From contig PDLQ01000017.1 of NCBI GenBank assembly GCA_002591745.1, positions 1 through 64,000 of the forward strand: 64,000 nt of DNA. The letters are read 5' to 3'. This DNA is from Lewinellaceae bacterium SD302. Its GTDB lineage: Bacteria; Bacteroidota; Bacteroidia; Chitinophagales; Saprospiraceae. Below are positions 1 through 64,000 of this stretch, in pieces. A program made the position numbers and the translations under genes. How positions within the stretch are numbered: the first letter of the stretch is position 1; every line of letters begins with the position of its first letter. A model generated the notes under the pieces. The model did no database searches, was not told the DNA's origin, and saw only the letters and a list, made by a program, of their open reading frames with translations.

Positions 1-1
1 C

Positions 2-118
2 CGACTGAAACTCTGGTGGTATACGAAGCATGATCAAGATGTCAGATACCTTAATCTACTTCACATCAGAGTTTCTTTAAAATACTGGCCGGTTAGCAAA
101 CCGCTAAAGTCCAGCTAA
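2..118 (+). CDS. C-terminal end of an unidentified protein (truncated by window edge)
   Basis: An open frame enters from the left edge and gives 38 residues, beginning RLKLWWYTKHDQDV and ending KPLKSS, before a TAA stop. No family can be recognised from so short a piece. The support is positional: the stop codon is directly overlapped by a strong intrinsic terminator, as expected at the 3' end of a plus-strand gene, while the other two forward frames close within a few codons. The basic and aromatic composition would fit the cytoplasmic tail of a membrane-associated enzyme, but that is only a guess. Confidence 0.35.
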   Translation, partial: RLKLWWYTKHDQDVRYLNLLHIRVSLKYWPVSKPLKSS

Positions 119-148
119 AAAAGCCTCCGCGATTGTGGAGGCTTTTTT
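117..148. terminator. Bidirectional intrinsic terminator
   Basis: A perfect inverted repeat AAAAAAGCCTCC (117-128) / GGAGGCTTTTTT (137-148) encloses an 8-nt loop. The GC stem followed by six T on either strand is a classic rho-independent terminator working in both directions, here ending the gene that enters from the left. Confidence 0.9.
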
Positions 149-253
149 AGTTTATGAAAGTGCGGCAGGTAAGTATTAAGTGATACGAGGTGATAATGCA
201 GAGGCCTAAAAAATGTGTCGTTATTCAATTTTCTTTGTCCGGCGGAATTACTT

Positions 254-272
254 GATCGACTATTAGTCGATC
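254..272. other. Perfect 8-bp hairpin over the stop codon of the first minus-strand gene
   Basis: GATCGACT (254-261), a 3-nt loop, then AGTCGATC (265-272). The hairpin overlaps the stop codon of the gene that ends at 271. No U-run follows on the minus strand, so it is more likely an mRNA 3'-end stabiliser or chance than a full terminator. Confidence 0.4.
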
Positions 273-1353
273 AGCTCGGTCGACTGCCTGCGCTCCGGAT
301 ATTGGCTACTTTACGCAACAGGTCAAACCAAAACGGAGCGCCCATGCTGATGGCCAGGGCTGTAAGGATGAAGCCCAGCAGTTTAGTGATCAAATCGTAA
401 AAACCGAGTTCGGTTACGGAAACGCCTTCCCAACCTAGACCGAGGGGGGAGCGCACGCTTTCAAACTCGTAGTTCAGGATATCTCTGAACTCATCGAGCT
501 TGCTCTGGAATCGGGCGTATTCGGCGCTGTCCATCTCATCTATATTCTGATTGAGTTCAGGGACAATCGTAGGGTCCTCAGCTATCGGGCCGGGAACTGG
601 ATTACCCAGGCTGTCGAAAACAACGGCCGGCCCCGTATAACCGGGCGAGGGCTGGGCGGGTGTGGTATTCGCAGGAGAAGGAGCGGGCAGGTTGCGGCCG
701 GATTTGAAAACCTCTTCGGTAGGAATACCTTCGCGGGCAGCTACGTAGTTATCGGCCAGTGCGACAATCTGCTCTAACTGTTCTGGATTCGAACTGAGTC
801 GTTCGTATATGCCTACGGTGTCGGCGTTGAAGACAATAGCGATGCCCAGACCGAGAAAGACCAGTATTTTTTGAGTGTAGCGTTTGTACCAGCCGCCGGC
901 GCGGTCCATAACGTTGGAATACCAATTCTGTACTTCGTGTCGGAACAGATCCAGTTGACCACCACTTTCCCGCAGTAGTTGATTGAGAACGTTACGAAGG
1001 TCCTGATCAGGCAGTGCGTCAATTCTTTCCTTCAGTTTTTCAATCGGCTCCCCCTTCAGGATGATGTCGAAAAGAATACTTTGGAAAGTTTCGGCGCTCA
1101 TGTAGCTCGGTGCATCTGCCCGGCTGCGGCGACCGTACTGCTCGGTGAGGTGGCGATAGAGGCTGTTCGCCTTAAAGTCCTGAAGTAGTATCTCATTCTC
1201 ATCCGAGCTGGACAACATATTGCGCAGGGCCTTGGTGAGGTTGCGGCCGCGCAGGCTAAAAAAGCTGGCGATGAGTTCCATCAAAGTGGTAGCCAGCAGG
1301 CTGAGCAACAACAGAACGAAGATGATGCCGAAAACGACCGAAAGAATTTGCAT
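271..1353 (-). CDS. Conserved inner-membrane protein of unknown function
   Basis: A 360-residue protein starting at ATG. An N-terminal membrane segment (about residues 3-27) is followed by a soluble, mostly helical region with the words SLRGRNLTKALRNML and NWYSNVMDRAGGWYKRYTQ. A second membrane segment follows (about 165-180), then a Pro/Gly-rich linker (about 230-260) and a C-terminal membrane segment (about 325-350). The arrangement suggests an anchored protein with a long loop between helices. I recognise it only as a recurrent uncharacterised membrane protein; no catalytic motif is visible. It stands alone, 56 nt from the end of the next minus-strand gene. A perfect hairpin covers its stop codon. 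Confidence 0.8.
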   Translation of the reverse strand: MQILSVVFGIIFVLLLLSLLATTLMELIASFFSLRGRNLTKALRNMLSSSDENEILLQDFKANSLYRHLTEQYGRRSRADAPSYMSAETFQSILFDIILKGEPIEKLKERIDALPDQDLRNVLNQLLRESGGQLDLFRHEVQNWYSNVMDRAGGWYKRYTQKILVFLGLGIAIVFNADTVGIYERLSSNPEQLEQIVALADNYVAAREGIPTEEVFKSGRNLPAPSPANTTPAQPSPGYTGPAVVFDSLGNPVPGPIAEDPTIVPELNQNIDEMDSAEYARFQSKLDEFRDILNYEFESVRSPLGLGWEGVSVTELGFYDLITKLLGFILTALAISMGAPFWFDLLRKVANIRSAGSRPS

Positions 1354-1409
1354 GGATAGTGCGGGTGTTTACCGCAAGTTACAACTTTAGGATTATCCAC
1401 GCTACCGCT

Positions 1410-2966
1410 CTAACGGCGTTGATAAAGATGGCTGACCACTCCTAACCGCCTCCAGGTCTGTATGGGCGTGTACTCCGCTTCGATGTAATCCAGTTCATCG
1501 TCACTAAAGTCGTTGTGAATACCGGCTACGAAAACATATTTCTGGTTCCGGTCAAATTTGGGAAAGCCGGCTTCCTCACCGTTTAACAGTCGATTATCCA
1601 CCGGTCCGATGGAAGGGAAAACGCTGCCGACGCTTTCCAACTCTATATTATGCCCGACGGAATAATCCAGGGCGGCGGTATAATGCTCGTGGTAGACCGA
1701 ATGTAGCGGGGTGGCGTCCCAGGCCTGGGCAACACGAAATGGATAGACCCAAAAGCTGCCACTTAGTAAGCCGATGAAGGCCAGGGTAGCCAGTGATTTT
1801 TTTACCCCTGCACTCAAATGAGTTTCCCGGAATAGCAGGTAGATGACCGTCAAATCAAAAATAATGATTCCCGGCAGGAAATAACGGGGAGAAACCATCC
1901 CACTACGAGGTACGGTCATTATCGCGATGATCCCCAGAAGGGATAGAATCAGCGAAAAAAGCAGCCGATATTTAGACAGATAAATGCGTATTTTTTTGAG
2001 ATTTCTCAGTAGCAGTAGCCCAAGAATCAGCCAGAGAAAGAACCGGCCGTAATCCAGCATCCGCCAGCCGAGAATGCCGACGTTAAAAATCATTTCTCCC
2101 GGCCCGACAGTCTGTAAAGAAGCGGCCCAGGGAGAAGCTTCGTGGTAGCCGATCCAGCCCTTAGCCAGGTAATGAGTGACCAGGTAAACAACGGCCGGAA
2201 TTCCGCCCAGGGCGTAAGGCAGCAAGGTCCTGAAGGAAAATTTGCGTCGGATGACAATAGTCTCGATCAAAAAGATGACCAGGGCTGCCATCCAGGCTCG
2301 GGTAGAAATAACGGAGAGAGCGAGGGTGGCCAGTAGGATAGTAATGGCAGTCTGATAGTCGGGTAGTGGTTTAGTAGTAGTATGGTCGTCTGGCGGTGCG
2401 GTGGTCGTTTTGGGGGCAGAATCGCCTTGTCTTTCATTCAGCATTAGCTTTGCTGATCGTCGCAAGCTCCTCGGAGTTGCTACTTTACCTTCGGTGATCG
2501 TCGCAAGCTCCTCGGAGTTGCCAGCCATAAAAAAACCATTTCGCTGCAAAACTGAATTCAGGAGCAGTAAAAAGAAAGCCAGCAGGGCCAGATCGGGACT
2601 CACCAGGCAGAGTTGCCCCAGCAAGACCGGCTCCAGTAATACAATACCGCAGAGCCAGTACCAGTGCTGACCGCCGATGTACCGGCAAAAGCGGATAAGT
2701 TGATGAAAAAGCAAAAGGTTGATCGGCCACATAGCCAGGTGACTTACCCAGAGTTTGCGACCAAAGATTTTCCACCAGCCGACCAAATAAGTGCCAAAAC
2801 CGGGTGGATGGCCGCTGTCGATGGCGTCCGGCAGCAGAAGCCCCCCCGTATAAAAGATATGACTCGCCTGCTTTGAGGCCAGTTGAATCGTATCCCAGAA
2901 AAAGGGAAAGTCTTTGGTGAGAAAAAAAACCAAAGTTGCCAGAACGAAGGAAGGAAGAAATCGCAT
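1410..2966 (-). CDS. Polytopic GT-C-like glycosyltransferase with repeat-encoded insert
   Basis: A 518-residue protein with about ten hydrophobic segments. The first periplasmic loop (KDFPFFWDTIQLASK) and the HPPG stretch at residues 53-56 resemble the dolichyl-phosphate-mannose/ArnT (GT39/GT83) superfamily, which transfers sugars from polyprenyl-phosphate donors at the outer face of the inner membrane. Donor and acceptor are not predictable. A hydrophilic loop at about residues 148-204 carries NSEELATITEGKVA followed by TPRSLRRSAKLML. Both come from two tandem copies of a repeat that also occurs in intergenic DNA, read in two different frames. The insert lies between membrane segments, where extra sequence should be tolerated. 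The ATG at 2966 is followed at once by a hydrophobic segment, which supports this start. Confidence 0.75.
   Translation of the reverse strand: MRFLPSFVLATLVFFLTKDFPFFWDTIQLASKQASHIFYTGGLLLPDAIDSGHPPGFGTYLVGWWKIFGRKLWVSHLAMWPINLLLFHQLIRFCRYIGGQHWYWLCGIVLLEPVLLGQLCLVSPDLALLAFFLLLLNSVLQRNGFFMAGNSEELATITEGKVATPRSLRRSAKLMLNERQGDSAPKTTTAPPDDHTTTKPLPDYQTAITILLATLALSVISTRAWMAALVIFLIETIVIRRKFSFRTLLPYALGGIPAVVYLVTHYLAKGWIGYHEASPWAASLQTVGPGEMIFNVGILGWRMLDYGRFFLWLILGLLLLRNLKKIRIYLSKYRLLFSLILSLLGIIAIMTVPRSGMVSPRYFLPGIIIFDLTVIYLLFRETHLSAGVKKSLATLAFIGLLSGSFWVYPFRVAQAWDATPLHSVYHEHYTAALDYSVGHNIELESVGSVFPSIGPVDNRLLNGEEAGFPKFDRNQKYVFVAGIHNDFSDDELDYIEAEYTPIQTWRRLGVVSHLYQRR
2441..2522 (-). repeat. Family A palindromic repeat, two tandem copies inside a gene
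   Basis: Two adjacent units (2441-2480 and 2481-2522) each contain, read on the minus strand, the imperfect palindrome GCAACTCCGAGGAGCTTGC (CTCC/GGAG and GCAA/TTGC arms, one bulged C) followed by GACGATCA. They are joined by a GGTAAAGTAGCAA bridge. The copies are in different reading frames of the surrounding gene: the first is read NSEELATIT, the second TPRSLRRSA. Other copies lie at 11764, 16531, 20989, 38998 and 44971. Confidence 0.9.
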
Positions 2967-2980
2967 CGGAGGTAATGTAC

Positions 2981-3075
2981 AATGATCTAATGTAACAATG
3001 ATTTAATGATGCAATGTTGGTTTACATCAGTTCGACTGATTACATCAATTAATCACTACCCCATTCAATCATTAC
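2981..3075. repeat. Family B intergenic repeat (TAATGATnnAATGA words), copy 1
   Basis: The gap between two minus-strand genes is almost filled by AATGATCTAATG, AATGATTTAATGATGCAATG and, inverted, CATTCAATCATTAC. The direct words on the left and complementary words on the right give an imperfect hairpin. The right end overlaps the stop codon of the gene ending at 3072. Four further copies are at 18352, 42862, 45052 and 61521. Confidence 0.85.
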
Positions 3076-4261
3076 TCTTGGGGAAAATACCCGATACTAC
3101 CCCCCACCCAGGTCTTGCCCTTATTGTAACGTACCCCGATCATTTTACCTTTACTGAGGCGGACGAGATTATTAACCAGGATAGGCTCAGGCTCATCGGG
3201 GGGCCAGAGATACATCAGGCGAACTTCGGCGCGGGCCGGCTCGTCGAGGGTTTTGATGAGGGGGGCGTATTCTACTTTTTCCTGCAGGATATAATGGTCC
3301 TTGTTCCCCACGGCATTTATTTCTGCGCGGGTGGGATTAAGCACGACTCCCGCTCCGGCAAAACTATAGAGCGGTTTGAGTACGTAATTTTCCAGGTCAG
3401 TGGGCAGATCCGGATCGCTGAGAAAGAAAGATTTTGGAACGTAGCGACTGTCAAACTCCGGCAGAGTATGTTTGGACAACATGAAGAACCACTCCGGGTG
3501 ACCTGCCCAGTCGACGTCGACGTCCTCGGTCATATTGAATTGGCGCTCCAGGTCCGGCCGTTGCAGCAACTCGTCGAAAATAACCCGGTTGAAGATGCGC
3601 TTGACCTTGGTTTTGACCCCATCGCGAAGGTAAAAAAGCTCCCGGCCTTCCAGAATGAGGTCGGAGATGCAGAGTTCGGCGATTCCGAGTTGATCGCAGG
3701 CCACGACGAAATCGATGCGGGTGGTTTGTTTTTCGGGTTCGACTTCCAGCAGGACGACGTGTCTGGGGTCCTCACCATTAAGGATACAGGCTCTGAGCAA
3801 CTCGTGGTAGCGCTCGCGGTCCAGCCCGTTGAAGAAACTACCGTAGCCTTCCGGAATATCGAAATACTTTCGGTAGGCCCGCCCCAGCAATTCCTGGAAA
3901 AAGTAGAGCGACGGGAACCCCTGGGCCTCGATAAGACGGGGCTCGATGCTGCCATCCGCCATTTTACAGAGGCCGTAATCCATTTGGATGAACAACGGGT
4001 GAGGGGTGCGGCCGGGTACCCGCTGGTCTGGCAACAAGGCCCATTCGGCCCGCTCGCTGAAGCCGGGAGCGGTAATGACTTTAGTGACGTCGGCCGAGGC
4101 CGCCATCAGGTGATCCCGCAGTTCCGCGGAGATGAAAATGGGGGTTTCGGAGACGTGAAAATTGGGAGTGCAATCGTGTTGCTCACTCAACCAGGCGAGC
4201 ATGACATCGTAGCGGGATTGGGAAAAATTTTCGTTGTAAACAGTCCTTAGAGTGGGAATCA
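3072..4261 (-). CDS. ATP-grasp-like protein of unknown substrate
   Basis: From ATG at 4261 the protein is 396 residues, beginning MIPTLRTVYNENFS. The stretch NYVLKPLYSFAGAGVVL resembles the ATP-grasp lysine/glycine-loop signature. RLIEAQGFPSLYFFQELLG, GEDPRHVVLLEVEPEKQ and the C-terminal GVRYNKGKTWVGGSIGYF are well-formed conserved-looking blocks, so I read it as an uncharacterised member of the ATP-grasp or glutathionylspermidine-synthase-like group. It lies 54 nt after the RluA-type gene on the same strand, probably in one operon. An in-frame TTG at 4319 would overlap the upstream stop codon, but those residues do not look conserved, so I prefer the ATG. The fold call is moderate; substrate unknown. 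Confidence 0.65.
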
Positions 4262-4315
4262 TAGATAGTGGGTGGTAAGCAGCTGAAACCCCAAGATAGC
4301 CGTCCAGGTTCGTAT

Positions 4316-6007
4316 TCAAAAATCGACATTCACCAGGAACTCCATCTCTTTACGGCTGACGGGATGACGAAAAGCAATCCACTCGGCGTGCAAGCAGAGG
4401 CGCTCCGCCCGGTGCCCGTAGAGATCGTCGCCTACTATCGGCGTATTCAGTCCCGCGGGGTGAGCGGCGTGTACCCTCAACTGGTGAGTACGGCCGGTAA
4501 TTGGCCAGAAGTGGACGAGCGTACGTCCGTCGGGGCGTTCCTCCAACCGTTTCCAGTTGGTCCGGGCCGATTTACCGTAGCGAGCGTCGACGATCTGCCG
4601 GGGGCGGTTTTCAAGATCGCCGCGCAGTGGCAAGTCGATGGCACCTTCACCACGCTCCAGCCTGCCATCCAGCAGGGCTACGTAGCGTTTTTTAACGGTC
4701 CTCTTCAAGAATTGGCGCTGTATTTTCTCGTGGGCCACCTTGTTTTTCGCGACGAGTAACAGTCCGCTGGTCGACATATCCAGCCGGTGAACGATCAGCG
4801 GGCCGGTAGCTTCGGGATAACGATCCAGGATGCGCTGGTAGACCGAATCTTCGATGTGGCGCCCGGGAACGGAAAGAAATTCCGCGGGTTTGTTGACCAC
4901 GATCAGGTCCTCGTCTTCAAAAACAATATCAATTCGTTTGCCGATAGCGGGGTTGACCAGTAAGGGGTTGGGGTCCACTTCCAGGCCGTTGAGCATGTGG
5001 CCGAGAATCGGCTGGCACTTGCCCCGGCAGGCCGGGTAATAATTCAAGTGACGGCGAATCTCGGAGTCAGGCGCCCTACCCCACCAGAATTCTGCCAGGG
5101 CAAGGGGTCGGTAATCGTTGGCGTAGGCAAATTGTAAAAGTTTGGGCGCGGCGCACTCCCCGGCTCCGGCAATGGGCTTTTTAAAAACGGTATCGGCAAA
5201 GATATCCGGCAAATCCTTGACTGCGCCGGTGGAATCCAGAAAGCGGTACTGGCTGAAGATCCAGTGCTGCAGGGCGTTGCTGGCTTCTTTTCGCTTCTGC
5301 TTGAGTTGGTCGATCTTCCCGGTCATTTTCTCCAGGGCTTTGGTCTCCCTTTCCAGGCGGGCTTGCCAGGCGCGGGCCAGATCTTTGTAGGCCAGTTGCC
5401 CACCAATTGACTCTTTGGCCAGCGATTGCTCCAGCTCGGTAAAGGCGCTGGGATCCAGTTCGGAGCGACCAGCCTCACGGCGTCTTTTGCGGTCTTTTTT
5501 GGTAGCTTTCAGTTTAGCTCTTTCGGCTTGCAACTCAGTAGCAGACGCTGATTGCAAGCGAGCGACCAGTTCTTGTTGCCGGAAAAATTCTGGCCGGGCT
5601 TCTAATCTCTTGATCTCATCGTTGATGGCACTGATTTCGCGTTCACCGTTCTTGTAGTGACCGTCTTCCGGCAACAGGTCGAAGACGGGTGGCACGAAGC
5701 CTGGCAGATGATTACTTTCGGCGAGTTTACCGGAGAAGGCCGCCAGATAGCCTAAGTCTCCAGCTTCGTTACTTACTACCAGCACCCCAAACATTTTGCC
5801 CTGACCAGAATTGGCACCCGGATTCAGACCAAAGTCAAAATCCCAGCTTTTCTCACCTGCCAGATGATCTTGCAGATCGCTTGCGGCCAGTTTTGCCAGT
5901 GGGTGAGGTTCGTAGTAAAAAGGATAGGTAAAGCGTTCCGGCGGGGCAGGTAAGTTGCCTTCGGTAGATAGCGGATGGAAAAACACTGATGAGGTCTGGG
6001 TAGGCAT
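4316..6007 (-). CDS. RluA-family RNA pseudouridine synthase with long coiled-coil N-terminus
   Basis: About 563 residues. The C-terminal third is a clear RluA-type pseudouridine synthase: IVFEDEDLIVVNKPAEFLSVPG followed by HRLDMSTSGLLLVAK (about residues 407-421), whose Asp is the catalytic residue that isomerises uridine. GRTHQLRVHAAH near the C-terminus is the second family motif. The first roughly 330 residues hold an alpha/beta-looking region and a Lys/Glu/Arg-rich coiled coil (about 125-250), an architecture known for a long RluA subgroup. CRGKC (about 327-331) might bind metal. The true start is probably the ATG at 6007; a TTG three codons upstream is unlikely. GACCTTTG, a near-match to the -7 box, lies about 7 nt before it. 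rRNA versus tRNA target cannot be decided here. Confidence 0.85.
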   Translation of the reverse strand: MPTQTSSVFFHPLSTEGNLPAPPERFTYPFYYEPHPLAKLAASDLQDHLAGEKSWDFDFGLNPGANSGQGKMFGVLVVSNEAGDLGYLAAFSGKLAESNHLPGFVPPVFDLLPEDGHYKNGEREISAINDEIKRLEARPEFFRQQELVARLQSASATELQAERAKLKATKKDRKRRREAGRSELDPSAFTELEQSLAKESIGGQLAYKDLARAWQARLERETKALEKMTGKIDQLKQKRKEASNALQHWIFSQYRFLDSTGAVKDLPDIFADTVFKKPIAGAGECAAPKLLQFAYANDYRPLALAEFWWGRAPDSEIRRHLNYYPACRGKCQPILGHMLNGLEVDPNPLLVNPAIGKRIDIVFEDEDLIVVNKPAEFLSVPGRHIEDSVYQRILDRYPEATGPLIVHRLDMSTSGLLLVAKNKVAHEKIQRQFLKRTVKKRYVALLDGRLERGEGAIDLPLRGDLENRPRQIVDARYGKSARTNWKRLEERPDGRTLVHFWPITGRTHQLRVHAAHPAGLNTPIVGDDLYGHRAERLCLHAEWIAFRHPVSRKEMEFLVNVDF

Positions 6008-6058
6008 CGGGCACAAAGGTCGTTAAAGCATTGCTACTTTGAAGCCCTGGCAATTAAT

Positions 6059-7099
6059 TTAATAGGCAATTACCACCTTTCCGCGCTCTAACCTGACCTC
6101 CCTACTTCTCAGGCTGAACCCATCGATGGTCACTTTGTGGTAGCCACCGGAAACTTGATTAACATTTTTTCGCCCGTTCGAAAGCCGGGCATCGTTGCAA
6201 CCAGCGTAAGTGACTTCACCAGTAACCAGCGATTTACGGGGTAATACCTGCAGCCGTTCCGAGCGTGGGCAGCCTTTATAAATCAATTCCCGCTGAATTT
6301 CCACCCGTTCCAACAGCATACTTCCACCTTTGCGGTTGTACTCAAAATAATGCTGATACTCCGTAAGTACCTCGCCCGGGAAACTGTGGACCAATACCAG
6401 CGCATTATTTTCCACCCGCATATCCACGAAGGGATCCTCCCGATCCGTGCCGGGTAAGTAATTCGCCACGGCTGCCGGGCTTTCGTCCCACTCGATCCAA
6501 TCACCATTTAATTCTTTTTTGATATTCAGCGTACGCAATAGTTTGCGCTCACCGGCCAGGTTCTCTTCCCTTTCCAATACGGAGTAACGAAAAGTCTCCC
6601 CGAACTCATCACTCAAGGTCACAGCCCGTAAAACGGTGGGTTCTGGGGGTGGTTGATAAGCCACGGAAGACTGTCCGGAGGGCCGGCTCAAGGTGTAATC
6701 GTAGGAAATGACCTCCCTACTATTGATGCTGTGTTCTCCACCTCCACTCAGCAATACGCTGGTACTCATATTCGTATCCGTTACTCTCCAACCCTTGGAT
6801 TTTAGCTGAGCGAGATAACGCAGGCCATGACGCAGATCGGGATATTCGTTCATATTCACCCTTGTCCACTTTTCGTAAACCTTACTTCGCGAGCGGTTGA
6901 ACGGGTTGCTGTCATCACCTTCTACCCAATCCTTATCTACGTAATTGAAGATTTCCTGCTCCGTAGCGGTCATGAATTTGAGTTGCACCCTGGCGTGACT
7001 ATAGCGCACGTATAAGTGCCCTGTTTCCTCCAGTTGCTGCATTTGGGCAAGCAGTAAAAAAGGTAGCAACAGAAGGATAAAGAGAAGCGGCTTTTTCAT
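6059..7099 (-). CDS. Secreted protein of unknown function
   Basis: A 346-residue protein with a clear Sec signal peptide (MKKPLLFILLLLPFLLLAQ, cleavage near residue 19-21). The mature part is rich in beta-forming and charged residues, with alternating polar/hydrophobic strands such as HSINSREVISYDYTLS and KSLVTGEVTYAGC, and two late cysteines. No known domain was recognised. It stands alone, about 50 nt upstream of the pseudouridine synthase gene on the same strand. The absence of a T9SS tail or lipobox suggests a soluble periplasmic protein. Confidence 0.7.
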   Translation of the reverse strand: MKKPLLFILLLLPFLLLAQMQQLEETGHLYVRYSHARVQLKFMTATEQEIFNYVDKDWVEGDDSNPFNRSRSKVYEKWTRVNMNEYPDLRHGLRYLAQLKSKGWRVTDTNMSTSVLLSGGGEHSINSREVISYDYTLSRPSGQSSVAYQPPPEPTVLRAVTLSDEFGETFRYSVLEREENLAGERKLLRTLNIKKELNGDWIEWDESPAAVANYLPGTDREDPFVDMRVENNALVLVHSFPGEVLTEYQHYFEYNRKGGSMLLERVEIQRELIYKGCPRSERLQVLPRKSLVTGEVTYAGCNDARLSNGRKNVNQVSGGYHKVTIDGFSLRSREVRLERGKVVIAY

Positions 7100-7188
7100 G
7101 TTTTAGGTTTTAACCTAAAATACGGCAGCCACCTTTACTCACTCGTTGAATACTGGAGTTTAGCGATTTTTTAACGCTATTGTCGGGC

Positions 7189-7200
7189 TAGCAAAGTAGC
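7189..7200 (-). repeat. Isolated core motif GCTACTTTGCTA
   Basis: One of about twenty scattered copies of the GCTACTTTG core seen in this window, here in the gap upstream of the secreted-protein gene (7100-7355), without the rest of the family A unit. Confidence 0.5.
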
Positions 7201-7355
7201 AGTGTCCAGGAACAATTATTTCCGTCGGCTTACTAAGATACAGGACCGGTAAATTTCCACGAATTGCGAATTTTTGCCCCCTCTAAACAATCCTGGCCTC
7301 AAGACATTTTTCGGGCCGAAAATCCCCTGCGTCGATTTATCGTTCAGCCGAAGTC

Positions 7356-8768
7356 TTATCCTTGCGCCGCCTCGATCGGTTCATTAATATCTCCCCGTTT
7401 GGCCAGAAACTTCCCGAAACGTTGCATTACCCATTCATGAATTCGGGCTTGGGTAACGACGTAAATAAACCAGGGCAGATTGGGCACGAATTCGTGGATG
7501 GCGGAGATGACGTACTCGTCGTCCAGTACGTTGCGGAATTCCAGCCAGCCGTAATCGCGGCGTTTAACGAGGCGGCCGTCGACAACGTAAAAGAGTTGGC
7601 GGCGGTCGTCGCTGCGGTCATTAATGAATTGCAATTTCAGTAAGGGCACCCCGAACATTTTAAAAGTGGCACTATCACCCTCATTCTCTACCGTTAACAA
7701 GGCACGGAAAAAGCGGGGAAGCCAGTGTTGGTACATCCGCGCTACCCAGGTCGCCTTACGGTGATAGGGATTGGGTAGTCGCTGAACGCTACGAACAGTA
7801 TTTTTCTCCTTAGTTGATTTGATCCGTTCGGGTAAAAAGGGTTTTTGATCTTCGTGTTCCAGGGCGTAGCGGGCAGCAGCTTCATAATCCATCCGGTCGG
7901 GAAAGCGGTCCAGTACGTCGTTGTCCTTGGCCACCATTTCGTGTTCCAGACTTTCTACCAGCGGCCCCACTAACTCCAGGCTGCTGCCGGTGATCAGGCT
8001 GACCCAAAGTTTGGATAAACCCACCGGCAGGTAGGGCATGGGGATGATGAGTCGTTTTTTATCCATTACCCTGGCAGTAATGGCCAGCATTTCCTGATAA
8101 TTGGTTTGTCGGCTACCGGCAATGCCGATGGCCCGGTTGTAAGTACTTTCATTGCCCAGGCAGTAGTCGATAATCCGTAGGGCATCCGGTAGCGCTATCG
8201 GGTCGGTGGAGGTTCTGGTCCAACTGGGACAAACCAGCACCGGCAACCGGGCGATCAGGTTACGGACCATTTTAAAAGAAGAACCGCCCGGCCCTACAAT
8301 GATGCCCGCTCGTAAAGCCGTGGTCGCCACTCCGGTACTGCCCAAAGTCTGCTCCACCTCCAACCGGCTACGGAGATGACGGGAGTATTCATCCGTATCC
8401 GTGGGTAGTAAGCCGCCCATATAAACGATATGCTGAATACCGTTGACCTCCGCCGCCCTGGCGAAATTATCCGCCAGCAATAAATCCGTATCCTCGAAGT
8501 TTCCCTGGTGAAGGCGGGTGGAGGGCCCCATCGAATGGACGAGATACAGCGCATAATCTGCCCCGATCGTCGCATCGGTCATACTGGAAAGAGAATACAT
8601 CTCCACCTGTCGCCATTCCACATTAGGCCGTGGGTCTTCCTCCATCACCGCACGGCTGAGGCCAATAATCCGGTACTTCTCGTGAAAATTTTCGATGAAC
8701 CAGCTACCGACAAAACCGGTAGCTCCGGCGATTACCAGCGTGGGTAGTTGATCCTGAGGTGTAGACAT
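7356..8768 (-). CDS. NAD(P)-binding SDR/NmrA-like protein with C-terminal DUF2867 domain
   Basis: 470 residues. Residues 10-30 hold a Rossmann nucleotide-binding loop (TLVIAGATGFVGSWFIENF, GATGFVG type), followed by YLVHSMGPS and a substrate-binding half typical of NmrA-like extended SDR proteins (to about residue 290). The C-terminal part (YHRKATWVARMYQHWLPRFFRALL to the end) matches the DUF2867 domain that commonly follows this SDR type. A redox or epimerase-like activity on an unknown substrate is expected. The gene is monocistronic on the minus strand and starts at ATG. A GACCTCC palindrome lies in its upstream gap, about 40 nt before the start codon. Confidence 0.85.
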   Translation of the reverse strand: MSTPQDQLPTLVIAGATGFVGSWFIENFHEKYRIIGLSRAVMEEDPRPNVEWRQVEMYSLSSMTDATIGADYALYLVHSMGPSTRLHQGNFEDTDLLLADNFARAAEVNGIQHIVYMGGLLPTDTDEYSRHLRSRLEVEQTLGSTGVATTALRAGIIVGPGGSSFKMVRNLIARLPVLVCPSWTRTSTDPIALPDALRIIDYCLGNESTYNRAIGIAGSRQTNYQEMLAITARVMDKKRLIIPMPYLPVGLSKLWVSLITGSSLELVGPLVESLEHEMVAKDNDVLDRFPDRMDYEAAARYALEHEDQKPFLPERIKSTKEKNTVRSVQRLPNPYHRKATWVARMYQHWLPRFFRALLTVENEGDSATFKMFGVPLLKLQFINDRSDDRRQLFYVVDGRLVKRRDYGWLEFRNVLDDEYVISAIHEFVPNLPWFIYVVTQARIHEWVMQRFGKFLAKRGDINEPIEAAQG

Positions 8769-8807
8769 ATCGTTGCAACGGGGAGAAGCGAAGATGGTTT
8801 ATTTTCT

Positions 8808-8832
8808 GGCTAGCGACCTCCCGGTCACTCTA
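8808..8832. repeat. GACCTCCnGGTC palindrome (family C), single copy
   Basis: GGCTAGCGACCTCCCGGTCA, positions 8808-8827, has GACC/GGTC arms and matches the arms of the larger element at 49713-49899 over its first 15 nt. It lies in the 204-bp gap between the divergent SDR and TonB-receptor genes. Confidence 0.7.
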
Positions 8833-8923
8833 GAAGTATGCCCTTTTTCAAGTAGTTTGAAATTACAAGCGATCGTGATGTCGCAGTTATTGAAACTTTC
8901 ATAAATACAATCTGCTTACAAAA

Positions 8924-8954
8924 TTGTTAGACTAATCTAACTTTTATATTTTTG
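8924..8954 (+). promoter_or_regulatory. Bacteroidota promoter with overlapping DtxR-like operator
   Basis: A -33 TTG (8924-8926) is separated by 20 nt from a -7 box TATTTTTG (8947-8954). The inverted repeat GTTAGACTAATCTAAC (8926-8941) sits between them and would occlude polymerase. TTAGnnTAnnCTAA-like repeats are typical of DtxR/IdeR/MntR operators, so the downstream TonB receptor is probably repressed by iron or manganese. The promoter boxes are seen directly; the repressor identity is inferred. Confidence 0.65.
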
Positions 8955-8972
8955 TGACCTAAAGTAGATTAA

Positions 8973-11273
8973 ATGAAACTTCTTACTCGTTCCCTCCAGG
9001 CAATTTTGTTACTCTTGTTTCCTATCTTATTGGTGGCGCAAACTTCCGTCATTTCTGGCAGGGTCATTATCGACGATGGTAGTCCGGCGGAATTCGCATC
9101 AGTCTATGTGGAGGAGTTGGCAACGGGCGTTAGTACCGAAGCCGATGGAAGTTTTTCCCTGCCCGAACTGAAAAGTGGCGAATACACCCTGTTGGTCCGA
9201 TCACTCGGTTTTGAATCGATTAGCCGAAGTATCAGTGTAGGTACTGAAACTGTTTCGGGCCTTGAATTTCAATTGAAGCCTTCCGCAGCGTCTCTGGAAG
9301 AAGTGGTGGTTTCCGCTACGATGAAGGAAGTTTCCAAATCCGCCAGCCCGGTACCAGTGGAAGTTTACAATGCTCAATTTTTCAAGGCCAACCCCACGCC
9401 GAGCATTTTCGAATCCTTGCAGAATGTCAACGGCGTTCGCCCCCAACTGAACTGCAACGTTTGCAATACCGGTGATATCCACATCAACGGATTGGAAGGC
9501 CCCTATACCATGATCCTGATCGACGGAATGCCCATCGTCAGCGGGCTCTCCACCGTATATGGTCTCACGGGTATTCCCCAGGCACTGATCGAGCGGGTGG
9601 AGATCGTCAAAGGACCGGCTAGTACACTCTACGGCTCAGAAGCCGTTGGAGGTCTGGTAAATATCATCACCAAAAAGCCCGGTAATGCTCCGGTTTTCTC
9701 AGCCGACATTTTCAGTTCCGATTGGGGTGACGTGAACACCGACCTCGGTTTGAAATACAAAGCGGGAAAACGCTGGAACGCACTACTGGGTATCAATTAC
9801 TTTAATTTCCAGAACCGTATCGACGATAATGATGATGGCTTCACCGATGTCACCCTACAAAACCGGGTATCCTTCTTTAACAAGATTACCCTGGATGGAA
9901 GAAAGGATAATCGCCTCTTCTCCCTGGCCGCCCGCTACGTTTACGAAGATCGATTCGGTGGTGACACCCGCTGGACAACTACTAACCGGGGCGGGGAAGA
10001 TCTATACGGAGAAAGCATCTACACCAACCGCTGGGAGGTTTTCGGTGCTTATCAATTGCCGACCAAAGAAAACCTGCTATTTCAGTACAGCCTGAACGGC
10101 CATGATCAGGATAGCTATTATGGGAATACGCCCTATTTCGCCCAACAGTACGTTGGTTTTGGGCAACTGACCTGGAACCAGCAGTTGGGTGAACGTCATG
10201 ACCTGCTATTAGGTGCCGCTTATCGCTATACCTGGTACGACGACAATACGCCAGCCACTGCTGAGTTCGAAGACCCTAACATCACGGCCCCCTCCCGCAT
10301 CAGCCTTCCGGGAATCTTCGTACAGGATGAAATAGCGATAAACGCCAACCAGAAATTACTCTTGGGGTTGCGCTACGATTATAACAGCCGCCACGGCAAC
10401 GTACTTAGTCCAAGGGTTAACTACAAACTCAGCAGCCGCAATAAACGCCATACTCTGCGACTGAGCGCAGGCAACGGTTACCGGGTGGCTAACGTCTTCA
10501 CCGAAGACCACGCGGCCCTCACGGGAGCCAGGACGATCGAGTTCGTCGGCGACCTTCAGCCCGAAACTTCCTGGAACGGCAACGTGAATTTTGTCCATCG
10601 TATCTATACGCCCGGCGGCACTTCCGTCAGCCTGGACGCTTCTGCCTTTTACACCTACTTTACCAACCGCATCGTTCCGGATTACGAGACGGACCCCAAC
10701 AAGATCATTTACGCTAATCTGGAGGGCTCTTCCGTCAGCCAGGGCGTCAGCCTGAACGCCGACGTAGAGTTTGAAAACGGCCTGAAGATACTGGCCGGCG
10801 GCACCCTCCAGGACGTTAGCATCCGGGAAGCCGACGGTACCACCAGCCGCCAACTGCTCACCGAAGGTTGGAGCGGCGTATGGAGTATCGCCTACCCTTT
10901 CCACCGTATCGGGCTTACCGTTGATTACACCGGTAATGTCTATGGCCCCATGCGTTTACCACTGCTCGGAGAATTGGACGACCGCCCGGGAAACTCCCCC
11001 GTTTGGAGTCTGCAAAATATTCAGCTCACCAAGAAATTCGGAAACCGACTGGAGATATATGGAGGGGTAAAGAACTTACTCAACTACACCCCACCCGCCA
11101 ATAGCATTGCCCGTGCCTTCGATCCCTTTGACGAGGGTGTGACCTTTGGCGACGACGGCCAGGTCGTCCCTACCGCAAATAATCCGAATGCACTGACCTT
11201 TGACCCTACTTATGTCTTTGCGCCAAACCAGGGGCGGCGGGGATTCCTGGGGTTGCGGTTTACGGTTTGGTAG
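8973..11273 (+). CDS. TonB-dependent outer-membrane receptor (metal or siderophore type)
   Basis: 766 residues: signal peptide (1-22), carboxypeptidase-like regulatory beta-sandwich (about 25-105, ISGRVIIDDGSPAEFASVYV), TonB plug domain (about 120-240) and a 22-strand barrel ending in LGLRFTVW with a terminal aromatic. The plug carries an unusual CNVCN pair followed by GDIHINGLEGPYTMILIDGM and the standard VEIVKGPASTLYGSEAVGG block. The two cysteines could bind metal. A DtxR-like operator upstream and a thioredoxin-fold gene downstream on the same strand support a role in uptake of a metal or metal complex. Exact cargo is unknown. Confidence 0.9.
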   Translation: MKLLTRSLQAILLLLFPILLVAQTSVISGRVIIDDGSPAEFASVYVEELATGVSTEADGSFSLPELKSGEYTLLVRSLGFESISRSISVGTETVSGLEFQLKPSAASLEEVVVSATMKEVSKSASPVPVEVYNAQFFKANPTPSIFESLQNVNGVRPQLNCNVCNTGDIHINGLEGPYTMILIDGMPIVSGLSTVYGLTGIPQALIERVEIVKGPASTLYGSEAVGGLVNIITKKPGNAPVFSADIFSSDWGDVNTDLGLKYKAGKRWNALLGINYFNFQNRIDDNDDGFTDVTLQNRVSFFNKITLDGRKDNRLFSLAARYVYEDRFGGDTRWTTTNRGGEDLYGESIYTNRWEVFGAYQLPTKENLLFQYSLNGHDQDSYYGNTPYFAQQYVGFGQLTWNQQLGERHDLLLGAAYRYTWYDDNTPATAEFEDPNITAPSRISLPGIFVQDEIAINANQKLLLGLRYDYNSRHGNVLSPRVNYKLSSRNKRHTLRLSAGNGYRVANVFTEDHAALTGARTIEFVGDLQPETSWNGNVNFVHRIYTPGGTSVSLDASAFYTYFTNRIVPDYETDPNKIIYANLEGSSVSQGVSLNADVEFENGLKILAGGTLQDVSIREADGTTSRQLLTEGWSGVWSIAYPFHRIGLTVDYTGNVYGPMRLPLLGELDDRPGNSPVWSLQNIQLTKKFGNRLEIYGGVKNLLNYTPPANSIARAFDPFDEGVTFGDDGQVVPTANNPNALTFDPTYVFAPNQGRRGFLGLRFTVW

Positions 11274-11310
11274 TTTTTAAGATAAGTAATAGCCTACTCG
11301 AGAACCTGGC

Positions 11311-11395
11311 GTCGAGGACCTCCGGTCCGAGGTACCCGTTTAAGCGGCCAGGTAACCTTAACCAAAGTGACATGCTCGGACCAGAGGTCCTCGAC
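11311..11395. repeat. Inverted pair of GGACCTCCGGTCC palindromes (family C)
   Basis: GTCGAGGACCTCCGGTCCGAG (11311-11331) recurs inverted at 11375-11395 with one mismatch; 43 nt lie between them. Each arm is itself a small palindrome. Placed between the TonB receptor and thioredoxin-fold genes, it could fold into one long stem at the mRNA 3' end. Relatives lie at 8808 and 49713. Confidence 0.85.
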
Positions 11396-11415
11396 CCATT
11401 GGAAAACTTAATATT

Positions 11416-11934
11416 ATGCTTCGCTCATTCCTGTTGTTACTAAACGCCGTTTTCTTCTTTGGGTCAGTTTCTGCCCAAACCGAGCTAAACGTCTACCGCT
11501 TCGAGCAACTCGACAGCTTGCGGAGCATCGAGGATCGGCCGGTGGTGGTTTTCCTGAATACCGATTGGTGCCGCTACTGCCGCAAAATGGAGAACGTCAC
11601 TTTTCAGGACGAGTGGATCGCCACCACCCTCAACGAGCATTGCTACTTTGTTAACCAAAATGCGGAACAACCCGAACCCATCACGTACCGGGGCAAAACC
11701 TTTAATTTTCGGCCTACGGGTAATAATACCGGCGTGCATGAACTGGCGGAAATATTGGTTTTGACTGGCAACTCCGAGGAGCCTGCGACGATCACCGAAG
11801 GTAATGTAGCAAAGTTGAGTTTTCCGACAACGGTCATTCTCGGGCCAGGCGACGAACGGATTTTCCTGCACAAGGGCTATTTGGGGAGACGGGAAATGCG
11901 GGCAGTCTTGGAGAGCTTATTAGACCTACACTGA
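11416..11934 (+). CDS. Secreted thioredoxin-fold protein carrying a repeat-encoded insert
   Basis: 172 residues with signal peptide (1-20). The thioredoxin fold is shown by VVVFLNTDWCRYCRKMENVTF (active-site WCRYC, residues 51-55) and the cis-proline loop SFPTTVIL (Pro137), with GYLGRREMRAVLESLL as the last helix. It probably acts as a periplasmic thiol reductase or exchange protein. Residues about 117-133 (TGNSEEPATITEGNVAK) are encoded by a family A palindromic repeat also found in noncoding DNA. It sits directly before the strand leading into the cis-proline, where a compact thioredoxin normally has a short turn. The gene lies 142 nt after the TonB receptor, separated by an inverted repeat. 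Confidence 0.85.
   Translation: MLRSFLLLLNAVFFFGSVSAQTELNVYRFEQLDSLRSIEDRPVVVFLNTDWCRYCRKMENVTFQDEWIATTLNEHCYFVNQNAEQPEPITYRGKTFNFRPTGNNTGVHELAEILVLTGNSEEPATITEGNVAKLSFPTTVILGPGDERIFLHKGYLGRREMRAVLESLLDLH
11764..11814 (+). repeat. Family A palindromic repeat inside the thioredoxin-fold gene
   Basis: GGCAACTCCGAGGAGCCTGC, then GACGATCACCGAAGGTAATGTAGCAAAG. It differs by only a few bases from the copy at 2481-2522 and from noncoding copies, and keeps the reading frame as NSEEPATITEGNVAK. Confidence 0.9.
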
Positions 11935-11935
11935 T

Positions 11936-12340
11936 CTAATTGCTTGCTTCAGCTGCTTTGGCTCCCCGTTCCGGCTTGTACTTCACCATCATGTTCAGGT
12001 ACATACTACGGGAAACGCGGAAAATGTAAACGAAGAGAATAGCCGTCATTATCAAGGTAACACCGAAAGAACCAAACAGGCTCCAGCCGAGTCCCCAGCG
12101 GAAGAGCGCCATGAAGCCCAACATCGGCCAAACCGTGATTGCGTAGGAGATGAACATGGCTCCGAAATAAAAGCCTGGCTCCGGTTCCAGATTAGCGTCG
12201 CACTTGGGGCAGCGAGGGTTCATCTCAAACGGCTTGCTAAAGCTTAAAGTCGCCGTTTTGAACATCTTGCCCCGGCGGCAGCTGGCGCATTTGAGCCCGA
12301 AAATAGCGGAAATAACGGATGGTTTGGAAACGTTGGACAT
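11936..12340 (-). CDS. DUF983 family membrane protein
   Basis: 134 residues. The N-terminal zinc-ribbon-like part has FGLKCASCRRGKMFK and, after FSKPFEMNPRCPKCDANLEPEPGFYFGAMF, a second CxxC, giving four cysteines that probably bind zinc. Two membrane helices follow (about 60-80 and 88-110). This is the common DUF983 protein of Bacteroidota, whose function is unknown. It converges on the thioredoxin-fold gene with a 1-nt gap between stop codons. Confidence 0.9.
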   Translation of the reverse strand: MSNVSKPSVISAIFGLKCASCRRGKMFKTATLSFSKPFEMNPRCPKCDANLEPEPGFYFGAMFISYAITVWPMLGFMALFRWGLGWSLFGSFGVTLIMTAILFVYIFRVSRSMYLNMMVKYKPERGAKAAEASN

Positions 12341-12414
12341 GTGGATGGTTTGGTCGAACCCGTTTAAACTTTTACTTCCGGCCGAGAACTAAAAATCTGA
12401 ACGGATTCATCGTG

Positions 12415-12422
12415 TATCTTTG
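12415..12422 (+). promoter_or_regulatory. -7 promoter box TATCTTTG
   Basis: Perfect TAnnTTTG match 18 nt before the ATG of the second TonB receptor. It also shows that an in-frame TTG at 12420 lies inside the promoter and cannot be the start codon. Confidence 0.65.
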
Positions 12423-12440
12423 CACAATAACAGCCCGACA

Positions 12441-14753
12441 ATGTATATAGATTTTAAGCGCGCATTGATTTTTATCATCGTTATTTTTTCGTCCGCTACG
12501 CTCTTTGCCCAGCGGGCTGACCTGAGCGGCAAGGTGACTGCGATCAACGACGGCCAACCCCTGGTAGGTGCAACGGTCTCCCTGGCCGACGGGGAAAATG
12601 TAATCCGCTACGGAGAAACGACGGATGAGTACGGCCGCTATGTTTTCGACCAGATCAAAGCCGGGCGTTACGAATTGACGATCAGTTACGTGGGCTATCT
12701 GACTTACGTGGAGAGCGGCTATCTGGTAGGTAGCGGGCCGGCGACCAACCGCAATTTTGAACTGCAACTCAATCCCGATCCGACGATAGAAGCGATAGAG
12801 ATCACCGCAGTCCGCAATACTTCGGTGGTGAACCCGCTAAAGCGGCAGGTTAAGCTGGAAGAAGTTCGTCGATTGCCGGCCACCTTCTACGACCCGGCGC
12901 GCCTGCTGGCGCTATCTCCCGGTGTGGCCCAGACCAACGACCAAGCCAATCACCTGAGCGTGCGCGGAAATAGTCCCAACCGCAACCTCTGGCGCTTGCA
13001 GGGCCTTGCGATCGTGAACCCCAACCACACGGCCAACGCCGGTACTATTAATGACCAGCCGACCTTAAGTGGGGGTGGCGTAAATGCGCTGAGCGCCCAG
13101 CTGCTGGACAATTCTACTTTTTATGCCGGTGGCCTGCCCGCAGCATACGGAAACGCAACCGCCGGCACCTTCGATATGCGCCTGCGGCCGGGCAATACGG
13201 AACGGCGTCAGCACCAGGTACAGGCGGGCTTCATCGGTTTCGACCTGGCTACCGAAGGACCATTCGCCAAAGGCAACCCCAACAGTGGCAGCTACCTGGT
13301 CAATTACCGTTACAGCTTTACCGGATTACTGGCCGACTTCGGGGCTGACTTTGGCGGTGAGGAGATTCGTTTTCAGGATTTCAGTGCGCATCTGTTTCAG
13401 CCGTTGGGTAAATCTGGAGAGTTGTCCGTTTTCGGATTGTACGGTGCCAGCAGCAATGAATTCACGGGCAATGTGGAAGAGCCGGAAGAGGAAAAGGATT
13501 TATCCAATATTGATTTCCAGTCCAATGTCCTGATAACCGGAGCGACTTTCAAACAACGAATTGGCGTGGGGCTTCTCTCCGTGGGATTCGCCTATTCGGA
13601 AACCAATAATGACCGAGAAGAAGAGTGGTTGAATTTCGATCCGCCAGTTACCGTTAACCGACCGCTCGATCAACGCAGGATCAGCAGTCAGTTTGCCTAT
13701 ACATTCGCAAATGAGAGTGGGGCTAGTTTTTCCATTGGCAACGAATTTTTGAGCGAAGCCACCGATATAAACCTACTATTTGGCACTGGCCCTGCTTTTA
13801 CCGGGTCACAAAATATTACCAGCCCCTTCCTGCGGGCAGAAAAACGATTTGGCGATCTCGCGCTGTCTGGCGGTCTTCGATACTCCGTATATCTGGATTT
13901 GGCAGAAAGTAATGTGTTGGAACCCAGAATGTTGATCAGCTATTACATAAATCGTTCTACCCTTTCACTTTCGGCTGAGCGCAGCAGCCGGCTGCCTACT
14001 GAAGTGATCGCGCTACTGACCGAGGAAGAGTACTCGTCTGATTTTGTCCCCGTATCTAATCTGGTTAACCTAGGTTGGCAAACTGATTTCGAAAATGGTA
14101 ATACGCTTCGGTCAAACGCTTTTTTTCAGGACACCCCCGATGACTTCAGCAGCCAAAGTACCCGTATATTCCGGAACGACTTCCTTGATATTTTATCCGG
14201 AGGGACGACTCGTTCGTTTAACTCCCGCTCTTATGGTTTTGAACTGAGCTACGCCCGCCCCATAAAGCCCGATGCCTTATATTATTCCGCTAACCTTTCC
14301 ATCTTCCGTTCGGAAAATCAAAACCAGGATGGCGAGTGGCTCGCTAATCGCTTCAGTCGTGATTTCATTTTTCAGGGCCTCAGCGGTAAGGAATGGTCAG
14401 GAAACAATAAGCGTGGAAAACGCAGAACTTTTGGCGCCAACTTGTCGATCATTTTGGCCGGCGGCGAAAGATTTTATCCAATCATGATTGATGATAATTC
14501 GATCTCCGGTTTCACCACTGACTTTTCCGACGGCCGCAGCGACCAACTCTCCACTTATGTCCGCCCCGATCTCCGTCTCTACCGCCGTAAATACCATAAA
14601 AAAACCACCACCACCCTTTCCCTCGATATTCAGAACCTCAGCGGCATTGAAAACACCGCTTACCGTTACTACGACAGTGTGACAGAGCAGGTGGAGGACC
14701 GTAAGCAACTGGGTCTGATTCCCGTATTGAGTTATCGGGTGGAGTGGAGATAA
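12441..14753 (+). CDS. TonB-dependent receptor, ligand unknown
   Basis: 770 residues from ATG at 12441: signal peptide (about 1-25), carboxypeptidase-like regulatory domain (LSGKVTAINDGQPLVGATVSL, about 27-105), plug domain (LALSPGVAQTNDQANHLSVRGNSPN) and a beta-barrel ending ...LSYRVEWR with the usual aromatic near the C-terminus. The plug is of the divergent type lacking the KGP-STLYG block seen in the 8973 gene, so a different cargo is expected. A promoter box ends 18 nt upstream. It diverges from the DUF983 gene and is followed 28 nt later by an acetyltransferase. Confidence 0.9.
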   Translation: MYIDFKRALIFIIVIFSSATLFAQRADLSGKVTAINDGQPLVGATVSLADGENVIRYGETTDEYGRYVFDQIKAGRYELTISYVGYLTYVESGYLVGSGPATNRNFELQLNPDPTIEAIEITAVRNTSVVNPLKRQVKLEEVRRLPATFYDPARLLALSPGVAQTNDQANHLSVRGNSPNRNLWRLQGLAIVNPNHTANAGTINDQPTLSGGGVNALSAQLLDNSTFYAGGLPAAYGNATAGTFDMRLRPGNTERRQHQVQAGFIGFDLATEGPFAKGNPNSGSYLVNYRYSFTGLLADFGADFGGEEIRFQDFSAHLFQPLGKSGELSVFGLYGASSNEFTGNVEEPEEEKDLSNIDFQSNVLITGATFKQRIGVGLLSVGFAYSETNNDREEEWLNFDPPVTVNRPLDQRRISSQFAYTFANESGASFSIGNEFLSEATDINLLFGTGPAFTGSQNITSPFLRAEKRFGDLALSGGLRYSVYLDLAESNVLEPRMLISYYINRSTLSLSAERSSRLPTEVIALLTEEEYSSDFVPVSNLVNLGWQTDFENGNTLRSNAFFQDTPDDFSSQSTRIFRNDFLDILSGGTTRSFNSRSYGFELSYARPIKPDALYYSANLSIFRSENQNQDGEWLANRFSRDFIFQGLSGKEWSGNNKRGKRRTFGANLSIILAGGERFYPIMIDDNSISGFTTDFSDGRSDQLSTYVRPDLRLYRRKYHKKTTTTLSLDIQNLSGIENTAYRYYDSVTEQVEDRKQLGLIPVLSYRVEWR

Positions 14754-14781
14754 GTTTCATTTTTCGGTTGAACCCTCAAGT

Positions 14782-15297
14782 ATGACCTACCGCCAAGCAA
14801 TTCCAGATGACGCGATCGCCATCGCCCGGCTCCACACCCGAAGCTGGCAAGAGAACTACCGCGGTGCCATGTCCGACGACTACCTGGACAATCAGGCCGG
14901 AGCCGAAAGACTCACTTTCTGGCAAAAGCGCCTAGCAACACCCGACCCCAAGCGGGGTACTATCCTGGCTGAAGCAGACGATCAACTTCAGGGCTTTATC
15001 TGCCTGGCCTTGGACACTGACCCTCAATTCGGGGCCCTGTTGGATAACCTGCACGTTGCAGCCAGTCAGCGCGGACAGGGCGTCGGCCGCGAATTAATGC
15101 GTCGGGGGGCTGAGTGGGTGAAAGAAAAAAGGCCCGACAGTGGAATCTACCTTTACGTACTGGCCCAAAACGAACGTGCCGCCCGCTTCTACGAAAGAGT
15201 GGGCGGCACGCGGCAGGCAGAATTGGACCTGGAGTTGGTCGGTCAGCGGGTAGCCAGCCTCAGAATTACCTGGAATAGAGCTGAGGAACTGGCCTAG
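14782..15297 (+). CDS. GNAT family N-acetyltransferase
   Basis: 171 residues with a complete GNAT fold: N-terminal DAIAIARLHTRSWQENYRG, acetyl-CoA-binding motif A LDNLHVAASQRGQGVGRELM (Q/R-x-x-G-x-G/A type, about residues 93-112), and motif B YLYVLAQNERAARFYERVGG. It transfers an acetyl group to an unknown amine. It is probably cotranscribed with the TonB receptor gene 28 nt upstream. Its TAG stop overlaps the stop of the convergent DUF3127 gene (shared CTAG). Confidence 0.9.
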   Translation: MTYRQAIPDDAIAIARLHTRSWQENYRGAMSDDYLDNQAGAERLTFWQKRLATPDPKRGTILAEADDQLQGFICLALDTDPQFGALLDNLHVAASQRGQGVGRELMRRGAEWVKEKRPDSGIYLYVLAQNERAARFYERVGGTRQAELDLELVGQRVASLRITWNRAEELA

Positions 15298-15683
15298 AAC
15301 GGCAGATCATCATCCGCCTGGACGGCACTGGCGCTGCTACCTTCGTCGCTGGCTTTCGGAAAGTCGTTACCAAAACCTCCCGTGGCGGGGGCTGCTCCAC
15401 CGGCGGGTGCCTCATTGCTGATAGCCTCTACGCGCCAGGCATTCAGATTGGTAAAGTACTTGCCTTGCCACTCACGACCACGAAGATCGAAGTGGACCTT
15501 GATCTGGTCACCTTCGTTGACGTTGTCCACAATGCTGGTCCGGTCTTGTACGCACTGGAATTTCACCATTTGTGGGTACTGACCGTCTTCGACCTCAATG
15601 ACAAATTCGCGGGCGCGGAAAGTGTCGGTTTTATTTTCCGTTTCGAATTTCTTGTGCAGTTTTCCTACGATCTCGAAAGACAT
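15294..15683 (-). CDS. DUF3127 OB-fold-like protein with SSB-type acidic tail
   Basis: From ATG at 15683 the protein is 129 residues: MSFEIVGKLHKKFETENKTDTFRAREFVIEVED opens a DUF3127 domain (about 1-92), followed by a Gly/Ala/Ser linker and the C-terminus ADDDLPF. DUF3127 proteins are small Bacteroidota proteins thought to have an OB fold. The acidic DDDLPF tip closely matches the tail with which single-stranded-DNA-binding protein recruits repair and replication partners. I infer a role on single-stranded DNA. A longer frame opens upstream to 15761, but its residues look unlike the family. Confidence 0.85.
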   Translation of the reverse strand: MSFEIVGKLHKKFETENKTDTFRAREFVIEVEDGQYPQMVKFQCVQDRTSIVDNVNEGDQIKVHFDLRGREWQGKYFTNLNAWRVEAISNEAPAGGAAPATGGFGNDFPKASDEGSSASAVQADDDLPF

Positions 15684-15782
15684 ATCCTGTTGTTTTAAAT
15701 GGCCCAGACGGGCTTTGTGAACATTTTGTTTATTAAAGCCCGTAAAGATAAGGTTTTGCAAACAAAAAGTAAGGTTTTACCC

Positions 15783-16418
15783 CTAATATTGTAGGTAAAC
15801 CAGGGCTTTTTCCTTGAAAAAATCGTAAGGGAACCAATCGTGGAGAGGATATTCTTCTACGTAGTCCTGTCCACCCAGTTCGGCCATCTCTTCTTCAAGG
15901 TTGCGGCCCTTCAATGCCAAAATGCCGTTGGGTAGGGCGTGTTGTTGGTTTTTGGCGATCAGCTTCAGGCTCCACTGGGTAAGCTTGGCCATTTTTGCGA
16001 CAGCGCGGGTGACGATGAAATCGAATTTTTTGCCCTTCGTTTCCTCTACCCGACCGTGGCGGGCTTTACAATTTTCCAACCCCAGGGCGGCAATCACTTC
16101 ATTACAGACGATGATCTTCTTGTTGCGGCTATCCACCAGCTCGAAGTAAGTTTCCGGGAACATGATCGCCAGGGGAATTCCCGGAAAACCTCCTCCCGTG
16201 CCCAGATCCAGTATCCGCGCACCGGGCACGAATTTGATCAGTTTCACGATCGCCAGACTGTGCAGCACGTGGTTAACGTAAAGGTTATCGATATCCTTCC
16301 GGCTGATCACGTTAATCTGAGCGTTCCAATGGCGGTAGAGCTCGTCCATTTTCGCGAATTGCTCCCGCTGTTTCTCACTTAATTCCGGAAAGTGCTCGTA
16401 GATCAGTTCAACGCCCAT
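15783..16418 (-). CDS. rsmG: 16S rRNA (guanine-527-N7)-methyltransferase RsmG
   Basis: 211 residues, the usual RsmG length. Methylates N7 of G527 in 16S rRNA using S-adenosylmethionine. The N-terminal helical part includes LYRHWNAQINVISRKD, the family signature near residue 30-42. The SAM-binding loop ILDLGTGGGFPGIPLAI spans residues 69-85, and VTRAVAKMAKL is the conserved motif after the third strand. Loss of the enzyme is known in other bacteria to give low-level streptomycin resistance. The gene follows the DUF3127 gene region by 99 nt on the same strand and has its own upstream gap. Confidence 0.95.
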   Translation of the reverse strand: MGVELIYEHFPELSEKQREQFAKMDELYRHWNAQINVISRKDIDNLYVNHVLHSLAIVKLIKFVPGARILDLGTGGGFPGIPLAIMFPETYFELVDSRNKKIIVCNEVIAALGLENCKARHGRVEETKGKKFDFIVTRAVAKMAKLTQWSLKLIAKNQQHALPNGILALKGRNLEEEMAELGGQDYVEEYPLHDWFPYDFFKEKALVYLQY

Positions 16419-16530
16419 GTAGTTAAAATTTTGGCAAAAGTACGGAGGAAAATGGTAGCCTGGTAATAGTCATAGTGGGGTGTCTATTTGGGTTTCAATT
16501 CCTAGGAGCGATTTTATAACCAGACGTTTT

Positions 16531-16584
16531 TGACTATCAAAGTAGCAACTCTAAGGAGCTTGCGACGATCAGCGAAGCTAATGC
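16531..16584 (+). repeat. Family A palindromic repeat, intergenic copy
   Basis: TGACTATCAAAGTAGCAACT continues as CTAAGGAGCTTGCGACGATC and AGCGAAGCTAATGC. It lies in the 288-bp gap between rsmG and a lipoprotein gene. This copy joins the GACTAnCAAAGTAGC end to the AACTCcnaGGAGCTTGC palindrome in one contiguous piece, so it defines one boundary of the element. Confidence 0.85.
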
Positions 16585-16706
16585 TCGTTCGGCACGATGG
16601 AACTCGTCGTCCCGAGGTCCCATCGAAAGAAACTGAACAGTCTACGGAAGGCGAGCTTTCAATTTGATGCCATCAAACTAACCCAAACTCAGAATGTTAC
16701 ACCATC

Positions 16707-17285
16707 ATGTCTAAATCAGCAACCCTACTTCTACTCGTCATAATCTTCACCGCCGGTCCAGCTTGCTACGACTCCGCAGCTACCGACACTGCTACTCCGC
16801 CCGATCAAAGATCAGGCCGGGTAGGCTTACAATCAAAAAAAGAGTTCTTTGACCTCGCCGGCTTCGTAGACCAGGAGATCGAAACCCTCAACTTAGCCAA
16901 GCGTACGATCACGAAAAAAGTGACTATCGACGGAAAGAGTGAAGAGAAAAAACTGGATGCTACCGACTTTACTAATGACCTTGACCTCTTCCGTAAGGCC
17001 GACATTAACAAACCCGCCTGGATAGAAAAGTATCGGATAGAGACCGTCGGCAATGACACCTCATATATTGCTACGGACAGTAGCCTCAGAACCCGCCACC
17101 TCCAGGTACTCCGAAACGAAAACAACGAGGTTCAACGCATCGAAATCAAACGGCGTAGCGGCAATGTCCTTTCCAGCGGCAGTCAGGAACTGAGTTATCA
17201 TAAAGACAGCGGATACCGGATCTACTCCAGGCAGATCGGGGACTTGGTGGGGGATGCGGAAGTGAGCGTGGAAGTGAAATTTTAG
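16707..17285 (+). CDS. Putative lipoprotein of unknown function
   Basis: 192 residues with a lipoprotein signal peptide ending in AGPAC (Cys20 as the lipid-modified residue). The mature part is charged and beta-rich (IEKYRIETVGNDTSYIATDS, HLQVLRNENNEVQRIEIKRR) and looks like a small periplasm-facing beta-sheet domain. No family recognised. It converges with the nucleotidyltransferase gene 28 nt downstream. It is preceded by a repeat-rich gap rather than a recognisable promoter. Confidence 0.7.
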   Translation: MSKSATLLLLVIIFTAGPACYDSAATDTATPPDQRSGRVGLQSKKEFFDLAGFVDQEIETLNLAKRTITKKVTIDGKSEEKKLDATDFTNDLDLFRKADINKPAWIEKYRIETVGNDTSYIATDSSLRTRHLQVLRNENNEVQRIEIKRRSGNVLSSGSQELSYHKDSGYRIYSRQIGDLVGDAEVSVEVKF

Positions 17286-17312
17286 ACGGGCAGACGCCCG
17301 GCCAATGGTCAT

Positions 17313-18311
17313 CTACACGCCGAGATCAATCTCCGTATTATCCCCGATGTTCAGGCTTTTATGGACGCCCCGGATGCTGGCGTCGTTGCCCACTACGGAT
17401 TGGCTCAGGATGATTTCCCGTATCTGGGCGTAGTCACCAATGATGCTGTTGTTTACGATGGCATCTTCGATAACGGTGTTGGCACCGATGGTGACGTTGG
17501 GGCCGATAATGGAATTATGAATTTTACAATTCTCGCCAATGCGAACCGGGTGTACGATGATGCTATTGTCGTAGGGAGGCGGATCGTCATCGCCAAAGCC
17601 GGGCCGTGCCAGGAAAGTGGCGTTGGTCTCCAACAGGATTTCTTTGCGGCCACAATCGAACCAGTGTTCTACGGTAATGGGTTTAAGTTCGATGCCCCAG
17701 CGCCGCATCTGCTCCAGGGCATCGGTGAGGGGGTATTCGCCGATTGACTGAACGCCGTTGTCCAGGTTATAGGCGCAGGCTTCGATAAAGCGGTTGACCT
17801 CCTTGACCTTATAGCAGCCAACCATAGCGAGGTTAGACAGAGGAATACTGGGTTTTTCGACTAATCTAGTGATGCGGCCGTCATCATCGATCTCTACCAC
17901 CCCAAACTTCCGGGGATCCTCCACCCGCTGAACGCCGATACAGCTTTCCGGGCTTTCGATAAATTTTTGGAGATCGGCATCAATAATGGCATCACCGAAG
18001 AAGATGAACAACTCATTGGCATCGGCGTAATATTCCCGGCCCAGCCAGATCGCATGGGCAGACCCCATCCTTTCGTCCTGGTTAACGAAAGCACTATTGA
18101 GGTCGGGATAAGCCGTGGTGATGTAATCGCGAATCTTTTCACCCAGGTAACCGATGATGAATACAAAATCGGTCACCCCCACCTCCAGTAACTGATCGAT
18201 GATGAAGGAAATGATGGGTTTGCCCGCTACCGCAATGAGCGGTTTGGGTTGGGTATAGGTAAGCGGACGTAAACGCTTGCCGGTGCCGGCCACGGGTATG
18301 ATGGCTTTCAT
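17313..18311 (-). CDS. Sugar-1-phosphate nucleotidyltransferase with left-handed beta-helix tail
   Basis: 332 residues. KAIIPVAGTGKRLRPLTYTQPKPLIAVAGKPII (residues 2-34) is the nucleotide-binding GxGxRxxPxTxxxPKP signature. FFGDAIIDADL supplies the metal-binding Asp after the third strand, and GEYPLTDAL and HWFDCGRKEILLETN are family blocks. The C-terminus has hexapeptide-like repeats (IIGPNVTIGANTVIEDAIVNNSIIGDYAQI). It makes an NDP-sugar from NTP and sugar-1-phosphate for polysaccharide synthesis; the base and sugar are undetermined. TATCTTAG, close to a -7 box, ends only about 5 nt before the ATG, so the mRNA may be nearly leaderless. Confidence 0.88.
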   Translation of the reverse strand: MKAIIPVAGTGKRLRPLTYTQPKPLIAVAGKPIISFIIDQLLEVGVTDFVFIIGYLGEKIRDYITTAYPDLNSAFVNQDERMGSAHAIWLGREYYADANELFIFFGDAIIDADLQKFIESPESCIGVQRVEDPRKFGVVEIDDDGRITRLVEKPSIPLSNLAMVGCYKVKEVNRFIEACAYNLDNGVQSIGEYPLTDALEQMRRWGIELKPITVEHWFDCGRKEILLETNATFLARPGFGDDDPPPYDNSIIVHPVRIGENCKIHNSIIGPNVTIGANTVIEDAIVNNSIIGDYAQIREIILSQSVVGNDASIRGVHKSLNIGDNTEIDLGV

Positions 18312-18330
18312 GGAGGCTAAGATACAAGCC

Positions 18331-18347
18331 TTGCTACTTTGTTAGTC
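18331..18347 (+). repeat. Isolated core motif TTGCTACTTTGTTAGTC
   Basis: A 17-nt core directly abutting a family B element, just as at 45031-45046 where the same two sequences are also adjacent. This suggests the core is a separate, composable unit. Confidence 0.7.
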
Positions 18348-18351
18348 AAAA

Positions 18352-18438
18352 TAATGATTCAATGATAAAATGAGCTAATGATTTAATGGAGCTCTCCCAA
18401 ATTAGATCATTAAAACATTCTATCATTAAGTCATTATC
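18352..18438. repeat. Family B intergenic repeat, copy 2
   Basis: TAATGATTCAATGATAAAAT and CTAATGATTTAATGG on the left, inverted ATTAGATCATTAAAACATTC and TATCATTAAGTCATTATC on the right. The right end overlaps the TGA stop of trkH. Almost the whole gap between nucleotidyltransferase and trkH is this element plus a core motif. Confidence 0.9.
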
Positions 18439-19888
18439 AATTCGATCGCCAGAAATAAGGTGCGAACAACACCAGGATCGTAAACAGCTCCAGTCGCCCC
18501 AACAGCATCACGAAACTGAGGAAGAGTTTGATGGGTGAGCTGAGCCAGGCGAAATTGTCTACGGGACCGACATCGCCGATACCGGGACCGACATTACCCA
18601 AACTGGTGGCCATAGCGCCGAGGGCCGTCTCGAAATCTAACCCCAACAAACTGAGAACGATGGTGCCGATGACGAAGATGAAAAGATAAAGCAGCAAAAA
18701 AGTGTAAACGTGGGTGATCACGCGACCGCGAACAACTTCTCCGTTCATCCGCAGCGGAACAATGGCCGAGGGATGGAGTAAGCGGCGGAATTCCAGTCCG
18801 CTATTTTTGAAAAAAACCAGGTGACGCACCAGTTTAATGCCTCCCGAGGTGGACCCGGCACAAGCCCCCATAAACAAGAGGACGAAGAAAACGAAGGTCA
18901 GGGCGTTGGAGTACTGGGTATAATCCGCCGAAACAAAACCGGTAGTGGTGATGAGGCTAATGATCTGGAAAAGCGAATCGCGAAAAGACTGTTCCCAGGG
19001 AAATTTACCCGTGGCGTGTACCCCGGCTGTAATGCCCACAACTAGTAAGCCGATGATCGTCAGATAGGCTTTGAGTTCCTCACTTTGCCAGACTTCCGAC
19101 CAGCGCCTTTTGAGGCTAAGATACAGGACTGTATAATTGGTGCCGGCCAACAACATGAAGAAGATGACCGTGTACTGAATGGTAGGCCCGAAGGCGGCCA
19201 TACTGCTATTGCGGGTGCTAAAGCCGCCGGTAGCCATGGTGGTGAGGGCGTGGTTGACTGCCTCGTAGAAGTTCATTCCCTCAATCCACAAAATGATACA
19301 GAGTAAGGCTGTGAGGCCCACGTAGATGAGCCATAGTCGCTTAGCCGTCTCACTGATCCGTGGGTGGAGTTTATCTGACGTCGGCCCTGGCGCTTCGGCT
19401 ACGAATAATTCGATGCCGCCAATTCCTAACAGCGGAAAAATAGCTACGGTGAGTACGATGATGCCCATACCGCCGATCCACTGGGTAAGGCTGCGCCAAT
19501 AGAGAATACCTTTGGGCTGGATCTCGATATCGGTAAGTACGCTGGCCCCCGTGGTGGTCATGCCTGACATCGTCTCGAAAAATGCATCGGCCAATCCGGG
19601 GATCACGCCACTGAGTAAGTAAGGCAGCATTCCCGCCAAAACCATCACCACCCACCCGGCGGCTACAATCAGATAGCCTTCGCGCTTGCGTACCTGGGCC
19701 CGGCCGAGTTTGCGTACACTTAAAAACCCTGCGGCACCCAGTCCGGCGCTGATCAGCCCGCTAAGCAACAAGGCATTGTGATCACCATCCCCGAAATATA
19801 AACTGAAGGGTAATCCCGACCAAATGGCCCCACCGATGATCATCAGCAGAACGGACAGGACCCGGACAATGGCAATCTTATTGAGCAT
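18437..19888 (-). CDS. trkH: TrkH/KtrB family potassium uptake channel subunit
   Basis: 483 residues of almost continuous membrane helices. The four selectivity-filter pore loops are visible as SGMTTTGASVLTD, TTMATGGFSTRNSS, SLITTTGFVSADYT and SLGNVGPGIGD. These Gly-containing loops line the K+ pathway in TrkH/KtrB. It takes up K+ across the inner membrane, normally gated by a cytoplasmic RCK subunit (TrkA/KtrA); no such gene is in the window. Minus strand, with its stop codon overlapping a family B repeat. Confidence 0.92.
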   Translation of the reverse strand: MLNKIAIVRVLSVLLMIIGGAIWSGLPFSLYFGDGDHNALLLSGLISAGLGAAGFLSVRKLGRAQVRKREGYLIVAAGWVVMVLAGMLPYLLSGVIPGLADAFFETMSGMTTTGASVLTDIEIQPKGILYWRSLTQWIGGMGIIVLTVAIFPLLGIGGIELFVAEAPGPTSDKLHPRISETAKRLWLIYVGLTALLCIILWIEGMNFYEAVNHALTTMATGGFSTRNSSMAAFGPTIQYTVIFFMLLAGTNYTVLYLSLKRRWSEVWQSEELKAYLTIIGLLVVGITAGVHATGKFPWEQSFRDSLFQIISLITTTGFVSADYTQYSNALTFVFFVLLFMGACAGSTSGGIKLVRHLVFFKNSGLEFRRLLHPSAIVPLRMNGEVVRGRVITHVYTFLLLYLFIFVIGTIVLSLLGLDFETALGAMATSLGNVGPGIGDVGPVDNFAWLSSPIKLFLSFVMLLGRLELFTILVLFAPYFWRSN

Positions 19889-20006
19889 ACTAGCTTTTAT
19901 CTGGCGTGAAGGTAGCCAAAACAGCCCGCTCGTAAATAGGTTCTAACGTAGAACGGGGCAACGATCCCCAGATCGCCACCCCGTTGTTGAATTTACTTGT
20001 GGTGGA

Positions 20007-20495
20007 TTAGCCGAGCAGGCTGCCCAGTCCGCCGCCGCCGAGCAAATCCTTGGCTTTGCCCATCAAGCCACCAGCATCGAGACCGAGAGCGCTCATGACG
20101 CTTCCCTGATCGATCTCGTCAGTATCGCCGGCTTCCTGGGCCGCTCCGCCAATCTTGTTGAGGATCATTGGTAGCGCCAAGCTGGAGACGGTAGTGGCCA
20201 TACTTTCGGGAATACCCAGGGCACTGGTCGCTTTGTTGATGAAATTACCGGCAATGCTCTTGTAAACCATATTCTGCATCAGGCCAGAGACGCCTTCTCC
20301 GCCACCGGTAGCGCCTTTGAGCATATCGAGTACGCCGCCGACGTTTCCGCCACTTACGGCTCCCATTACGCCATCGACGATGGAATCTTTGGCTACGGGC
20401 AGTGCTTTTTCGGCCTGGCCGAGATCAAGGCCGGTCTTTTCAGCGATAGTGGAAGTGACTTGGCCTTTGAGGCCGTCTAGTAATGCATCTAACAT
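20007..20495 (-). CDS. Small Gly/Ala-rich DUF937-like protein
   Basis: 162 residues. Three alternating helical segments with Gly-rich turns (LKGQVTSTIAEKTGLDLGQAE, SLALPMILNKIGGAAQEAG, AKDLLGGGGLGSLLG) match the style of DUF937/DUF2780-type proteins, which are small soluble proteins of unknown role with a YidB-like helical fold. No signal peptide. It starts at ATG 20495 and is isolated between trkH and a small membrane protein, with 225 bp upstream containing no recognised motif. Confidence 0.75.
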   Translation of the reverse strand: MLDALLDGLKGQVTSTIAEKTGLDLGQAEKALPVAKDSIVDGVMGAVSGGNVGGVLDMLKGATGGGEGVSGLMQNMVYKSIAGNFINKATSALGIPESMATTVSSLALPMILNKIGGAAQEAGDTDEIDQGSVMSALGLDAGGLMGKAKDLLGGGGLGSLLG

Positions 20496-20720
20496 GGAAG
20501 AGGTTGTTTTTAGTTAAGTTCTCTGCAGGAAGGCCTTCTTGGCCACCCTGCTTTATAACGCTCAAAAGGGTTGTGCGTCACATCTTAATTAAATGGATTC
20601 ATGAAATCCCCCCCTTCAAGATGACTTAAGCAGGATGTTTTAATTTGTTACACCCTATTCCAGAACCAAATTTCATCACCCATATATCCTATATCTTCCT
20701 CGCTAATCCTGTAATGACTT

Positions 20721-20942
20721 ATGCTCAATTTTTTCAACCATCCCAGCAAGCGCAGTGCTACTATCATCTCTATCCTGGTCGTGCTTGGCTGGTTATCAAT
20801 TCTCCTCGTTGATACTCGTTACTTCAGAGAAGGCTTCGACCCAGACCCCTTGACGGGTATCGGACTGGTGATCGGTTTCTGGCTGCTGGTGCGGGTATGG
20901 TTGAATTACGGACGGGTAAACAGAGAAGAAGGCCAGGGCTAG
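20721..20942 (+). CDS. Small two-helix membrane protein
   Basis: 73 residues. Two predicted membrane helices (about residues 13-31 and 44-61) are joined by a short charged loop (DTRYFREGFDPDPLTG), with basic residues after the second helix. No family recognised. The ATG is the only reasonable start, and the composition (a clean two-helix hairpin with a positively charged tail) supports a real gene. A family A repeat begins about 45 nt after its stop. Confidence 0.6.
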   Translation: MLNFFNHPSKRSATIISILVVLGWLSILLVDTRYFREGFDPDPLTGIGLVIGFWLLVRVWLNYGRVNREEGQG

Positions 20943-20988
20943 CGATCAATCCCAGGGAGTAACTTAATCTTTGGTCATATTTTATTTT

Positions 20989-21033
20989 CCAAACCCGAAG
21001 AGTTTGCGACAATAGCTGAGGCTATAGTAGCAA
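20989..21033 (+). repeat. Family A repeat, diverged intergenic copy
   Basis: CCAAACCCGAAGAGTTTGCG then ACAATAGCTGAGGCTATAGTAGCAA: same order of blocks as the other copies (CTCCgaGGAGctTGCGACgATcnnnGAAG..nGTAGCAA) but with compensating-looking changes, suggesting an older copy. Confidence 0.65.
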
Positions 21034-21040
21034 TATCCAC

Positions 21041-21075
21041 AAATAAAACGGCCGACTTCCAAGGAAGCCGGCCGT
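21041..21075 (-). terminator. Intrinsic terminator of the 21132 gene
   Basis: A 13-bp stem (21048-21060 / 21063-21075, one mismatch) followed on the minus strand by GTTTTATTT. It lies about 60 nt after the stop of the T9SS protein gene. Confidence 0.8.
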
Positions 21076-21131
21076 ACGCCTAAAGGGCGTTGTTCGAAAA
21101 ATCACGTCTTTAAATCTTGTCAATTATTTGG

Positions 21132-23075
21132 CTACTGAAAAACCACCCGCTCAGTAGTCACCTCACCAGCGGCATTGCTGACCGTCAACAAGTAGGTGCC
21201 GGCGGGCGTAGCGGCCGGACGGTTGAAGTTGATTATGCCACCGGCGGATTCCAGAGTGCGGCTCATGACTTGCCGTCCGGTGACGCTTCGCAGCTCAAGT
21301 TGCAGTGCTTCCGTTTTAGATCTTACGGGCAGGTTTACGTTGAATTGATCCACTACCGGGTTGGGAAAGACCGAGATTTCGTCGGAACCGATCGCTAGTT
21401 GAGTCGTAGTTTGTTGCACCGTCGTATTCCCGGGGTTCGTCAACGGAGCGGGCGGGGTGCCGTAGCTATACATTCCGTAACGGCGGCTTTCGCAGCCTTT
21501 TATATTAAAATCGAGGTAATAGTATTTCTCGTAACTGAAATTTCCTTGGTCCGGCCGCATGGCATTCTGCGGTTGGTCGTACTCGCCCATCGGGTTGTTA
21601 CTGTTGGCATCTCCGTAGAAGTGCTCGGAGATGGTTATGCTGGTGTATGGCCCCACCATCAGTGGATCGTAGTAAACTACGCCAGGGTAAAGGTAGTCCT
21701 GCATGGCGTGCATGACCACCCCGTAATCATTATCGAAAGTCACGTTCTCCAGGGCAAACAGGCGATCGTCTACAAAGCCGGCGTTGAAAAAGGTGCCGTT
21801 GCTAAAAATGACTGGCGTAGCGGAAAAATTGAATTCCATCCAGGCGTTATCGTTGATCAGCTGACCACCATTGTGAATTTCAAAATTATCTTCCAAAAGC
21901 AGGGTTCCGCAAGCCTTATTGAGGAACTCCGCATTGCTCCCTACTTCCAATGCCTTTTTTGTCGAGCCGTAGGTATTCAACTCTACCTCTCCACCAGCAT
22001 TGGTAAAATCGGAGCCAACCAGTCGGAAAGCGTGGGGGGCATAAGTATCCACCTCAATTTCCCCTGATTCGAAGTTATTGAATACGGATCCACTGTGCAT
22101 ATACACCGCGTCGTCCGCAGCGGAGCCCACGTAAATGTCGATCTGTCCGTAATTACTAATTGAAGTACTGCTGTTCCCGAATAGTTCGATACCGGCCGTG
22201 TAGCCGTTGCCCCAGATGTAGATCAATCCACTTGCCTCGTTGGTGAGGTTACCAAAATGATTTTGCAGGGCAACCCCTGTACCGGAATTATAGAAAAGCA
22301 AATCTCCTTCGTTGTCTAGTTCACCGGAATTATCCAAACCAAAGCTCCCCGCTCCGCGGAACTGCATATTCCCCTGATTGTAAAGCTGGCCGTTATTAGC
22401 AATCCCCTTACCGGTATTAGAGCTCTCAATTCGTACTGTACCGCCAAAATTAAATAAATAGGCATCCGAGTTGACGAAAACGCCAATGTTATCCGTGGCG
22501 ACTACGCTCAACGTAGCGCCGGCAAAATTGCGTAGGCCTCCGTTATCCGTTAGCAGCATTCCAATTTCCTGATTGCCAGCGTAACTGCTACCGCCCAGTG
22601 TCATTTGATCGTGGTTTCTTACGGTTCCGCTGCTACGGATGCCATTAACGGCGTTGTAAACGTTCATTACGTTCTGATTGCTAAGGTCAGCACCGGTAGC
22701 GACCAAAATTCCATTGACGGGAACGTAATTCGAATTTCCAACGGTGATTGTTCCGATATTTCCCAGGGCACCTTCCACCAGAATGCCCGTACTTGAGGTA
22801 GGCACCACCTCAAGGGTACGGCCGGAATGGACGTCTAATCTCGACCCGGCGTAAATATGGATTGAGGCAGCACGTGCAGTACCTCCGAAGTAATGAATGA
22901 CGGCACAGTTGCAATCAATAACCACATCATCGTTGACCGTCGGGACGGTATTATTGCCCCAGTTAGAAGCCGTATTCCAGTTGCCGTAGTCGTTACCAGT
23001 GTAGTAAACCGTAACGGCACCGATCTGGGCCAGCGTGATAAAAAGTGTGAACAGGAGTAAGGATGCTCTCAGCAT
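21132..23075 (-). CDS. T9SS-exported repeat protein (adhesin-like), paralogue 1
   Basis: 647 residues: signal peptide (about 1-20), a head with YYTGNDYGNWNTASNWGNNTVPTVNDDVVID, then many short beta-helix-like turns rich in Asn/Gly (NFGGTVRIESSNTGKGIANNGQLYNQGNMQFRG type), and a type A T9SS sorting domain at the C-terminus (SVFPNPVVDQFNVNLP ... TYLLTVSNAAGEVTTERVVFQ). The protein should be exported across the outer membrane by the Por system and attached to the surface. It is a diverged paralogue of the next gene: same head, repeats and tail. Both share an upstream palindrome at about 90 nt from the start codon. Confidence 0.88.
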   Translation of the reverse strand: MLRASLLLFTLFITLAQIGAVTVYYTGNDYGNWNTASNWGNNTVPTVNDDVVIDCNCAVIHYFGGTARAASIHIYAGSRLDVHSGRTLEVVPTSSTGILVEGALGNIGTITVGNSNYVPVNGILVATGADLSNQNVMNVYNAVNGIRSSGTVRNHDQMTLGGSSYAGNQEIGMLLTDNGGLRNFAGATLSVVATDNIGVFVNSDAYLFNFGGTVRIESSNTGKGIANNGQLYNQGNMQFRGAGSFGLDNSGELDNEGDLLFYNSGTGVALQNHFGNLTNEASGLIYIWGNGYTAGIELFGNSSTSISNYGQIDIYVGSAADDAVYMHSGSVFNNFESGEIEVDTYAPHAFRLVGSDFTNAGGEVELNTYGSTKKALEVGSNAEFLNKACGTLLLEDNFEIHNGGQLINDNAWMEFNFSATPVIFSNGTFFNAGFVDDRLFALENVTFDNDYGVVMHAMQDYLYPGVVYYDPLMVGPYTSITISEHFYGDANSNNPMGEYDQPQNAMRPDQGNFSYEKYYYLDFNIKGCESRRYGMYSYGTPPAPLTNPGNTTVQQTTTQLAIGSDEISVFPNPVVDQFNVNLPVRSKTEALQLELRSVTGRQVMSRTLESAGGIINFNRPAATPAGTYLLTVSNAAGEVTTERVVFQ

Positions 23076-23149
23076 TATGGGTTGTTATTGGTTTATCACA
23101 AAAGTCGCGGCAGCCGGTATGGCAAACCTCCCGCAAATCCGGTAGATTA

Positions 23150-23176
23150 ATTTTTTACGGGAATTCCGGTAGTTGG
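23150..23176 (-). promoter_or_regulatory. Shared palindromic regulatory site upstream of the first T9SS paralogue
   Basis: On the minus strand: CCAACTACCGGAATTCCCGT followed by AAAAAAT. The same 27 nt with one difference lies at 25355-25381 at the same distance from the second paralogue. The core ACCGGAATTCCSGT is palindromic. A near -7 box, GACTTTTG, lies between it and the start codon. Confidence 0.7.
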
Positions 23177-23217
23177 TATAAGGTGAAACCGCAAGTTCGC
23201 CAAGGAGCATAAGGCCT

Positions 23218-23278
23218 CACAAGCATAACTCGGTTTTCACCACTAAGATACAAGGCATAAATGCTAGTTATGCTTGTG
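23218..23278. repeat. Inverted repeat with CACTAAGATACAAGG interior
   Basis: CACAAGCATAACT (23218-23230) and AGTTATGCTTGTG (23266-23278) are perfect 13-bp inverted arms. The interior TTCACCACTAAGATACAAGG resembles widely scattered intergenic sequences of environmental bacteria. It lies between the two T9SS paralogues. Confidence 0.75.
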
Positions 23279-23329
23279 CCCCTTAGTACATTAGTGTTAG
23301 TTGGCTAACAACTCTGAGTTGAAGTTCCA

Positions 23330-25279
23330 CTATTGAAAAACCACCCGCTTATTCATCAACTCTCCCGTAGTGTCGGTAATCGTAAGGAGGTAGGTTCCAC
23401 CGGGCAAATTCGCTGGCCGATCCAGACTCAATTGAGGAGCGGCTGCCTGGCGACTGGTGAATACTGATCGGCCATGGAGATCACGCAGTTCAAATTGAAG
23501 TACCCCCTGAAATTCGTTGGACAATCGTAAATTCAATACCTCCCCGGCCGGATTGGGGAAAGCGGTAATTGTAGCCGATTGCAGGCCGGCAGTTGTATTT
23601 GCACCGCTCGCTGGTCGTCCGGCATATTCCCAATTGTTGCCACCTCCGTGTACGGGCCTGCTGTTAATTTTAGGCGTATTGTTGTAAACCCGGTATTCCC
23701 GATTTTCACAGCCGGGGATGTTGACCTGGGCGTAAAAGTATTTGGGGTCGTCGTAGTTATTATCGTCGAAGTAGACGGCTGTGCTCCCTTCGTCATAGAT
23801 GCCGATTTCATTATTGCCGTTTGTTATCACGGGGTCTAATTCCACGTCGGTATAGGGTCCGGCCAGGATGTAGTCCGTGTATGGATCACCGAATACGATT
23901 GCGTCCGTAGGCGCGGTTACGATCACCCCCTCGTCATTATGAATGAATGAGAAGTTCACGTTCTCTAGGGCACCACTGCGATCATAAATGACCCCTCCGT
24001 TCGACAGTAGCGAACCGCTATAGAAATGTGGCTCCGTGTCATTCATTATCTCCAACCAGGCTGAATTGATCAGTTCTGCGTCTTGATTCATGGAAAGCCG
24101 ATCGTCTAAAGTGATGGTTCCGCAGTAGTGGTTACTCACCACACAACCAGCACCTATCTCCAAAGAGTTTTTATTTGGCCCGTAGCATTGCAATTCTACT
24201 GTGCCACCACGGTTGTCGAATTCTTCTCCATTAAAAAGCAGTGCCGTGGTCGCGTAAGTTCTTACTTTAATTTCACCGCTGGAGGTATTCGTCAGTTTGG
24301 CCCCCCAGTTAAAGTAGAGGGAACTCGATACACTTTGGCCAGTATAAACATCAATTAACCCCTGGTTGTAAAACTCGTGGCCACCACCTGCGAACCGGAT
24401 GCCGTTTTCGTACTGACTCCCGTACACAATGATTTTCCCTGTCGACCCATTCCTGATCTCACCTCCGTTGGAATACAGGGCATCTCCGGAAGCCGTATAA
24501 AAAAATCGGAGATCACCGGTATTATATAAGTTCCCATAATTGTAAAAACCATCGGTGGTAGCACCCCGGACCAATAGGTTTCCATAATTATCAAAATCTC
24601 CACCGTTGGCAAATCCCCGACCAGTACAGCCAGTTTCAATTGTAATTTCACCGTAATTCAAGAAATCCGTATTACTAATGGCCGTTATTGCAATATTACT
24701 TGTATAGTTAACGGAAACATCACTGTTGCTGAACAGTGTCACGTCCCCACCGGTGTTCAAATATATTCCGTTCAACTGCCCGGCACCGGCGGCTTCGTTT
24801 ATAGTAATATCTCCCCAGGAGACCAGACGCCCCATGACCAAAATTCCGGTTCCTGTGTAACTGACGTTCAGGCTGCCCCAGTTGTTGATCCTCCCGCCGT
24901 CTTCCACGATGACACCCTGGTTAGCACTGGTGTTAGGGTTGCGTACGCTAACCGTTCCCCAATTGTTGAGTAGACCCGCAATTTGTATTCCATGATACAA
25001 GGCAGGCCGAACTTCCAGCGAAGAGTTACTGTAAACATTTACGCTCGCATCGTCATAAATCAACACTGAAGCAGCTACTGCATTGTAGCCCCCCGAAATA
25101 GAGACGCTACAATCACAGATTATGAATACTTCGTCCGCAGCGGTCGGTATCCCGGCGGGTGACCAATTACTGGCTTCGTCCCAATCGCCGTAGGAGCTTC
25201 CGCCCCAGTATTTGTCGGTTGCGCCGAGTTGTTGAAAAAGGGTAAGACAGAAAGTGCTGAGTAAGAGTAAACGTAACAT
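23330..25279 (-). CDS. T9SS-exported repeat protein (adhesin-like), paralogue 2
   Basis: About 649 residues from ATG at 25279 (MLRLLLLSTFCLTLFQQLGA signal peptide). An in-frame start 12 codons upstream would put charged residues before the signal peptide and is rejected. The head YWGGSSYGDWDEASNWSPAGIPTAADEVFI and the Asn/Gly-rich short turns parallel the neighbouring 21132 gene. The C-terminus (FPNPAGEVLNLRLS ... TYLLTITDTTGELMNKRVVFQ) is a T9SS type A sorting domain. Probable surface protein; ligand unknown. The tandem arrangement suggests gene duplication with the regulatory palindrome copied too. Confidence 0.88.
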   Translation of the reverse strand: MLRLLLLSTFCLTLFQQLGATDKYWGGSSYGDWDEASNWSPAGIPTAADEVFIICDCSVSISGGYNAVAASVLIYDDASVNVYSNSSLEVRPALYHGIQIAGLLNNWGTVSVRNPNTSANQGVIVEDGGRINNWGSLNVSYTGTGILVMGRLVSWGDITINEAAGAGQLNGIYLNTGGDVTLFSNSDVSVNYTSNIAITAISNTDFLNYGEITIETGCTGRGFANGGDFDNYGNLLVRGATTDGFYNYGNLYNTGDLRFFYTASGDALYSNGGEIRNGSTGKIIVYGSQYENGIRFAGGGHEFYNQGLIDVYTGQSVSSSLYFNWGAKLTNTSSGEIKVRTYATTALLFNGEEFDNRGGTVELQCYGPNKNSLEIGAGCVVSNHYCGTITLDDRLSMNQDAELINSAWLEIMNDTEPHFYSGSLLSNGGVIYDRSGALENVNFSFIHNDEGVIVTAPTDAIVFGDPYTDYILAGPYTDVELDPVITNGNNEIGIYDEGSTAVYFDDNNYDDPKYFYAQVNIPGCENREYRVYNNTPKINSRPVHGGGNNWEYAGRPASGANTTAGLQSATITAFPNPAGEVLNLRLSNEFQGVLQFELRDLHGRSVFTSRQAAAPQLSLDRPANLPGGTYLLTITDTTGELMNKRVVFQ

Positions 25280-25354
25280 AATGGGTGGGTTTTTGCTTCG
25301 CTGCAAATTTCTCACCCACGGCGGCGTCCAGCCTCCCAGAAATCCTTGATCCGT

Positions 25355-25381
25355 ATTTTTTACCGGAATTCCGGTAGTTGG
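25355..25381 (-). promoter_or_regulatory. Shared palindromic regulatory site upstream of the second T9SS paralogue
   Basis: On the minus strand: CCAACTACCGGAATTCCGGT then AAAAAAT. Here the palindrome ACCGGAATTCCGGT is perfect. Downstream both promoters also share GGATTTnnGGGAGG after nine unconserved bases, and a near -7 box GAAATTTG follows. Confidence 0.7.
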
Positions 25382-25399
25382 CCTTTAGGTTACTTTGGC

Positions 25400-25411
25400 T
25401 AACAAAGTAGC
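25400..25411 (-). repeat. Isolated core motif GCTACTTTGTTA
   Basis: Plus strand GGCTAACAAAGTAGCAAGG in the gap between paralogue 2 and the hydrolase/OsmC gene; no family A palindrome is attached. Confidence 0.6.
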
Positions 25412-25438
25412 AAGGCTTATGAACGCCGGATGTCGAAT

Positions 25439-26665
25439 TTAACCCAGCTCTGTATTCACCACTACCTCACCGTGCAAGGTCCGGTGTACCGGGCAGCGGT
25501 CCGCAATTTCCAGCAAGCGCCGGACCTGTTCTTCACTCAGGTCACCTTCGAATTCAATGACCCGATCAAAGTGATCGACCTTTTGTTTAGGCTCGCCCTT
25601 TGAGGAGACGGCCATCATGTCTTTTTCGTAATCTTTCCGGTGATCCAAATGAACGCGGACTACTTCCACCGGCCATTTTTTGCGACGGGCGTACATCTGG
25701 ATGGTCATGGCCGTACATGCTCCCAGACCGGCACTAACGAGTTCATAGGGATTAGGGCCGAAATCGTTACCGCCGATGCTTTCCGGTTCATCGGCCGTCA
25801 GGCTGTGACGGCGCACCATTACCTCGGTGGTGAAGCCTTCTGTACCGAGACGAACGGCTACGCTGTGGCTACTGCGCAGCGCCTGTTCTTCTTTTGAGTC
25901 TACCGGCTTAACGTAGCGACCGGACCACCCGGCAATTACTTCGCCGGCGTAGTGACTGTCCGTTTTATCACTGAGCAAATGATCCGCCCCGTCCAAAGAA
26001 ACGAAGCTTTTGGGGTGCCTGGCGGCATGGTAGATTTTTGCTGCCTCGTCGATGTTCACGGTCGTATCCTGGGGAGAGTGTAATATGAGGAGGGCTTTGC
26101 CCAGCTGGCCAATTTTCTCTGCTACTTTGTTAGCCACCAAATCATCCAGGAACTGTTGCTTGATCTTAAAGTCGCGGCCACCAATATTGACCGTCGCCTC
26201 TCCCTTGGCCATAATTTCTTCCAGTCCGTTTTTGAGTAAGCCTTTGATGTGATCCACTTCGAAAGGAGCGCCGATGGTAGCGACCGCAACCACACTCGGT
26301 AATTGGTGGGCCGCACAAAGTACCGCCGCACCACCCAAACTGTGCCCAACCAATAAACTCGGTGCCAGATGATTTTCCGTTAGCCAATCTGCTGCGGCAA
26401 CCAAGTCCGAGATGTTAGTGGTGAAATTACTGTCGGCAAAATCGCCCTCGCTGCCGCCCAGGCCGGTGAAGTCGAAGCGCAGCACGGCGATTCCTTTTAA
26501 ATTTAAAGCCCTGCTGATCTGGCGTACGGCTATCAAAGAACTCGAACAGGTGAAACAGTGAGCAAAAATGGCGTAGGCATGAGGGTGGCGATCCACGGGC
26601 ATTTCCAGGCGGGCAGACAACTGGATTCCTGCGGCGTTAGGGAACTTAATCTTCTCTGATCGCAT
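25439..26665 (-). CDS. Alpha/beta hydrolase-OsmC fusion protein
   Basis: 408 residues. Residues 1-250 form an alpha/beta hydrolase: VLRFDFTGLGGSEG, nucleophile elbow SLLVGHSLGGAAVL (GHSLGG), Asp loop LILHSPQDTTVNIDEA and His near GADHLLSD. Residues 265-408 form an OsmC/Ohr domain with SAGLGACTAMTIQMYARRKKWPVE (one redox Cys) and DRCPVHRTL (second Cys), the pair that reduces organic hydroperoxides. This fusion is known in other bacteria. It probably detoxifies peroxides and hydrolyses an associated ester. It diverges from a small ORF across a region with an ACAAATTGT palindrome of the kind bound by OhrR/MarR repressors. Confidence 0.9.
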   Translation of the reverse strand: MRSEKIKFPNAAGIQLSARLEMPVDRHPHAYAIFAHCFTCSSSLIAVRQISRALNLKGIAVLRFDFTGLGGSEGDFADSNFTTNISDLVAAADWLTENHLAPSLLVGHSLGGAAVLCAAHQLPSVVAVATIGAPFEVDHIKGLLKNGLEEIMAKGEATVNIGGRDFKIKQQFLDDLVANKVAEKIGQLGKALLILHSPQDTTVNIDEAAKIYHAARHPKSFVSLDGADHLLSDKTDSHYAGEVIAGWSGRYVKPVDSKEEQALRSSHSVAVRLGTEGFTTEVMVRRHSLTADEPESIGGNDFGPNPYELVSAGLGACTAMTIQMYARRKKWPVEVVRVHLDHRKDYEKDMMAVSSKGEPKQKVDHFDRVIEFEGDLSEEQVRRLLEIADRCPVHRTLHGEVVVNTELG

Positions 26666-26683
26666 TATTTTGTTGAATTTATA

Positions 26684-26723
26684 TAAAACAAATTGTTTTA
26701 ATAAGTAAAAACCTTTAGTTTTG
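26684..26723 (+). promoter_or_regulatory. Canonical promoter with overlapping palindrome
   Basis: TTG (26693-26695), 20-nt spacer, TAGTTTTG (26716-26723): a textbook Bacteroidota promoter. The perfect palindrome TAAAACAAATTGTTTTA (26684-26700) overlaps the -33 box and lies 19 nt from the start codon of the divergent OsmC-fusion gene. It resembles OhrR/MarR operators, so joint redox control is possible. Confidence 0.7.
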
Positions 26724-26767
26724 AATGGCAGCCGGATTTACTTACAAATTGCATCAAATCAGTACCA

Positions 26768-26998
26768 ATGAAACCAACTTTAGAACAGCCGGCCAAACGG
26801 GTCGATAAAAACAGATCCGATCCGTCAGTCAACAAGCGACCGGCATGGAAGGTACTTATTTTCTTCGTGCCGCTGAGCAGTGGCGGCGGCTTACCCAAGC
26901 CCCCCGGCAACAAGGGATGGATGGAGATTGTATTGTTGCTTCTTAAAGTGATCGCAGCCCTGGTAGCTTTAGGTAAAGCGATCGGGTGGGCGACATAG
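26768..26998 (+). CDS. Small membrane protein, uncharacterised
   Basis: 76 residues starting ATG about 45 nt after the -7 box of a canonical promoter. The N-terminal half is basic and polar (MKPTLEQPAKRVDKNRSDPS), the middle is Gly/Pro-rich (SSGGGLPKPPGNKGW), and the C-terminus is one membrane helix (MEIVLLLLKVIAALVALGKAIGW). No family recognised. A tail-anchored or peptide-like product is possible. Support comes from the promoter and from the intact frame filling an otherwise empty 394-bp gap; codon evidence is weak because it is short. Confidence 0.5.
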   Translation: MKPTLEQPAKRVDKNRSDPSVNKRPAWKVLIFFVPLSSGGGLPKPPGNKGWMEIVLLLLKVIAALVALGKAIGWAT

Positions 26999-27059
26999 GA
27001 ATTAGGGGCATCAAGACGTTACATAGGATATTTAAGCAATTGATTATACTTTCGCCATC

Positions 27060-28088
27060 ATGATCAAGAAGATTTTCCTCTTAGTGTTTCTAGTCGGTAT
27101 TACCCTGACCGGTTATGCATATTATGAACTGATGGCCAGACCGGTGGTACCCGCCGACTGGGCCGATAGCGACTATCTAGAAGTTCCCCGCGGGGCCAGC
27201 TACGAGCAGGTAATGGACTCTCTGGAGAACAAAGGCGTGATGGTAAATCGCAGTTTTTTCGATCCACTGGCTACCCGGATGGCCTTTAAGCGTGATCAAA
27301 TGCGCTCCGGTCGTTTCCCACTACGCTCCGGCATGAGTACCGTTGAGTTGATCCGTCACCTGCGTATTGCTAAACAGATGACAACCAACGTAATTCTGAC
27401 TACAGAACGGGAACCGATGAATGTAGCGGCCAAGGCCGCCCGTTTCCTGCAACCGGATAGTCTGTCTTTCGTCCGCCTATTCCAGAACGAGGCCTACCTG
27501 GATAGTATCGGTTACCGGACCGAAACGCTGCAGACCCTTTTCATCCCCAACACCTACGAGCTATACTGGAACAGTACGCCCCGGGAATTCATGGCCCGGA
27601 TGATCAAGGAACACGCACGTTTTTGGGATGCTAACGATCGCCGCGCGAAAGCCGAAAAGCTAGGCATGACGCCCACCGAGGTCTATACCCTGGCCAGTAT
27701 TGTAGAAAAGGAAAGCTTGCAGCCGACGGAACGACCGCGGATTGCCGGCGTTTACCTCAATCGATTAGAGCAGGGCATCCTGCTGCAGGCTGACCCAACC
27801 GTAGTCTTCGGGATTCGCCAGTTCGATCTGGGCCGCGTACTTTACGTTCACCTGGAATCGGACAGCCCCTATAATACTTATCGTTTCGCCGGCTTGCCTC
27901 CCGGACCGATCGCCATGAGCAGTCCCGGTAGCATCGATGCGGTGCTGAATAGTGAGGACCACGACTACATTTACTTCTGCGCCCGGGGAGATGGAACCGG
28001 ATACCACAACTTCGCCGAAACTACGGCCGGCCACGGTCGCAACCGGGCGATTTACGCAGCTAATCTGAAGGCCAGAGGGATTCGATAA
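27060..28088 (+). CDS. mltG: Endolytic peptidoglycan transglycosylase MltG
   Basis: 342 residues: N-terminal membrane anchor (about 3-24), a LysM-like/YceG N-domain with LEVPRGASYEQVMDSLENKGV, and the catalytic domain with LASIVEKESLQPTERPRIAGVYLNRL (Glu216 the likely catalytic acid), QADPTVVFGI, SPYNTYRFAGLPPGPIAMSSPGSIDAVLN and YHNFAETTAGH. It cleaves nascent glycan strands and sets their length. No yqgF/dnaE or other usual neighbours are seen. A weak -7-like TATACTTTCG lies 8-10 nt before the ATG. Confidence 0.95.
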   Translation: MIKKIFLLVFLVGITLTGYAYYELMARPVVPADWADSDYLEVPRGASYEQVMDSLENKGVMVNRSFFDPLATRMAFKRDQMRSGRFPLRSGMSTVELIRHLRIAKQMTTNVILTTEREPMNVAAKAARFLQPDSLSFVRLFQNEAYLDSIGYRTETLQTLFIPNTYELYWNSTPREFMARMIKEHARFWDANDRRAKAEKLGMTPTEVYTLASIVEKESLQPTERPRIAGVYLNRLEQGILLQADPTVVFGIRQFDLGRVLYVHLESDSPYNTYRFAGLPPGPIAMSSPGSIDAVLNSEDHDYIYFCARGDGTGYHNFAETTAGHGRNRAIYAANLKARGIR

Positions 28089-28094
28089 TTGATT

Positions 28095-29771
28095 TTATTC
28101 CCGAAGATGGCGGCGCAGGATTTTACCAACGTTCGTTTTAGGTAATTCGTCCCGAAACTCCACCAGCTTTGGTACTTTGTAGCCCGTCAGATTTTCCCGG
28201 GCGAAGGCGATAAGTTCGTCCTTGGTCAGAGAATCGTCTTTGCGGACTACGAATACTTTTACCTTCTCTCCGCTGCGTTCGTCCGGAACACCAACGGCGG
28301 CCAACTCCAGTACCTTGGGATGGCCGGCCAGTACGTCCTCGATTTCGTTGGGAAAAACGTTGAAACCGGAGACGAGGATCATATCTTTTTTGCGGTCTAC
28401 GATCTTGAAGAACCCGTCTTCCGTCATCATGCCGATATCTCCGGTACAGAGCCAGCCGTCCAGGAAGACTTTGGCCGTCTCTTCGGGGCGATTATAGTAG
28501 CCCTTCATCACCTGGGGCCCTTTGATCTGGATTTCACCGACCTCTTCGGGGGCACCGGCTCGTTTTTCTTCCTCCATCCAGATGCGAACATCCGTGTTCG
28601 GTAGTGGCAGGCCGACGTGCCCCAGGCGGAAACGACCGTCCAGTGGATTCATGATGGCACTGGGGCTGGTTTCAGTGAGCCCGTATCCCTCACTCAGGGG
28701 TACGCCGGTCAGCTTTTGCCAGGCTTCGGCGACCGGCCGTTGTACCGCAGTACCACCACCCACGGTGATCTTCAGTTCGCTGAAATCCAATTTCTGAAAA
28801 TCAGGGTCATTGTTCAATGCATTGAACAGGGTATTTACACCGGTAAGTCCGCTAATCTTATTGTCCTTGAAAGCCTTGACGACCGTGGAGAGGTCTCTTG
28901 GGTTAGTAATCAAAACGCTCTCGGCTCCGTGGTGGAGCATGCTCAGGCAATTGACGGTAAAGGCGAAAATATGATAGAGCGGCAGGGGGCAAAGCATGGC
29001 GGCAACCTGATCCCCCAGGAAAGGGCCGAACCAGCCGTTACTCTGCAGCGTATTGGCGGCCATATTGCGATTGGTGAGCATGGCCCCCTTACTGACGCCC
29101 GTAGTGCCGCCCGTGTATTGCAGGGCGACGATGTCTTCGGGCTTCGCTTCGTAGTCCGGCAACTTGTACTTCTTTCCCTCACTCAGTGCTTGCGCGAATG
29201 AAACTGCGCCGGGTAATTCGTACTTGGGTACCATCCGCTTGACGGTGCGTACTACGAAATTGACAATTTGCTTCTTTGGGAAAGACAGCATTTCACCCAG
29301 GCTGGTGGTAATAACCGTTTTAATATCGGTTTCTCCGATGATCTTTTCCAGGTTCGCCGCAAAGGGTTCAGCGATGACAATGGCCGTCGCACCGCTGTCA
29401 GTGAACTGATGCTTCATTTCCCGAGGGGTATAGAGCGGGTTGGTGTTCACCACAATGACCCCGGCTTTGATAGCACCGAACAACGCGATGGGATACTGTA
29501 GCAAGTTGGGCATCATCAGGGCGACCCGATCGCCCGGTTGCAGGCCACGGTAGTGGAGATAGGCCCCAAAAGCGGTTGACAGGCGATCCGTTTCCGCGAA
29601 AGTAAGCCGTTTACCCATACAGCTGAAGGCCGGTTTGTTCTGGTGGGTAGCAAAAGCATTTTCGATCAGCGCTTTCAGCGTCGGAAAGCGATCCACCTCA
29701 ATGTTGGCTGGAATTTCTTTTGGGTAGTTGGCCAACCAGGGGCGCTGGTCGGCGGCGGCGGAAGAAGTCAT
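28095..29771 (-). CDS. Long-chain fatty acid-CoA ligase (FadD-like)
   Basis: 558 residues, an ANL-superfamily adenylating enzyme. The AMP/ATP P-loop is LQYTGGTTGVSKGAMLTNRN; the A5 block is SEGYGLTETSPSA; the A7/A8 blocks are GWLCTGDIGMMTEDGFFKIVDRKKDMILVSGFNVFP; the catalytic Lys lies in LPKTNVGKILRRHLRE at the C-terminus. It activates fatty acids to acyl-CoA for degradation or lipid synthesis. It converges on mltG with 6 nt between stops. Start at ATG 29771. Length and all motifs agree with FadD; chain-length preference is not predictable. Confidence 0.92.
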   Translation of the reverse strand: MTSSAAADQRPWLANYPKEIPANIEVDRFPTLKALIENAFATHQNKPAFSCMGKRLTFAETDRLSTAFGAYLHYRGLQPGDRVALMMPNLLQYPIALFGAIKAGVIVVNTNPLYTPREMKHQFTDSGATAIVIAEPFAANLEKIIGETDIKTVITTSLGEMLSFPKKQIVNFVVRTVKRMVPKYELPGAVSFAQALSEGKKYKLPDYEAKPEDIVALQYTGGTTGVSKGAMLTNRNMAANTLQSNGWFGPFLGDQVAAMLCPLPLYHIFAFTVNCLSMLHHGAESVLITNPRDLSTVVKAFKDNKISGLTGVNTLFNALNNDPDFQKLDFSELKITVGGGTAVQRPVAEAWQKLTGVPLSEGYGLTETSPSAIMNPLDGRFRLGHVGLPLPNTDVRIWMEEEKRAGAPEEVGEIQIKGPQVMKGYYNRPEETAKVFLDGWLCTGDIGMMTEDGFFKIVDRKKDMILVSGFNVFPNEIEDVLAGHPKVLELAAVGVPDERSGEKVKVFVVRKDDSLTKDELIAFARENLTGYKVPKLVEFRDELPKTNVGKILRRHLRE

Positions 29772-29906
29772 GTTTGCAGTTATGATCGATTAAAGCTAGG
29801 CCGTCTTAAAAAAGGCGGCTCCGCCAAGATAATGAACGCCGGGGGGAATTACTAAGGAACCTTGAATCCAGTATCTTAACGTGCATATTACCCACACCAT
29901 TCGCCC

Positions 29907-31319
29907 ATGCTATTTCGATTTGTCCCGTTAATCTGTGTTACGATTTATCTTTTTGCTTCCTGCAGTACCCCCTTCTCCGGTAGTAGTAATCAGATGAAGT
30001 TGAAGCCTCCTAACATCATCGTGATTCTCGCCGACGACCAGGGCTACGGTGATTTGTCCTGTTACGGCTCGCCAACCATCAAAAGCCCTCATCTCGACGA
30101 GTTGGCGAGTAATGGAATGAGGTTAACCAATTTCTACGCATTTCCTTCCTGTTCCCCGAGTCGGGCTGCCTTGCTTACCGGATGTTACCCGCCCAGGGTA
30201 GGCATACCGGACGTCATTGGCCCGGCCGGCCCTGACTGGACTAAAAATCGACAATATGGACTTCATCCACAAGAAGATATCTTGCCGGAGATACTCTCCC
30301 GCGTCGGCTACAGAAGTGCTCTAATTGGCAAGTGGCATTTAGGTCATTTTCCGGAAACCATGCCATTAGCCCAGGGTTTCGATTATTTCTACGGACTACC
30401 CTACTCCAATGACATGCGGCCCGAGTTGGGTGAACCATATCCGGACCTGACCCTAATGCGGGGTAAAAACACGATAAAGGTCAACCCGGATCAAAGTCAA
30501 CTGGTAACAGCCTATACCAACGAATCTATAGCCTTTATCGAGCGGACTAAAGATCAACCATTCTTCCTTTACCTAGCCCATAGTATGCCCCACGTACCGC
30601 TTTACGCCTCAAAGGAATTTGCGGGGCGTAGCGGCCAGGGCCTATACGTTGATGTAATTGAGGAGATCGACGCATCGGTGGGTCGAATCGTCGACTATTT
30701 GCGTAAAAAAGGTAAACTGGATAATACCCTGATCATCTATACTTCTGACAATGGCCCCTGGCTCACTTACGGTAATCACGCCGGATCCGCCGGTCCATTT
30801 CGAGAAGGAAAAGGCACTACTTACGAAGGAGGAATGCGGGTTCCCTTCATCGCCCACTGGCCCAATGGGATTGAAGCTGGCGTGATTTCCCACGCATCTG
30901 CCTCACTGATCGATTTGCTGCCGACTTTAGGTGAGCTAGCCGGTACTGAACAACCAGACAAAACGGTTGATGGCAGATCACTCCACAAATTGCTGACGGA
31001 AGGACAACAACCCGACGAGACGCCCTTTTATTACTACCGCTCCGGTCAGGTAGAAGCCGTACGACTAGGCAAATGGAAATTACACAGGCCTCACTATTTC
31101 CGTTACGTAGACCAGCCCGCTTTCGACGGTGAGGGAGGTAGCTATGCTCATCGGGAAACGGAAATGGTACTCTATGATCTATCCGGCGACCCTGGCGAAC
31201 GTTACAATCGTGCGGAGTTTGATCCTGGCAAAGTAGCAGAGTTATTAACCTTGATCGAGGCCGAGCAAGAGAGAATAGACCGAGATAAAAGACCAGCCTG
31301 GTTTCCACCTAACGAATAG
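29907..31319 (+). CDS. Lipid-anchored sulfatase (formylglycine-dependent, S1 family)
   Basis: 470 residues. The lipobox LFASC (Cys19) indicates a lipoprotein. NIIVILADDQGYGDLSCYG supplies the Ca-binding Asp pair, and CSPSRAALLTG (Cys82) is the sulfatase signature whose Cys is converted to formylglycine. LIGKWHLGH and YTSDNGPWLTYGNHAG are further S1 blocks. It probably removes sulfate from algal or animal polysaccharides, matching a marine lifestyle. No sulfatase-maturase gene is in the window. It ends 1 nt before the end of the convergent AckA-PduL gene. Confidence 0.92.
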   Translation: MLFRFVPLICVTIYLFASCSTPFSGSSNQMKLKPPNIIVILADDQGYGDLSCYGSPTIKSPHLDELASNGMRLTNFYAFPSCSPSRAALLTGCYPPRVGIPDVIGPAGPDWTKNRQYGLHPQEDILPEILSRVGYRSALIGKWHLGHFPETMPLAQGFDYFYGLPYSNDMRPELGEPYPDLTLMRGKNTIKVNPDQSQLVTAYTNESIAFIERTKDQPFFLYLAHSMPHVPLYASKEFAGRSGQGLYVDVIEEIDASVGRIVDYLRKKGKLDNTLIIYTSDNGPWLTYGNHAGSAGPFREGKGTTYEGGMRVPFIAHWPNGIEAGVISHASASLIDLLPTLGELAGTEQPDKTVDGRSLHKLLTEGQQPDETPFYYYRSGQVEAVRLGKWKLHRPHYFRYVDQPAFDGEGGSYAHRETEMVLYDLSGDPGERYNRAEFDPGKVAELLTLIEAEQERIDRDKRPAWFPPNE

Positions 31320-31320
31320 G

Positions 31321-33138
31321 TCAGCGTACGACGCTCAGTTTTCGTTTCACCAAATGCCCGGTACTCCCGGTATTCATCAGCACGCCCGTGTCTCCGGGTT
31401 GGATTTCGGCAGCATTGCCTTCATCGGTGTCGATGTGCATTTCCAGGGCGTACTTTTCAGAGACACGTATCAGGACATTTCCAAATGTAAGTGATCTTTC
31501 GGCACCGCCAACGGAAACCTCCACTACGTCCCGGTCCTGCACACCAAAGCGGAGCGCATCTTCGGGAGTCATGTGGATATGGCGCCAAGCACAGATCACC
31601 CCGTCTTCGATGTCGACGGAGCCCGCAGGACCAATCAGTTTACACCCCGGGGTATTTTCTACCTTACCCGATTCACGAACCGGTGCGTCGATACCGAGAA
31701 AGAACTCATCCGTCCGGCTGATCTCAACCTGGTCTTTACTGCGTAATGGACCTAAAATCCTGACCCTCTCGATTTGATTGCGTGGCCCCACTACGGTCAC
31801 CGTTTCCTCAGCGGCGAATTGCCCGGGCTGGGAAAGCCATTTTCTGACCTTTAATTCGTGGCCCTCACCGTAAAGAGTATCCAGCGTTTCACGGGTCAGG
31901 TGAATATGACGGGCGGAAATGGCCACCGGAATCTGTGGCAACTGGTTTACTTCATCGGCCTTGGCGATCATTTTTGAGCAGTCGCGGGCAATGGCCAGTT
32001 GCTCATCGGTCTTTACGGCTAACAAACGCACCCGACTGTGTCGCATACTGAATTCGGCAACCGGCTGGTCTTCGCTTAACTGTAAAATACTGTTTGCGTC
32101 TTCGTTGATAATGGCCCCCAGGAAGTTCAGCCGTTGAGCTGCACGGTGGCGGATGACCTTGCTGTTTTCACCGATACCACCGGTAAAGACAATGGCATCC
32201 ACCCCGCCCATGATGGCTGCATAAGCGCCAATGTATTTCCGCAGGCGATGAGTGAATACTTGTACGGCCAGCTGGCAATCTGCGTTACCGTTTGAGGCGG
32301 CTTCCAGGATGGTCCGTAAATCATTCCCGACACCGGAAAGGCCGGCCAGGCCGCTTTGCCGATTTAGGAGGTGATCGATCTCCTCCAGCGACAGACCGGC
32401 CTGGTCGTGAAGGTAGGTTGGAATGCCGGGGTCCAGATCGCCACTTCGGGTGCCCATGACGAGGCCTTCCAGCGGTGTCATACCCATACTCGTTTCCACG
32501 GACCGCCCGAATTCGATAGCCGCGACGCTACAACCATTGCCCAGGTGACAGGAAATAACACGCAGGTTGCGTAAATCATCTTTCAGGTACTCAGCGGCTT
32601 TGCGGCTGACGTATTGGTGGCTCATCCCGTGGAAGCCATAGCGACGAATACCATACTTATCCATCAACTCTTTTGGCAGTGCGTAGGTCTTGGCCCTGCG
32701 TGGCATACTCTGGTGAAAAGCAGTATCGAAGACAGCGTAGTGATTGTGGTCCGGGAACAGTTCTCTGGCAATCTCTATCCCGCGCAAGTTAACCGGATTG
32801 TGAAGCGGGGCCAGTCGGCTTTGCTCGCCAATTAACATTGCTACTTTGTCAGTCAGTAAAACCGGTCGGTCGAAAGCCTCCCCGCCGTGGACGACCCGAT
32901 GACCTACACCGGATATTTCCGTGTCACCCAGTTTATCCTTTAGCGCCAGCAAGCAACTCTTCAAGGCATTTTCGTGGCCTGTTCTTTTTAATTCTACCTG
33001 ACTACCATCAGAAAATTCGGCGACCGGGTCATCCAGTAATCTTTCGGCCGTAAGTGATATCATCCGCTGACCGTTGAGTGGATCAATGATTGCGGCCTTC
33101 AGGGAAGAACTCCCTACGTTGAGTACCAGGATATGCAT
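31321..33138 (-). CDS. Acetate kinase fused to PduL-type phosphotransacylase
   Basis: 605 residues from ATG at 33138 (MHILVLNVGSSSLKAAII). Residues 1-390 are acetate kinase: NVGSSSLK, GHRVVHGGE, VFDTAFHQSMP, YGFHGMSHQYVS, HLGNGCSVAAI and FTGGIGEN. Residues about 400-605 are a PduL phosphate acyltransferase with the zinc-binding SARHIHL and WRHIHMTPEDA repeats. One polypeptide thus links acetyl-CoA, acetyl-phosphate and acetate with ATP formation. An upstream in-frame extension to 33249 is not supported by family alignment. It is divergent from a T9SS gene, the two start codons being 94 nt apart. The stretch TDKVAML coincides with a copy of the GCTACTTTGTCA core (32840-32851). Confidence 0.9.
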   Translation of the reverse strand: MHILVLNVGSSSLKAAIIDPLNGQRMISLTAERLLDDPVAEFSDGSQVELKRTGHENALKSCLLALKDKLGDTEISGVGHRVVHGGEAFDRPVLLTDKVAMLIGEQSRLAPLHNPVNLRGIEIARELFPDHNHYAVFDTAFHQSMPRRAKTYALPKELMDKYGIRRYGFHGMSHQYVSRKAAEYLKDDLRNLRVISCHLGNGCSVAAIEFGRSVETSMGMTPLEGLVMGTRSGDLDPGIPTYLHDQAGLSLEEIDHLLNRQSGLAGLSGVGNDLRTILEAASNGNADCQLAVQVFTHRLRKYIGAYAAIMGGVDAIVFTGGIGENSKVIRHRAAQRLNFLGAIINEDANSILQLSEDQPVAEFSMRHSRVRLLAVKTDEQLAIARDCSKMIAKADEVNQLPQIPVAISARHIHLTRETLDTLYGEGHELKVRKWLSQPGQFAAEETVTVVGPRNQIERVRILGPLRSKDQVEISRTDEFFLGIDAPVRESGKVENTPGCKLIGPAGSVDIEDGVICAWRHIHMTPEDALRFGVQDRDVVEVSVGGAERSLTFGNVLIRVSEKYALEMHIDTDEGNAAEIQPGDTGVLMNTGSTGHLVKRKLSVVR

Positions 33139-33232
33139 GAATGTATTTTTAAGGCAAACCAGGGTGATCCGTTTTAGGTTCACTATCGAACTAAGTCGTA
33201 TCTTCACGGAGACGACCTCCAAACAAAAAAAC

Positions 33233-35872
33233 ATGACGCGACTATTCACTTTAATGGCCCTGCTTACGGCCTCTTTTACGCTCTATTCCCAAGCCTTTAA
33301 TACTGTACTACGCGACAACCTGGATTACTCACAGGATCTGAACGACGTGTGGGGATACGTAGCGCCGGACGGCACTGAATATGCCCTGGTGGGTACCCGT
33401 ACCGGCTTATCCATCGTCAGTCTGGCGGATCCGGACAACATCAGCGAGGTTGCTTTCATCTCCGGCGATGCCTCTACCTGGAGGGATATGAAAACTTACA
33501 ACGAGTACGCTTACGTAGTGGCTGACTCAGGAAACGACGGTTTGCTCATCGTGGACCTCAGCGGCTTACCCGCCGGCGTAACCCACCAATACTATAACGT
33601 TCCAGTGGGCAACGGCACCCTCACTCAAAGCCACAACATTTACATCGACACGGACAACGGTCTGGCTTATCTGGCCGGTTCCAACCTGAACAGCGGGGGA
33701 ATGGTGATTCTCGACGTAGCTACCACGCCGGGGCAAGCTATTCACGCAGCCAATGCACCGAATACCTATTCCCACGACGTGTATGTGCAGGACGATGTGA
33801 TGTACGCCTCGGAAATTTACGAAGGCGAGATCAGGCTCTATGACGTTGCCGACATCAATAACATCTCCGAGATAGGGGCCGAGGTAACGCCCCTTGATTT
33901 CACCCACAACGCCTGGTCTAACGCCGCGGCTACCCACGTCTGGACCACCGACGAGCGAGCCAATGCTCCCACCGCTGCCTATGATATCACCGATCCGACA
34001 AACCCGACACTGATCAGTGAGTTCTTTCCTCCCCGTAGCGTGAATACTGGTACCATTCCACACAATGTGCACGTTTTGGACAATTACCTGATCATCAGCC
34101 ACTACACCGACGGGTTGGAGATCGTTGATGCCTCAGTGCCCGAAAATCCGGTAGAAGTCGCTTACTACGATACCTGGAGCGGTGGCAACGGTGGCTTCAA
34201 CGGTTGTTGGGGAGCTTATCCTTTCCTCCCTTCCGGTTTGGTACTGGCTACGGACATCGACAATGGCCTATACGTCGTGGAAGTCACTTATCAACGGGCT
34301 GCCCGCATCAAGGGAACAATTACCGAAGACGACTTTAGTGGCCCTAATCTGAATAATGTACTGGTCAGTATTACCAACCCGGACGGCACAACGACCAATA
34401 CCAATGCCTCCGGATTTTACCAGACTGGATTCGTTGATGCCGGAAATTACACGGTCACTTTTTCTTTGCCGGGCTACGTCGACGTAGTAAAAAGCCTGGA
34501 TTTCGTCAACGGGCAGGAAATCGTGCTGGACACCTTCATGACCTTCGACGTAGGTAGTAGCTCTCAGGTAAACGGAGCGGTTTATGATGAAGTCAACAAC
34601 GTAAATTTAGAAAACGGGCAGGTTATTCTCATTGGCTCCGACGCAACATACACCGATAACAGCGACGCTTCCGGCCTGCTCGATTTCGGGCTGGTGCTGG
34701 AAGATCAATACAGCGCATCATCGGGTTTATGGAGTTTTGAGAACCGTCAGGTCAATGTAGATATTAACGGCCCGGCCAATATTGACTTTCCCCTCACTTC
34801 CGGCTATCTGGATGGCTTCGTGGTCGACCAGGGCTGGGTAGCCACTGCCGATGCCAGTACCACCAGTGGATTTTGGGAAAGAGCGGTCCCGGTAGGCACT
34901 TTGTTGAATGGTAATCCTTCCAACCCCGGTAATGATGCCGGTGGAGGGACGGACATCGGCGAGCTGGCTTACGTGACCGGTAACGGCGGCGGAACTGCGG
35001 GAACGGATGACGTAGATGGCGGCAACGTTACCCTCACTTCTCCCACGATTGATTTCAGCAGTTTCCCGGACCCGAATATCGTGGTCATCAGTTACGATTA
35101 CTGGTTCGTCACCGGCGGCGGCAATACACCCGTGAACGATAATTTGACAATCTCCATTACCAACGGCATCAGTACCGAGGTGATCGCTACCTATACCGAC
35201 AATACCAACGCCTGGGTTAACGTAGACTACGAACTCAACGATCTGGGTATCGCCCTGACGCCCAATATGCAGATCATCGTTCAGACCGGCGACCTCGGCG
35301 GTGGCCACGTGGTCGAAGCCGGCTTTGACGACTTCCGTATCTACGAAAACGCGGCTCTACCGGTAGAACTAAGCGCTTTCACGGTCCAAAAGATCGACGA
35401 TAAGCGAAGTCTGCTCAACTGGACCACCGCCAACGAAGACGGGAACGCCGGTTTCCGGATAGAACGGGCCACTGACGGTCGCAACTTCCAGGAAATAGGT
35501 TTCGTGAGCGGAGCAGGGAACAGCCGCAATGAAAACAGCTATACCTTCATCGACGAAAATCCACTGCCAGGCATCAATTACTACCGCCTCCGTCAACTCG
35601 ACCTGGATGGAAAGACGGCGTTCAGCGACGTAAAGAGCCTGACTTTTGGGGCTATGGGCAAGGAACTTTCCGTATTTCCGAACCCAGCCAATGATTTTCT
35701 CCAGATCAGTGGACTTGAAGGGGCCGGCAGCTTGCAGCTATTCAACAGCAGTGGTAAAGAGATCGGCGGCTATACGATCGATGCGAACGGCAGACTCAAT
35801 ATCAGTCAACTACGCGCCGGCAGTTACGTGATTCAGATGGCTGGCAAAGTAGCAAGGTTTACGAAGCAGTAA
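33233..35872 (+). CDS. Choice-of-anchor-B type beta-propeller protein with T9SS sorting domain
   Basis: About 879 residues from ATG at 33233 (signal peptide MTRLFTLMALLTASFTLYSQ). Residues about 20-360 form LVIVD-type propeller repeats (GLSIVSLADPDNISEVAFISG, GLLIVDLSGLP, GLEIVDASVPENPVEVAYYD). Next comes a carboxypeptidase-like regulatory repeat (LNNVLVSITNPDGTTTNTNA), a jelly-roll-like region, a segment FRIERATDGRNFQEIGFVSG and the type A sorting domain (VFPNPANDFLQISGL). Secreted by the T9SS; may bind or process extracellular polymers. The start is placed after 53 non-conserved codons. Its last codons (AGKVARF) contain the AAAGTAGC core motif. Confidence 0.88.
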   Translation: MTRLFTLMALLTASFTLYSQAFNTVLRDNLDYSQDLNDVWGYVAPDGTEYALVGTRTGLSIVSLADPDNISEVAFISGDASTWRDMKTYNEYAYVVADSGNDGLLIVDLSGLPAGVTHQYYNVPVGNGTLTQSHNIYIDTDNGLAYLAGSNLNSGGMVILDVATTPGQAIHAANAPNTYSHDVYVQDDVMYASEIYEGEIRLYDVADINNISEIGAEVTPLDFTHNAWSNAAATHVWTTDERANAPTAAYDITDPTNPTLISEFFPPRSVNTGTIPHNVHVLDNYLIISHYTDGLEIVDASVPENPVEVAYYDTWSGGNGGFNGCWGAYPFLPSGLVLATDIDNGLYVVEVTYQRAARIKGTITEDDFSGPNLNNVLVSITNPDGTTTNTNASGFYQTGFVDAGNYTVTFSLPGYVDVVKSLDFVNGQEIVLDTFMTFDVGSSSQVNGAVYDEVNNVNLENGQVILIGSDATYTDNSDASGLLDFGLVLEDQYSASSGLWSFENRQVNVDINGPANIDFPLTSGYLDGFVVDQGWVATADASTTSGFWERAVPVGTLLNGNPSNPGNDAGGGTDIGELAYVTGNGGGTAGTDDVDGGNVTLTSPTIDFSSFPDPNIVVISYDYWFVTGGGNTPVNDNLTISITNGISTEVIATYTDNTNAWVNVDYELNDLGIALTPNMQIIVQTGDLGGGHVVEAGFDDFRIYENAALPVELSAFTVQKIDDKRSLLNWTTANEDGNAGFRIERATDGRNFQEIGFVSGAGNSRNENSYTFIDENPLPGINYYRLRQLDLDGKTAFSDVKSLTFGAMGKELSVFPNPANDFLQISGLEGAGSLQLFNSSGKEIGGYTIDANGRLNISQLRAGSYVIQMAGKVARFTKQ

Positions 35873-35913
35873 ATAACTGAATTTGGATGATGAGTCAAAG
35901 CCCTGACATACGC

Positions 35914-36402
35914 CTAATGTTTGTCAGGGCTTTCAACGTATACACAATCGCTACGGTGACGAACCGGGAAATTGACCGAGTTGGCGATAAAACATTTTCG
36001 CCCTGCCTCGGCGTGTAAAGCTTGAGCTTGCCCGACCATGTTTTCTTCGCTGACCACGACTTTAGGCTGGAGGGTCGCCAGGGTAAAACGGCCACTTCCG
36101 GTTTCGTCTTCCACCATGGTGGCCGTCGCTGAATCCTGATAATCTACCACGTTTACGCCATTGACCGAACAAAGGTGCAAGTACCACAGCATATGGCAGG
36201 CGGATAGTGAGGCCAGCAGCAATTCTTCCGGATTGTATTTAGCCGGATCGCCACGAAAAGCAGGATCGGACGACCCGAATATCGGGTGAATTCCTCCCTG
36301 GATGCTGATCTCGTGGTCACGGGCGTAGACCTGATAATTAAGTGTTCCCTCGCCTTGGTTGCCGGTCCAGCGGAGATCGGTAATATAAGAATGCTCTTTC
36401 AT
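35914..36402 (-). CDS. OsmC family peroxiredoxin-like protein
   Basis: 162 residues. The OsmC fold is shown by KYNPEELLLASLSACHMLWYLHLC (first redox Cys in the central helix) and RKCFIANSVNFPVRHRSDCV with the second cysteine position. These thiols reduce organic peroxides in Ohr/OsmC proteins. YAI-like members of this length are common in Bacteroidota. It lies downstream of the fasciclin gene on the same strand, but an intrinsic terminator separates them. It is the second OsmC domain in the window, besides the hydrolase fusion at 25439. Confidence 0.88.
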   Translation of the reverse strand: MKEHSYITDLRWTGNQGEGTLNYQVYARDHEISIQGGIHPIFGSSDPAFRGDPAKYNPEELLLASLSACHMLWYLHLCSVNGVNVVDYQDSATATMVEDETGSGRFTLATLQPKVVVSEENMVGQAQALHAEAGRKCFIANSVNFPVRHRSDCVYVESPDKH

Positions 36403-36415
36403 CGGCTAAAAATAG

Positions 36416-36447
36416 CGAAGGCTTCCGGTGATTACCGAAAGCCCTCG
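36416..36447 (-). terminator. Intrinsic terminator of the fasciclin gene
   Basis: 14-nt arms 36416-36429 / 36434-36447 (12 of 14 paired, loop GATT) followed on the minus strand by CTATTTTTAG. It lies 36 nt after the stop codon at 36483. Confidence 0.75.
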
Positions 36448-36482
36448 CCAATTCTTAGTGTGTGCTAAGCACTACTTGCCCA

Positions 36483-37421
36483 TTATAAGTTGGGGATCAA
36501 AACGTTTTCTACTACGTGGACCACACCGTTGGTTCCTTGAATATCTGTGAAGGTTACGTCCACAACATTCCCTTGAGTGTCGGTTACCTGTACGGGATCC
36601 AGTGAAGTGGCTTGCAGGATTTGTCCACTTAAAGTGGTAATGTCACCAGCTTCAATATCACTTTCGGTCACGTTAGCACCGGCCACTACGTGGTAAGTCA
36701 GTACGGTAGATAACTGCTCGTCGGTCAGACCCGCTACAACATCCGCAGCGGCCGCAAACGCAGCGTTATCCGGGGCGAAAACGGTAAATGGTCCGTCAGC
36801 CTGCAAGGCACTAACCAGACCAGCATCCGTTAGCGCACCGGTCAGAGAGGTGAAATTACTATTGGCCAAAGCATGTCCCACTACGTCCAGGGGCATCAGC
36901 ACCTCGTTGATGACGTGAATCACGCCATTGCGGGCGATAATGTCGGCTTGGCTTACATTGATGCTGCCGTTTAGTGTAACGGTACTTCCGCTACGCTCAA
37001 CAAGTAGAGAGAGTAGCTCATTGTTAGGGCCATTATTGGAAGACGTCTGCAGATAAGTCGCTCCTTCCGGAATCATGCCGTCACCAGCGGTCAGTGCCTG
37101 GCCGCTGAAAACGTGGTAAAGCAGCACCTCGGTGAGTGCTTCGTCGGAAATGGTAGTCAGGTCGATACCAGCATCTGCAAAGGCCTGATTAGTCGGAGCG
37201 AATACGGTGAACGGTCCGGTCTGGCCCAGGGTGGCGTCCAGGTTTACTTGTTGCAGGGCAGCGAGTAGAGTAGAGAAACTGTCGTCATCAGCTACAATTT
37301 CTGCGATGGTCATTTCTTCGGTGCCCGGATCGTTGCTGTCGTCGTCATCGTCACAGGAAGAAAAGCTGACCATGGTTACGCACAGCATGAGCATTAGGAA
37401 ATATGATGATAGTTTACGCAT
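36483..37421 (-). CDS. Lipoprotein with two fasciclin (FAS1) domains
   Basis: 312 residues from ATG at 37421 (MRKLSSYFLMLMLCVTMVSFSSC; lipobox Cys23). Two FAS1 domains: about residues 40-175 (FSTLLAALQQVNLDATLGQTGPFTVFAPTNQAF ... NGVIHVINEVLMP) and about 178-312 (FTSLTGALTDAGLVSALQADGPFTVFAPDNAAF ... GTNGVVHVVENVLIP). FAS1 domains mediate adhesion and complex carbohydrate contacts. The acidic DDDDDSND run after the Cys is typical of surface-exported Bacteroidota lipoproteins. An upstream extension of 23 codons is rejected because it precedes the signal peptide. Confidence 0.92.
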   Translation of the reverse strand: MRKLSSYFLMLMLCVTMVSFSSCDDDDDSNDPGTEEMTIAEIVADDDSFSTLLAALQQVNLDATLGQTGPFTVFAPTNQAFADAGIDLTTISDEALTEVLLYHVFSGQALTAGDGMIPEGATYLQTSSNNGPNNELLSLLVERSGSTVTLNGSINVSQADIIARNGVIHVINEVLMPLDVVGHALANSNFTSLTGALTDAGLVSALQADGPFTVFAPDNAAFAAAADVVAGLTDEQLSTVLTYHVVAGANVTESDIEAGDITTLSGQILQATSLDPVQVTDTQGNVVDVTFTDIQGTNGVVHVVENVLIPNL

Positions 37422-37652
37422 GTCATTTGGTTTTAAAAGGGGCTGGGGGTTATAGAGCCCGGTGAATAATGTTAGCCGCCTAACGGTCAATCATCAATCC
37501 TGTTTACCAGCCGACACTTTTTCAACTTCCGTCGTAATCCAGCCGACAATGAACTCTATTTGACATAATTCTAACCTTCTTAACTAAACATCTTAATCGC
37601 CGGTCTGCATAATTTCAATTTTCAACATATCCGGGAATTGGTATGGTATCGC

Positions 37653-37660
37653 TACTTTTG
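37653..37660 (+). promoter_or_regulatory. -7 promoter box TACTTTTG very close to a start codon
   Basis: Perfect TAnnTTTG ending 4 nt before ATG 37665, implying a leaderless or nearly leaderless mRNA. No convincing -33 TTG at the usual distance. Confidence 0.5.
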
Positions 37661-37664
37661 CCTC

Positions 37665-38942
37665 ATGCCGCTGCTCAGAAACATTCTGGTAACTGATTCA
37701 CGAAGTGCTCACAATGGGCAATTGGTCGATCTCCGCATTACCGACGACGAAAACAAAATTGCCGCCATCGGCAAAAAGCTGCCCCGCTCAAAAGACGAAA
37801 TTGAATTCGACCTGAAAGGCGTACGGGCCTCGCCTGGTTTTATCGACCTCGGCCCATACCTCGGAGACCCCGGTCACGAAGAGCGTGAAGATCTGGAGAG
37901 CCTCGCCCTGGCAGCCGCCCGGGGTGGTTACGTAGCGGTTGCTCCATTACCTGATGCCAAGCCGGTACGCCACGATAAAAGTGGAATCAGTTATCTGCTG
38001 GATCGATCCAAGGACCTGGCCGTAGATTTCCTGCCCCTCGGAGCGATCAGTCAGGACTTGTCCGGGACCGATATCACCGAGATGCTGGACATGCACGCCG
38101 CCGGAGCCATCGGCTTTACGGATGCACCGAAACCAGTAGCCTCCGCCGGACTGATGTCCCGCGCCTTGCATTATGTCAAGGCTTTTGGCGGTCTGGTGAT
38201 CAATCAGCCGCTGGACCGCAGCCTGGCTCCCCACGGTCAATTACACGAAGGAACGGTCAGTACCGGCATGGGTATCCCCGGCCTCCCGCCTATTTCAGAG
38301 CACCTGATGTTGTACCGTGATCTGGAATTACTGGAATACGCCGAATCCGCGTTACTGGTCCACCTAGTCAGTACCGTGCGTAGCCTGGAAATGATCCGGG
38401 CGGCCCGGCAAAAAGGATTGGATGTAAGCGCCTCCGTAGCCGCATTGAACCTTCAGTTCACGGATGAAGCCGTGAGTGATTTTGACCCCAACTTCAAAGT
38501 GCTGCCTCCGCTTCGTTCAGCCAGCGACCGCGATGCGCTTATCAAGGGGCTTCGTGAGGGTACGCTGGACCTGATCGTCAGCAACCACCAAGCCCACGAA
38601 ACAGAAAGTAAAGATCTGGAATTCGCTTACGCGGAGTTCGGGGCAACTGCATTGCAAAGTTGCTTTGCCCAGGCCGTAACCGTACTCGGATCGACCTTCG
38701 AACCCGCTGAGATCGCCGCATTTTTCAGTCACGGCCCCCGCCGCGCCCTGCGGCTGCCCGCGTTAGCAATTGAAGAAGGAGCTACGGCCAGCCTCAGTTT
38801 TTTCGATCTGGAAGCAACGGGGTCTTTCGCTCAGCATCCGGCTACGGAAAAAGGACTGAATAATGGGCTGATCGGCCGGGAATTGACGGGGAGACCGGTG
38901 GCTACTTTCCGGGCGGGCAAATTGCGTTACTGCTCTGAGTAG
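37665..38942 (+). CDS. Dihydroorotase-like protein lacking the metal-binding site
   Basis: 425 residues of amidohydrolase/dihydroorotase type (N-terminal beta-sandwich LLRNILVTDSRSAHNGQLVDLRITDDENKI, then a TIM barrel). Catalytic DHOases have a DxHxH motif after the first strand; here the position reads SPGFIDLGPYLGDPGHEERED, with no HxH pair. The later TDHAPH loop is replaced by VSNHQAHETES, while the carbamylated-Lys region and CEDxxL analogue (INQPLDRSL) are altered. It is therefore probably catalytically inactive, like the known pseudo-DHOase (PyrC') partners of aspartate transcarbamoylase. Same strand and close to GT2, sigma and anti-sigma genes downstream. Confidence 0.85.
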   Translation: MPLLRNILVTDSRSAHNGQLVDLRITDDENKIAAIGKKLPRSKDEIEFDLKGVRASPGFIDLGPYLGDPGHEEREDLESLALAAARGGYVAVAPLPDAKPVRHDKSGISYLLDRSKDLAVDFLPLGAISQDLSGTDITEMLDMHAAGAIGFTDAPKPVASAGLMSRALHYVKAFGGLVINQPLDRSLAPHGQLHEGTVSTGMGIPGLPPISEHLMLYRDLELLEYAESALLVHLVSTVRSLEMIRAARQKGLDVSASVAALNLQFTDEAVSDFDPNFKVLPPLRSASDRDALIKGLREGTLDLIVSNHQAHETESKDLEFAYAEFGATALQSCFAQAVTVLGSTFEPAEIAAFFSHGPRRALRLPALAIEEGATASLSFFDLEATGSFAQHPATEKGLNNGLIGRELTGRPVATFRAGKLRYCSE

Positions 38943-38997
38943 CGCTGCTACCTTAGCTTCGCTGCTCTTCGCGGACCATTTTCGTTCTCGCAATAAT

Positions 38998-39056
38998 AGC
39001 TTTGCTACTTTACCTTTGGTGATCGTCGCAAACTCCTCATACTTGTTAGCCAGTAA
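38998..39056 (-). repeat. Family A repeat, intergenic copy
   Basis: AGCTTTGCTACTTTACCTTT, then GGTGATCGTCGCAAACTCCT and CATACTTGTTAGCCAGTAA. It fills the gap between the dihydroorotase-like and GT2 genes. A partial further copy (GCTGCTACCTTAGCTTCGCT) lies at 38944-38963. Confidence 0.85.
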
Positions 39057-39069
39057 GACGGATAATACC

Positions 39070-39085
39070 CTGAGAAGCTTCTCAG
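39070..39085. promoter_or_regulatory. Perfect 16-bp palindrome upstream of the GT2 gene
   Basis: CTGAGAAGCTTCTCAG, 22 nt upstream of a TATCTTTG promoter box. Could be an operator. It also resembles a decayed family A end (AGCTTCTCAGAGTTG versus AGCTCCTCGGAGTTG), so it may be repeat-derived. Confidence 0.45.
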
Positions 39086-39107
39086 AGTTGAAGTCATAAC
39101 AAGCCCT

Positions 39108-39115
39108 TATCTTTG
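39108..39115 (+). promoter_or_regulatory. -7 promoter box TATCTTTG
   Basis: Perfect TAnnTTTG match ending 7 nt before the ATG of the GT2 gene, implying a 5' leader of only a few bases. Confidence 0.6.
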
Positions 39116-39122
39116 CCGCCCT

Positions 39123-40073
39123 ATGGATATTAGTGTTGTAGTACCCCTGTTTAACGAAGAAGAATCCCTGCCGGAACTGACCGCCTGGATCGACCGCGTC
39201 ATGCAAGCCAACAACTTCAGTTACGAAGTGTGGATGATAGACGATGGAAGTACGGACCGGAGTTGGGAAGTAGTCAAGGAACTACGGGCCAACAACCCTA
39301 AACTGAAAGGCATCAGTTTCCAGCGTAACTACGGTAAAAGCGCCGCCCTCCACACCGGCTTTTTGCAAGTTGAAGGAGACGTTGTCATCACTATGGACGC
39401 CGATCTTCAGGATAGCCCCGACGAAATTCCGGAGCTCTACCGCATGATCACCGAAGATGGCTACGACCTGGTTTCCGGTTGGAAGCAAAAGCGCCACGAC
39501 CCCATCGGTAAAACGCTCCCCTCCAAGTTTTTTAACGGGGTGACGCGCATGGTGAGTGGTATCCATCTTCATGATTTTAACTGTGGCCTCAAAGCCTACA
39601 AGAAAAAAGTGGTCAAGACCATTGAGGTCTACGGTGATATGCACCGCCACATGCCGCTGCTGGCCAAGTGGGCCGGCTTTAGTAAAATCGGCGAAAAGGT
39701 GGTGGAGCACCGCGCCCGCAAATACGGCTACTCTAAATTCGGAATTTCCCGACTGGTCACTGGTTTTCTTGACCTCCTTTCCCTGCTTTTCGTCGGCCGC
39801 TTCGGTAAGCGCCCAATGCACTTTTTCGGCACTTTCGGTACCCTGATGTTTTTACTTGGCCTGGGTAGCGTGCTTTACATCGGGCTCAACAAATGGTACC
39901 GCCTGGCCAGCGAGTTGCCCACGGTACTCGTTACCAGCAACCCCTGGTTTTACATTGCCCTCACCTGCATGCTGTTGGGTACTATGCTTTTTCTGACCGG
40001 CTTCCTGGCCGAGCTGGTTGCCCGGGCTTCTTCGGATCGCAACCACTACCTGATCGACGAAAAACTAGCCTAG
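39123..40073 (+). CDS. Family 2 glycosyltransferase, DPM1/GtrB-like
   Basis: 316 residues. The catalytic domain (1-220) opens ISVVVPLFNEEESLPELTAWI and has MIDDGSTDRSW and ITMDADLQDSPDEIPEL (DxD-like metal site), typical of polyprenyl-phosphate hexose synthases. Two C-terminal membrane helices (about 232-257 and 275-300) anchor it. It probably charges undecaprenyl phosphate with a sugar for later transfer by GT-C enzymes, such as the one at 1410. The next gene (sigma factor) starts 4 nt after its stop, so they are likely cotranscribed. Confidence 0.92.
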   Translation: MDISVVVPLFNEEESLPELTAWIDRVMQANNFSYEVWMIDDGSTDRSWEVVKELRANNPKLKGISFQRNYGKSAALHTGFLQVEGDVVITMDADLQDSPDEIPELYRMITEDGYDLVSGWKQKRHDPIGKTLPSKFFNGVTRMVSGIHLHDFNCGLKAYKKKVVKTIEVYGDMHRHMPLLAKWAGFSKIGEKVVEHRARKYGYSKFGISRLVTGFLDLLSLLFVGRFGKRPMHFFGTFGTLMFLLGLGSVLYIGLNKWYRLASELPTVLVTSNPWFYIALTCMLLGTMLFLTGFLAELVARASSDRNHYLIDEKLA

Positions 40074-40077
40074 CTAG

Positions 40078-40677
40078 ATGCTGCGCTTCCTTCGCACGGG
40101 TGCTTCCAGGCGATCTTCCGAAGTGGACGACGCTACTTTGCTGGCCCGTTTCCAGCGAAGCCACAAGGCCGAAGACCTCAGCCCGCTTTTCAACCGCCAC
40201 CTGGAACTGATCTACGGTCAGTGTCTACGCTACCTGCGTGCGCCGGAAAGGGCCGAAGATGCCGCCATGGAAATTTTTGAGCATCTGCTGCGTAAACTGC
40301 CCGGCCAATCCATCGACAATTTTCGCAATTGGCTGCAGAGTGTCGTCCGTAATTTCTGCCTTATGCAACTTCGCAAGGACAAACGCGACCCCCTGAAAAA
40401 TAGCGGAGAACTGCTTGTGCATTCCGAGCCCTTTGAGCATCCAGTAGGTGAACTTGAAGAAGAAAAAGATGAACAAAGTCAACACTTGGCCGACTGCCTG
40501 GGCGAGTTGGCCGAACAACAGCGTCAGTGTATCCAGCGTTTTTACCTCGAAGAGGGGCAAACGTACAAAAGCATTGCCGCAACCTTAGAACTGGACGTCG
40601 GCCGGGTTCGTTCTTACATTCAGAATGGCCGCCGTAACCTCCGCAATTGTATTGAATCAAAAAAGTCATTTCACTGA
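40078..40677 (+). CDS. ECF-type RNA polymerase sigma factor
   Basis: 199 residues. Region 2 includes DLSPLFNRHLELIYGQCLRYLRAPERAEDAAMEIFEHLL; region 4 includes LGELAEQQRQCIQRFYLEEGQTYKSIAATLELDVGRVRSYIQNGRRNL, with the helix-turn-helix in its second half. It directs transcription of a small regulon and is probably held by the membrane protein encoded directly downstream (3 nt later). The start ATG lies 4 nt after the glycosyltransferase stop. The codons for DDATLLA contain the GCTACTTTG core in sense orientation. Confidence 0.92.
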   Translation: MLRFLRTGASRRSSEVDDATLLARFQRSHKAEDLSPLFNRHLELIYGQCLRYLRAPERAEDAAMEIFEHLLRKLPGQSIDNFRNWLQSVVRNFCLMQLRKDKRDPLKNSGELLVHSEPFEHPVGELEEEKDEQSQHLADCLGELAEQQRQCIQRFYLEEGQTYKSIAATLELDVGRVRSYIQNGRRNLRNCIESKKSFH

Positions 40678-40680
40678 TCC

Positions 40681-41991
40681 TTGGCCAACGCTAATCGACA
40701 TATCCCCCAAGACGAGTTGCTCCGCCGCTACCTGAGCGGGGAGATCGACGCCCGTGGCGAAGCCGAACTATTTCGCGCCGCCGGGGAAGACGATGCCCTT
40801 GCGGAGGCTTTGGCCGGTTACCAGCTTGCTCCGGAAGCCGATCATCAGGCCAGTCTAAGCAAGCTAAGGAGTAAATTACCCGGGGCGAAGCGCAAAAGCC
40901 TGATTCCCGTCCGGGTCATTTCCATTGCTGCCAGCTTGCTGCTGTTGTTGTTCGTTGGTTATTATGGCTACCAAAGTAGCAATGATTACGCTACGGCGGC
41001 CGAGGCCGCTCCCATGGCCGACAGCAAAGCCCCGGCAGGTGAAAAAGCGCTGAAACCCGCTAACGATCTTGAAGCCGAGCCTTCGGTTTTAGCGTCACCC
41101 TCGACTAACATGCCCTCCAAAGACGAAGTTTCCAGCCGGGCACCAACCACAAAAGAAAGAGTTGAATATAGAGTCGAAGACGAAGCGACTCCCCCATCTC
41201 AACGTATCCCGGAAAACGTCGATCAGGATCTGACCAATACGACAGCTGCCGTTCCGCCTCCACCTCCTTCGGCTCCCGTACTCGCTGAACCGGAACCTGA
41301 GATAGCCGATGATGAGGCTATGACCTTCGAGGAAGTAGCACCCGCAGCCAGTGTGCTGGCTGATTCTCCGCACAGACGAGCAGATGCAAAAATGGCCCCC
41401 GATGCAAAAAAACGTCCGGCGGGTGTAAGGGTTATCTCCGGTTTCGTCACCGATGAAAACGACCGGCCCATCGCCAGCGCCAGCATCACTTTACCCGGTC
41501 AGCCCATCGGGGAGTCTACTGACTCCAGTGGCTATTTCGAGTTCGTAGCCGATCAAACGGTTAGCCAACTTCAGGTAGGCCACCCTGAATTTGAGGACGG
41601 AGAAATTTTGCTGCCCCGTAACGAAAACGAGTTGATCATCAATCTGAGCAAGCCCGCTGATTTGGCGGATGATGAAGATGACTGGCTCATGTCCGGAGCA
41701 CGTACCACCGTTTATCCGAATGCCGAAAAAACCAGTGCTACGATTAAAGGAGGAATGCGCCAGCTTCGTCGTGACATTCAAGCGGCCAAACCGGATGACC
41801 TGCCCGCCGGACTGGTTAAAGTTTCCTTCTCCGTACAGGCCGATGGTTCCCTGACTGACTTCAGCTTCGGTCGCAAATCCGAAGAACAGCTGATTGACTT
41901 CGTGCGCAATTACCTCCAGCAACAAAGCCAATGGAAACTGAGGGGGGGGAGTACGCCTACCCGTATGGCAATTACCTTTCGATTCCGCTAA
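40681..41991 (+). CDS. Membrane anti-sigma-like protein with carboxypeptidase-regulatory and TonB-like C-terminal domains
   Basis: 436 residues read from TTG at 40681, 3 nt after the sigma-factor stop; no ATG lies before the membrane helix. The cytoplasmic N-terminus (RHIPQDELLRRYLSGEIDARGEAELF) looks like an anti-sigma zinc-finger-type domain without its His/Cys. One membrane helix (about residues 78-97) is followed by a Pro/Glu-rich periplasmic linker (130-235), a carboxypeptidase-like repeat (ISGFVTDENDRPIASASITLPG) and a C-terminal domain resembling TonB-C (GLVKVSFSVQADGSLTDFSFG). It would bind the sigma factor inside and sense an outer signal. Confidence 0.8.
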   Translation: MANANRHIPQDELLRRYLSGEIDARGEAELFRAAGEDDALAEALAGYQLAPEADHQASLSKLRSKLPGAKRKSLIPVRVISIAASLLLLLFVGYYGYQSSNDYATAAEAAPMADSKAPAGEKALKPANDLEAEPSVLASPSTNMPSKDEVSSRAPTTKERVEYRVEDEATPPSQRIPENVDQDLTNTTAAVPPPPPSAPVLAEPEPEIADDEAMTFEEVAPAASVLADSPHRRADAKMAPDAKKRPAGVRVISGFVTDENDRPIASASITLPGQPIGESTDSSGYFEFVADQTVSQLQVGHPEFEDGEILLPRNENELIINLSKPADLADDEDDWLMSGARTTVYPNAEKTSATIKGGMRQLRRDIQAAKPDDLPAGLVKVSFSVQADGSLTDFSFGRKSEEQLIDFVRNYLQQQSQWKLRGGSTPTRMAITFRFR

Positions 41992-42120
41992 GAGACCTGG
42001 CAAGGACGACATTTCCTGACTTTCGACCAGTAGCCTGCTTTTACCGATCAACACCGGCATTGAGGGCAAACTTCGTGGCCCGTTTATTGGTTTCATTAGG
42101 GTAATCATCAGCTATACTAC

Positions 42121-42861
42121 ATGCTCACCGTATTTCCACTTTCTCAAGACAACATGCTCGGTTTCACCCTCGATGGCGACATTGACGATTCCGGAGTCAG
42201 TCTCTTCGTAACGGCCGTAGAAGCCAAAGTACTCACCCACGGCAAGGTCCGCTTGCTTGGGAACATCAAGAATATCGGGGGCTTCGACAGTTTCCGTACT
42301 TTTTGGGACACCCTGCGAACCAAGAAGGAACTATGGGATAAGATCGAGAAGTACGCTCTTCTTTCAGACAGTAGTATCCTGGACTCCGCCGTAAGCAACC
42401 TGAGCTGGCTGGCCGCCCACATCGAGATCAAGACCTTCAAACTCAGTGAAGGCGAAGCGGCCCACGAGTGGCTCAAGGCACCTATCGCGCTGAAGGAATC
42501 CAAGGCACTGAAGTTCGTCGATCTGGGCCAGGACAACCTTCTCGGCCTCGCCATCGTGGATAAGATGGAAGTCGCGGACTACGAGAAATTCAATTACTAC
42601 GTAAGCGACAAGGTAGAGCAGTATGGTAAAGTCCGTCTTTTCCTGGAGATCGTAGACATGAAGGGCGTTAGCCTCCGGGCACTCTACGAAGACCTGAAAA
42701 CGGCCATCAAGCACTACGGTTCGATAGAGCGAATGGCCATCATCGGCGATCAGAGTTGGTTAAAAGGCAGTGTAAAGGTAAGCGACCTTCTCACCCCCGG
42801 TTTGGACATGGCTGCCTTCGGCACAGATGAACGGGCGCGGGCGATCGATTGGCTCAAGTAG
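42121..42861 (+). CDS. Tandem SpoIIAA-like (STAS-related) protein
   Basis: 246 residues made of two copies of one domain of about 120 residues. Copy 1: DNMLGFTLDGDIDDSGVSLFVTAVEAKVLTHGKVRLLGNIKNI. Copy 2: DNLLGLAIVDKMEVADYEKFNYYVSDKVEQYGKVRLFLEIVDM. Each then has a helix and a strand ending in EKYALLSDSS or ERMAIIGDQS, followed by an FxxxExxxAxxWLK-type end. This is the SpoIIAA-like fold found in many environmental bacteria, of uncertain role (lipid or nucleotide binding proposed). It is isolated on the plus strand and is followed immediately by a family B repeat. Confidence 0.85.
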   Translation: MLTVFPLSQDNMLGFTLDGDIDDSGVSLFVTAVEAKVLTHGKVRLLGNIKNIGGFDSFRTFWDTLRTKKELWDKIEKYALLSDSSILDSAVSNLSWLAAHIEIKTFKLSEGEAAHEWLKAPIALKESKALKFVDLGQDNLLGLAIVDKMEVADYEKFNYYVSDKVEQYGKVRLFLEIVDMKGVSLRALYEDLKTAIKHYGSIERMAIIGDQSWLKGSVKVSDLLTPGLDMAAFGTDERARAIDWLK

Positions 42862-42966
42862 TAATGATCCAATGGGGTAATGATTTAATGATTTAATACA
42901 GCAGCGTGATACTGGCCGCTAAAGCGGCTATTAGCTCATTAGATCATTACCTTATTCTATCATTAC
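42862..42966. repeat. Family B intergenic repeat, copy 3 (best preserved)
   Basis: GTAATGATCCAATGGGGTAA and TGATTTAATGATTTAATA on the left match, inverted, TATTAGCTCATTAGATCATT and ACCTTATTCTATCATTAC on the right, giving arms of nearly 40 nt. The centre holds ACAGCAGCGTGATACTGG and the palindrome GCCGCTAAAGCGGC. It fills the space between two convergent stop codons exactly, overlapping the second stop by one base. Confidence 0.92.
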
Positions 42967-44915
42967 TAATTCGGCAGCAGGAAGTGCCAGAAGAATCTGC
43001 CAATTCCGCTACGCGCCTTACCGGTCTGGTCACTATTGATCACCGTTGGGTCACCGTCCATGGGCCGGAGGTAGACGCCGCTGAAAAACACATCCAGTAC
43101 GTTCAGTTCGGATTCTACCAGAAAACGGGTATGTTGTTGCCAGGCCAGGATGCGGTGTTGAGGAACGCTGGTAGAGGGGCCGACCTTATCTCCACTCGTC
43201 CCCTCTAATAGTACGTTTCCTTTGGAACGCAGTATCAGTTTTCCGGGTCCGGTGGCCGCCGTGAAGAACATCTTGCCCAGTAACATGGATTCCATCCGCA
43301 GGCTAACGATTCTTTTCAGCTTTACTTCCCCGCTCATCGCCACAAAGTCGCTCAGGCTAAATATCACGGATTCTCCTTCTGCCAGTTCCCACTCCACGAA
43401 TTCAATTCCGATAGCCGCATTGAAATCTACCGCCGGCCGGCCTGCTTCCATGATCAGACGATTCATGGCCCAGGTACCGCTGAGTATACGACCGACCATG
43501 CCTACGTGCCACTGGGGTAAAGCAATTTTGGGCGCGCGGCCCGCCGGCTCGAACCTTCTGCTCACGAAATAGTGGCCGCGTTCGCTATCCGCTATCCGGT
43601 AATTGGCACCTTGCAGGCTTATCTTACCGTGAGCCATTGGCAATTCAGTCTCTGCCAAGGTAGCGAAGGTATTGCCCTTATCGCTTGAAAAGAGCACTCT
43701 AGCCAGTACATAGGTGTAGCTTTTAAGTACTACGAAAAAGAAGCCGATCTCCGATAAGAAAAGAAACAGCAATAACAGACGGTAGGAATTAAGGGTGGTG
43801 GATTCAGTTTCCGAGCGGGTCTGTTCAATTTGGCGATCTATCTCGGCGTCCAGATCGGCCAGTTTTTCTTCCGCACTTTTATCTCCCTGGCGCATAAAGC
43901 CATCCAATCGACGCTCCGTATCATCGGCGAGCTTACGCCCCGTTTCCCGGAATGCATCGCTGGCTGCGGCGGAAGCAGCCCGGGCAGCCCCCTGGGCCGC
44001 ATGACAATCTAACCGCCACCAGGCACAGTCCAGATCAATTTTCTTCACTTTGGGTGGTACGATACTGTTTCGGATCAGGTCACCTACCACATCGGGCGCA
44101 GCAGCGGCTACGTCGGCAGATGCTTGTCGGAGAGAATCGACCTTGCGATGAGCCTGGATTTTCATGCGACTCTGCAAAGAATCCAATGACTTATCCAGAT
44201 CGACCTCAAAGTGACTCAGGTGAGTATAGTCGTTGAGGAAAGTAAAATTGTAGACGCCTTCAGCAGCTTTCTGCTCCAGCATTTCCGTGAAGTAATAACT
44301 CGGCACTACCACAAGCAGCATCGGAGACCAGAGCAGTAGGGCCAGCCCGGCCCCCAGGATGAATTTACTCCACCCCAGACGAGCGACGGTGCGCCAATTT
44401 TGACTTACCAGAATGATTACAAACCGGATCATTAACGTAACCCCCAGAAACAAAGCCAAGTGAAGCATTCCCAGACTAAGCCAGACAATAGCCAGAAAAA
44501 CCCAAAACATACGCTTCCTGACTCCTCCCTCGTAGAGAAACCATCCATAAGCCAATGGTCCACTCAATTGAAAGAGTTCCCGAAACAGAGGGTTTGGTAA
44601 TATCCAAGTGAGCCACAGTAATAATAAAGGCAACATCCTTAACAGAGGATGCCAGTATTTTCGATCCCGACAAATAATATAGGCCAATGGCAGCCCCAGC
44701 AAAGCGAGCGATACTACGATGGTGTATAGCACCGAACCACCCGGTGGGTAACCAAAATCAATGAGAAAAAGCGAATAATCGTTGATCCCCGGCAGCAAGG
44801 CCAATAGAATCATTAATTGCAGAAAATCTTCTTTTGGGCGGCGAGACAGGCGGCTCAGTAGTTCCTCGTAAGCGACTGACAAAAGCAATGGGTTTAGATA
44901 AAACGGTCCAGTCAT
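42966..44915 (-). CDS. Polytopic membrane protein with C-terminal AIM24-like domain
   Basis: 649 residues. About six membrane segments (20-200), a long Ala/Asp-rich helical extracytoplasmic or cytoplasmic stretch with two Cys-containing motifs (DLDCAWWRLDCHAA), another membrane segment (about 375-400), then a beta-rich domain (about 470-620). That domain includes ESVIFSLSDFVAMSGEVKLKRIVSLRMESML, LGKMFFTAATGPGKLILRSKG, matching the AIM24/DUF124 beta-helix domain. Such domains occur near stress-response and toxic-ion genes; the exact role is unknown. The fusion of a polytopic N-terminus to AIM24 looks unusual to me. Confidence 0.75.
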   Translation of the reverse strand: MTGPFYLNPLLLSVAYEELLSRLSRRPKEDFLQLMILLALLPGINDYSLFLIDFGYPPGGSVLYTIVVSLALLGLPLAYIICRDRKYWHPLLRMLPLLLLWLTWILPNPLFRELFQLSGPLAYGWFLYEGGVRKRMFWVFLAIVWLSLGMLHLALFLGVTLMIRFVIILVSQNWRTVARLGWSKFILGAGLALLLWSPMLLVVVPSYYFTEMLEQKAAEGVYNFTFLNDYTHLSHFEVDLDKSLDSLQSRMKIQAHRKVDSLRQASADVAAAAPDVVGDLIRNSIVPPKVKKIDLDCAWWRLDCHAAQGAARAASAAASDAFRETGRKLADDTERRLDGFMRQGDKSAEEKLADLDAEIDRQIEQTRSETESTTLNSYRLLLLFLFLSEIGFFFVVLKSYTYVLARVLFSSDKGNTFATLAETELPMAHGKISLQGANYRIADSERGHYFVSRRFEPAGRAPKIALPQWHVGMVGRILSGTWAMNRLIMEAGRPAVDFNAAIGIEFVEWELAEGESVIFSLSDFVAMSGEVKLKRIVSLRMESMLLGKMFFTAATGPGKLILRSKGNVLLEGTSGDKVGPSTSVPQHRILAWQQHTRFLVESELNVLDVFFSGVYLRPMDGDPTVINSDQTGKARSGIGRFFWHFLLPN

Positions 44916-44970
44916 TTAACCGACTGACTCATTGCAAGTTACGATCTTATCGTGAAATTCACCCAGCCAG

Positions 44971-45047
44971 CCTTGCTGTTATACCTTCAGCGATGGTCGC
45001 AGGCTCCTCGGAGTCAGCTCGCTAAAACACTGCTACTTTGTTAGTCC
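44971..45047 (-). repeat. Family A repeat joined to a core motif, intergenic copy
   Basis: CCTTGCTGTTATACCTTCAG, CGATGGTCGCAGGCTCCTCG, GAGTCAGCTCGCTAAAACAC and TGCTACTTTGTTAGTCC. The unit is followed directly by family B copy 4, so two repeat families fill this gap together. Confidence 0.85.
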
Positions 45048-45051
45048 AAAA

Positions 45052-45136
45052 AATAATTCAATGAACCAATGATAAGATGATTTAATGATCTAATAAACAG
45101 CGTGTCATACTGGCTATTAAATCATTAGATCATTAC
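45052..45136. repeat. Family B intergenic repeat, copy 4
   Basis: AATAATTCAATGAACCAATG, AAGATGATTTAATGATCTAATA and, inverted, TATTAAATCATTAGATCATTAC. The centre ACAGCGTG-TCATACTGGC is shared with copy 3, which shows common descent rather than simple low complexity. Confidence 0.9.
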
Positions 45137-45141
45137 TTTAC

Positions 45142-46989
45142 CTAATTCTTCACCATCTTCCGGCTGAACTCTTGGCCACCTGCGCGCATACGCCATACGT
45201 AAGTCCCCGGGGGAAGGCCCGGCAGATTGCCAATGGAGAGGATGTTATCCCGACCGCCGATCAGGTTGTAACGTCCGGTTTTGATTCTTCGGCCGGCCTG
45301 GTCAAAGATTTCAAAGTCGGCCATACTGTCAATCGGGGCGTAAATTTGAATATTGGTCGCTGCAGAAATCGGGTTTGGGCCAGGCATACCTACCTGCCAG
45401 TTGGCGATTGCAGAACCACGCAGACGAGCCGTACGAATGGCACTGTAGTCACTCCGGTCGTCGGCATCGAGTTGCTTGAGGCGGTAGTAATACAATGGCC
45501 CCGTCGTTACACCACGATCCGCGAAGGAGTAACTACTCACGGTATTAGCATTCCCATTACCACGTACGAAACCGACCTTAGTAAAGTTGCGGCCATCCAG
45601 GCTGCGTTCCACGTCGAAACCGAGGTTGTTTTCTTCCGCTGCGGTTTGCCACTCTACCAAAATATGGTCACGCTGGCCGGTGGCCGATACGCTCAACCAA
45701 TCTACAGGTAAAGCAGCGCAGCCACCAATAATGGGCAGGTACTGGAAATCCGGATGGATGAGGTTTTGGACCGTTGCGGTAGGAACTCCGAACCAATCAA
45801 CCAGCACCGAGCCGTAAATGTCACGGAAATCGTACTGAAAATCGACACCTTCCGTGCCACTAAGCTGGGTATCGATCACCGGCTCCTCACCCAAAATACC
45901 GCCTTGGGCGCAGTTACCGAAGACAAAGAGTGGGGCGGCGTTGCCATGGTCGGTACCACTACTGTCGTTAGACCGAACCTGGCGACCAAACTCGCTGAAG
46001 GTCATACCGAAAACCCGGTCGGCCAGCCCTAATTGATCCAAATCGTCCTGAAATGCAGCGAGGGATTCGCTGAGGTTAGCCAACAGATTAGCGTGTTGGC
46101 CGACGGTATGGTCGTTGCCGTCGACTTGGTTGGCGTGGGTATCGAAACCACCGAGGGTAGCCACGAAAATTTTGGTCTGTAAGCCGCCGCTCAGCAGGTA
46201 GACGATGTTACGCAATTGATCACCCAGATTCGTATCCGGATAAGTAGCTACGGAGTTGCCGGCATTGGCTGCATCCATAACGATACTGCCGTACTCATTT
46301 GATTGTGCAATGACCTGGCGGACGAAAGCCAATTCGTCGCCATAGTTACCGGCGGGAATAGGTGCATCTCCACCGGGGGCGATGTAGGTAAAATTAAAGG
46401 GATTACGCACCGCCAGGCTGTAGTTAGCCACGTTCCCCTGGCAAGTGGCAGTCACAACGTTACCCATGATCATGGCCAGCGGATCCGGATTATCGGTGTT
46501 CGGGTAGTCGGCCGGGTAATTCGGATGTTCCATATCCAGGTGGCGGCCCAGCCAGCCGGTGGTCAATTCTTCGTCGGCCGCCGAGGCGGAAGTCCAGATA
46601 TCCGTCGAACGAAAGTGGCTACGGTTCTGGTTCGGGTAGCCCACTGACTGAACGACGCCGAGGCGGCTCTCGTTGTAGAGGTTGCCCATACCGGTCATAC
46701 TGCCGTGAAAGGCGTTGTTACTGTTATTGTTCAGACCAACCAGGCTGTTCTGCGGCAGCAATATGTTTGGCCGCACCTCCGTCAGTTCAGCGTACTGGGA
46801 AAGCGGCACGACGGTGTTCAGGCCATCATTGCCACCCACCAGCTGCACCAGCACGAGTACACGATCATCATTATTGGCACTGCTTAGGGCCTGGAGCAAA
46901 GCCGAGGGCGCGGCACCGAGGCCGGTCGCCCCCAAAAATGCGGGAAGACTAAATGCCCCCGAGGTTCTGAGAAATTTTCTGCGATCCAT
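45142..46989 (-). CDS. DUF1501 protein with T9SS sorting domain
   Basis: 615 residues. The N-terminus MDRRKFLRTSGAFSLPAFLGATGLGA is a Tat-like leader (RRKFL). LVLVQLVGGNDGLNTVVPL is the DUF1501 entry motif, and GFDTHANQVDGNDHTVGQHANLLANLSESLAAFQDDLDQLG and VFGMTFSEFGRQVRSNDSSGTDHGNAAPLFVFG are the conserved core. A segment FDVERSLDGRNFTKVGFVRGNG and a C-terminal T9SS sorting domain follow. DUF1501 proteins are sulfatase-fold-like and always sit next to DUF1800 partners, as here. It is the downstream member of the pair (22 nt after the DUF1800 stop). Surface-exported; function unproven. Confidence 0.9.
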   Translation of the reverse strand: MDRRKFLRTSGAFSLPAFLGATGLGAAPSALLQALSSANNDDRVLVLVQLVGGNDGLNTVVPLSQYAELTEVRPNILLPQNSLVGLNNNSNNAFHGSMTGMGNLYNESRLGVVQSVGYPNQNRSHFRSTDIWTSASAADEELTTGWLGRHLDMEHPNYPADYPNTDNPDPLAMIMGNVVTATCQGNVANYSLAVRNPFNFTYIAPGGDAPIPAGNYGDELAFVRQVIAQSNEYGSIVMDAANAGNSVATYPDTNLGDQLRNIVYLLSGGLQTKIFVATLGGFDTHANQVDGNDHTVGQHANLLANLSESLAAFQDDLDQLGLADRVFGMTFSEFGRQVRSNDSSGTDHGNAAPLFVFGNCAQGGILGEEPVIDTQLSGTEGVDFQYDFRDIYGSVLVDWFGVPTATVQNLIHPDFQYLPIIGGCAALPVDWLSVSATGQRDHILVEWQTAAEENNLGFDVERSLDGRNFTKVGFVRGNGNANTVSSYSFADRGVTTGPLYYYRLKQLDADDRSDYSAIRTARLRGSAIANWQVGMPGPNPISAATNIQIYAPIDSMADFEIFDQAGRRIKTGRYNLIGGRDNILSIGNLPGLPPGTYVWRMRAGGQEFSRKMVKN

Positions 46990-47011
46990 TTTTCTACGGT
47001 TTGGGGGTTGT

Positions 47012-48628
47012 TTAATTAAGTTCGAATTCGGCCATATTGAACAAGCCGCGGACTAGTGCTTTGAGTTTGTTGAGCACGCTGTTCCTTAGCATTTCATCCA
47101 TGGGATTTTCCAGGTGGAGGGCATATTCGTCCGTCCACTCAAAGTCTGGCAAGCCGGGGATCAGAATTTCCTTGAGGTCATCTAGTTGCTCCTGCAGTAA
47201 CGGTTGAGGCATGAATATATCGGCGAATTCTGCTACCAATGTGTTTGGGTCGAAGGGATTATTGAAACTATCAATGAAGCCCAGCCAATCGAAAGGCCTT
47301 CCTTCGCCATCTACCCAAATGCCTCCCCAGCCGGTAGCGTTGGCTACATTGATCCGTTGTTGCAGGGTCGAACTGTTAAGCCACAGGCGGTTGTACGCCG
47401 GTGCCTGATACCAGGCCGTCCAGCCGGCTACCGAGGGCGGGTAGAAAAAGTCCATGTCGAACTGAATCGCCTGCCAATGCAGGGAGTTGCCGGCATCGTA
47501 GCTTAGTTCTAACTCAAAATCATCGCTCCAGCCGGTGGGCCGAACGATACTCATCAGGAACTCGATCGGGTTTTTGATCACGTCACCAGCCACCTGCACA
47601 TCGTAGAAGTGCTGCGACTTGAATAGCGTTTCCAATACCGGGGCAAGCTCGTAATCGTTGGCAATCAGCAGCTGGGCCATTGGTTCGATCATATTGGCTT
47701 CTACCGTATCGTTGATATCGTAGTAGACAAAATAGCGGTAAAGCTTACGACAAATAAAGCGGGCTACCTCGTCTTGCTGGAAGATCACGTCAATGAGATT
47801 GGCGTACTCGTTTTCCTCGGCGTTTACGATCTGGGCATCACCAAAATGGTAACTCAGCGTCTTGGTCGTCGTATCGTGGCGGTTGGCCTGATAGTAGCTG
47901 TGCGGTTGGTTGTTTGGGTCCGAAGACCAAAGGCCGGAGTTACGCCAGCCAGTCAACGCCTTGGCACATTCTGCTACGTCCTGCTCCGTGTAATTGCTGT
48001 AATCCCCGGGGGCGATCTGATCGCCTTTGCCGATGGTAAACAACTCCAGTAATTCTCGGGCGTAGTTCTCGTTGGGGCTGTATTTTGTACTGTACTCCCC
48101 GTTCAAAAATCGCAACATGGAGGGGTGAATAGTTACATCCTTCACCAGTTGCCTGAAGTTACCGATGGCCTGCTCCCGGAATAGGGTGACGTATTGGTAT
48201 TGCACACGGTGGTCGCCCACATCGGCCATGCCAAAGTGATTGTTCCAGAAGAGTAGCATTTTATCCCGGATCGTCAGCGGCGCATCGATTAATGACTGGT
48301 AAAGCCAGCCGCGCAAACTTGGCCAGCGGTACTGTCCTACATCAACATCATCACGAAAAGGAGCTTCCACCCAGGTAGTGCCCACGGGCACGTTATCGTC
48401 TTCGGTAAAAAAATGATTGAGCGGCGGACCGGGCAGGCTTGGGGTGGCTAACAAAGTAGCAACGGTAGCATCAAGGCCGTTAGTAATAGCGTCGTTGATC
48501 TCCTCTCGCTTAGGGCCGAAGGTTGCCCGACGCAATAGATGGCCGGCTTGCAAACGCGTCCACGGCCCTACGTAAGGATCGAGGCCGGAAGTCACCACGA
48601 AAGAAGGGGCGGTAATAGTCTTGGTCAT
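47012..48628 (-). CDS. DUF1800 family protein
   Basis: 538 residues beginning MTKTITAPSFVVTSGLDP. Contains HLLRRATFGPKREEIND (DUF1800 start motif), FWNNHFGMADVGD, NYARELLELFTIG, YTEQDVAECAKALTGWRNSG, and PPSVAGWTAWYQAP near the C-terminus. DUF1800 and DUF1501 genes are consistently paired in Bacteroidota, Planctomycetota and Proteobacteria, with unknown joint function, possibly polymer-related. The residues ATLLATPSLPG correspond to a GCTACTTTGTTAGCC core (48449-48460 on the minus strand). No signal peptide is evident at this start. Confidence 0.9.
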   Translation of the reverse strand: MTKTITAPSFVVTSGLDPYVGPWTRLQAGHLLRRATFGPKREEINDAITNGLDATVATLLATPSLPGPPLNHFFTEDDNVPVGTTWVEAPFRDDVDVGQYRWPSLRGWLYQSLIDAPLTIRDKMLLFWNNHFGMADVGDHRVQYQYVTLFREQAIGNFRQLVKDVTIHPSMLRFLNGEYSTKYSPNENYARELLELFTIGKGDQIAPGDYSNYTEQDVAECAKALTGWRNSGLWSSDPNNQPHSYYQANRHDTTTKTLSYHFGDAQIVNAEENEYANLIDVIFQQDEVARFICRKLYRYFVYYDINDTVEANMIEPMAQLLIANDYELAPVLETLFKSQHFYDVQVAGDVIKNPIEFLMSIVRPTGWSDDFELELSYDAGNSLHWQAIQFDMDFFYPPSVAGWTAWYQAPAYNRLWLNSSTLQQRINVANATGWGGIWVDGEGRPFDWLGFIDSFNNPFDPNTLVAEFADIFMPQPLLQEQLDDLKEILIPGLPDFEWTDEYALHLENPMDEMLRNSVLNKLKALVRGLFNMAEFELN

Positions 48629-48883
48629 GATAGGAATATCCAGTTGAGACTCCGCAGGGAACGAAGTCGGTGAAAGACGAAGAATGCTTTTTATTGGTCA
48701 GAACCAGGGATAAAAAGGCGCACTGGGAGACGCCCGGATCGGCAAGAAAAAATGATGGCATGTCCGATCAACTTGCCAAATATAACAAATTGGCGGCAAA
48801 ACCGCAATGGAGGCTTAGGGTATCCCTGACGCGCAATGAGGGTACGGTGGTAATTTCACCTTCAACGGCCAAGTACTTGATCT

Positions 48884-49651
48884 TTACTTTTCTATCAGAT
48901 ACTTCCAATAGCGACGTGGAACGTGTTGTAAGTGTAGCTTAAGATTGCGTCGTTCGGGAATATCCACGGCCTCGAAATAAGATTTCCAGAGTTGCTGGTA
49001 ATCTGTCTCCACATCGGCCAGCATAGATTCGCTGAGTTGCCGCAAGCGGCCGTGTTGCTGCTCGGCGAAGGTGATGTAACTGGTGCGCTCCGTGGCCTCA
49101 TCGTAGTGGAGTCCGTAGTGTCGTTTCGTGTCGTAAATCAACCAGTTCTGGGCCGGGTAGCGGGCTTCGAAATGCTCGGCCAGAAAGGGCAACACATTGA
49201 AATCGGGATTAACCAATGCGGCGTAAAGGTTATCGGGCGTTTGCTGAAAGCGCACGAAGGCGTGCATCCGGTGAATCTCACGCCCCATCTTGTTGTTGAG
49301 CTGCTTACAAAGGAGAATATGATCGTCGGTCAGATCATCCGTTACTGTCGCTCCTTCGGAAAAGATCCGGCGGATCAGGTGGTACAGAATACCTTCCCGC
49401 CTTTCGTGCTCACTGTGAAAAACCCGGCGGATGAAATCAGGTAGTCCCTTGCCAGCCTTGCGCAATCCGGCTTCGATACGGTCATGCCGCTCTTGCTCGG
49501 TATCGATTTGCAGGGGCGTACTGAATAACTGTTCAGCGTAGCGATCTTCCGGCACGATGGTCACTTCAGCTGCTGACAGTTTGAGTCGATAGGCCTCGAA
49601 GACGACTGAAAGGAAACCAGGATAAGTAGCGTCGTAGAGAAGGGTTTGCAG
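48884..49651 (-). CDS. TIGR03915-type protein (DUF4130), partner of the radical-SAM DNA-repair enzyme
   Basis: 255 residues when read from CTG at 49651. The usual family N-terminus, LLYDATYPGFLSVVFEAYR, is clearly encoded upstream of the first standard start codon (GTG at 49564), so a call starting there would lose 29 residues. No in-frame ATG, GTG or TTG lies upstream; a -7-like TATCTTAA at 49669-49676 limits the leader, which makes CTG the best candidate. FIRRVFHSEHERREGILYHLIRRIF, MHAFVRFQQTPDNLYAALVNPDFNVLPFLAEHF and YDTKRHYGLHYDE are further family blocks. It follows the TIGR03916-type gene on the same strand and probably acts with it on damaged or modified DNA. Confidence 0.85.
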   Translation of the reverse strand: MQTLLYDATYPGFLSVVFEAYRLKLSAAEVTIVPEDRYAEQLFSTPLQIDTEQERHDRIEAGLRKAGKGLPDFIRRVFHSEHERREGILYHLIRRIFSEGATVTDDLTDDHILLCKQLNNKMGREIHRMHAFVRFQQTPDNLYAALVNPDFNVLPFLAEHFEARYPAQNWLIYDTKRHYGLHYDEATERTSYITFAEQQHGRLRQLSESMLADVETDYQQLWKSYFEAVDIPERRNLKLHLQHVPRRYWKYLIEK

Positions 49652-49712
49652 ATTTAGAGATTTTGATCTTAAGATACGGGGATATTTATTTTTCAGGCTG
49701 CGAGTTTCTCTC

Positions 49713-49899
49713 GGCTAGCGACCTCCAGGTCGCTCTATTCTCAGAAATTAAAACTACTGGCTACAAAGTGGAAAGCACCACTCTATATCGTAAGCAAGGA
49801 CCGAAAATCATGGAATACGCCGCTCTCCGAGTAGCTAGCGTGCCGTTTTCAGCCGCCCGGAGAGCGGCGTATTTTAAAGCGACCAGGAGGTCGCTAGCC
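49713..49899. repeat. Nested hairpin element (family C)
   Basis: The outer arms, GGCTAGCGACCTCCAGGTCG plus CT (49713-49734) and its complement at 49878-49899, are 22 nt with one mismatch, and each arm is a palindrome itself. Inside lies a second perfect inverted repeat AATACGCCGCTCTCCG (49814-49829 / 49858-49873). It occupies most of the 259-bp gap between the two DNA-repair genes. Confidence 0.88.
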
Positions 49900-49910
49900 A
49901 TAACATAGGC

Positions 49911-51155
49911 CTAGAACAAGGCCAGCTGGTTCGCCCCTTTGGGCTGCTGATCCCAAATGATTTGCTGCCGCAAAATTTCTGGCTTCCAGTCCAATTCTAT
50001 GAAATTGCGGTCGGCGGTGGTGATGAAGTATTTGGCGCGCTTCCAAACGATACCGATCTTGCGCAGGTGCTCACGGCGCAGCTGATTGAAGCGGCGTGCC
50101 TTTACGATCCGGTCTACGCCCTTAACGCCGATACCCGGTATTCTGAGTAGCATTTCACGCGAGGCCGTATTTACGTCCACCGGAAACATCTCGGGGTGGC
50201 GCAAAGCATAGCTCAGTTTGGGATCGACCTCCATATCCAGATTCGGGTTGGTCTTGTCCACGATCTCATCCTTGGCAAAGCCATAGAAGCGCATTAACCA
50301 ATCGGCCTGGTAGAGACGATTTTCTCTTTTGGTCGGTGGCGCAGCCAGTGCGGGCAGTCGATTATCATCGCTGATCGGTACGTAGCCGGAGTAGTAGACC
50401 CGTTTGAGTTTTTGTTCCTGGTACAGGCTGTCCGCCAGTCCTAAAATATCCAGGTCACTCTCCGGGCTGGCACCGATTACTACTTGAGTGCTCTGGCCGG
50501 CCGGGGCGAAGTCCGGGGCCTTGCGAATCACTTTCTTTTCCTCCTTCATCCCCTGGATGGTCTCGGTGAGATAATTCATCGGCTTATATGCGTCGGCGTA
50601 GCTTTTTTCGGGAGCCACCTTTTTCAAGCTCATCTCGCTGGGCATTTCCAGGTTTACGCTGAGGCGATCTGCGTAAAGGCCGGCCTCGTGAATCAATTCA
50701 TCGCTCGCTCCGGGAATAGCTTTGAGGTGAATGTAACCGTTGAACTTATGTTCCGTCCGCAGCTTTTTGGCAATACGCACCAACCGTTCCATCGTGTAAT
50801 CGGCGCTCTTAAATATTCCGGAACTGAGGAAAAGTCCTTCAATATAGTTGCGGCGGTAGAAGGAGATCGTCAGGTCCACCACCTCGTCTACGGTAAAAGC
50901 GGCACGTTTTACGTCGTTACTCTTGCGGCTAACGCAGTATGCACAGTCGAAGATGCAATAGTTCGTCAGCAAGATTTTCAGCAAGGACACACAGCGCCCG
51001 TCCTGGGTATAGGTATGGCAGATCCCCATCCCGTTGCTGTTACCCAGCCCTTTGTTCGTGTTCTTTCGCTTACTGCCGGAGCTGGAGCAGGAGACATCAT
51101 ACTTGGCGGCGTCAGCCAGAATGGTCAGCTTTTCCTCTACGCGTTGTGAAGGCAT
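49911..51155 (-). CDS. Putative DNA modification/repair radical-SAM protein (TIGR03916 type)
   Basis: 414 residues. LLKILLTNYCIFDCAYCVSRKS (Cys67, Cys71, Cys74) is the CxxxCxxC cluster that binds the 4Fe-4S centre and S-adenosylmethionine. GLFLSSGIFKSADYTMERLVRIAKKLR and LSVNLEMPSEMSLKKVAPEKS are conserved barrel segments. A helix-hairpin-helix, REMLLRIPGIGVKGVDRIV (about 335-353), suggests DNA binding. It probably repairs or modifies a DNA base by radical chemistry, together with the adjacent TIGR03915-type protein. An additional conserved Cys pair precedes the core (GICHTYTQDGRC). ATG at 51155. Confidence 0.9.
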   Translation of the reverse strand: MPSQRVEEKLTILADAAKYDVSCSSSGSKRKNTNKGLGNSNGMGICHTYTQDGRCVSLLKILLTNYCIFDCAYCVSRKSNDVKRAAFTVDEVVDLTISFYRRNYIEGLFLSSGIFKSADYTMERLVRIAKKLRTEHKFNGYIHLKAIPGASDELIHEAGLYADRLSVNLEMPSEMSLKKVAPEKSYADAYKPMNYLTETIQGMKEEKKVIRKAPDFAPAGQSTQVVIGASPESDLDILGLADSLYQEQKLKRVYYSGYVPISDDNRLPALAAPPTKRENRLYQADWLMRFYGFAKDEIVDKTNPNLDMEVDPKLSYALRHPEMFPVDVNTASREMLLRIPGIGVKGVDRIVKARRFNQLRREHLRKIGIVWKRAKYFITTADRNFIELDWKPEILRQQIIWDQQPKGANQLALF

Positions 51156-51258
51156 TCTTGATCGTTTGAGTGTTTACTAATGCAACATAAAGATACTAAA
51201 TGTTTGTCAATTTTTCTATTTTAAACTATTGTTTGTTTTTATTTCAAAGTAGCAGGGT

Positions 51259-51311
51259 TCGAGCTCGTCCGCCGAAACGGACCGCAGGGCCTGGTTCGTC
51301 GGCCGAGCGGG
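51259..51311 (-). repeat. GC-rich repeat (family D), left inverted copy
   Basis: On the minus strand: CCCGCTCGGCCGACGAACCA, GGCCCTGCGGTCCGTTTCGG, CGGACGAGCTCGAA. It is an inverted, roughly 75-80% identical match to 51579-51628, and a MITE is inserted at its inner edge. Part of the 518-bp gene-free stretch upstream of the coiled-coil gene. Confidence 0.8.
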
Positions 51312-51451
51312 GGCAGTGCATCACATGTAAGGATAGACTGTTTTCGGTATACTCCATCTGAAAGTACTGAAACATCAGTAACTACAGGTCATTCGTCATA
51401 TACGATCAATTTGATGCCAATCTACTTTATCCTTACATGTGATGCACCGCC
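51312..51451. mobile_element. MITE-like element, 140 bp, with 8-bp target duplication
   Basis: Terminal inverted repeats GGCRGTGCATCACATGTAAG plus GATARA (26 nt, three differences). It is flanked by a perfect direct repeat CGAGCGGG (51304-51311 and 51452-51459). No ORF. The 8-bp duplication and GG-starting termini recall IS1595-type elements, which is a tentative assignment. Confidence 0.85.
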
Positions 51452-51513
51452 CGAGCGGGTTTAAGACAGTCTCTGTATTCAGTATTAAATCCGGCTAAAT
51501 CACTTGACTACAT

Positions 51514-51628
51514 CCGCTCGGCGGACGAATCAGGCCGCACCGAACTAACATCATACCACTGAAAATATTTAACGATATCCGCTCGGCGGACGAATCAGGC
51601 CGTAAATGTCCGCTTCGGCCGACGAGCT
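51514..51628 (+). repeat. GC-rich repeat (family D), two direct copies
   Basis: CCGCTCGGCGGACGAATCAG GCCG occurs at 51514-51537 and again at 51579-51602. The second continues TAAATGTCCGCTTCGGCCGACGAGC, which pairs with the inverted copy at 51259-51311. The rest of the surrounding gap (51156-51240, 51460-51513) shows nothing recognisable. Confidence 0.85.
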
Positions 51629-51641
51629 AAAACCAAAAACA

Positions 51642-51657
51642 TTGCTACTTTGTCAGC
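51642..51657 (+). repeat. Isolated core motif TTGCTACTTTGTCAGC
   Basis: Ends 16 nt before the ATG of the coiled-coil gene. Another copy (AAAGTAGC, minus-sense) lies at 51242-51253 in the same gap. Confidence 0.55.
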
Positions 51658-51673
51658 CAAAATATTCCCTAGC

Positions 51674-52363
51674 ATGAGCATGATCAAAAACCTCAAATCT
51701 CTCTTTATCGTGGAGGAAGCAGGAGCCTCCAAGCCTAAAGCTGCCAAGACTCTGCCGCCAAAGCCGGCACCGAAGGCGGCACCGAAATCAGGTACACCAA
51801 CCGAAGCCCCGGGCACTACCCCACCCGCCGCTGGCGAACGCCCCGGCCAGGCCACCAAAAAGTTTACCGACATACTGCTGGCCGCCCTCGAAAAAGCTAA
51901 CCAGCCCGGCTTCGATTACCTGGAGTTCAAAAAATCGCTCCAGAACCTTAAAAAGCTCAATATGGACGATAGCACCCGTTTTCAAAGTGCCTACGCTACC
52001 GCCCAAAGTATGAACATCACCCCCACCCAGCTCATCAATTCCGCGGGGCATTACCTGAAAGTACTGGCCCAGGAAGACAAAAACTTCAATACCGCCCTGA
52101 ACGGCCAGCAACAGCGGCAGATCAAGGACCAGCAGGCACAGTTGCCCAAACTCGACCAAGAAATCAAAAGCCTGGAAGAACAGATCGAACAACTGCAGGC
52201 CCGCATCAAAAAGGCCAAAGCCGACCAGAGCAAAATCCGCAAAAGTATTGAGAGTGCCGACGTCAAGCTCCGCAACACCCACAACGATTTCCAGGCCAGC
52301 TACCGTGCCATTGCCGCTCAGATTGAGGGAGACGTGGAGAGTATGAAGCAGTACTTAAAGTAG
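51674..52363 (+). CDS. Coiled-coil protein with Pro/Ala-rich N-terminus
   Basis: 229 residues from ATG at 51674 (MSMIKNLKSLFIVEE); an in-frame ATG at 51650 lies within the core repeat and is less likely. Residues 18-70 are Lys/Pro/Ala-rich and disordered; 70-140 form a helical domain (KKFTDILLAALEKANQPGFDYLEFKKSL, NITPTQLINSAGHYLKVLAQE), and 150-225 a coiled coil (LDQEIKSLEEQIEQLQARIKKAKAD). Cytoplasmic, no enzyme motif. Similar coiled-coil proteins occur in tellurite/toxic-ion stress gene sets together with proteins like those at 60485 and 61632; this link is only suggestive. Confidence 0.8.
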   Translation: MSMIKNLKSLFIVEEAGASKPKAAKTLPPKPAPKAAPKSGTPTEAPGTTPPAAGERPGQATKKFTDILLAALEKANQPGFDYLEFKKSLQNLKKLNMDDSTRFQSAYATAQSMNITPTQLINSAGHYLKVLAQEDKNFNTALNGQQQRQIKDQQAQLPKLDQEIKSLEEQIEQLQARIKKAKADQSKIRKSIESADVKLRNTHNDFQASYRAIAAQIEGDVESMKQYLK

Positions 52364-52390
52364 TGCTCTTTGGAAAACTTGGTACACTCT

Positions 52391-53917
52391 TTAGTTAGCC
52401 AGGATGCCTTTTTTCGACAGCAGCAACATTCCCAGATCCCACATTTTCGAATAGTGAATGATCTCGACCTCGAAGGGTGAAGCTGTTTGTAGGGGGGAAA
52501 TCGCATTCATCTTATCCAACCAGACTTTGGCCCGGCTCTCAACTTCCCGGTAGTCAAAACCTCCCCGCGGAATCTGCACCAGGGCAGAAATAAAAAGGAA
52601 AGACCGCTCGGTTTCGGGATCGTCCCGTAAGTGCCGCTGCGCGTATTTGTACAACGACATGATCTTGTCTTCCGCCCGGTCCAGTTTCTGGGTTTGCAGC
52701 ATAAAAAGCACCTGAAGTATCTGATAGGTGACGTTAAAGCCCTGTTTATCTTTTTGGTTATGTATGACCTCATTGGCAAACTTGGCGGGGCTAAAGCGGG
52801 GCAACTTCAGATGATCGGTAGTTTCGATGTAGCCCACCAGGTTCAATAACTGTAAGAACGCTTCGATGATGATCCAATTTTCTCGCTTGTAGGGAGACAG
52901 CTTCTTGAAGGAGGGGTTTTTACGTAATTTATAATATTCTTCCAGAGCTACTTGGTAGTCTCCTTTATAAAGAAGAACCAGGCAGAGGAATTCTTTCCCC
53001 ACAAAGTAATTCAGGCTACTGGATCCGATCATGTAAACTTCGGACCGCTCCGAAAGCTCAATCACTTCGTCGTAGCGCCCCAGGGCCGCCTGGCTGACCA
53101 TCTGAATGTGATAGAAAGTACCGATCGATCCCGTAGTTACCGCTTTGGAATCCTTGAGCCGTGCAATCGCCTCCCGCATGAGCGTGACGATCTCCTGCTT
53201 CATGTTCCTGCTTGAATAGTAATTATAAACAATGAAGTAATACATCATCCAGATCAGATCGAAGTCATGATCTGCCACCATCGACTCCATTTGCTTTTTA
53301 GCCCTGGCGGTTACTTCGGCGAGTTCTTTCGGAAGTGACTTGCGGTTAAAAAGTTGAGACTGAATACCAGCGTAAAGAAATTTAGCCCGGGAAAACTGAA
53401 CGTAGAGTTCGTTGTATTTTAGGAATTCATTGAAATAACCCTCCACTTCCTCCGGAGCAGCCCGATGAGCGGCAATATCTGATTGAACCCGGTATAACTC
53501 GGCTAGAACGGAAAAATTCTCCGTGGGCAGCGCAATTTTCAACGTTTGTTTCAGTAAGTCTTCGGCCGCGGTTTTCGCACCGAGACGTAGCAAGATCTTG
53601 ATAGCCGCTAAATTCTTCCATCCGAGGTAGTAACCCTCGTTCCGAACCCCATAGTTCGTTTTCTTGATGTCGATCAAAAAAAGCGCGTTGATCAGCCTCC
53701 CCTTGAATTTCCCCAAAAAATTGGTGAATTGCTTCCGCTTACCCACCGGGAATAGCAAGGACAGACAATCTTCAAAAGTGGCCTCCGGGTTGGCGATCAT
53801 GAAATCGTAAAGTCGATCGTATTGGTTGGCCTTCGTCCCATTTTCAAGGCCCAAAATTTGGAACTGATTACGCTTGTATTGTGTAAGGATATTTAGAAGC
53901 TCCCTATATAATTCCAT
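52391..53917 (-). CDS. TPR-like helical repeat protein, possible intracellular receptor or regulator
   Basis: 508 residues, no signal peptide or membrane helix. Long alpha-helical arrays with loosely TPR-like periodicity (AAIKILLRLGAKTAAEDLLKQTLKIAL, YDEVIELSERSEVYMIGSSS, GDYQVALEEYYKLRKNPS). The N-terminus (GLENGTKANQYDRLYDFMIANPEATFEDCLSLLF) is conserved-looking and compact. No DNA-binding helix-turn-helix is obvious. It is divergent from the accessory cassette beginning at 54.4 kb, with a 579-bp gap containing a MITE. The arrangement of TPR protein beside a small secreted peptide recalls Rap/PlcR-type signalling of Bacillota, but nothing proves this. Confidence 0.75.
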   Translation of the reverse strand: MELYRELLNILTQYKRNQFQILGLENGTKANQYDRLYDFMIANPEATFEDCLSLLFPVGKRKQFTNFLGKFKGRLINALFLIDIKKTNYGVRNEGYYLGWKNLAAIKILLRLGAKTAAEDLLKQTLKIALPTENFSVLAELYRVQSDIAAHRAAPEEVEGYFNEFLKYNELYVQFSRAKFLYAGIQSQLFNRKSLPKELAEVTARAKKQMESMVADHDFDLIWMMYYFIVYNYYSSRNMKQEIVTLMREAIARLKDSKAVTTGSIGTFYHIQMVSQAALGRYDEVIELSERSEVYMIGSSSLNYFVGKEFLCLVLLYKGDYQVALEEYYKLRKNPSFKKLSPYKRENWIIIEAFLQLLNLVGYIETTDHLKLPRFSPAKFANEVIHNQKDKQGFNVTYQILQVLFMLQTQKLDRAEDKIMSLYKYAQRHLRDDPETERSFLFISALVQIPRGGFDYREVESRAKVWLDKMNAISPLQTASPFEVEIIHYSKMWDLGMLLLSKKGILAN

Positions 53918-54418
53918 GAATACGTTTTTGATTTGAGATTACCGAAAAAAATGTAAAGTGTAGTATTCAAGGGACACGGCGCAACAGGCTACATTCTAAT
54001 GCAACGCACCAAAGTTGAACCGGTCTGAGTGTTTTACCACCGATGAAAGACAATAGCTATATATAGAGTAGAAGGCAGTAGGAGTAAAAGGTAAATGGTC
54101 AGAGTATCATAACACCAACTCTGTCCTTATAATATAAGGTTATATCTAGGGTCTTAGAGCTTGTTTGGATTTCTATTTCCTGAAAAACAAGCATTTATGA
54201 ACCTGGCGTCACCAAAAATAGATCGCTTGACCCGCCAAGCTCACAATTTTATGGTATAGTCAGAACCATAAATCATTGTTTTTCAGTTCATAGCAATTCC
54301 CAAACAAGCTCTTAAAAAAGCAATATACAAAATCTGGGTAATAGCCTCCTGTTCCGGCCATGCTCCCGTTTTTTTGCCTTCCAAGACTGCCCACTATTGC
54401 ATTAAGAAATTTTACAAA
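53918..54418. other. Gene-free AT-rich region upstream of the accessory cassette
   Basis: No credible gene; the only frames are under 45 codons and lack promoters. It holds a MITE (54157-54311) and otherwise low-GC sequence. Base composition drops compared with the flanking operons, consistent with an accessory or acquired boundary. Confidence 0.6.
54157..54311. mobile_element. MITE-like element, 155 bp, with TTA target duplication
   Basis: Ends GAGCTTGTTTGG / CCAAACAAGCTC are perfect for 12 nt, and the homology continues inward (CTGAAAAACAAnnATTTATG in both arms), giving imperfect inverted arms of about 45 nt. The direct repeat TTA flanks it (54154-54156 and 54312-54314). GAG-starting ends and a 3-bp TNA target resemble IS5-group (IS1031-type) elements; no transposase remains. 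Confidence 0.88.
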
Positions 54419-54474
54419 GTGTGCTTTTTGCCAAATTTTGTCCTTTAGCTACTTCATCCGGTGCTTGATATTTG
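54419..54474 (+). promoter_or_regulatory. Cassette promoter module 1
   Basis: GTGTGC, 11 nt, TTTTGTCCTTTAGC start, then exactly 26 nt from TTTTG to GATATTTG (-7). It shares spacing and words with modules at 54650 and 56821, each 56 nt long. Drives the 47-residue peptide gene. Confidence 0.75.
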
Positions 54475-54496
54475 ACAGTAATAAAACATAACTGTC

Positions 54497-54640
54497 ATGA
54501 TACAATACTTCTTCTGCTTCCTACTTTCCATTGCTTCTTTCGGATACACTAGTTCGATCGAGGAATGCTCCTGTGATGAACCCATTGAGACCGTTGAATC
54601 AGAAGATGACATCGTCGGAACCGATCTGGTAGTCATCTAA
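54497..54640 (+). CDS. Small secreted Cys-containing peptide (47 residues)
   Basis: ATG at 54497 gives a 47-residue product: a signal peptide (MIQYFFCFLLSIASFGYTSS) followed by a short acidic mature part IEECSCDEPIETVESEDDIV GTDLVVI with a CSC motif. If cleaved near residue 19-20, about 27 residues are exported. No known family recognised. Support: a dedicated promoter module 23 nt upstream that is shared with two neighbouring genes, and a second module 10 nt after its stop. Could be a signalling or effector peptide, an inhibitor or a substrate of the downstream membrane enzymes; function unknown. Confidence 0.65.
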   Translation: MIQYFFCFLLSIASFGYTSSIEECSCDEPIETVESEDDIVGTDLVVI

Positions 54641-54649
54641 ATTTAATGA

Positions 54650-54705
54650 GTGTGCCTCCCCGCGGATTTTGTCTTTTCATGGACCGAGCGGGGAGGATAA
54701 TTTTG
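54650..54705 (+). promoter_or_regulatory. Cassette promoter module 2
   Basis: GTGTGC, 11 nt, TTTTGTCTTTT, 26 nt from TTTTG, then a perfect -7 box TAATTTTG (54698-54705), 20 nt before ATG 54726. A CCTCCCCGC / GCGGGGAGG hairpin (54655-54663 / 54688-54696) lies inside and could also end the upstream transcript. Confidence 0.8.
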
Positions 54706-54725
54706 AACCATCAACCAATTCTATT

Positions 54726-55142
54726 ATGATTCTTCAATTGGTCATTGCCGATTCTCTGTTGCGCTACAAACGCAAGCGCCGTACCGCTTTTAATGGTGTA
54801 TCCAACCGCAAGCGCACCCCCGTCCGGGTCGTCTTTGGCGATCCAAAACGAAATTGTGAGGGGTATGGCTTGTGTAAGGTGGATTTAGGTGAGGACGACC
54901 TGCCCACAACGGCTTTCTGTTCCGGTGCTAAAGTTGAATACGGAATAATCCTCTCCGAAGCTGACGGGGAAACCTTTTACCTCGTCATCTCCAAAGGCAA
55001 CTACAACCGTTACGTGCAACAAAAACCAGGGAGCGCGTTTGCCCCTCAGCAACTGAAAGTATCCATTGAGCTGGCCCGTGAAATTGGCTTGCGTGGAGTG
55101 CGAATGCTCTTGGCTCCTCCCCAGGAATTGGCCCATTCATAA
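54726..55142 (+). CDS. Small protein with CxGxGxC-type motif, unknown function
   Basis: 138 residues from ATG at 54726 (MILQLVIADSLLRYKRKRR). An N-terminal hydrophobic/basic segment is followed by NRKRTPVRVVFGDPKRNCEGYGLCKVDL; the NCEGYGLC pair recalls Cys motifs of small secreted Bacteroidota proteins often annotated as hypothetical. The C-terminal half (ETFYLVISKGNYNRYVQQK ... LKVSIELAREIGLRG) is similar in pattern to that of the next gene, suggesting two related products. Probably cotranscribed with the genes at 55160 and 55633 (gaps 17 and 11 nt). A frame open further upstream (from 54669) would begin inside the promoter and is rejected. Confidence 0.7.
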   Translation: MILQLVIADSLLRYKRKRRTAFNGVSNRKRTPVRVVFGDPKRNCEGYGLCKVDLGEDDLPTTAFCSGAKVEYGIILSEADGETFYLVISKGNYNRYVQQKPGSAFAPQQLKVSIELAREIGLRGVRMLLAPPQELAHS

Positions 55143-55159
55143 TATAAAAACCTCTCATT

Positions 55160-55621
55160 ATGAAATATATAGTTACCCTCATCATCTGTCTGGCAAGCCT
55201 GCTGGTAATGGGCATTGCCCTGAATGACGACAACACAATTAAAATCACCGCTACCGACCCCATCGGGGTGAACCTGGAAATGGGTAGTGGGCCCAATTGT
55301 ACTACTAGTCGCAGAATCTGTACCGCCCAGGCTACCGCCCAACGTAAACGGCAGGCGGGCGTAGAGCTTTTCGGGGAAATGCACGTCAATAATAACAATC
55401 AACTGGTACTGAAATTCCCCCGGTCTGAAATGCAGCCTCAGGTGGCCATGGAACAGTTTAAAAATAATCAGTTCCTCCTTACCGATCATTTCGACCTGCC
55501 TTCGGAAATATTGCAGGAAATGCAAATAAAAAACCAGTGCCGAATAGAAGCGGGTAGCTACCCCGTTGTTGACGACGAAGATTTCTACATCGTCAATCTC
55601 ACTCTATCCGCCCAAGAATAA
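55160..55621 (+). CDS. Exported small Cys-pair protein, unknown function
   Basis: 153 residues with a signal peptide (MKYIVTLIICLASLLVMGIA). The mature region has GPNCTTSRRICTAQATAQRK, again an NC-x6-C pair as in the preceding gene, then HVNNNNQLVLKFPRSEM, DHFDLPSEILQEMQIKNQCRI and a final SYPVVDDEDFYIVNLTLS. The two proteins look like diverged relatives with the same order of blocks. Periplasmic or surface location expected. No enzymatic motif. Confidence 0.7.
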   Translation: MKYIVTLIICLASLLVMGIALNDDNTIKITATDPIGVNLEMGSGPNCTTSRRICTAQATAQRKRQAGVELFGEMHVNNNNQLVLKFPRSEMQPQVAMEQFKNNQFLLTDHFDLPSEILQEMQIKNQCRIEAGSYPVVDDEDFYIVNLTLSAQE

Positions 55622-55632
55622 TTTCTTCCTCC

Positions 55633-56811
55633 ATGCCTAGTTTTTTTCATCATATCTGTAGTAGTTTTTCAATTCTGCTATTTGTTCTGATCTTTCCTTC
55701 GGTTGCCACCGCTACGGGAGATACTGCCTTCCAGGTTGTAGCCCTCGAGCTGGAGCAGGAAATGGTTTCCGTTGAGGCGCGGTATCAGCTAAAATGGGAT
55801 CAACTTCAGCGTGCTATTCAGACTAACAAAGTAGCCATGCTGGAATTGAGCAAGGGACAACTGGCTGCCGAGGAGGCGGTGGTCGTCTTGGCGGAAAAAA
55901 TACGGCTTGGTGAAGAAAAACAGGCTTTATCGGAAGCATTTGCAATCGATATCGCCCACATTAGATACCGTAAAGGAATTGAAGTGATCAAGATCCTGTA
56001 CGAAAAAGTACTTGGCCTCGATCACCACTTCACTTCCCTGAAGACCCATCAATCCATCCAGCGGCTTTCCAATCCGAATGCTTATCCGGATTTTCAAAAT
56101 TCGGGTGAGCTACTCAAAGAAAGGCTGTATAAGAAAAGCTCCGTTACCATGCCGAGCTTCTTGCAATCCAACAATTACGTTTCGGCAGTATACTCGCTGG
56201 TTTCCGGCTTTTTTGGCGATGGCAAATCCAGCGAGAGGCAGTCGGAACTGGACGATGTTTCCTGCATCCTGGACTTCACCCTCAAAATGGGCAACGATCT
56301 TAATACGATCTATTACGAAACAAAATTCCTGATCAATAACAATAACGACCTGAGAAGTGACTGTATACAGTTATTCGATGATTTCGTTGATGTGATCGAC
56401 TACACCACCTCACTGGAAAAATGCCGCGAGGAAGATGATTGGGAAGCCGTGGACGAAGCCCTCGAAAAATTCATTGAGGGGCTGAAATCCGCTCAGGATT
56501 CCGGAGACGAGCGCCTTATTCGCACTGTCGTTAATAAAGGTCATATTGACATGGAATTCGCCATCGACCGACTTCTAGGCTACCTCGATAAATACGCCGC
56601 CTTTATTAACCAGGGCGAAAATTACTACAAGAAATTCGCCGTAGTGGTGGATAGCTACGATAACGAAGCTGCCTGCGCCAGTAAACTCCCCATCCAGTTT
56701 TCCTCCCTGAAGGATGAAATTCGATTCTCCATCGAAAAATTCATCCAGGCTTACGATATAGCCGAATTGAAGGGATCTAAACTGAAGGATTTGCTGTACG
56801 GCTACGAATAA
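55633..56811 (+). CDS. Exported helical protein of unknown function
   Basis: 392 residues with a signal peptide (about 1-28). The rest is almost entirely alpha-helical with alternating Leu/Glu/Lys heptads (ALELEQEMVSVEARYQLKWDQLQRAIQ, EVIKILYEKVLGLDHHFTSL, CREEDDWEAVDEALEKFIEGLK), suggesting a coiled-coil or helical-bundle periplasmic protein. Three scattered Cys residues. No family recognised. It is last in the 54726 transcription unit; the next gene has its own promoter. The TNKVAML codons contain the AACAAAGTAGCC core. Confidence 0.75.
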   Translation: MPSFFHHICSSFSILLFVLIFPSVATATGDTAFQVVALELEQEMVSVEARYQLKWDQLQRAIQTNKVAMLELSKGQLAAEEAVVVLAEKIRLGEEKQALSEAFAIDIAHIRYRKGIEVIKILYEKVLGLDHHFTSLKTHQSIQRLSNPNAYPDFQNSGELLKERLYKKSSVTMPSFLQSNNYVSAVYSLVSGFFGDGKSSERQSELDDVSCILDFTLKMGNDLNTIYYETKFLINNNNDLRSDCIQLFDDFVDVIDYTTSLEKCREEDDWEAVDEALEKFIEGLKSAQDSGDERLIRTVVNKGHIDMEFAIDRLLGYLDKYAAFINQGENYYKKFAVVVDSYDNEAACASKLPIQFSSLKDEIRFSIEKFIQAYDIAELKGSKLKDLLYGYE

Positions 56812-56820
56812 AAATAAACA

Positions 56821-56876
56821 GTGTGCCCCGGAGGGTAATTTGTCCTTTAGCCGGCTGGTACCCGGGCATATCTTTG
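56821..56876 (+). promoter_or_regulatory. Cassette promoter module 3
   Basis: GTGTGC, 11 nt, ATTTGTCCTTTAG, 26 nt, perfect -7 box TATCTTTG (56869-56876). Spacing is identical to modules 1 and 2. A GC-rich inverted pair (GCCCCGG / CCGGGC) lies inside. A 107-nt leader follows before ATG 56984. Confidence 0.8.
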
Positions 56877-56983
56877 AATCAGACAGTGGGGTTAAACCGC
56901 CGAAATACCCACTATAAATCGAATTAAAGTAGGCAGGCAATCAAGCTCGGCTTAAAATAGGAGCAACTCTAAATTTTTCAATT

Positions 56984-57475
56984 ATGTTTATTAAAACTTT
57001 AATGATCAGCCTTCTGTCTTGCTCTTTGCTTGGTTTCTCGGTTGCTGAATCCGGTAGTAAAGGTCAACTGTATCGCAGTGCCGACGGAGTTATTATCATT
57101 CCATCTTCCGCCAACCTCAGCGAAGGGGATTTTGCCACGCTCCAGGAAATTATGAAAGCAGAAGGCAACGCGATCGGTGCCCTCGTAGCTGATGGAAAAG
57201 TAATTTCTAACGACCGGAAAGTCAGCATGAGCGACATCTCTGAAATGGAGCTGGCCTTCGATGTGGATATTACCGGTGGAGAGCAAGCTCTCGGCCGTAT
57301 CTGGTTCTTATTTAACAAGAAGAAAACCAAGTGTTCTACTTCCTACTCCGAGCACAAGTGTACCGATCACTACACCGTTCAGGAAGACACGGCTATTCAG
57401 GCCCTGACCAACGCGCGCAACTACGACCGAGCCCTCGAAGTACTGAATGACTACGGTTACGTAGACATCAAGTAG
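56984..57475 (+). CDS. Exported protein of unknown function (third gene under the module)
   Basis: 163 residues with a signal peptide (MFIKTLMISLLSCSLLGFSVA). The mature part has a compact alpha/beta pattern (GVIIIPSSANLSEGDFATLQEIMKAEGNAIGALVADGKVIS, SDISEMELAFDVDITGGEQAL) and a Cys-containing C-terminal stretch TKCSTSYSEHKCTDHYTV. No family recognised. It follows a promoter module with a long leader that includes AGTGGG/CCCACT arms and is closed by a strong terminator. Confidence 0.72.
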   Translation: MFIKTLMISLLSCSLLGFSVAESGSKGQLYRSADGVIIIPSSANLSEGDFATLQEIMKAEGNAIGALVADGKVISNDRKVSMSDISEMELAFDVDITGGEQALGRIWFLFNKKKTKCSTSYSEHKCTDHYTVQEDTAIQALTNARNYDRALEVLNDYGYVDIK

Positions 57476-57490
57476 ACCCTTTACCCGAGC

Positions 57491-57542
57491 GAGCAAACCG
57501 CTGTCCGTCGTCAGCGATATACGGCGGTTTGCTCTTCGGTTT
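57491..57542 (+). terminator. Intrinsic terminator after the 56984 gene
   Basis: Perfect 11-bp arms GAGCAAACCGC (57491-57501) / GCGGTTTGCTC (57524-57534), then TTCGGTTT. Confidence 0.8.
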
Positions 57543-57618
57543 AAATCATTTTCCTCCTGGACACGAATTGCTCTTCTGCGTGAATAATTACGCAACAATT
57601 CATTTAACTAAAGTGATC

Positions 57619-58230
57619 ATGAAAGTCAGAAACTACCTCGTTTTAATTGCAGCATCATCGTTTTTGCTAATCGTCTTGCTGCAAAATATTTTGCAGTGTA
57701 CGAAGTCGCATTTCGACCTCTACTATTCGGAAAAGGACTTCTACGAAGAAGCAGATGAAATGATCATGAACGGTATCGGGTTTTTAGAAAATTTCGAACT
57801 ACTCAAAGAATTATCCGGCACGAATACCGCCTACGGTTTCTACGCCCCCCAGGTATGTGGCCACCTGGAGCCCTTCTTCAAGGTTTACGAAGGCGATAAA
57901 ACGGTTGTTGACCATTACAATCTTACGCTGAAGACCTCGGAAGCCAGCATGCGCTTCTCCGCCATCTTCGGCGATAATCTGGAACGGATCGATAAATTAC
58001 TGGATGGCAAAGAGGAAGAAGAGGTAAAATCTGATCTGGACTATCGACTACTGGATCTTAAAATGCACTCCCTTAGTACCACCGTACGAAATTTAGTAGG
58101 GGTCGGCAACAGGATTGAGGCCGGTCTTTACTTCTACTCAACTTCAAGCGTAACCGACTATTGCGTCGAAGGCATTGGCCTTCAGCCATCATTTTTGAAA
58201 ACGATCAACTACGATTACAAAATCAACTAA
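57619..58230 (+). CDS. Membrane-anchored protein of unknown function
   Basis: 203 residues from ATG at 57619 (MKVRNYLVLIAASSFLLIVLLQNILQC), i.e. one N-terminal membrane helix then a soluble domain (SEKDFYEEADEMIMNGIGFLENFELLKEL ... GAGLYFYSTSSVTDYC-like end, with two late Cys). An in-frame start 30 codons earlier overlaps no conserved block and is rejected. It precedes the HTTM gene by 1 nt and is surely in the same operon. A loose parallel with SdpA, the single-helix partner of the HTTM protein SdpB, is possible but not supported by a motif. Confidence 0.7.
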   Translation: MKVRNYLVLIAASSFLLIVLLQNILQCTKSHFDLYYSEKDFYEEADEMIMNGIGFLENFELLKELSGTNTAYGFYAPQVCGHLEPFFKVYEGDKTVVDHYNLTLKTSEASMRFSAIFGDNLERIDKLLDGKEEEEVKSDLDYRLLDLKMHSLSTTVRNLVGVGNRIEAGLYFYSTSSVTDYCVEGIGLQPSFLKTINYDYKIN

Positions 58231-58231
58231 A

Positions 58232-59164
58232 ATGAAAAATAAGGTCAATACTGAATTTGATTACTTTCTCCTGTTTCGGGTATCACTGGGAATCCTTCTG
58301 ATTTATAAGGTTGGTTCTCTGTATCCCCATTGGCTTGATTTTTTCGGCGTAGACGGTTTCTTCACTCGCGAAATAAACGAGGTAACCAATGATCCACTTA
58401 TCCCTTACTGGGCATTGGCCGACTGGATTTCAAACGCCTTTTCTATCAGCGTAAACCAGTCTTCGATGGTCCTGATGTTTACCATTCTTCTCTTTGCCGT
58501 CTTTTTGCTGGCGGGCTTCATGACACGATTTAGTTCGGTCTGCCTCTTGTTGCTGAACATCTCTCTGACCGGTTCTTTCAGCGATTATATATACGGTGTA
58601 GACTTTTTCTTGTCAACGCTTTTATTCTACAGTATTTTCGTTCCCATTGGTTACAAGCAGAGCATCGATGGGCTATTGAACATAAGCTGGCTAAACAAAG
58701 CAAACCAATGGAGACTGCGAGCTTCGGAAGCCAGACTGATGATGGGAGCACACCTGTGCATAGTCTACCTCACCGGAGGAGTTACCAAAGCCTTTGGCCC
58801 GACCTGGTGGAATGGCGGCGCTATTTGGACGGCATTAAACCGACCGGGACTGGACATGTCATTATCCCTCGTAGAAATTTTCGACTACAAGATTATCTAC
58901 GTATTGCTGGGCGTATCCACCATCTTTGTAGAGCTGCTGTATCCAATCGCCATCTGGTTTAAGAAAACACGTAAGATTTGGCTATTACTCACTCTCGGCA
59001 TGCACTTGTTCATTGGCATGGTGCTGGAGCTTTACTTTTTCGCAACGGTAATGATGTTATTCAACGTGGTAGCGTTCGGCGGCGAAATGAAAAATGATTT
59101 CAGTGAAGTAATGGGATCGTTGAAATCAGAAAAACCATCGCTTGCCAAACAGACACTAAAGTAG
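58232..59164 (+). CDS. HTTM-domain integral membrane protein
   Basis: 310 residues with about eight hydrophobic segments. FRVSLGILLIYKVGSLYPHWLDFFGVDGFF at the N-terminus, LLLLNISLTGSFSDYIYGVDFFLSTLLFYSIFVPIG and SEARLMMGAHLCIVYLTGGVTKAFGPTWWNGGAIW are typical of the HTTM (vitamin-K-dependent carboxylase-like/SdpB) family. HTTM proteins are integral-membrane; SdpB helps mature an exported peptide toxin, and the vertebrate relative carboxylates Glu. Here it sits amid small exported proteins, so processing or modification of one of them is an attractive hypothesis. The hydrolase gene starts 4 nt after its stop. Confidence 0.88.
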   Translation: MKNKVNTEFDYFLLFRVSLGILLIYKVGSLYPHWLDFFGVDGFFTREINEVTNDPLIPYWALADWISNAFSISVNQSSMVLMFTILLFAVFLLAGFMTRFSSVCLLLLNISLTGSFSDYIYGVDFFLSTLLFYSIFVPIGYKQSIDGLLNISWLNKANQWRLRASEARLMMGAHLCIVYLTGGVTKAFGPTWWNGGAIWTALNRPGLDMSLSLVEIFDYKIIYVLLGVSTIFVELLYPIAIWFKKTRKIWLLLTLGMHLFIGMVLELYFFATVMMLFNVVAFGGEMKNDFSEVMGSLKSEKPSLAKQTLK

Positions 59165-59168
59165 GAAT

Positions 59169-60353
59169 ATGAAAACCAGCTTTATCCTTCTTTGCTTTAC
59201 GATTGCTCTCCAGGGAGTAGTACTTTCACAGCAGCAAACCCAACTTAATATTGAAGCCTTGGCCAGTGGTCTTGATGAATTGCTCGCGAACCATTCCCGT
59301 CAAGACAAGTGGCTAGGGCAGATAGTGGTGAACCAAGGGGGTAATATCGTGTATTCCAAAGGCAACGGCTTCGCAAACTTTAGCACCGAAAGACCCTACA
59401 CGGATTCAACGCGCTTTGCCGTGGCCTCCGTCACCAAGGCATTCACGGCTTCTGCTATACTACTATTGGAGCAGGAAGAGAAGCTGAACATGTTGGATAA
59501 AGTTAAGGACTACCTACCCGCCTACGGCAAGCACCCCGATGTGACTATTGAGCACCTCGTCAGGCATTGTTCTGGCTTAGCCTATGGCAGTTGGCAACTT
59601 CGTAAAAAACTGAAGCTTAGCGACGAAGATACCCTTACCTACGACCTCGTCAATGATTGGGTAGCCCAAAATTACAAAGAACCCTACTTCGCCGCAGGCA
59701 GTAAGCACAATTACAGCAACATTGCTTATCGTGCGCTCGCTTCCATCATCGAGAAAGTATCTGGTCAGTCATATCCGGATTTTCTCCAGGAAAGGTTTTT
59801 CCACCCCTTGAAAATGTACTCTGCTGAATTTCGACCATCCATTCTTCTGGAGGATCAACCTGGATATGCCATACCTTCAATCTGCTTGAGTAGCTCGGGT
59901 AAGACAAAACCGTTTACCTACGGCAAGTCATCCTCGACTTACCTCAACCCGGGCACGGACTATGGATCATATGGCTTATACATCTCATTAGCCGACTTGA
60001 CTAGACTGAGGACCCTCTGGGGGAAAAAAGGAATATTCTCCCCTCAGACCATTGATAAATTAGCGGCCTATGATACCTTCCCTAGTGGTGAGAAAAATTA
60101 CTTCCGATTCGGTTACGTGGCTACGAAAACACCGCTTATCGAAAGTTGGAACCTTAGAGCATCCGGCAACATCCTCGGTTTTATCTCTTTCCTTATCTAC
60201 TATCCTGAATACGATTTGTGTATCGCTATGTCTACCAATCGCTACCCAATGATCAACAGGACCTACGTAGACGGAGAACTCATCGACTTTTACGGGGAAC
60301 TTAAGCCCATATTGTATGCTGCCTTAGGCGTCGATGCACTACCGAAGAAGTAA
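59169..60353 (+). CDS. Exported serine hydrolase, class C beta-lactamase fold
   Basis: 394 residues with a signal peptide (about 1-20). RFAVASVTKAFTASAILLLEQEEKL holds the SxxK nucleophile (SVTK), AGSKHNYSNIAYRALASIIEKVSG the YxN motif (YSN), and HxG-like residues lie later, all as in class C beta-lactamase/esterase-type enzymes. Likely hydrolyses an ester or peptide bond in the periplasm; true lactamase activity cannot be assumed. Last gene of the 57619-60353 operon. Confidence 0.9.
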   Translation: MKTSFILLCFTIALQGVVLSQQQTQLNIEALASGLDELLANHSRQDKWLGQIVVNQGGNIVYSKGNGFANFSTERPYTDSTRFAVASVTKAFTASAILLLEQEEKLNMLDKVKDYLPAYGKHPDVTIEHLVRHCSGLAYGSWQLRKKLKLSDEDTLTYDLVNDWVAQNYKEPYFAAGSKHNYSNIAYRALASIIEKVSGQSYPDFLQERFFHPLKMYSAEFRPSILLEDQPGYAIPSICLSSSGKTKPFTYGKSSSTYLNPGTDYGSYGLYISLADLTRLRTLWGKKGIFSPQTIDKLAAYDTFPSGEKNYFRFGYVATKTPLIESWNLRASGNILGFISFLIYYPEYDLCIAMSTNRYPMINRTYVDGELIDFYGELKPILYAALGVDALPKK

Positions 60354-60484
60354 TTATTAGCTTGTTGCATCATTTCATCGAAACTGTTCTAGCATTCATC
60401 GAATCCCCCGAACAATACCTTTTCCCGGCTCATTTGTATAGGTAACACGTTTCCTTATCTTTACCAGATACTAAGTTTACCATT

Positions 60485-61513
60485 ATGAATGCACCGCAAT
60501 TGAAACAGAAATCCTTTTGGCAACGCCCCGAAGGCATTACTGGTCTCATCTTTTTAGCCGCACTGGTAGCCGGTCTCGGCTTCGTCGCCGTTACTTTTGG
60601 GCCTGCATTGATTGCACTGGCGCAAAATACACTCTACCTGGCGGGTATGTTGGCCGTACTGGGCGCCATTGTTTACATGGTACTGGACCCTAAGATGCGC
60701 AACCTCATTTTCTACATGTACAAAAGTGTGATGCGTTCCGTTACGGGCATGTTCGTGCAAATTGACCCCATTGGTATTCTGAAAAGCTACGTGGAAGAGC
60801 TACAGAACAACTTGCGTAAGATGAATAAGCAAATCAGCAAGTTGCGCGCTCAAATGCACAAGCTTAAGGAGGTGATCGTAAATAACGAGCGAGAGATCAA
60901 TAACAACCTCCAACTGGCGGGTAAAGCCAAGGAAACCAATAAGCGCAACGTAATGATTCTGAAAAGCCGCCGCGCCGGCCGCCTGAAAGAATCCAACGTG
61001 CGGCTCGACGAGCTCTACACCAAAATGGAAGTGCTCTACCGTGTACTCACCAAAATGTACGAGAACAGCAGCATCCTGGCTGAGGACATCAAGGACCAGG
61101 TAGCCGTTAAAGAGCAAGAACGTAAAGCTATCCACGCCAGCCACGGCGCTATGAAATCCGCCATGAGCGTGATCAACGGAGACCCCGACCAGCGCGCCAT
61201 GTTCGATATGGCCATGGAGAACATTACCGAAGATGTCGCCAATAAAGTTGGCGAGATGGAACGCTTCATGGAAATGAGCGCCAACTTCATGGACTCGGTC
61301 GACCTCCAAAACGGCGTCTTCGAAGAAGAAGGCATGCAAATGCTGGAGCAGTGGGAAAAAGAATCCACCAGTTTCCTTCTTGGCGACGAGAAAGACACCC
61401 TCCTCCTCAAAGCCGAAAACAACAACGAAGTACTGGATCTTGACGCTCCCGTAGCGGAAAAAGTTAGCCGCCAGGGTGGACACAAAAACCAGTACGATAG
61501 CTTTTTCGACTAG
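60485..61513 (+). CDS. Membrane-anchored coiled-coil protein
   Basis: 342 residues. Two close membrane helices (about 17-36 and 42-66) are followed by PIGILKSYVEELQNNLRKMNKQISKLRAQMHKLKEVIVNNEREIN and a long coiled coil (100-260), then a C-terminal acidic/disordered tail. A cytoplasmic rod on a membrane anchor. No catalytic motif. TATCTTTA lies about 22 nt before the ATG. Upstream of the SBP-OmpA fusion and histidine kinase on the same strand; the three may form an envelope stress system, but this is inference. Confidence 0.82.
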   Translation: MNAPQLKQKSFWQRPEGITGLIFLAALVAGLGFVAVTFGPALIALAQNTLYLAGMLAVLGAIVYMVLDPKMRNLIFYMYKSVMRSVTGMFVQIDPIGILKSYVEELQNNLRKMNKQISKLRAQMHKLKEVIVNNEREINNNLQLAGKAKETNKRNVMILKSRRAGRLKESNVRLDELYTKMEVLYRVLTKMYENSSILAEDIKDQVAVKEQERKAIHASHGAMKSAMSVINGDPDQRAMFDMAMENITEDVANKVGEMERFMEMSANFMDSVDLQNGVFEEEGMQMLEQWEKESTSFLLGDEKDTLLLKAENNNEVLDLDAPVAEKVSRQGGHKNQYDSFFD

Positions 61514-61520
61514 CAATGTA

Positions 61521-61626
61521 AAATGATTGAATGGTCTAATAGTTTAATGAGGACTCACTGGTTCGATTAAATCATTGTTGCAATAGATCATCATCACATT
61601 AAATCATTGTTTCATTAGATCATTAC
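61521..61626. repeat. Family B intergenic repeat, copy 5
   Basis: AATGATTGAATGGTCTAATA on the left; inverted CATTAAATCATTGTTTCATT and AGATCATTAC on the right, with CACTGGTTCGATTAAATCAT in the middle. It fills the 118-bp gap between the coiled-coil gene and the SBP-OmpA gene and ends 5 nt before the next start codon. Confidence 0.9.
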
Positions 61627-61631
61627 AACCA

Positions 61632-63203
61632 ATGGCACGCTTAACAACCTTCTCCAAGCTCCTGATCACCATCCTGATCCTGCTTGGTATCTTTTTTGCC
61701 TTCAATTACTTCACTACCGGAAGCTTGCTGCCTGGAAGTGGTGAGGGCGGCTCCAGCATGGGGCAATCCGGAGACCGGACCGAACAGAACGGAAACAGTG
61801 GCTCCGGCAACAGCAACGGTGACCCCATCCGCGTAGGTGTAGTGACCTGGGGTGGCTACGCTGGCGGGCAGTACTTTAACGAAGGCTTTGCGCCCTCGGC
61901 CCAGAGCCGCTTTCGTAAAGAATACGGCATCGACGTTGAGTTCGTGCTCAATGACGACGTAGTAGCTAGCCTCAACGCCTGGAAAAATGGCGATATCGAT
62001 GTTCACTGGTACACTATCGATGCTTTCCCCACCATCTTACCTGAGCTGAAGGCTTTCGACCCCGTAGTTCTCTTTCAGGCCGACTGGTCGCGGGGTGGCG
62101 ACGCCATCGTAGTCAAGCGTGGCATCAACAACGTTGCCGACCTGAAGGGCAAGAGTATCGCCGTAGCAGAATTGACGCCCTCCCACTCCTTCCTCCTGTA
62201 CCTGTTGGATGCCGGTGGTCTGAAGCCGACCGACATTAACATTGTCGCCCAGCCCAGCGCTGTGGAAGCCGCCCAGGCATTTAAGAGCGGGCAGGTCGAC
62301 GCTGCCGTAGTCTGGAGCCCGGATGACGAACTGAGCGTTCGGGCCGTTCCCGGTGCCAAGATCCTGGAAAGCACCCGCTCGGCCAGTAACATCATCGCCG
62401 ACGTCTTTTTCGCCAAGCAAGATTACGTAAACGCTAATCGCGACAAGCTCCAGAAACTCTACGAGGGCTGGATGCGTGGTGCCGCCGAGATCAACTCCAG
62501 CCAATCTGCCAAAGCCAAAGCAGCCAAGATCCTTGGTCGTGAGATGGCCCTCAGCGAAGCTGATGCAATGGGGATGATCGACAATGTTCGCCTGGTGACC
62601 CACGGAGACAACCAGAACTTCTTTGAACAGAACAGCAGTTTTAAAGGTGTTACCGGCGCTCAACTCTACCGCCGTATGGCCGGAGAATACGAGAACCTCG
62701 GTTTTATTGACGGTGGTGTCCCCCCCTTCCGTAGTGTTTCTTTCGGCAACTTCGTGAGTGGAGCCGGTTCCGATCTTTCGGGCAGTGAGCACAGCGCCGA
62801 AGCGAGTCGTGACTTCACCCCCGTTTCCGAATCAGAAGGCCGTAGCAAGGAAGCCATCGCAACCAAACGCATCAGCATCAACTTTCCTTCCGGTGTTTCA
62901 ACGCTGGATGACGAAGCCAAGAGCATTATCGACGAAGAGTTCGTGCCCAACGCTCGCGCTTTCGGTAACGCCCGCATCCGTATTGAAGGTAACACCGATA
63001 ACGTAGGTGGCCGTGCCAGCAATGTCGAACTGAGTAAGCGCCGTGCTCAGGCCGTAGCCGCTTACCTGACCAAAGAGTACTCTATGGATCCGGATCGCTT
63101 CATCATTATCGGTAACGGACCAGATAAGCCAGTGGCCAACAACAGTAGTGCTAGTGGCAAAGCACTGAACCGCCGGACCGACTTCGAGATCGTGCGTGAA
63201 TAA
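61632..63203 (+). CDS. Periplasmic substrate-binding protein fused to an OmpA domain
   Basis: 523 residues. An N-terminal membrane anchor (about 9-29), a Ser/Gly linker, a type 2 substrate-binding domain (about 62-330; IRVGVVTWGGYAGGQYFNEGF, VVKRGINNVADLKGKSIAVAE, GLKPTDINIVAQPSAVEAAQAFKSGQVDAAVVW) and a C-terminal OmpA-like peptidoglycan-binding domain (about 405-523; GNARIRIEGNTDNVGGRASNVELSKRRAQAVAAYL). The binding domain resembles ABC-type phosphate/taurine/nitrate binders, but no transporter genes follow. It may act as a ligand sensor anchored to the cell wall. The histidine-kinase gene overlaps its last codons. Confidence 0.9.
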   Translation: MARLTTFSKLLITILILLGIFFAFNYFTTGSLLPGSGEGGSSMGQSGDRTEQNGNSGSGNSNGDPIRVGVVTWGGYAGGQYFNEGFAPSAQSRFRKEYGIDVEFVLNDDVVASLNAWKNGDIDVHWYTIDAFPTILPELKAFDPVVLFQADWSRGGDAIVVKRGINNVADLKGKSIAVAELTPSHSFLLYLLDAGGLKPTDINIVAQPSAVEAAQAFKSGQVDAAVVWSPDDELSVRAVPGAKILESTRSASNIIADVFFAKQDYVNANRDKLQKLYEGWMRGAAEINSSQSAKAKAAKILGREMALSEADAMGMIDNVRLVTHGDNQNFFEQNSSFKGVTGAQLYRRMAGEYENLGFIDGGVPPFRSVSFGNFVSGAGSDLSGSEHSAEASRDFTPVSESEGRSKEAIATKRISINFPSGVSTLDDEAKSIIDEEFVPNARAFGNARIRIEGNTDNVGGRASNVELSKRRAQAVAAYLTKEYSMDPDRFIIIGNGPDKPVANNSSASGKALNRRTDFEIVRE

Positions 63204-64000
63204 GCACCAGAAAATTGTCGTTTACGCCACCCTGACCTATCTGGTACTGGCCTTCATCTGGTGGACTTTCCTCCTCCGGGATAAGACCATCGTAGCTCAC
63301 GAGGCCAGGGTGGCGTCTTTAACCACGGAACTGGCACTCTCCGGCGAATTGGTGCGGGAAGGAGAACTGGAAACTCATCCGCGCTACCTCAAACTCCGGG
63401 AAGAATACGCCAGGGAGAGTCGAATGATCATAGCCGAAGCGGTAGTGATCGCCATCTCCATGTTTATCGTCGTCTTCCTGGCCTTCCGTAATTTCCGGGA
63501 GCAGGTTAAATCGGCCGAACAGCAACGCAATTTCCTGCTCAGCATCACCCATGAACTAAAAAGTCCGATTGCCGGTATCCGCCTCATTTTGGAAACCTTT
63601 CAAAAGCGCCGGGAGCTCCCCGCCGCCATCCAGACCAAATTGAGCACCAATGCCCTGACGGAAACCGACCGACTCACCGCACTGGTCAATGACCTGTTGT
63701 TGAGTGCCAAGCTGGATACCCGTTACCAACTCAATCTGGAGCCGCTGGATCTTAGCAGCATTTTTGAAGAGTGCGTGGAGAAAGTCGCTCTAAAATACCC
63801 TGGAGCAAAGCTTCACTTCGATGTAGAACCCGATTTGCCCACCATCATGGGCGATCGCATGGGGTTGACCTCCGTTGCCATTAATCTCATCGAGAACGCG
63901 GCAAAGTACAGCCAGCCAGAACCGGTCATCGGGGTGAATCTGCGGCGAGGCAGTCCGGTGGAAGTCATTTGCACCATTGCCGATAATGGCCCCGGCATTC
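63196..64000 (+). CDS. Sensor histidine kinase (truncated by window end)
   Basis: The frame starts at GTG 63196, overlapping the upstream stop by 8 nt, and runs off the right edge after 268 complete codons. Two membrane helices (about 8-28 and 75-97) flank a periplasmic loop of about 50 residues. HisKA follows with H-box NFLLSITHELKSPIAGIRLIL, then the N-box VAINLIENAAKYS and the G1 box start DNGPGI. It should autophosphorylate on His and pass phosphate to a response regulator, probably encoded just outside the window. The tight overlap with the SBP-OmpA gene suggests that protein supplies the signal. Confidence 0.9.
   Translation, partial: MNKHQKIVVYATLTYLVLAFIWWTFLLRDKTIVAHEARVASLTTELALSGELVREGELETHPRYLKLREEYARESRMIIAEAVVIAISMFIVVFLAFRNFREQVKSAEQQRNFLLSITHELKSPIAGIRLILETFQKRRELPAAIQTKLSTNALTETDRLTALVNDLLLSAKLDTRYQLNLEPLDLSSIFEECVEKVALKYPGAKLHFDVEPDLPTIMGDRMGLTSVAINLIENAAKYSQPEPVIGVNLRRGSPVEVICTIADNGPGI

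Follow-up and report, generated by a model that had tools for sequence, protein, structure and literature searches.

A palindromic repeat nested in an abundant species-specific motif in Lewinellaceae bacterium SD302

Repeat copies and their framing motif in the window

The window, i.e. the whole 64,000-nucleotide stretch of contig PDLQ01000017.1 analysed here, carries seven copies of a palindromic repeat proposed by a first-pass annotation, all of which were recovered and could be aligned with each other. As it had read, three copies lie inside two genes and four are intergenic: 2441-2522 falls in ORF 1410-2966 (minus strand) and 11764 in ORF 11416-11934 (plus strand), and both ORFs stay open across the inserts. 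The core GAGSAGYTTGCGACGATC, searched with up to three mismatches, has seven matches in the window against 0.18 expected, a number reached by none of 100 shuffles. A second motif missed by the first-pass annotation, termed M2 (16-25 nt, TTTT-GRCTAACAAAGTAGCARWGYT), has 13 matches against 0.03 expected. The features are as follows.

1410-2966, minus strand: host gene 1, a 518-aa ORF
2435-2485, minus strand: second module, in tandem with the full copy at 2476-2526, without the 3' M2 half; encodes TPRSLRRSAKLM
2476-2526, minus strand: full copy of the split element, with the module inside M2; in frame in ORF 1410-2966, coding for MAGNSEELATITEGKVA
7186-7201, plus strand: solo M2, intergenic
11416-11934, plus strand: host gene 2, thioredoxin-like (PF13098)
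11641-11656, minus strand: solo M2, antisense in the thioredoxin-like gene 11416-11934; gapless against homologues
11763-11814, plus strand: split element in the thioredoxin-like gene, in frame; encodes LTGNSEEPATITEGNVAK directly N-terminal of the FPTT segment; homologues without the insert
16532-16584, plus strand: intergenic copy, 5' M2 followed by a module ending GCTAATGC
18332-18347, minus strand: solo M2, intergenic
20984-21034, plus strand: degenerate intergenic copy
25397-25412, plus strand: solo M2, intergenic
26120-26135, minus strand: exact solo M2 within a hydrolase/OsmC fusion, coding for VANKVA; aligns to 5cml without gaps and to 9wo1 with a gap of one residue
32839-32854, minus strand: solo M2 within acetate kinase, coding for LTDKVA; aligns to 2iir without gaps
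35839-35854, plus strand: solo M2 at a C-terminal T9SS sorting tail
39000-39095, minus strand: intergenic copy at 39001-39051, with a second part, hairpin-like, ahead of it
40966-40981, plus strand: solo M2 in ORF 40681-41991
44971-45047, minus strand: intergenic composite of M2 (45031-45046) and a degenerate module (44972-45022)
48446-48461, plus strand: solo M2, antisense in a DUF1800 gene
51643-51658, minus strand: solo M2, classed as intergenic, on the edge of ORF 51650-52363
55821-55836, plus strand: solo M2 in ORF 55633-56811; encodes QTNKVA

Host gene 1 has neither a Pfam nor an NCBIfam match. The shared order of parts that had been described, palindrome followed by GACGATC and a further segment, holds only for the full copies. 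The 3' AAAGTAGCAA part is missing from those at 2441-2480 and 16531, which end in ..GCTAATGC, and the copies at 20989 and 44971 are degenerate.

Genome-wide copies, architecture and host genes

Across the 5.48-Mb genome the core has 55 matches (36 on the plus and 19 on the minus strand), compared to none on either strand for the reversed pattern, and a profile search (E up to 1) found 143 places versus 14-15 in same-genus genomes. The dispersed palindromic repeat that the first-pass annotation had suggested is borne out by both counts, with copies far above chance. Five of the 55 core matches read ..GACGTCC and look like another family.

M2 occurs at 726 places in the genome (376 and 350 by strand; control 0), compared to 0-2 in each of 39 relatives, six of which have one or two and the rest none. 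Its core CAAAGTAGCA is near-invariant, and its flanks are weaker and T-rich on one side. M2 is species-specific and strongly over-represented on both strands.

Full copies of the repeat consist of a 31-36-nt palindromic module that splits M2 between TTTTGRCTAAC and AAAGTAGCARWGYT. The module has a consensus of about CTCCGAGGAGCTTGCGACGATCAsCGAAGsT, with AA on either side, and in the DNA around the examined copies the split form has 43 pattern matches with both M2 halves. The repeat is thus no simple single element: its module is nested in a separate, species-specific motif. The first palindrome of the module is imperfect, with 81% of cells paired and the two worst pairs unmet in 18/27 and 10/27 copies. 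In the second hairpin pairing reaches 98.8%, and one pair is kept through a C-G to G-C swap in 7/27 copies (one unpaired). Neither the cells paired nor the covariation score was reached by any of 500 shuffles, whereas the count of pairs with two-sided changes was matched in 303 of them. A longer autonomous element was sought and rejected: comparing the loci all against all gave 604 matches, and among the 60 longest of these the longest one that contains the module is 181 nt (L028/L153), the others reaching about 140 nt. The module is also present, in different flanks and without M2, in G062, a genome of another genus; in the G062 stretches examined, the joined pattern of an analogous solo outer motif was not found. 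Viral contigs gave no exact match to the long forms of M2 or of the module.

The split and solo forms of M2 agree at their outer positions. Thirteen of 34 split matches stop where they meet an intact inner M2. Among the remaining 21, position -4 is T in 17, +4 is G in 18 and +6 is T in 14, versus 97, 114 and 90 of 128 solo copies; the +4 and +6 letters were part of the earlier search query and not of the model, and the 12 copies of the model have them in 10 and 8 cases. The 5' half takes the CTTC form in 11/21 clean split copies versus 17/128 solos, indicating that the split copies do not sample M2 at random.

Modules lie in frame within 12 unrelated genes, Trx among them; the survey of gene context spanned 97 of the 143 copies and counted the Trx copy as intergenic. 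Genes were called by a home-made codon-score caller, which missed the Trx ORF (added by hand for the length analysis) and placed the start of L007, the M61 gene, downstream of the copy there; in three of the 12 genes (L006, L007 and L146) the copy is near the N-terminus and the true start could be elsewhere. The insert is absent from relatives in all five genes compared, namely Trx, SSF symporter, CcoG, Ddl and nitrilase (the last against solved structures), and orthologues carrying the same residues at the same place did not occur among them. Insert length is a multiple of three in 8/9 in-gene matches versus 11/34 others (one of the 34 being the M61 copy L007), and the ninth in-gene match is cut by the pattern, its translation showing about 37 codons; this pattern is partly survivorship. 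The SSF loop has 81 residues versus 45-46 in six same-genus relatives, a gain of 35/36 compared to 37 for the module alone; in a seventh same-genus relative, L179, which is 88% identical up to the loop, the loop is only 18 residues long, and in others it is 13-40, showing that it varies by itself. The gains of 18 residues in Ddl (versus the commonest length) and 13 in Trx (versus the closest homologue; one of 14 pattern matches, L089, was left out as a wrong reading) match the module together with some or all of M2 more closely than the module alone.

Possible origin and spread of the nested repeat

At about even odds (roughly 0.5), we favor a two-layer repeat, with M2 as the first layer and a small non-autonomous palindromic module in mid-M2 as the second, spreading and acting in an uptake-type role as follows. 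M2, in more than 700 copies on both strands, lies mostly in promoter-side intergenic DNA and also in genes, where it seems to have arisen without insertion in most cases tested. The module, sitting mid-M2 at many places, may spread by inserting at AA-containing sites, chiefly M2, with an enzyme from elsewhere; alternatively, the split unit may be copied whole. M2 would be a safe landing site because it is so common and tolerated. An insert in a gene would survive if it spans a multiple of three letters and is read in an open frame, and the survivors appear to add 11-37 residues, in variable loops where these are visible. Of the earlier description as a mobile protein-coding repeat, the in-frame copies in unrelated genes are supported; mobility is what we infer, and no transposase was found to go with the repeat.

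It is possible, though clearly less probable, that a single mobile palindromic family is present, in which M2-module-M2 units of 54 to about 130 nt transpose entire, in the manner of the Rickettsia palindromic elements (RPEs), solo M2 being the shortest, internally deleted form of the family. Such transposition would agree with the Ddl gain, which fits the entire unit, with similar long variants that have the look of complete units copied (the C type in the nitrilase gene L112, the CcoG gene L146 and the intergenic L147, and the D type pair L101/L132, 86% identical over 141 nt), and with the enrichment of the CTTC form among split copies. It would also agree with an M2-like site (two mismatches) that falls within an insertion of 16 residues in the second half of Ddl. 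However, the SSF gain is about the length of the module, the module occurs without M2 in another genus, and solo M2 is gapless in acetate kinase, the OsmC fusion (against one of two chains), carotene desaturase and Trx. Among nine in-gene solo sites, five are gapless (the OsmC fusion among them), one has a single-residue gap, one lies in an insertion and two, L108 and L260, are without homologue coverage, the PDB comparison not reaching M2 there. With gapless substitution prevailing in this way, M2 looks more like a genomic motif of the uptake-sequence type than like a transposon.

An operator, leader, terminator or other regulatory or structured RNA/DNA element selected at promoters is improbable. 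Among 51 exact M2 sites taken in listed order, 39 lie between genes and 0/34 with known orientation lie between convergent genes, which speaks for such an element; but M2 has no preferred orientation between tandem genes (8/19 with and 11/19 against them), and copies are present inside enzyme genes. Moreover, 13 of the 130-nt E forms gave no convincing common fold (of the 11 predicted pairs, one has a two-sided change). Three typed unit sequences folded as RNA no better than shuffles (z 0.91, -1.23 and 0.30), and an Rfam scan of the window had no match at the gathering score.

Slightly less probable still is a REP moved by a RAYT (Y1 transposase), with the GTAG of AAAGTAGCAA as the REP tag. 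The genome has one RAYT-like gene (NF047646, 64 bits, below the cut-off of 80), with one M2 8 nt past its stop and an inverted M2 about 290 nt further. Nevertheless, no module core lies within 1.2-1.4 kb on either side of this gene, which by eye is bracketed by a different palindrome, CCCCCGGTGGAGGACCTCCGG, and 19 of 20 genomes compared have Y1 genes, 16 of these being from the same genus and having no M2 or a single one-mismatch match. We rejected a RAYT as the mover because another palindrome brackets the gene and the presence of Y1 genes does not follow that of M2. Chance, or ordinary residue conservation, can be dismissed, given controls of 0 for both core and M2 and relatives without inserts.

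Within the two-layer reading, M2 would most likely be a motif of the DNA-uptake-sequence type, serving self-recognition or protein binding across the genome. A bolder and rather unlikely version is that M2 is a DNA-uptake sequence in Bacteroidota and the module its parasite, landing on M2, carried by whatever maintains M2, and feeding new loops into enzymes as a mobile coding repeat. Rickettsia is the best-known source of in-frame palindromic repeats, and scattered cases come from other bacteria (PMC3733652). About a dozen decorated genes, conserved enzymes included, offer a new Bacteroidota-type setting for repeat movement and new protein loops, and the nested 726-copy motif is a separate surprise beyond the in-frame repeat. 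Uptake sequences are described, in the abstracts covered, from Pasteurellaceae and Neisseriaceae; if M2 is one, a further phylum would share the phenomenon, and the split copies would illustrate how a selfish repeat exploits it.

Comparison with known systems

The DUS of Neisseria and the USS of Haemophilus are short motifs over-represented on both strands. Similar to them, M2 is species-specific, has hundreds of copies on both strands and seems to lie in genes mostly by substitution. It is also evenly spaced in one contig, C1, where 22 exact sites are spread more evenly than random (CV 0.61 versus 0.93; 1.4% of simulations) and have no strand polarity (9 plus, 13 minus). Compared to DUS and USS, M2 is longer, sparser (one per 7.5 kb), mostly intergenic and upstream, and belongs to another phylum. 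Riemerella columbina, also of the Bacteroidota, prefers its own DNA, with only A/T-rich k-mers listed as candidates in the parts of PMC7965970 covered. Within the library and terms searched, the literature held no report of the present repeat, nor of an established uptake sequence in Bacteroidota.

The first-pass statement that no such palindromic family is known for Bacteroidota was too strong: the parts of Di Nocera et al. 2013 (PMC3733652) covered here list CGTC-tagged REPs in Bacteroidetes among other phyla, as well as intragenic REPs in several bacteria, and contain nothing on the present repeat sequence. According to the same parts, those REPs are palindromic, lack a dedicated transposase and are in some cases intragenic, as here, and the reverse strand of our repeat reads CGTC directly before the first hairpin. 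However, compared to the unpaired CGTC at the end of an 8-9 bp stem described there (PMC3733652), our unit continues past CGTC into a second hairpin and its stem is bulged. In addition, the stem begins with G-C and C-G instead of A-T pairs, and the following letters vary in place of a constant CCA tail. As for GTAG REPs with a RAYT, GTAG adjoins the palindrome and a RAYT-like gene exists, but the module does not flank that gene.

RPEs are dispersed short palindromes located between genes and in frame within genes. Similar to the Rickettsia and Wolbachia palindromic elements, the present repeat is short and palindromic, lies between genes and in frame in unrelated genes, and has no known enzyme. 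The likeness drawn by the first-pass annotation thus holds as a kind, including the absence of inserts from relatives (in the five of 12 genes that were compared), and stops at the nesting in M2. It is a likeness by description, to elements of another phylum. Altogether, the repeat works like RPEs and does not fit the CGTC- or RAYT-type REPs.

A palindromic module nested in an outer motif

The repeat has a nested structure, in which a palindromic module of 31-36 nt sits inside a commoner, species-specific outer motif of 16-25 nt, termed M2. The module consists of two small hairpins, CTCC.GA.GGAG and ACC.GAA.GGT (or AGC.GAA.GCT), with a constant linker, CTTGCGACGATC, in between. In the 27 copies used to build a covariance model, the first hairpin is often imperfect, and a two-sided change preserves the pairing of the second hairpin in seven. 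The frame around the module consists of GRCTAAC (or GRCTTC) at one end and AAAGTAGCARWGYT at the other end, preceded by T's. In most copies of either genus AA flanks the module at each end, which may be a target duplication. The seven window stretches listed in the first-pass annotation are correctly positioned; the order of parts that they were said to share fails in four, of which two are without the 3' part and two are degenerate.

Longer variants of the unit
C type, 93 nt: L112, L146, L147
D type, about 130 nt: L101, L132
E type, about 130 nt: intact M2 inside

At loci L028 and L153, a larger inverted repeat (GAACTCAxTA..TAxTGAGTTC) carries module copies in its loop, and the two loci match over 181 nt; the 3' flank of the copy from a Lewinella metagenome-assembled genome (MAG), L032, is similar. 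Immediately next to a module copy in L128 lies a self-inverted stretch (1521-1700, about 180 nt).

M2, GRCTAACAAAGTAGCA, corresponds to the two frame halves joined and is a motif in its own right. The home genome contains it 726 times with at most one mismatch, 376 times on one strand and 350 on the other; the control gives none, and 39 other genomes, 18 of them of the same genus, have 0-2 each. With at most two mismatches, the window has 13 against 0.03 expected. Among 10-mers, CAAAGTAGCA shows the strongest excess in the window (15 against 0.30 expected). Clean split copies, with the module inside M2 (n = 21), and solo M2 copies (n = 128) match at the outer positions: T at -4 in 17 and 97, G at +4 in 18 and 114, and T at +6 in 14 and 90, respectively. 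The T-rich side played no part in finding these copies, while the +4 and +6 letters belonged to the original query, but not to the model. G062, a genome of another genus, is without M2 and surrounds the module with different flanks (four copies have TTCCGTC..AAATTACTAA, with others elsewhere); module and outer motif are therefore separable. The A/T-rich words ATGATTTAAT and ATTAGATCATTA are repeated in the window (5-8 copies, under 0.2 expected), and similar letters stand upstream of some intergenic M2 copies.

Distribution of the module and of M2

The core is much more frequent than expected by chance. It has seven matches in the window (0.18 expected) and 55 in the home genome (control 0), five of the latter due to a small look-alike family, (A/G)AGGAGCTTGCGACGTCC, that resembles the module core and ends in GTCC.

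Copies of the GTCC-ending family in the home genome
C2:116
C64:11197
C64:11340
C76:50933
C93:4584

At E up to 1, the covariance model found 143 places at home, after scoring of 150 first-look candidates out of 2330. In another genus it found 78 in G062 and 21 in G155; the module is common to different genera. Three same-genus genomes gave 14-15 matches each (best E about 0.002-0.004), taken as background. Across the family (199 genomes), at up to two mismatches, the core has 39 matches at home, 16 in G062, one in G155 and one in each of 20 others, and its reversed control one or two in eight genomes. A strict pattern run against named genomes matched two records, one from an uncultured Lewinella MAG and one from a Bacteroidetes MAG. 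T9SS sorting tails are present, in keeping with Bacteroidota.

Forty stretches around exact M2 matches, in listed order, contain 51 M2 sites: 39 intergenic (19 tandem, 15 divergent, 0 convergent, five without assigned orientation) and 12 in genes, translated as (A/T)NKVA or, reversed, ATLL(V/A). In the window, 7/13 lie in ORFs. The M2 site is gapless against homologues in acetate kinase, carotene desaturase and a thioredoxin-like gene; in an OsmC fusion it is gapless against 5cml and has a one-residue gap against 9wo1. L005 has a single-residue gap, and a gapless M2-like site in a GltPh-type transporter, with two mismatches, could be chance. Another two-mismatch site lies within a 16-residue insertion missing from the 13 relative stretches aligned; for two further queries the alignment did not reach the site. 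On contig C1, 22 exact sites are spaced more evenly than random. The M2 pattern resembles that of uptake sequences, a putative function; a site for a nucleoid or partition protein could give a similar picture.

Module copies within genes

Among 97 module copies placed with a home-made gene caller, 85 are intergenic (46 tandem, 26 divergent, six convergent, seven at stretch ends), 10 lie inside genes and two across a gene end. The thioredoxin-like copy counts as intergenic here and as in-gene by the ORF list. Twelve genes have in-gene copies; as first proposed, the repeat occupies both settings.

Genes with in-gene copies
518-aa window ORF, 1410-2966, reverse strand
Thioredoxin-like gene, 11416-11934, forward strand
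CotH-like L006, copy on reverse strand, near N-terminus, signal-peptide-like by eye
M61 peptidase L007, copy on reverse strand, near N-terminus, signal-peptide-like by eye
Cupin L008
Heparinase-like L012
MFS L021
SSF symporter L101
D-Ala ligase fusion (Ddl) L106
Nitrilase L112
CHAT L132
CcoG L146, near N-terminus

The usual 52-nt unit is stop-free in three of six frames, all three in use. The reading frame is kept: the insert is a multiple of three beyond M2 in 8/9 pattern-matched in-gene copies, the ninth (L132) being cut by the pattern and translated as about 37 codons, against 11/34 others, one of the 11 being the M61 copy. Since called genes must be open, this reflects in-frame survival of inserts, not targeting.

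Comparison with homologues in five of the 12 genes revealed extra residues at home. The insert is missing from all 29 aligned homologues of the thioredoxin-like protein, of which two are distant. From the LA helix end to the FPT/YPS segment (the cis-Pro site), the home protein has 24 residues, compared to 9-14 in 13 homologues and 11 in the closest (47% identity); these came from 27 loci tried, with a fourteenth match discarded as misread. A solo M2 lies antisense in this short gene, about 110 nt from the split element, which is in sense orientation. The SSF symporter loop has 81 residues. Six same-genus relatives have 45-46 there and a seventh, L179, has 18; in six others the length is 13-40. 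The Ddl loop has 32. Of 15 stretches tried, 14 were measured, 11 of them with 8-22 residues; three, which come from two relatives, have unrelated repeats in the same loop. These same-genus repeats, in L216/L222 (G193) and L215 (G200), comprise tandem PAESGGSEAAQ and an SPLPPGEGPG-like stretch. The CcoG insert is missing in six relatives, but this N-terminus is variable. In the nitrilase, two aligned blocks are 64 positions apart against 30 in 22rx, and 61 against 32 in 6i00.

Putative mobilization and relation to known repeats

We propose that the module would insert into M2 via an enzyme supplied in trans. Both routes, module alone or whole unit, may occur, because the SSF symporter fits module-only insertion, Ddl the whole unit, and the thioredoxin-like gene lies between. 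The home genome's one RAYT-like gene (L031, G000:C59:6670-9915) has an M2 just behind its stop codon. On either side of the gene stands a copy of a different, long palindrome, whose arms read CCCCCGGTGGAGGACCTCCGG and which probably represents a REP family of the gene's own; the arm has no copy in the window. Y1 genes occur in 19 of 20 genomes compared. Separately, a self-inverted repeat (about 160 nt, 94-100% identity among copies) has the look of a MITE that was active recently.

Copies of the about-160-nt self-inverted repeat
Window, 54153-54315
L137, 1575-1736
L025, 1068-1230
L012, 441-604 and 2701-2865

We met no report of this family or its nesting in M2 in the literature searched. The first-pass annotation knew of no such family for Bacteroidota; the general kind is already known, because PMC3733652 describes CGTC repeats with Bacteroidetes among their hosts, and intragenic REPs in several species. 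Compared to the CGTC REPs described there, the present repeat lacks A-T pairs at the start of the stem and a CCA tail, and its terminal CGTC feature is doubtful. GTAG REPs flank a RAYT gene, an arrangement not seen here in the 1.2-1.4 kb on either side of the RAYT-like gene. The suggested likeness to the palindromic elements of Rickettsia is one of kind: the repeat works in the same way.
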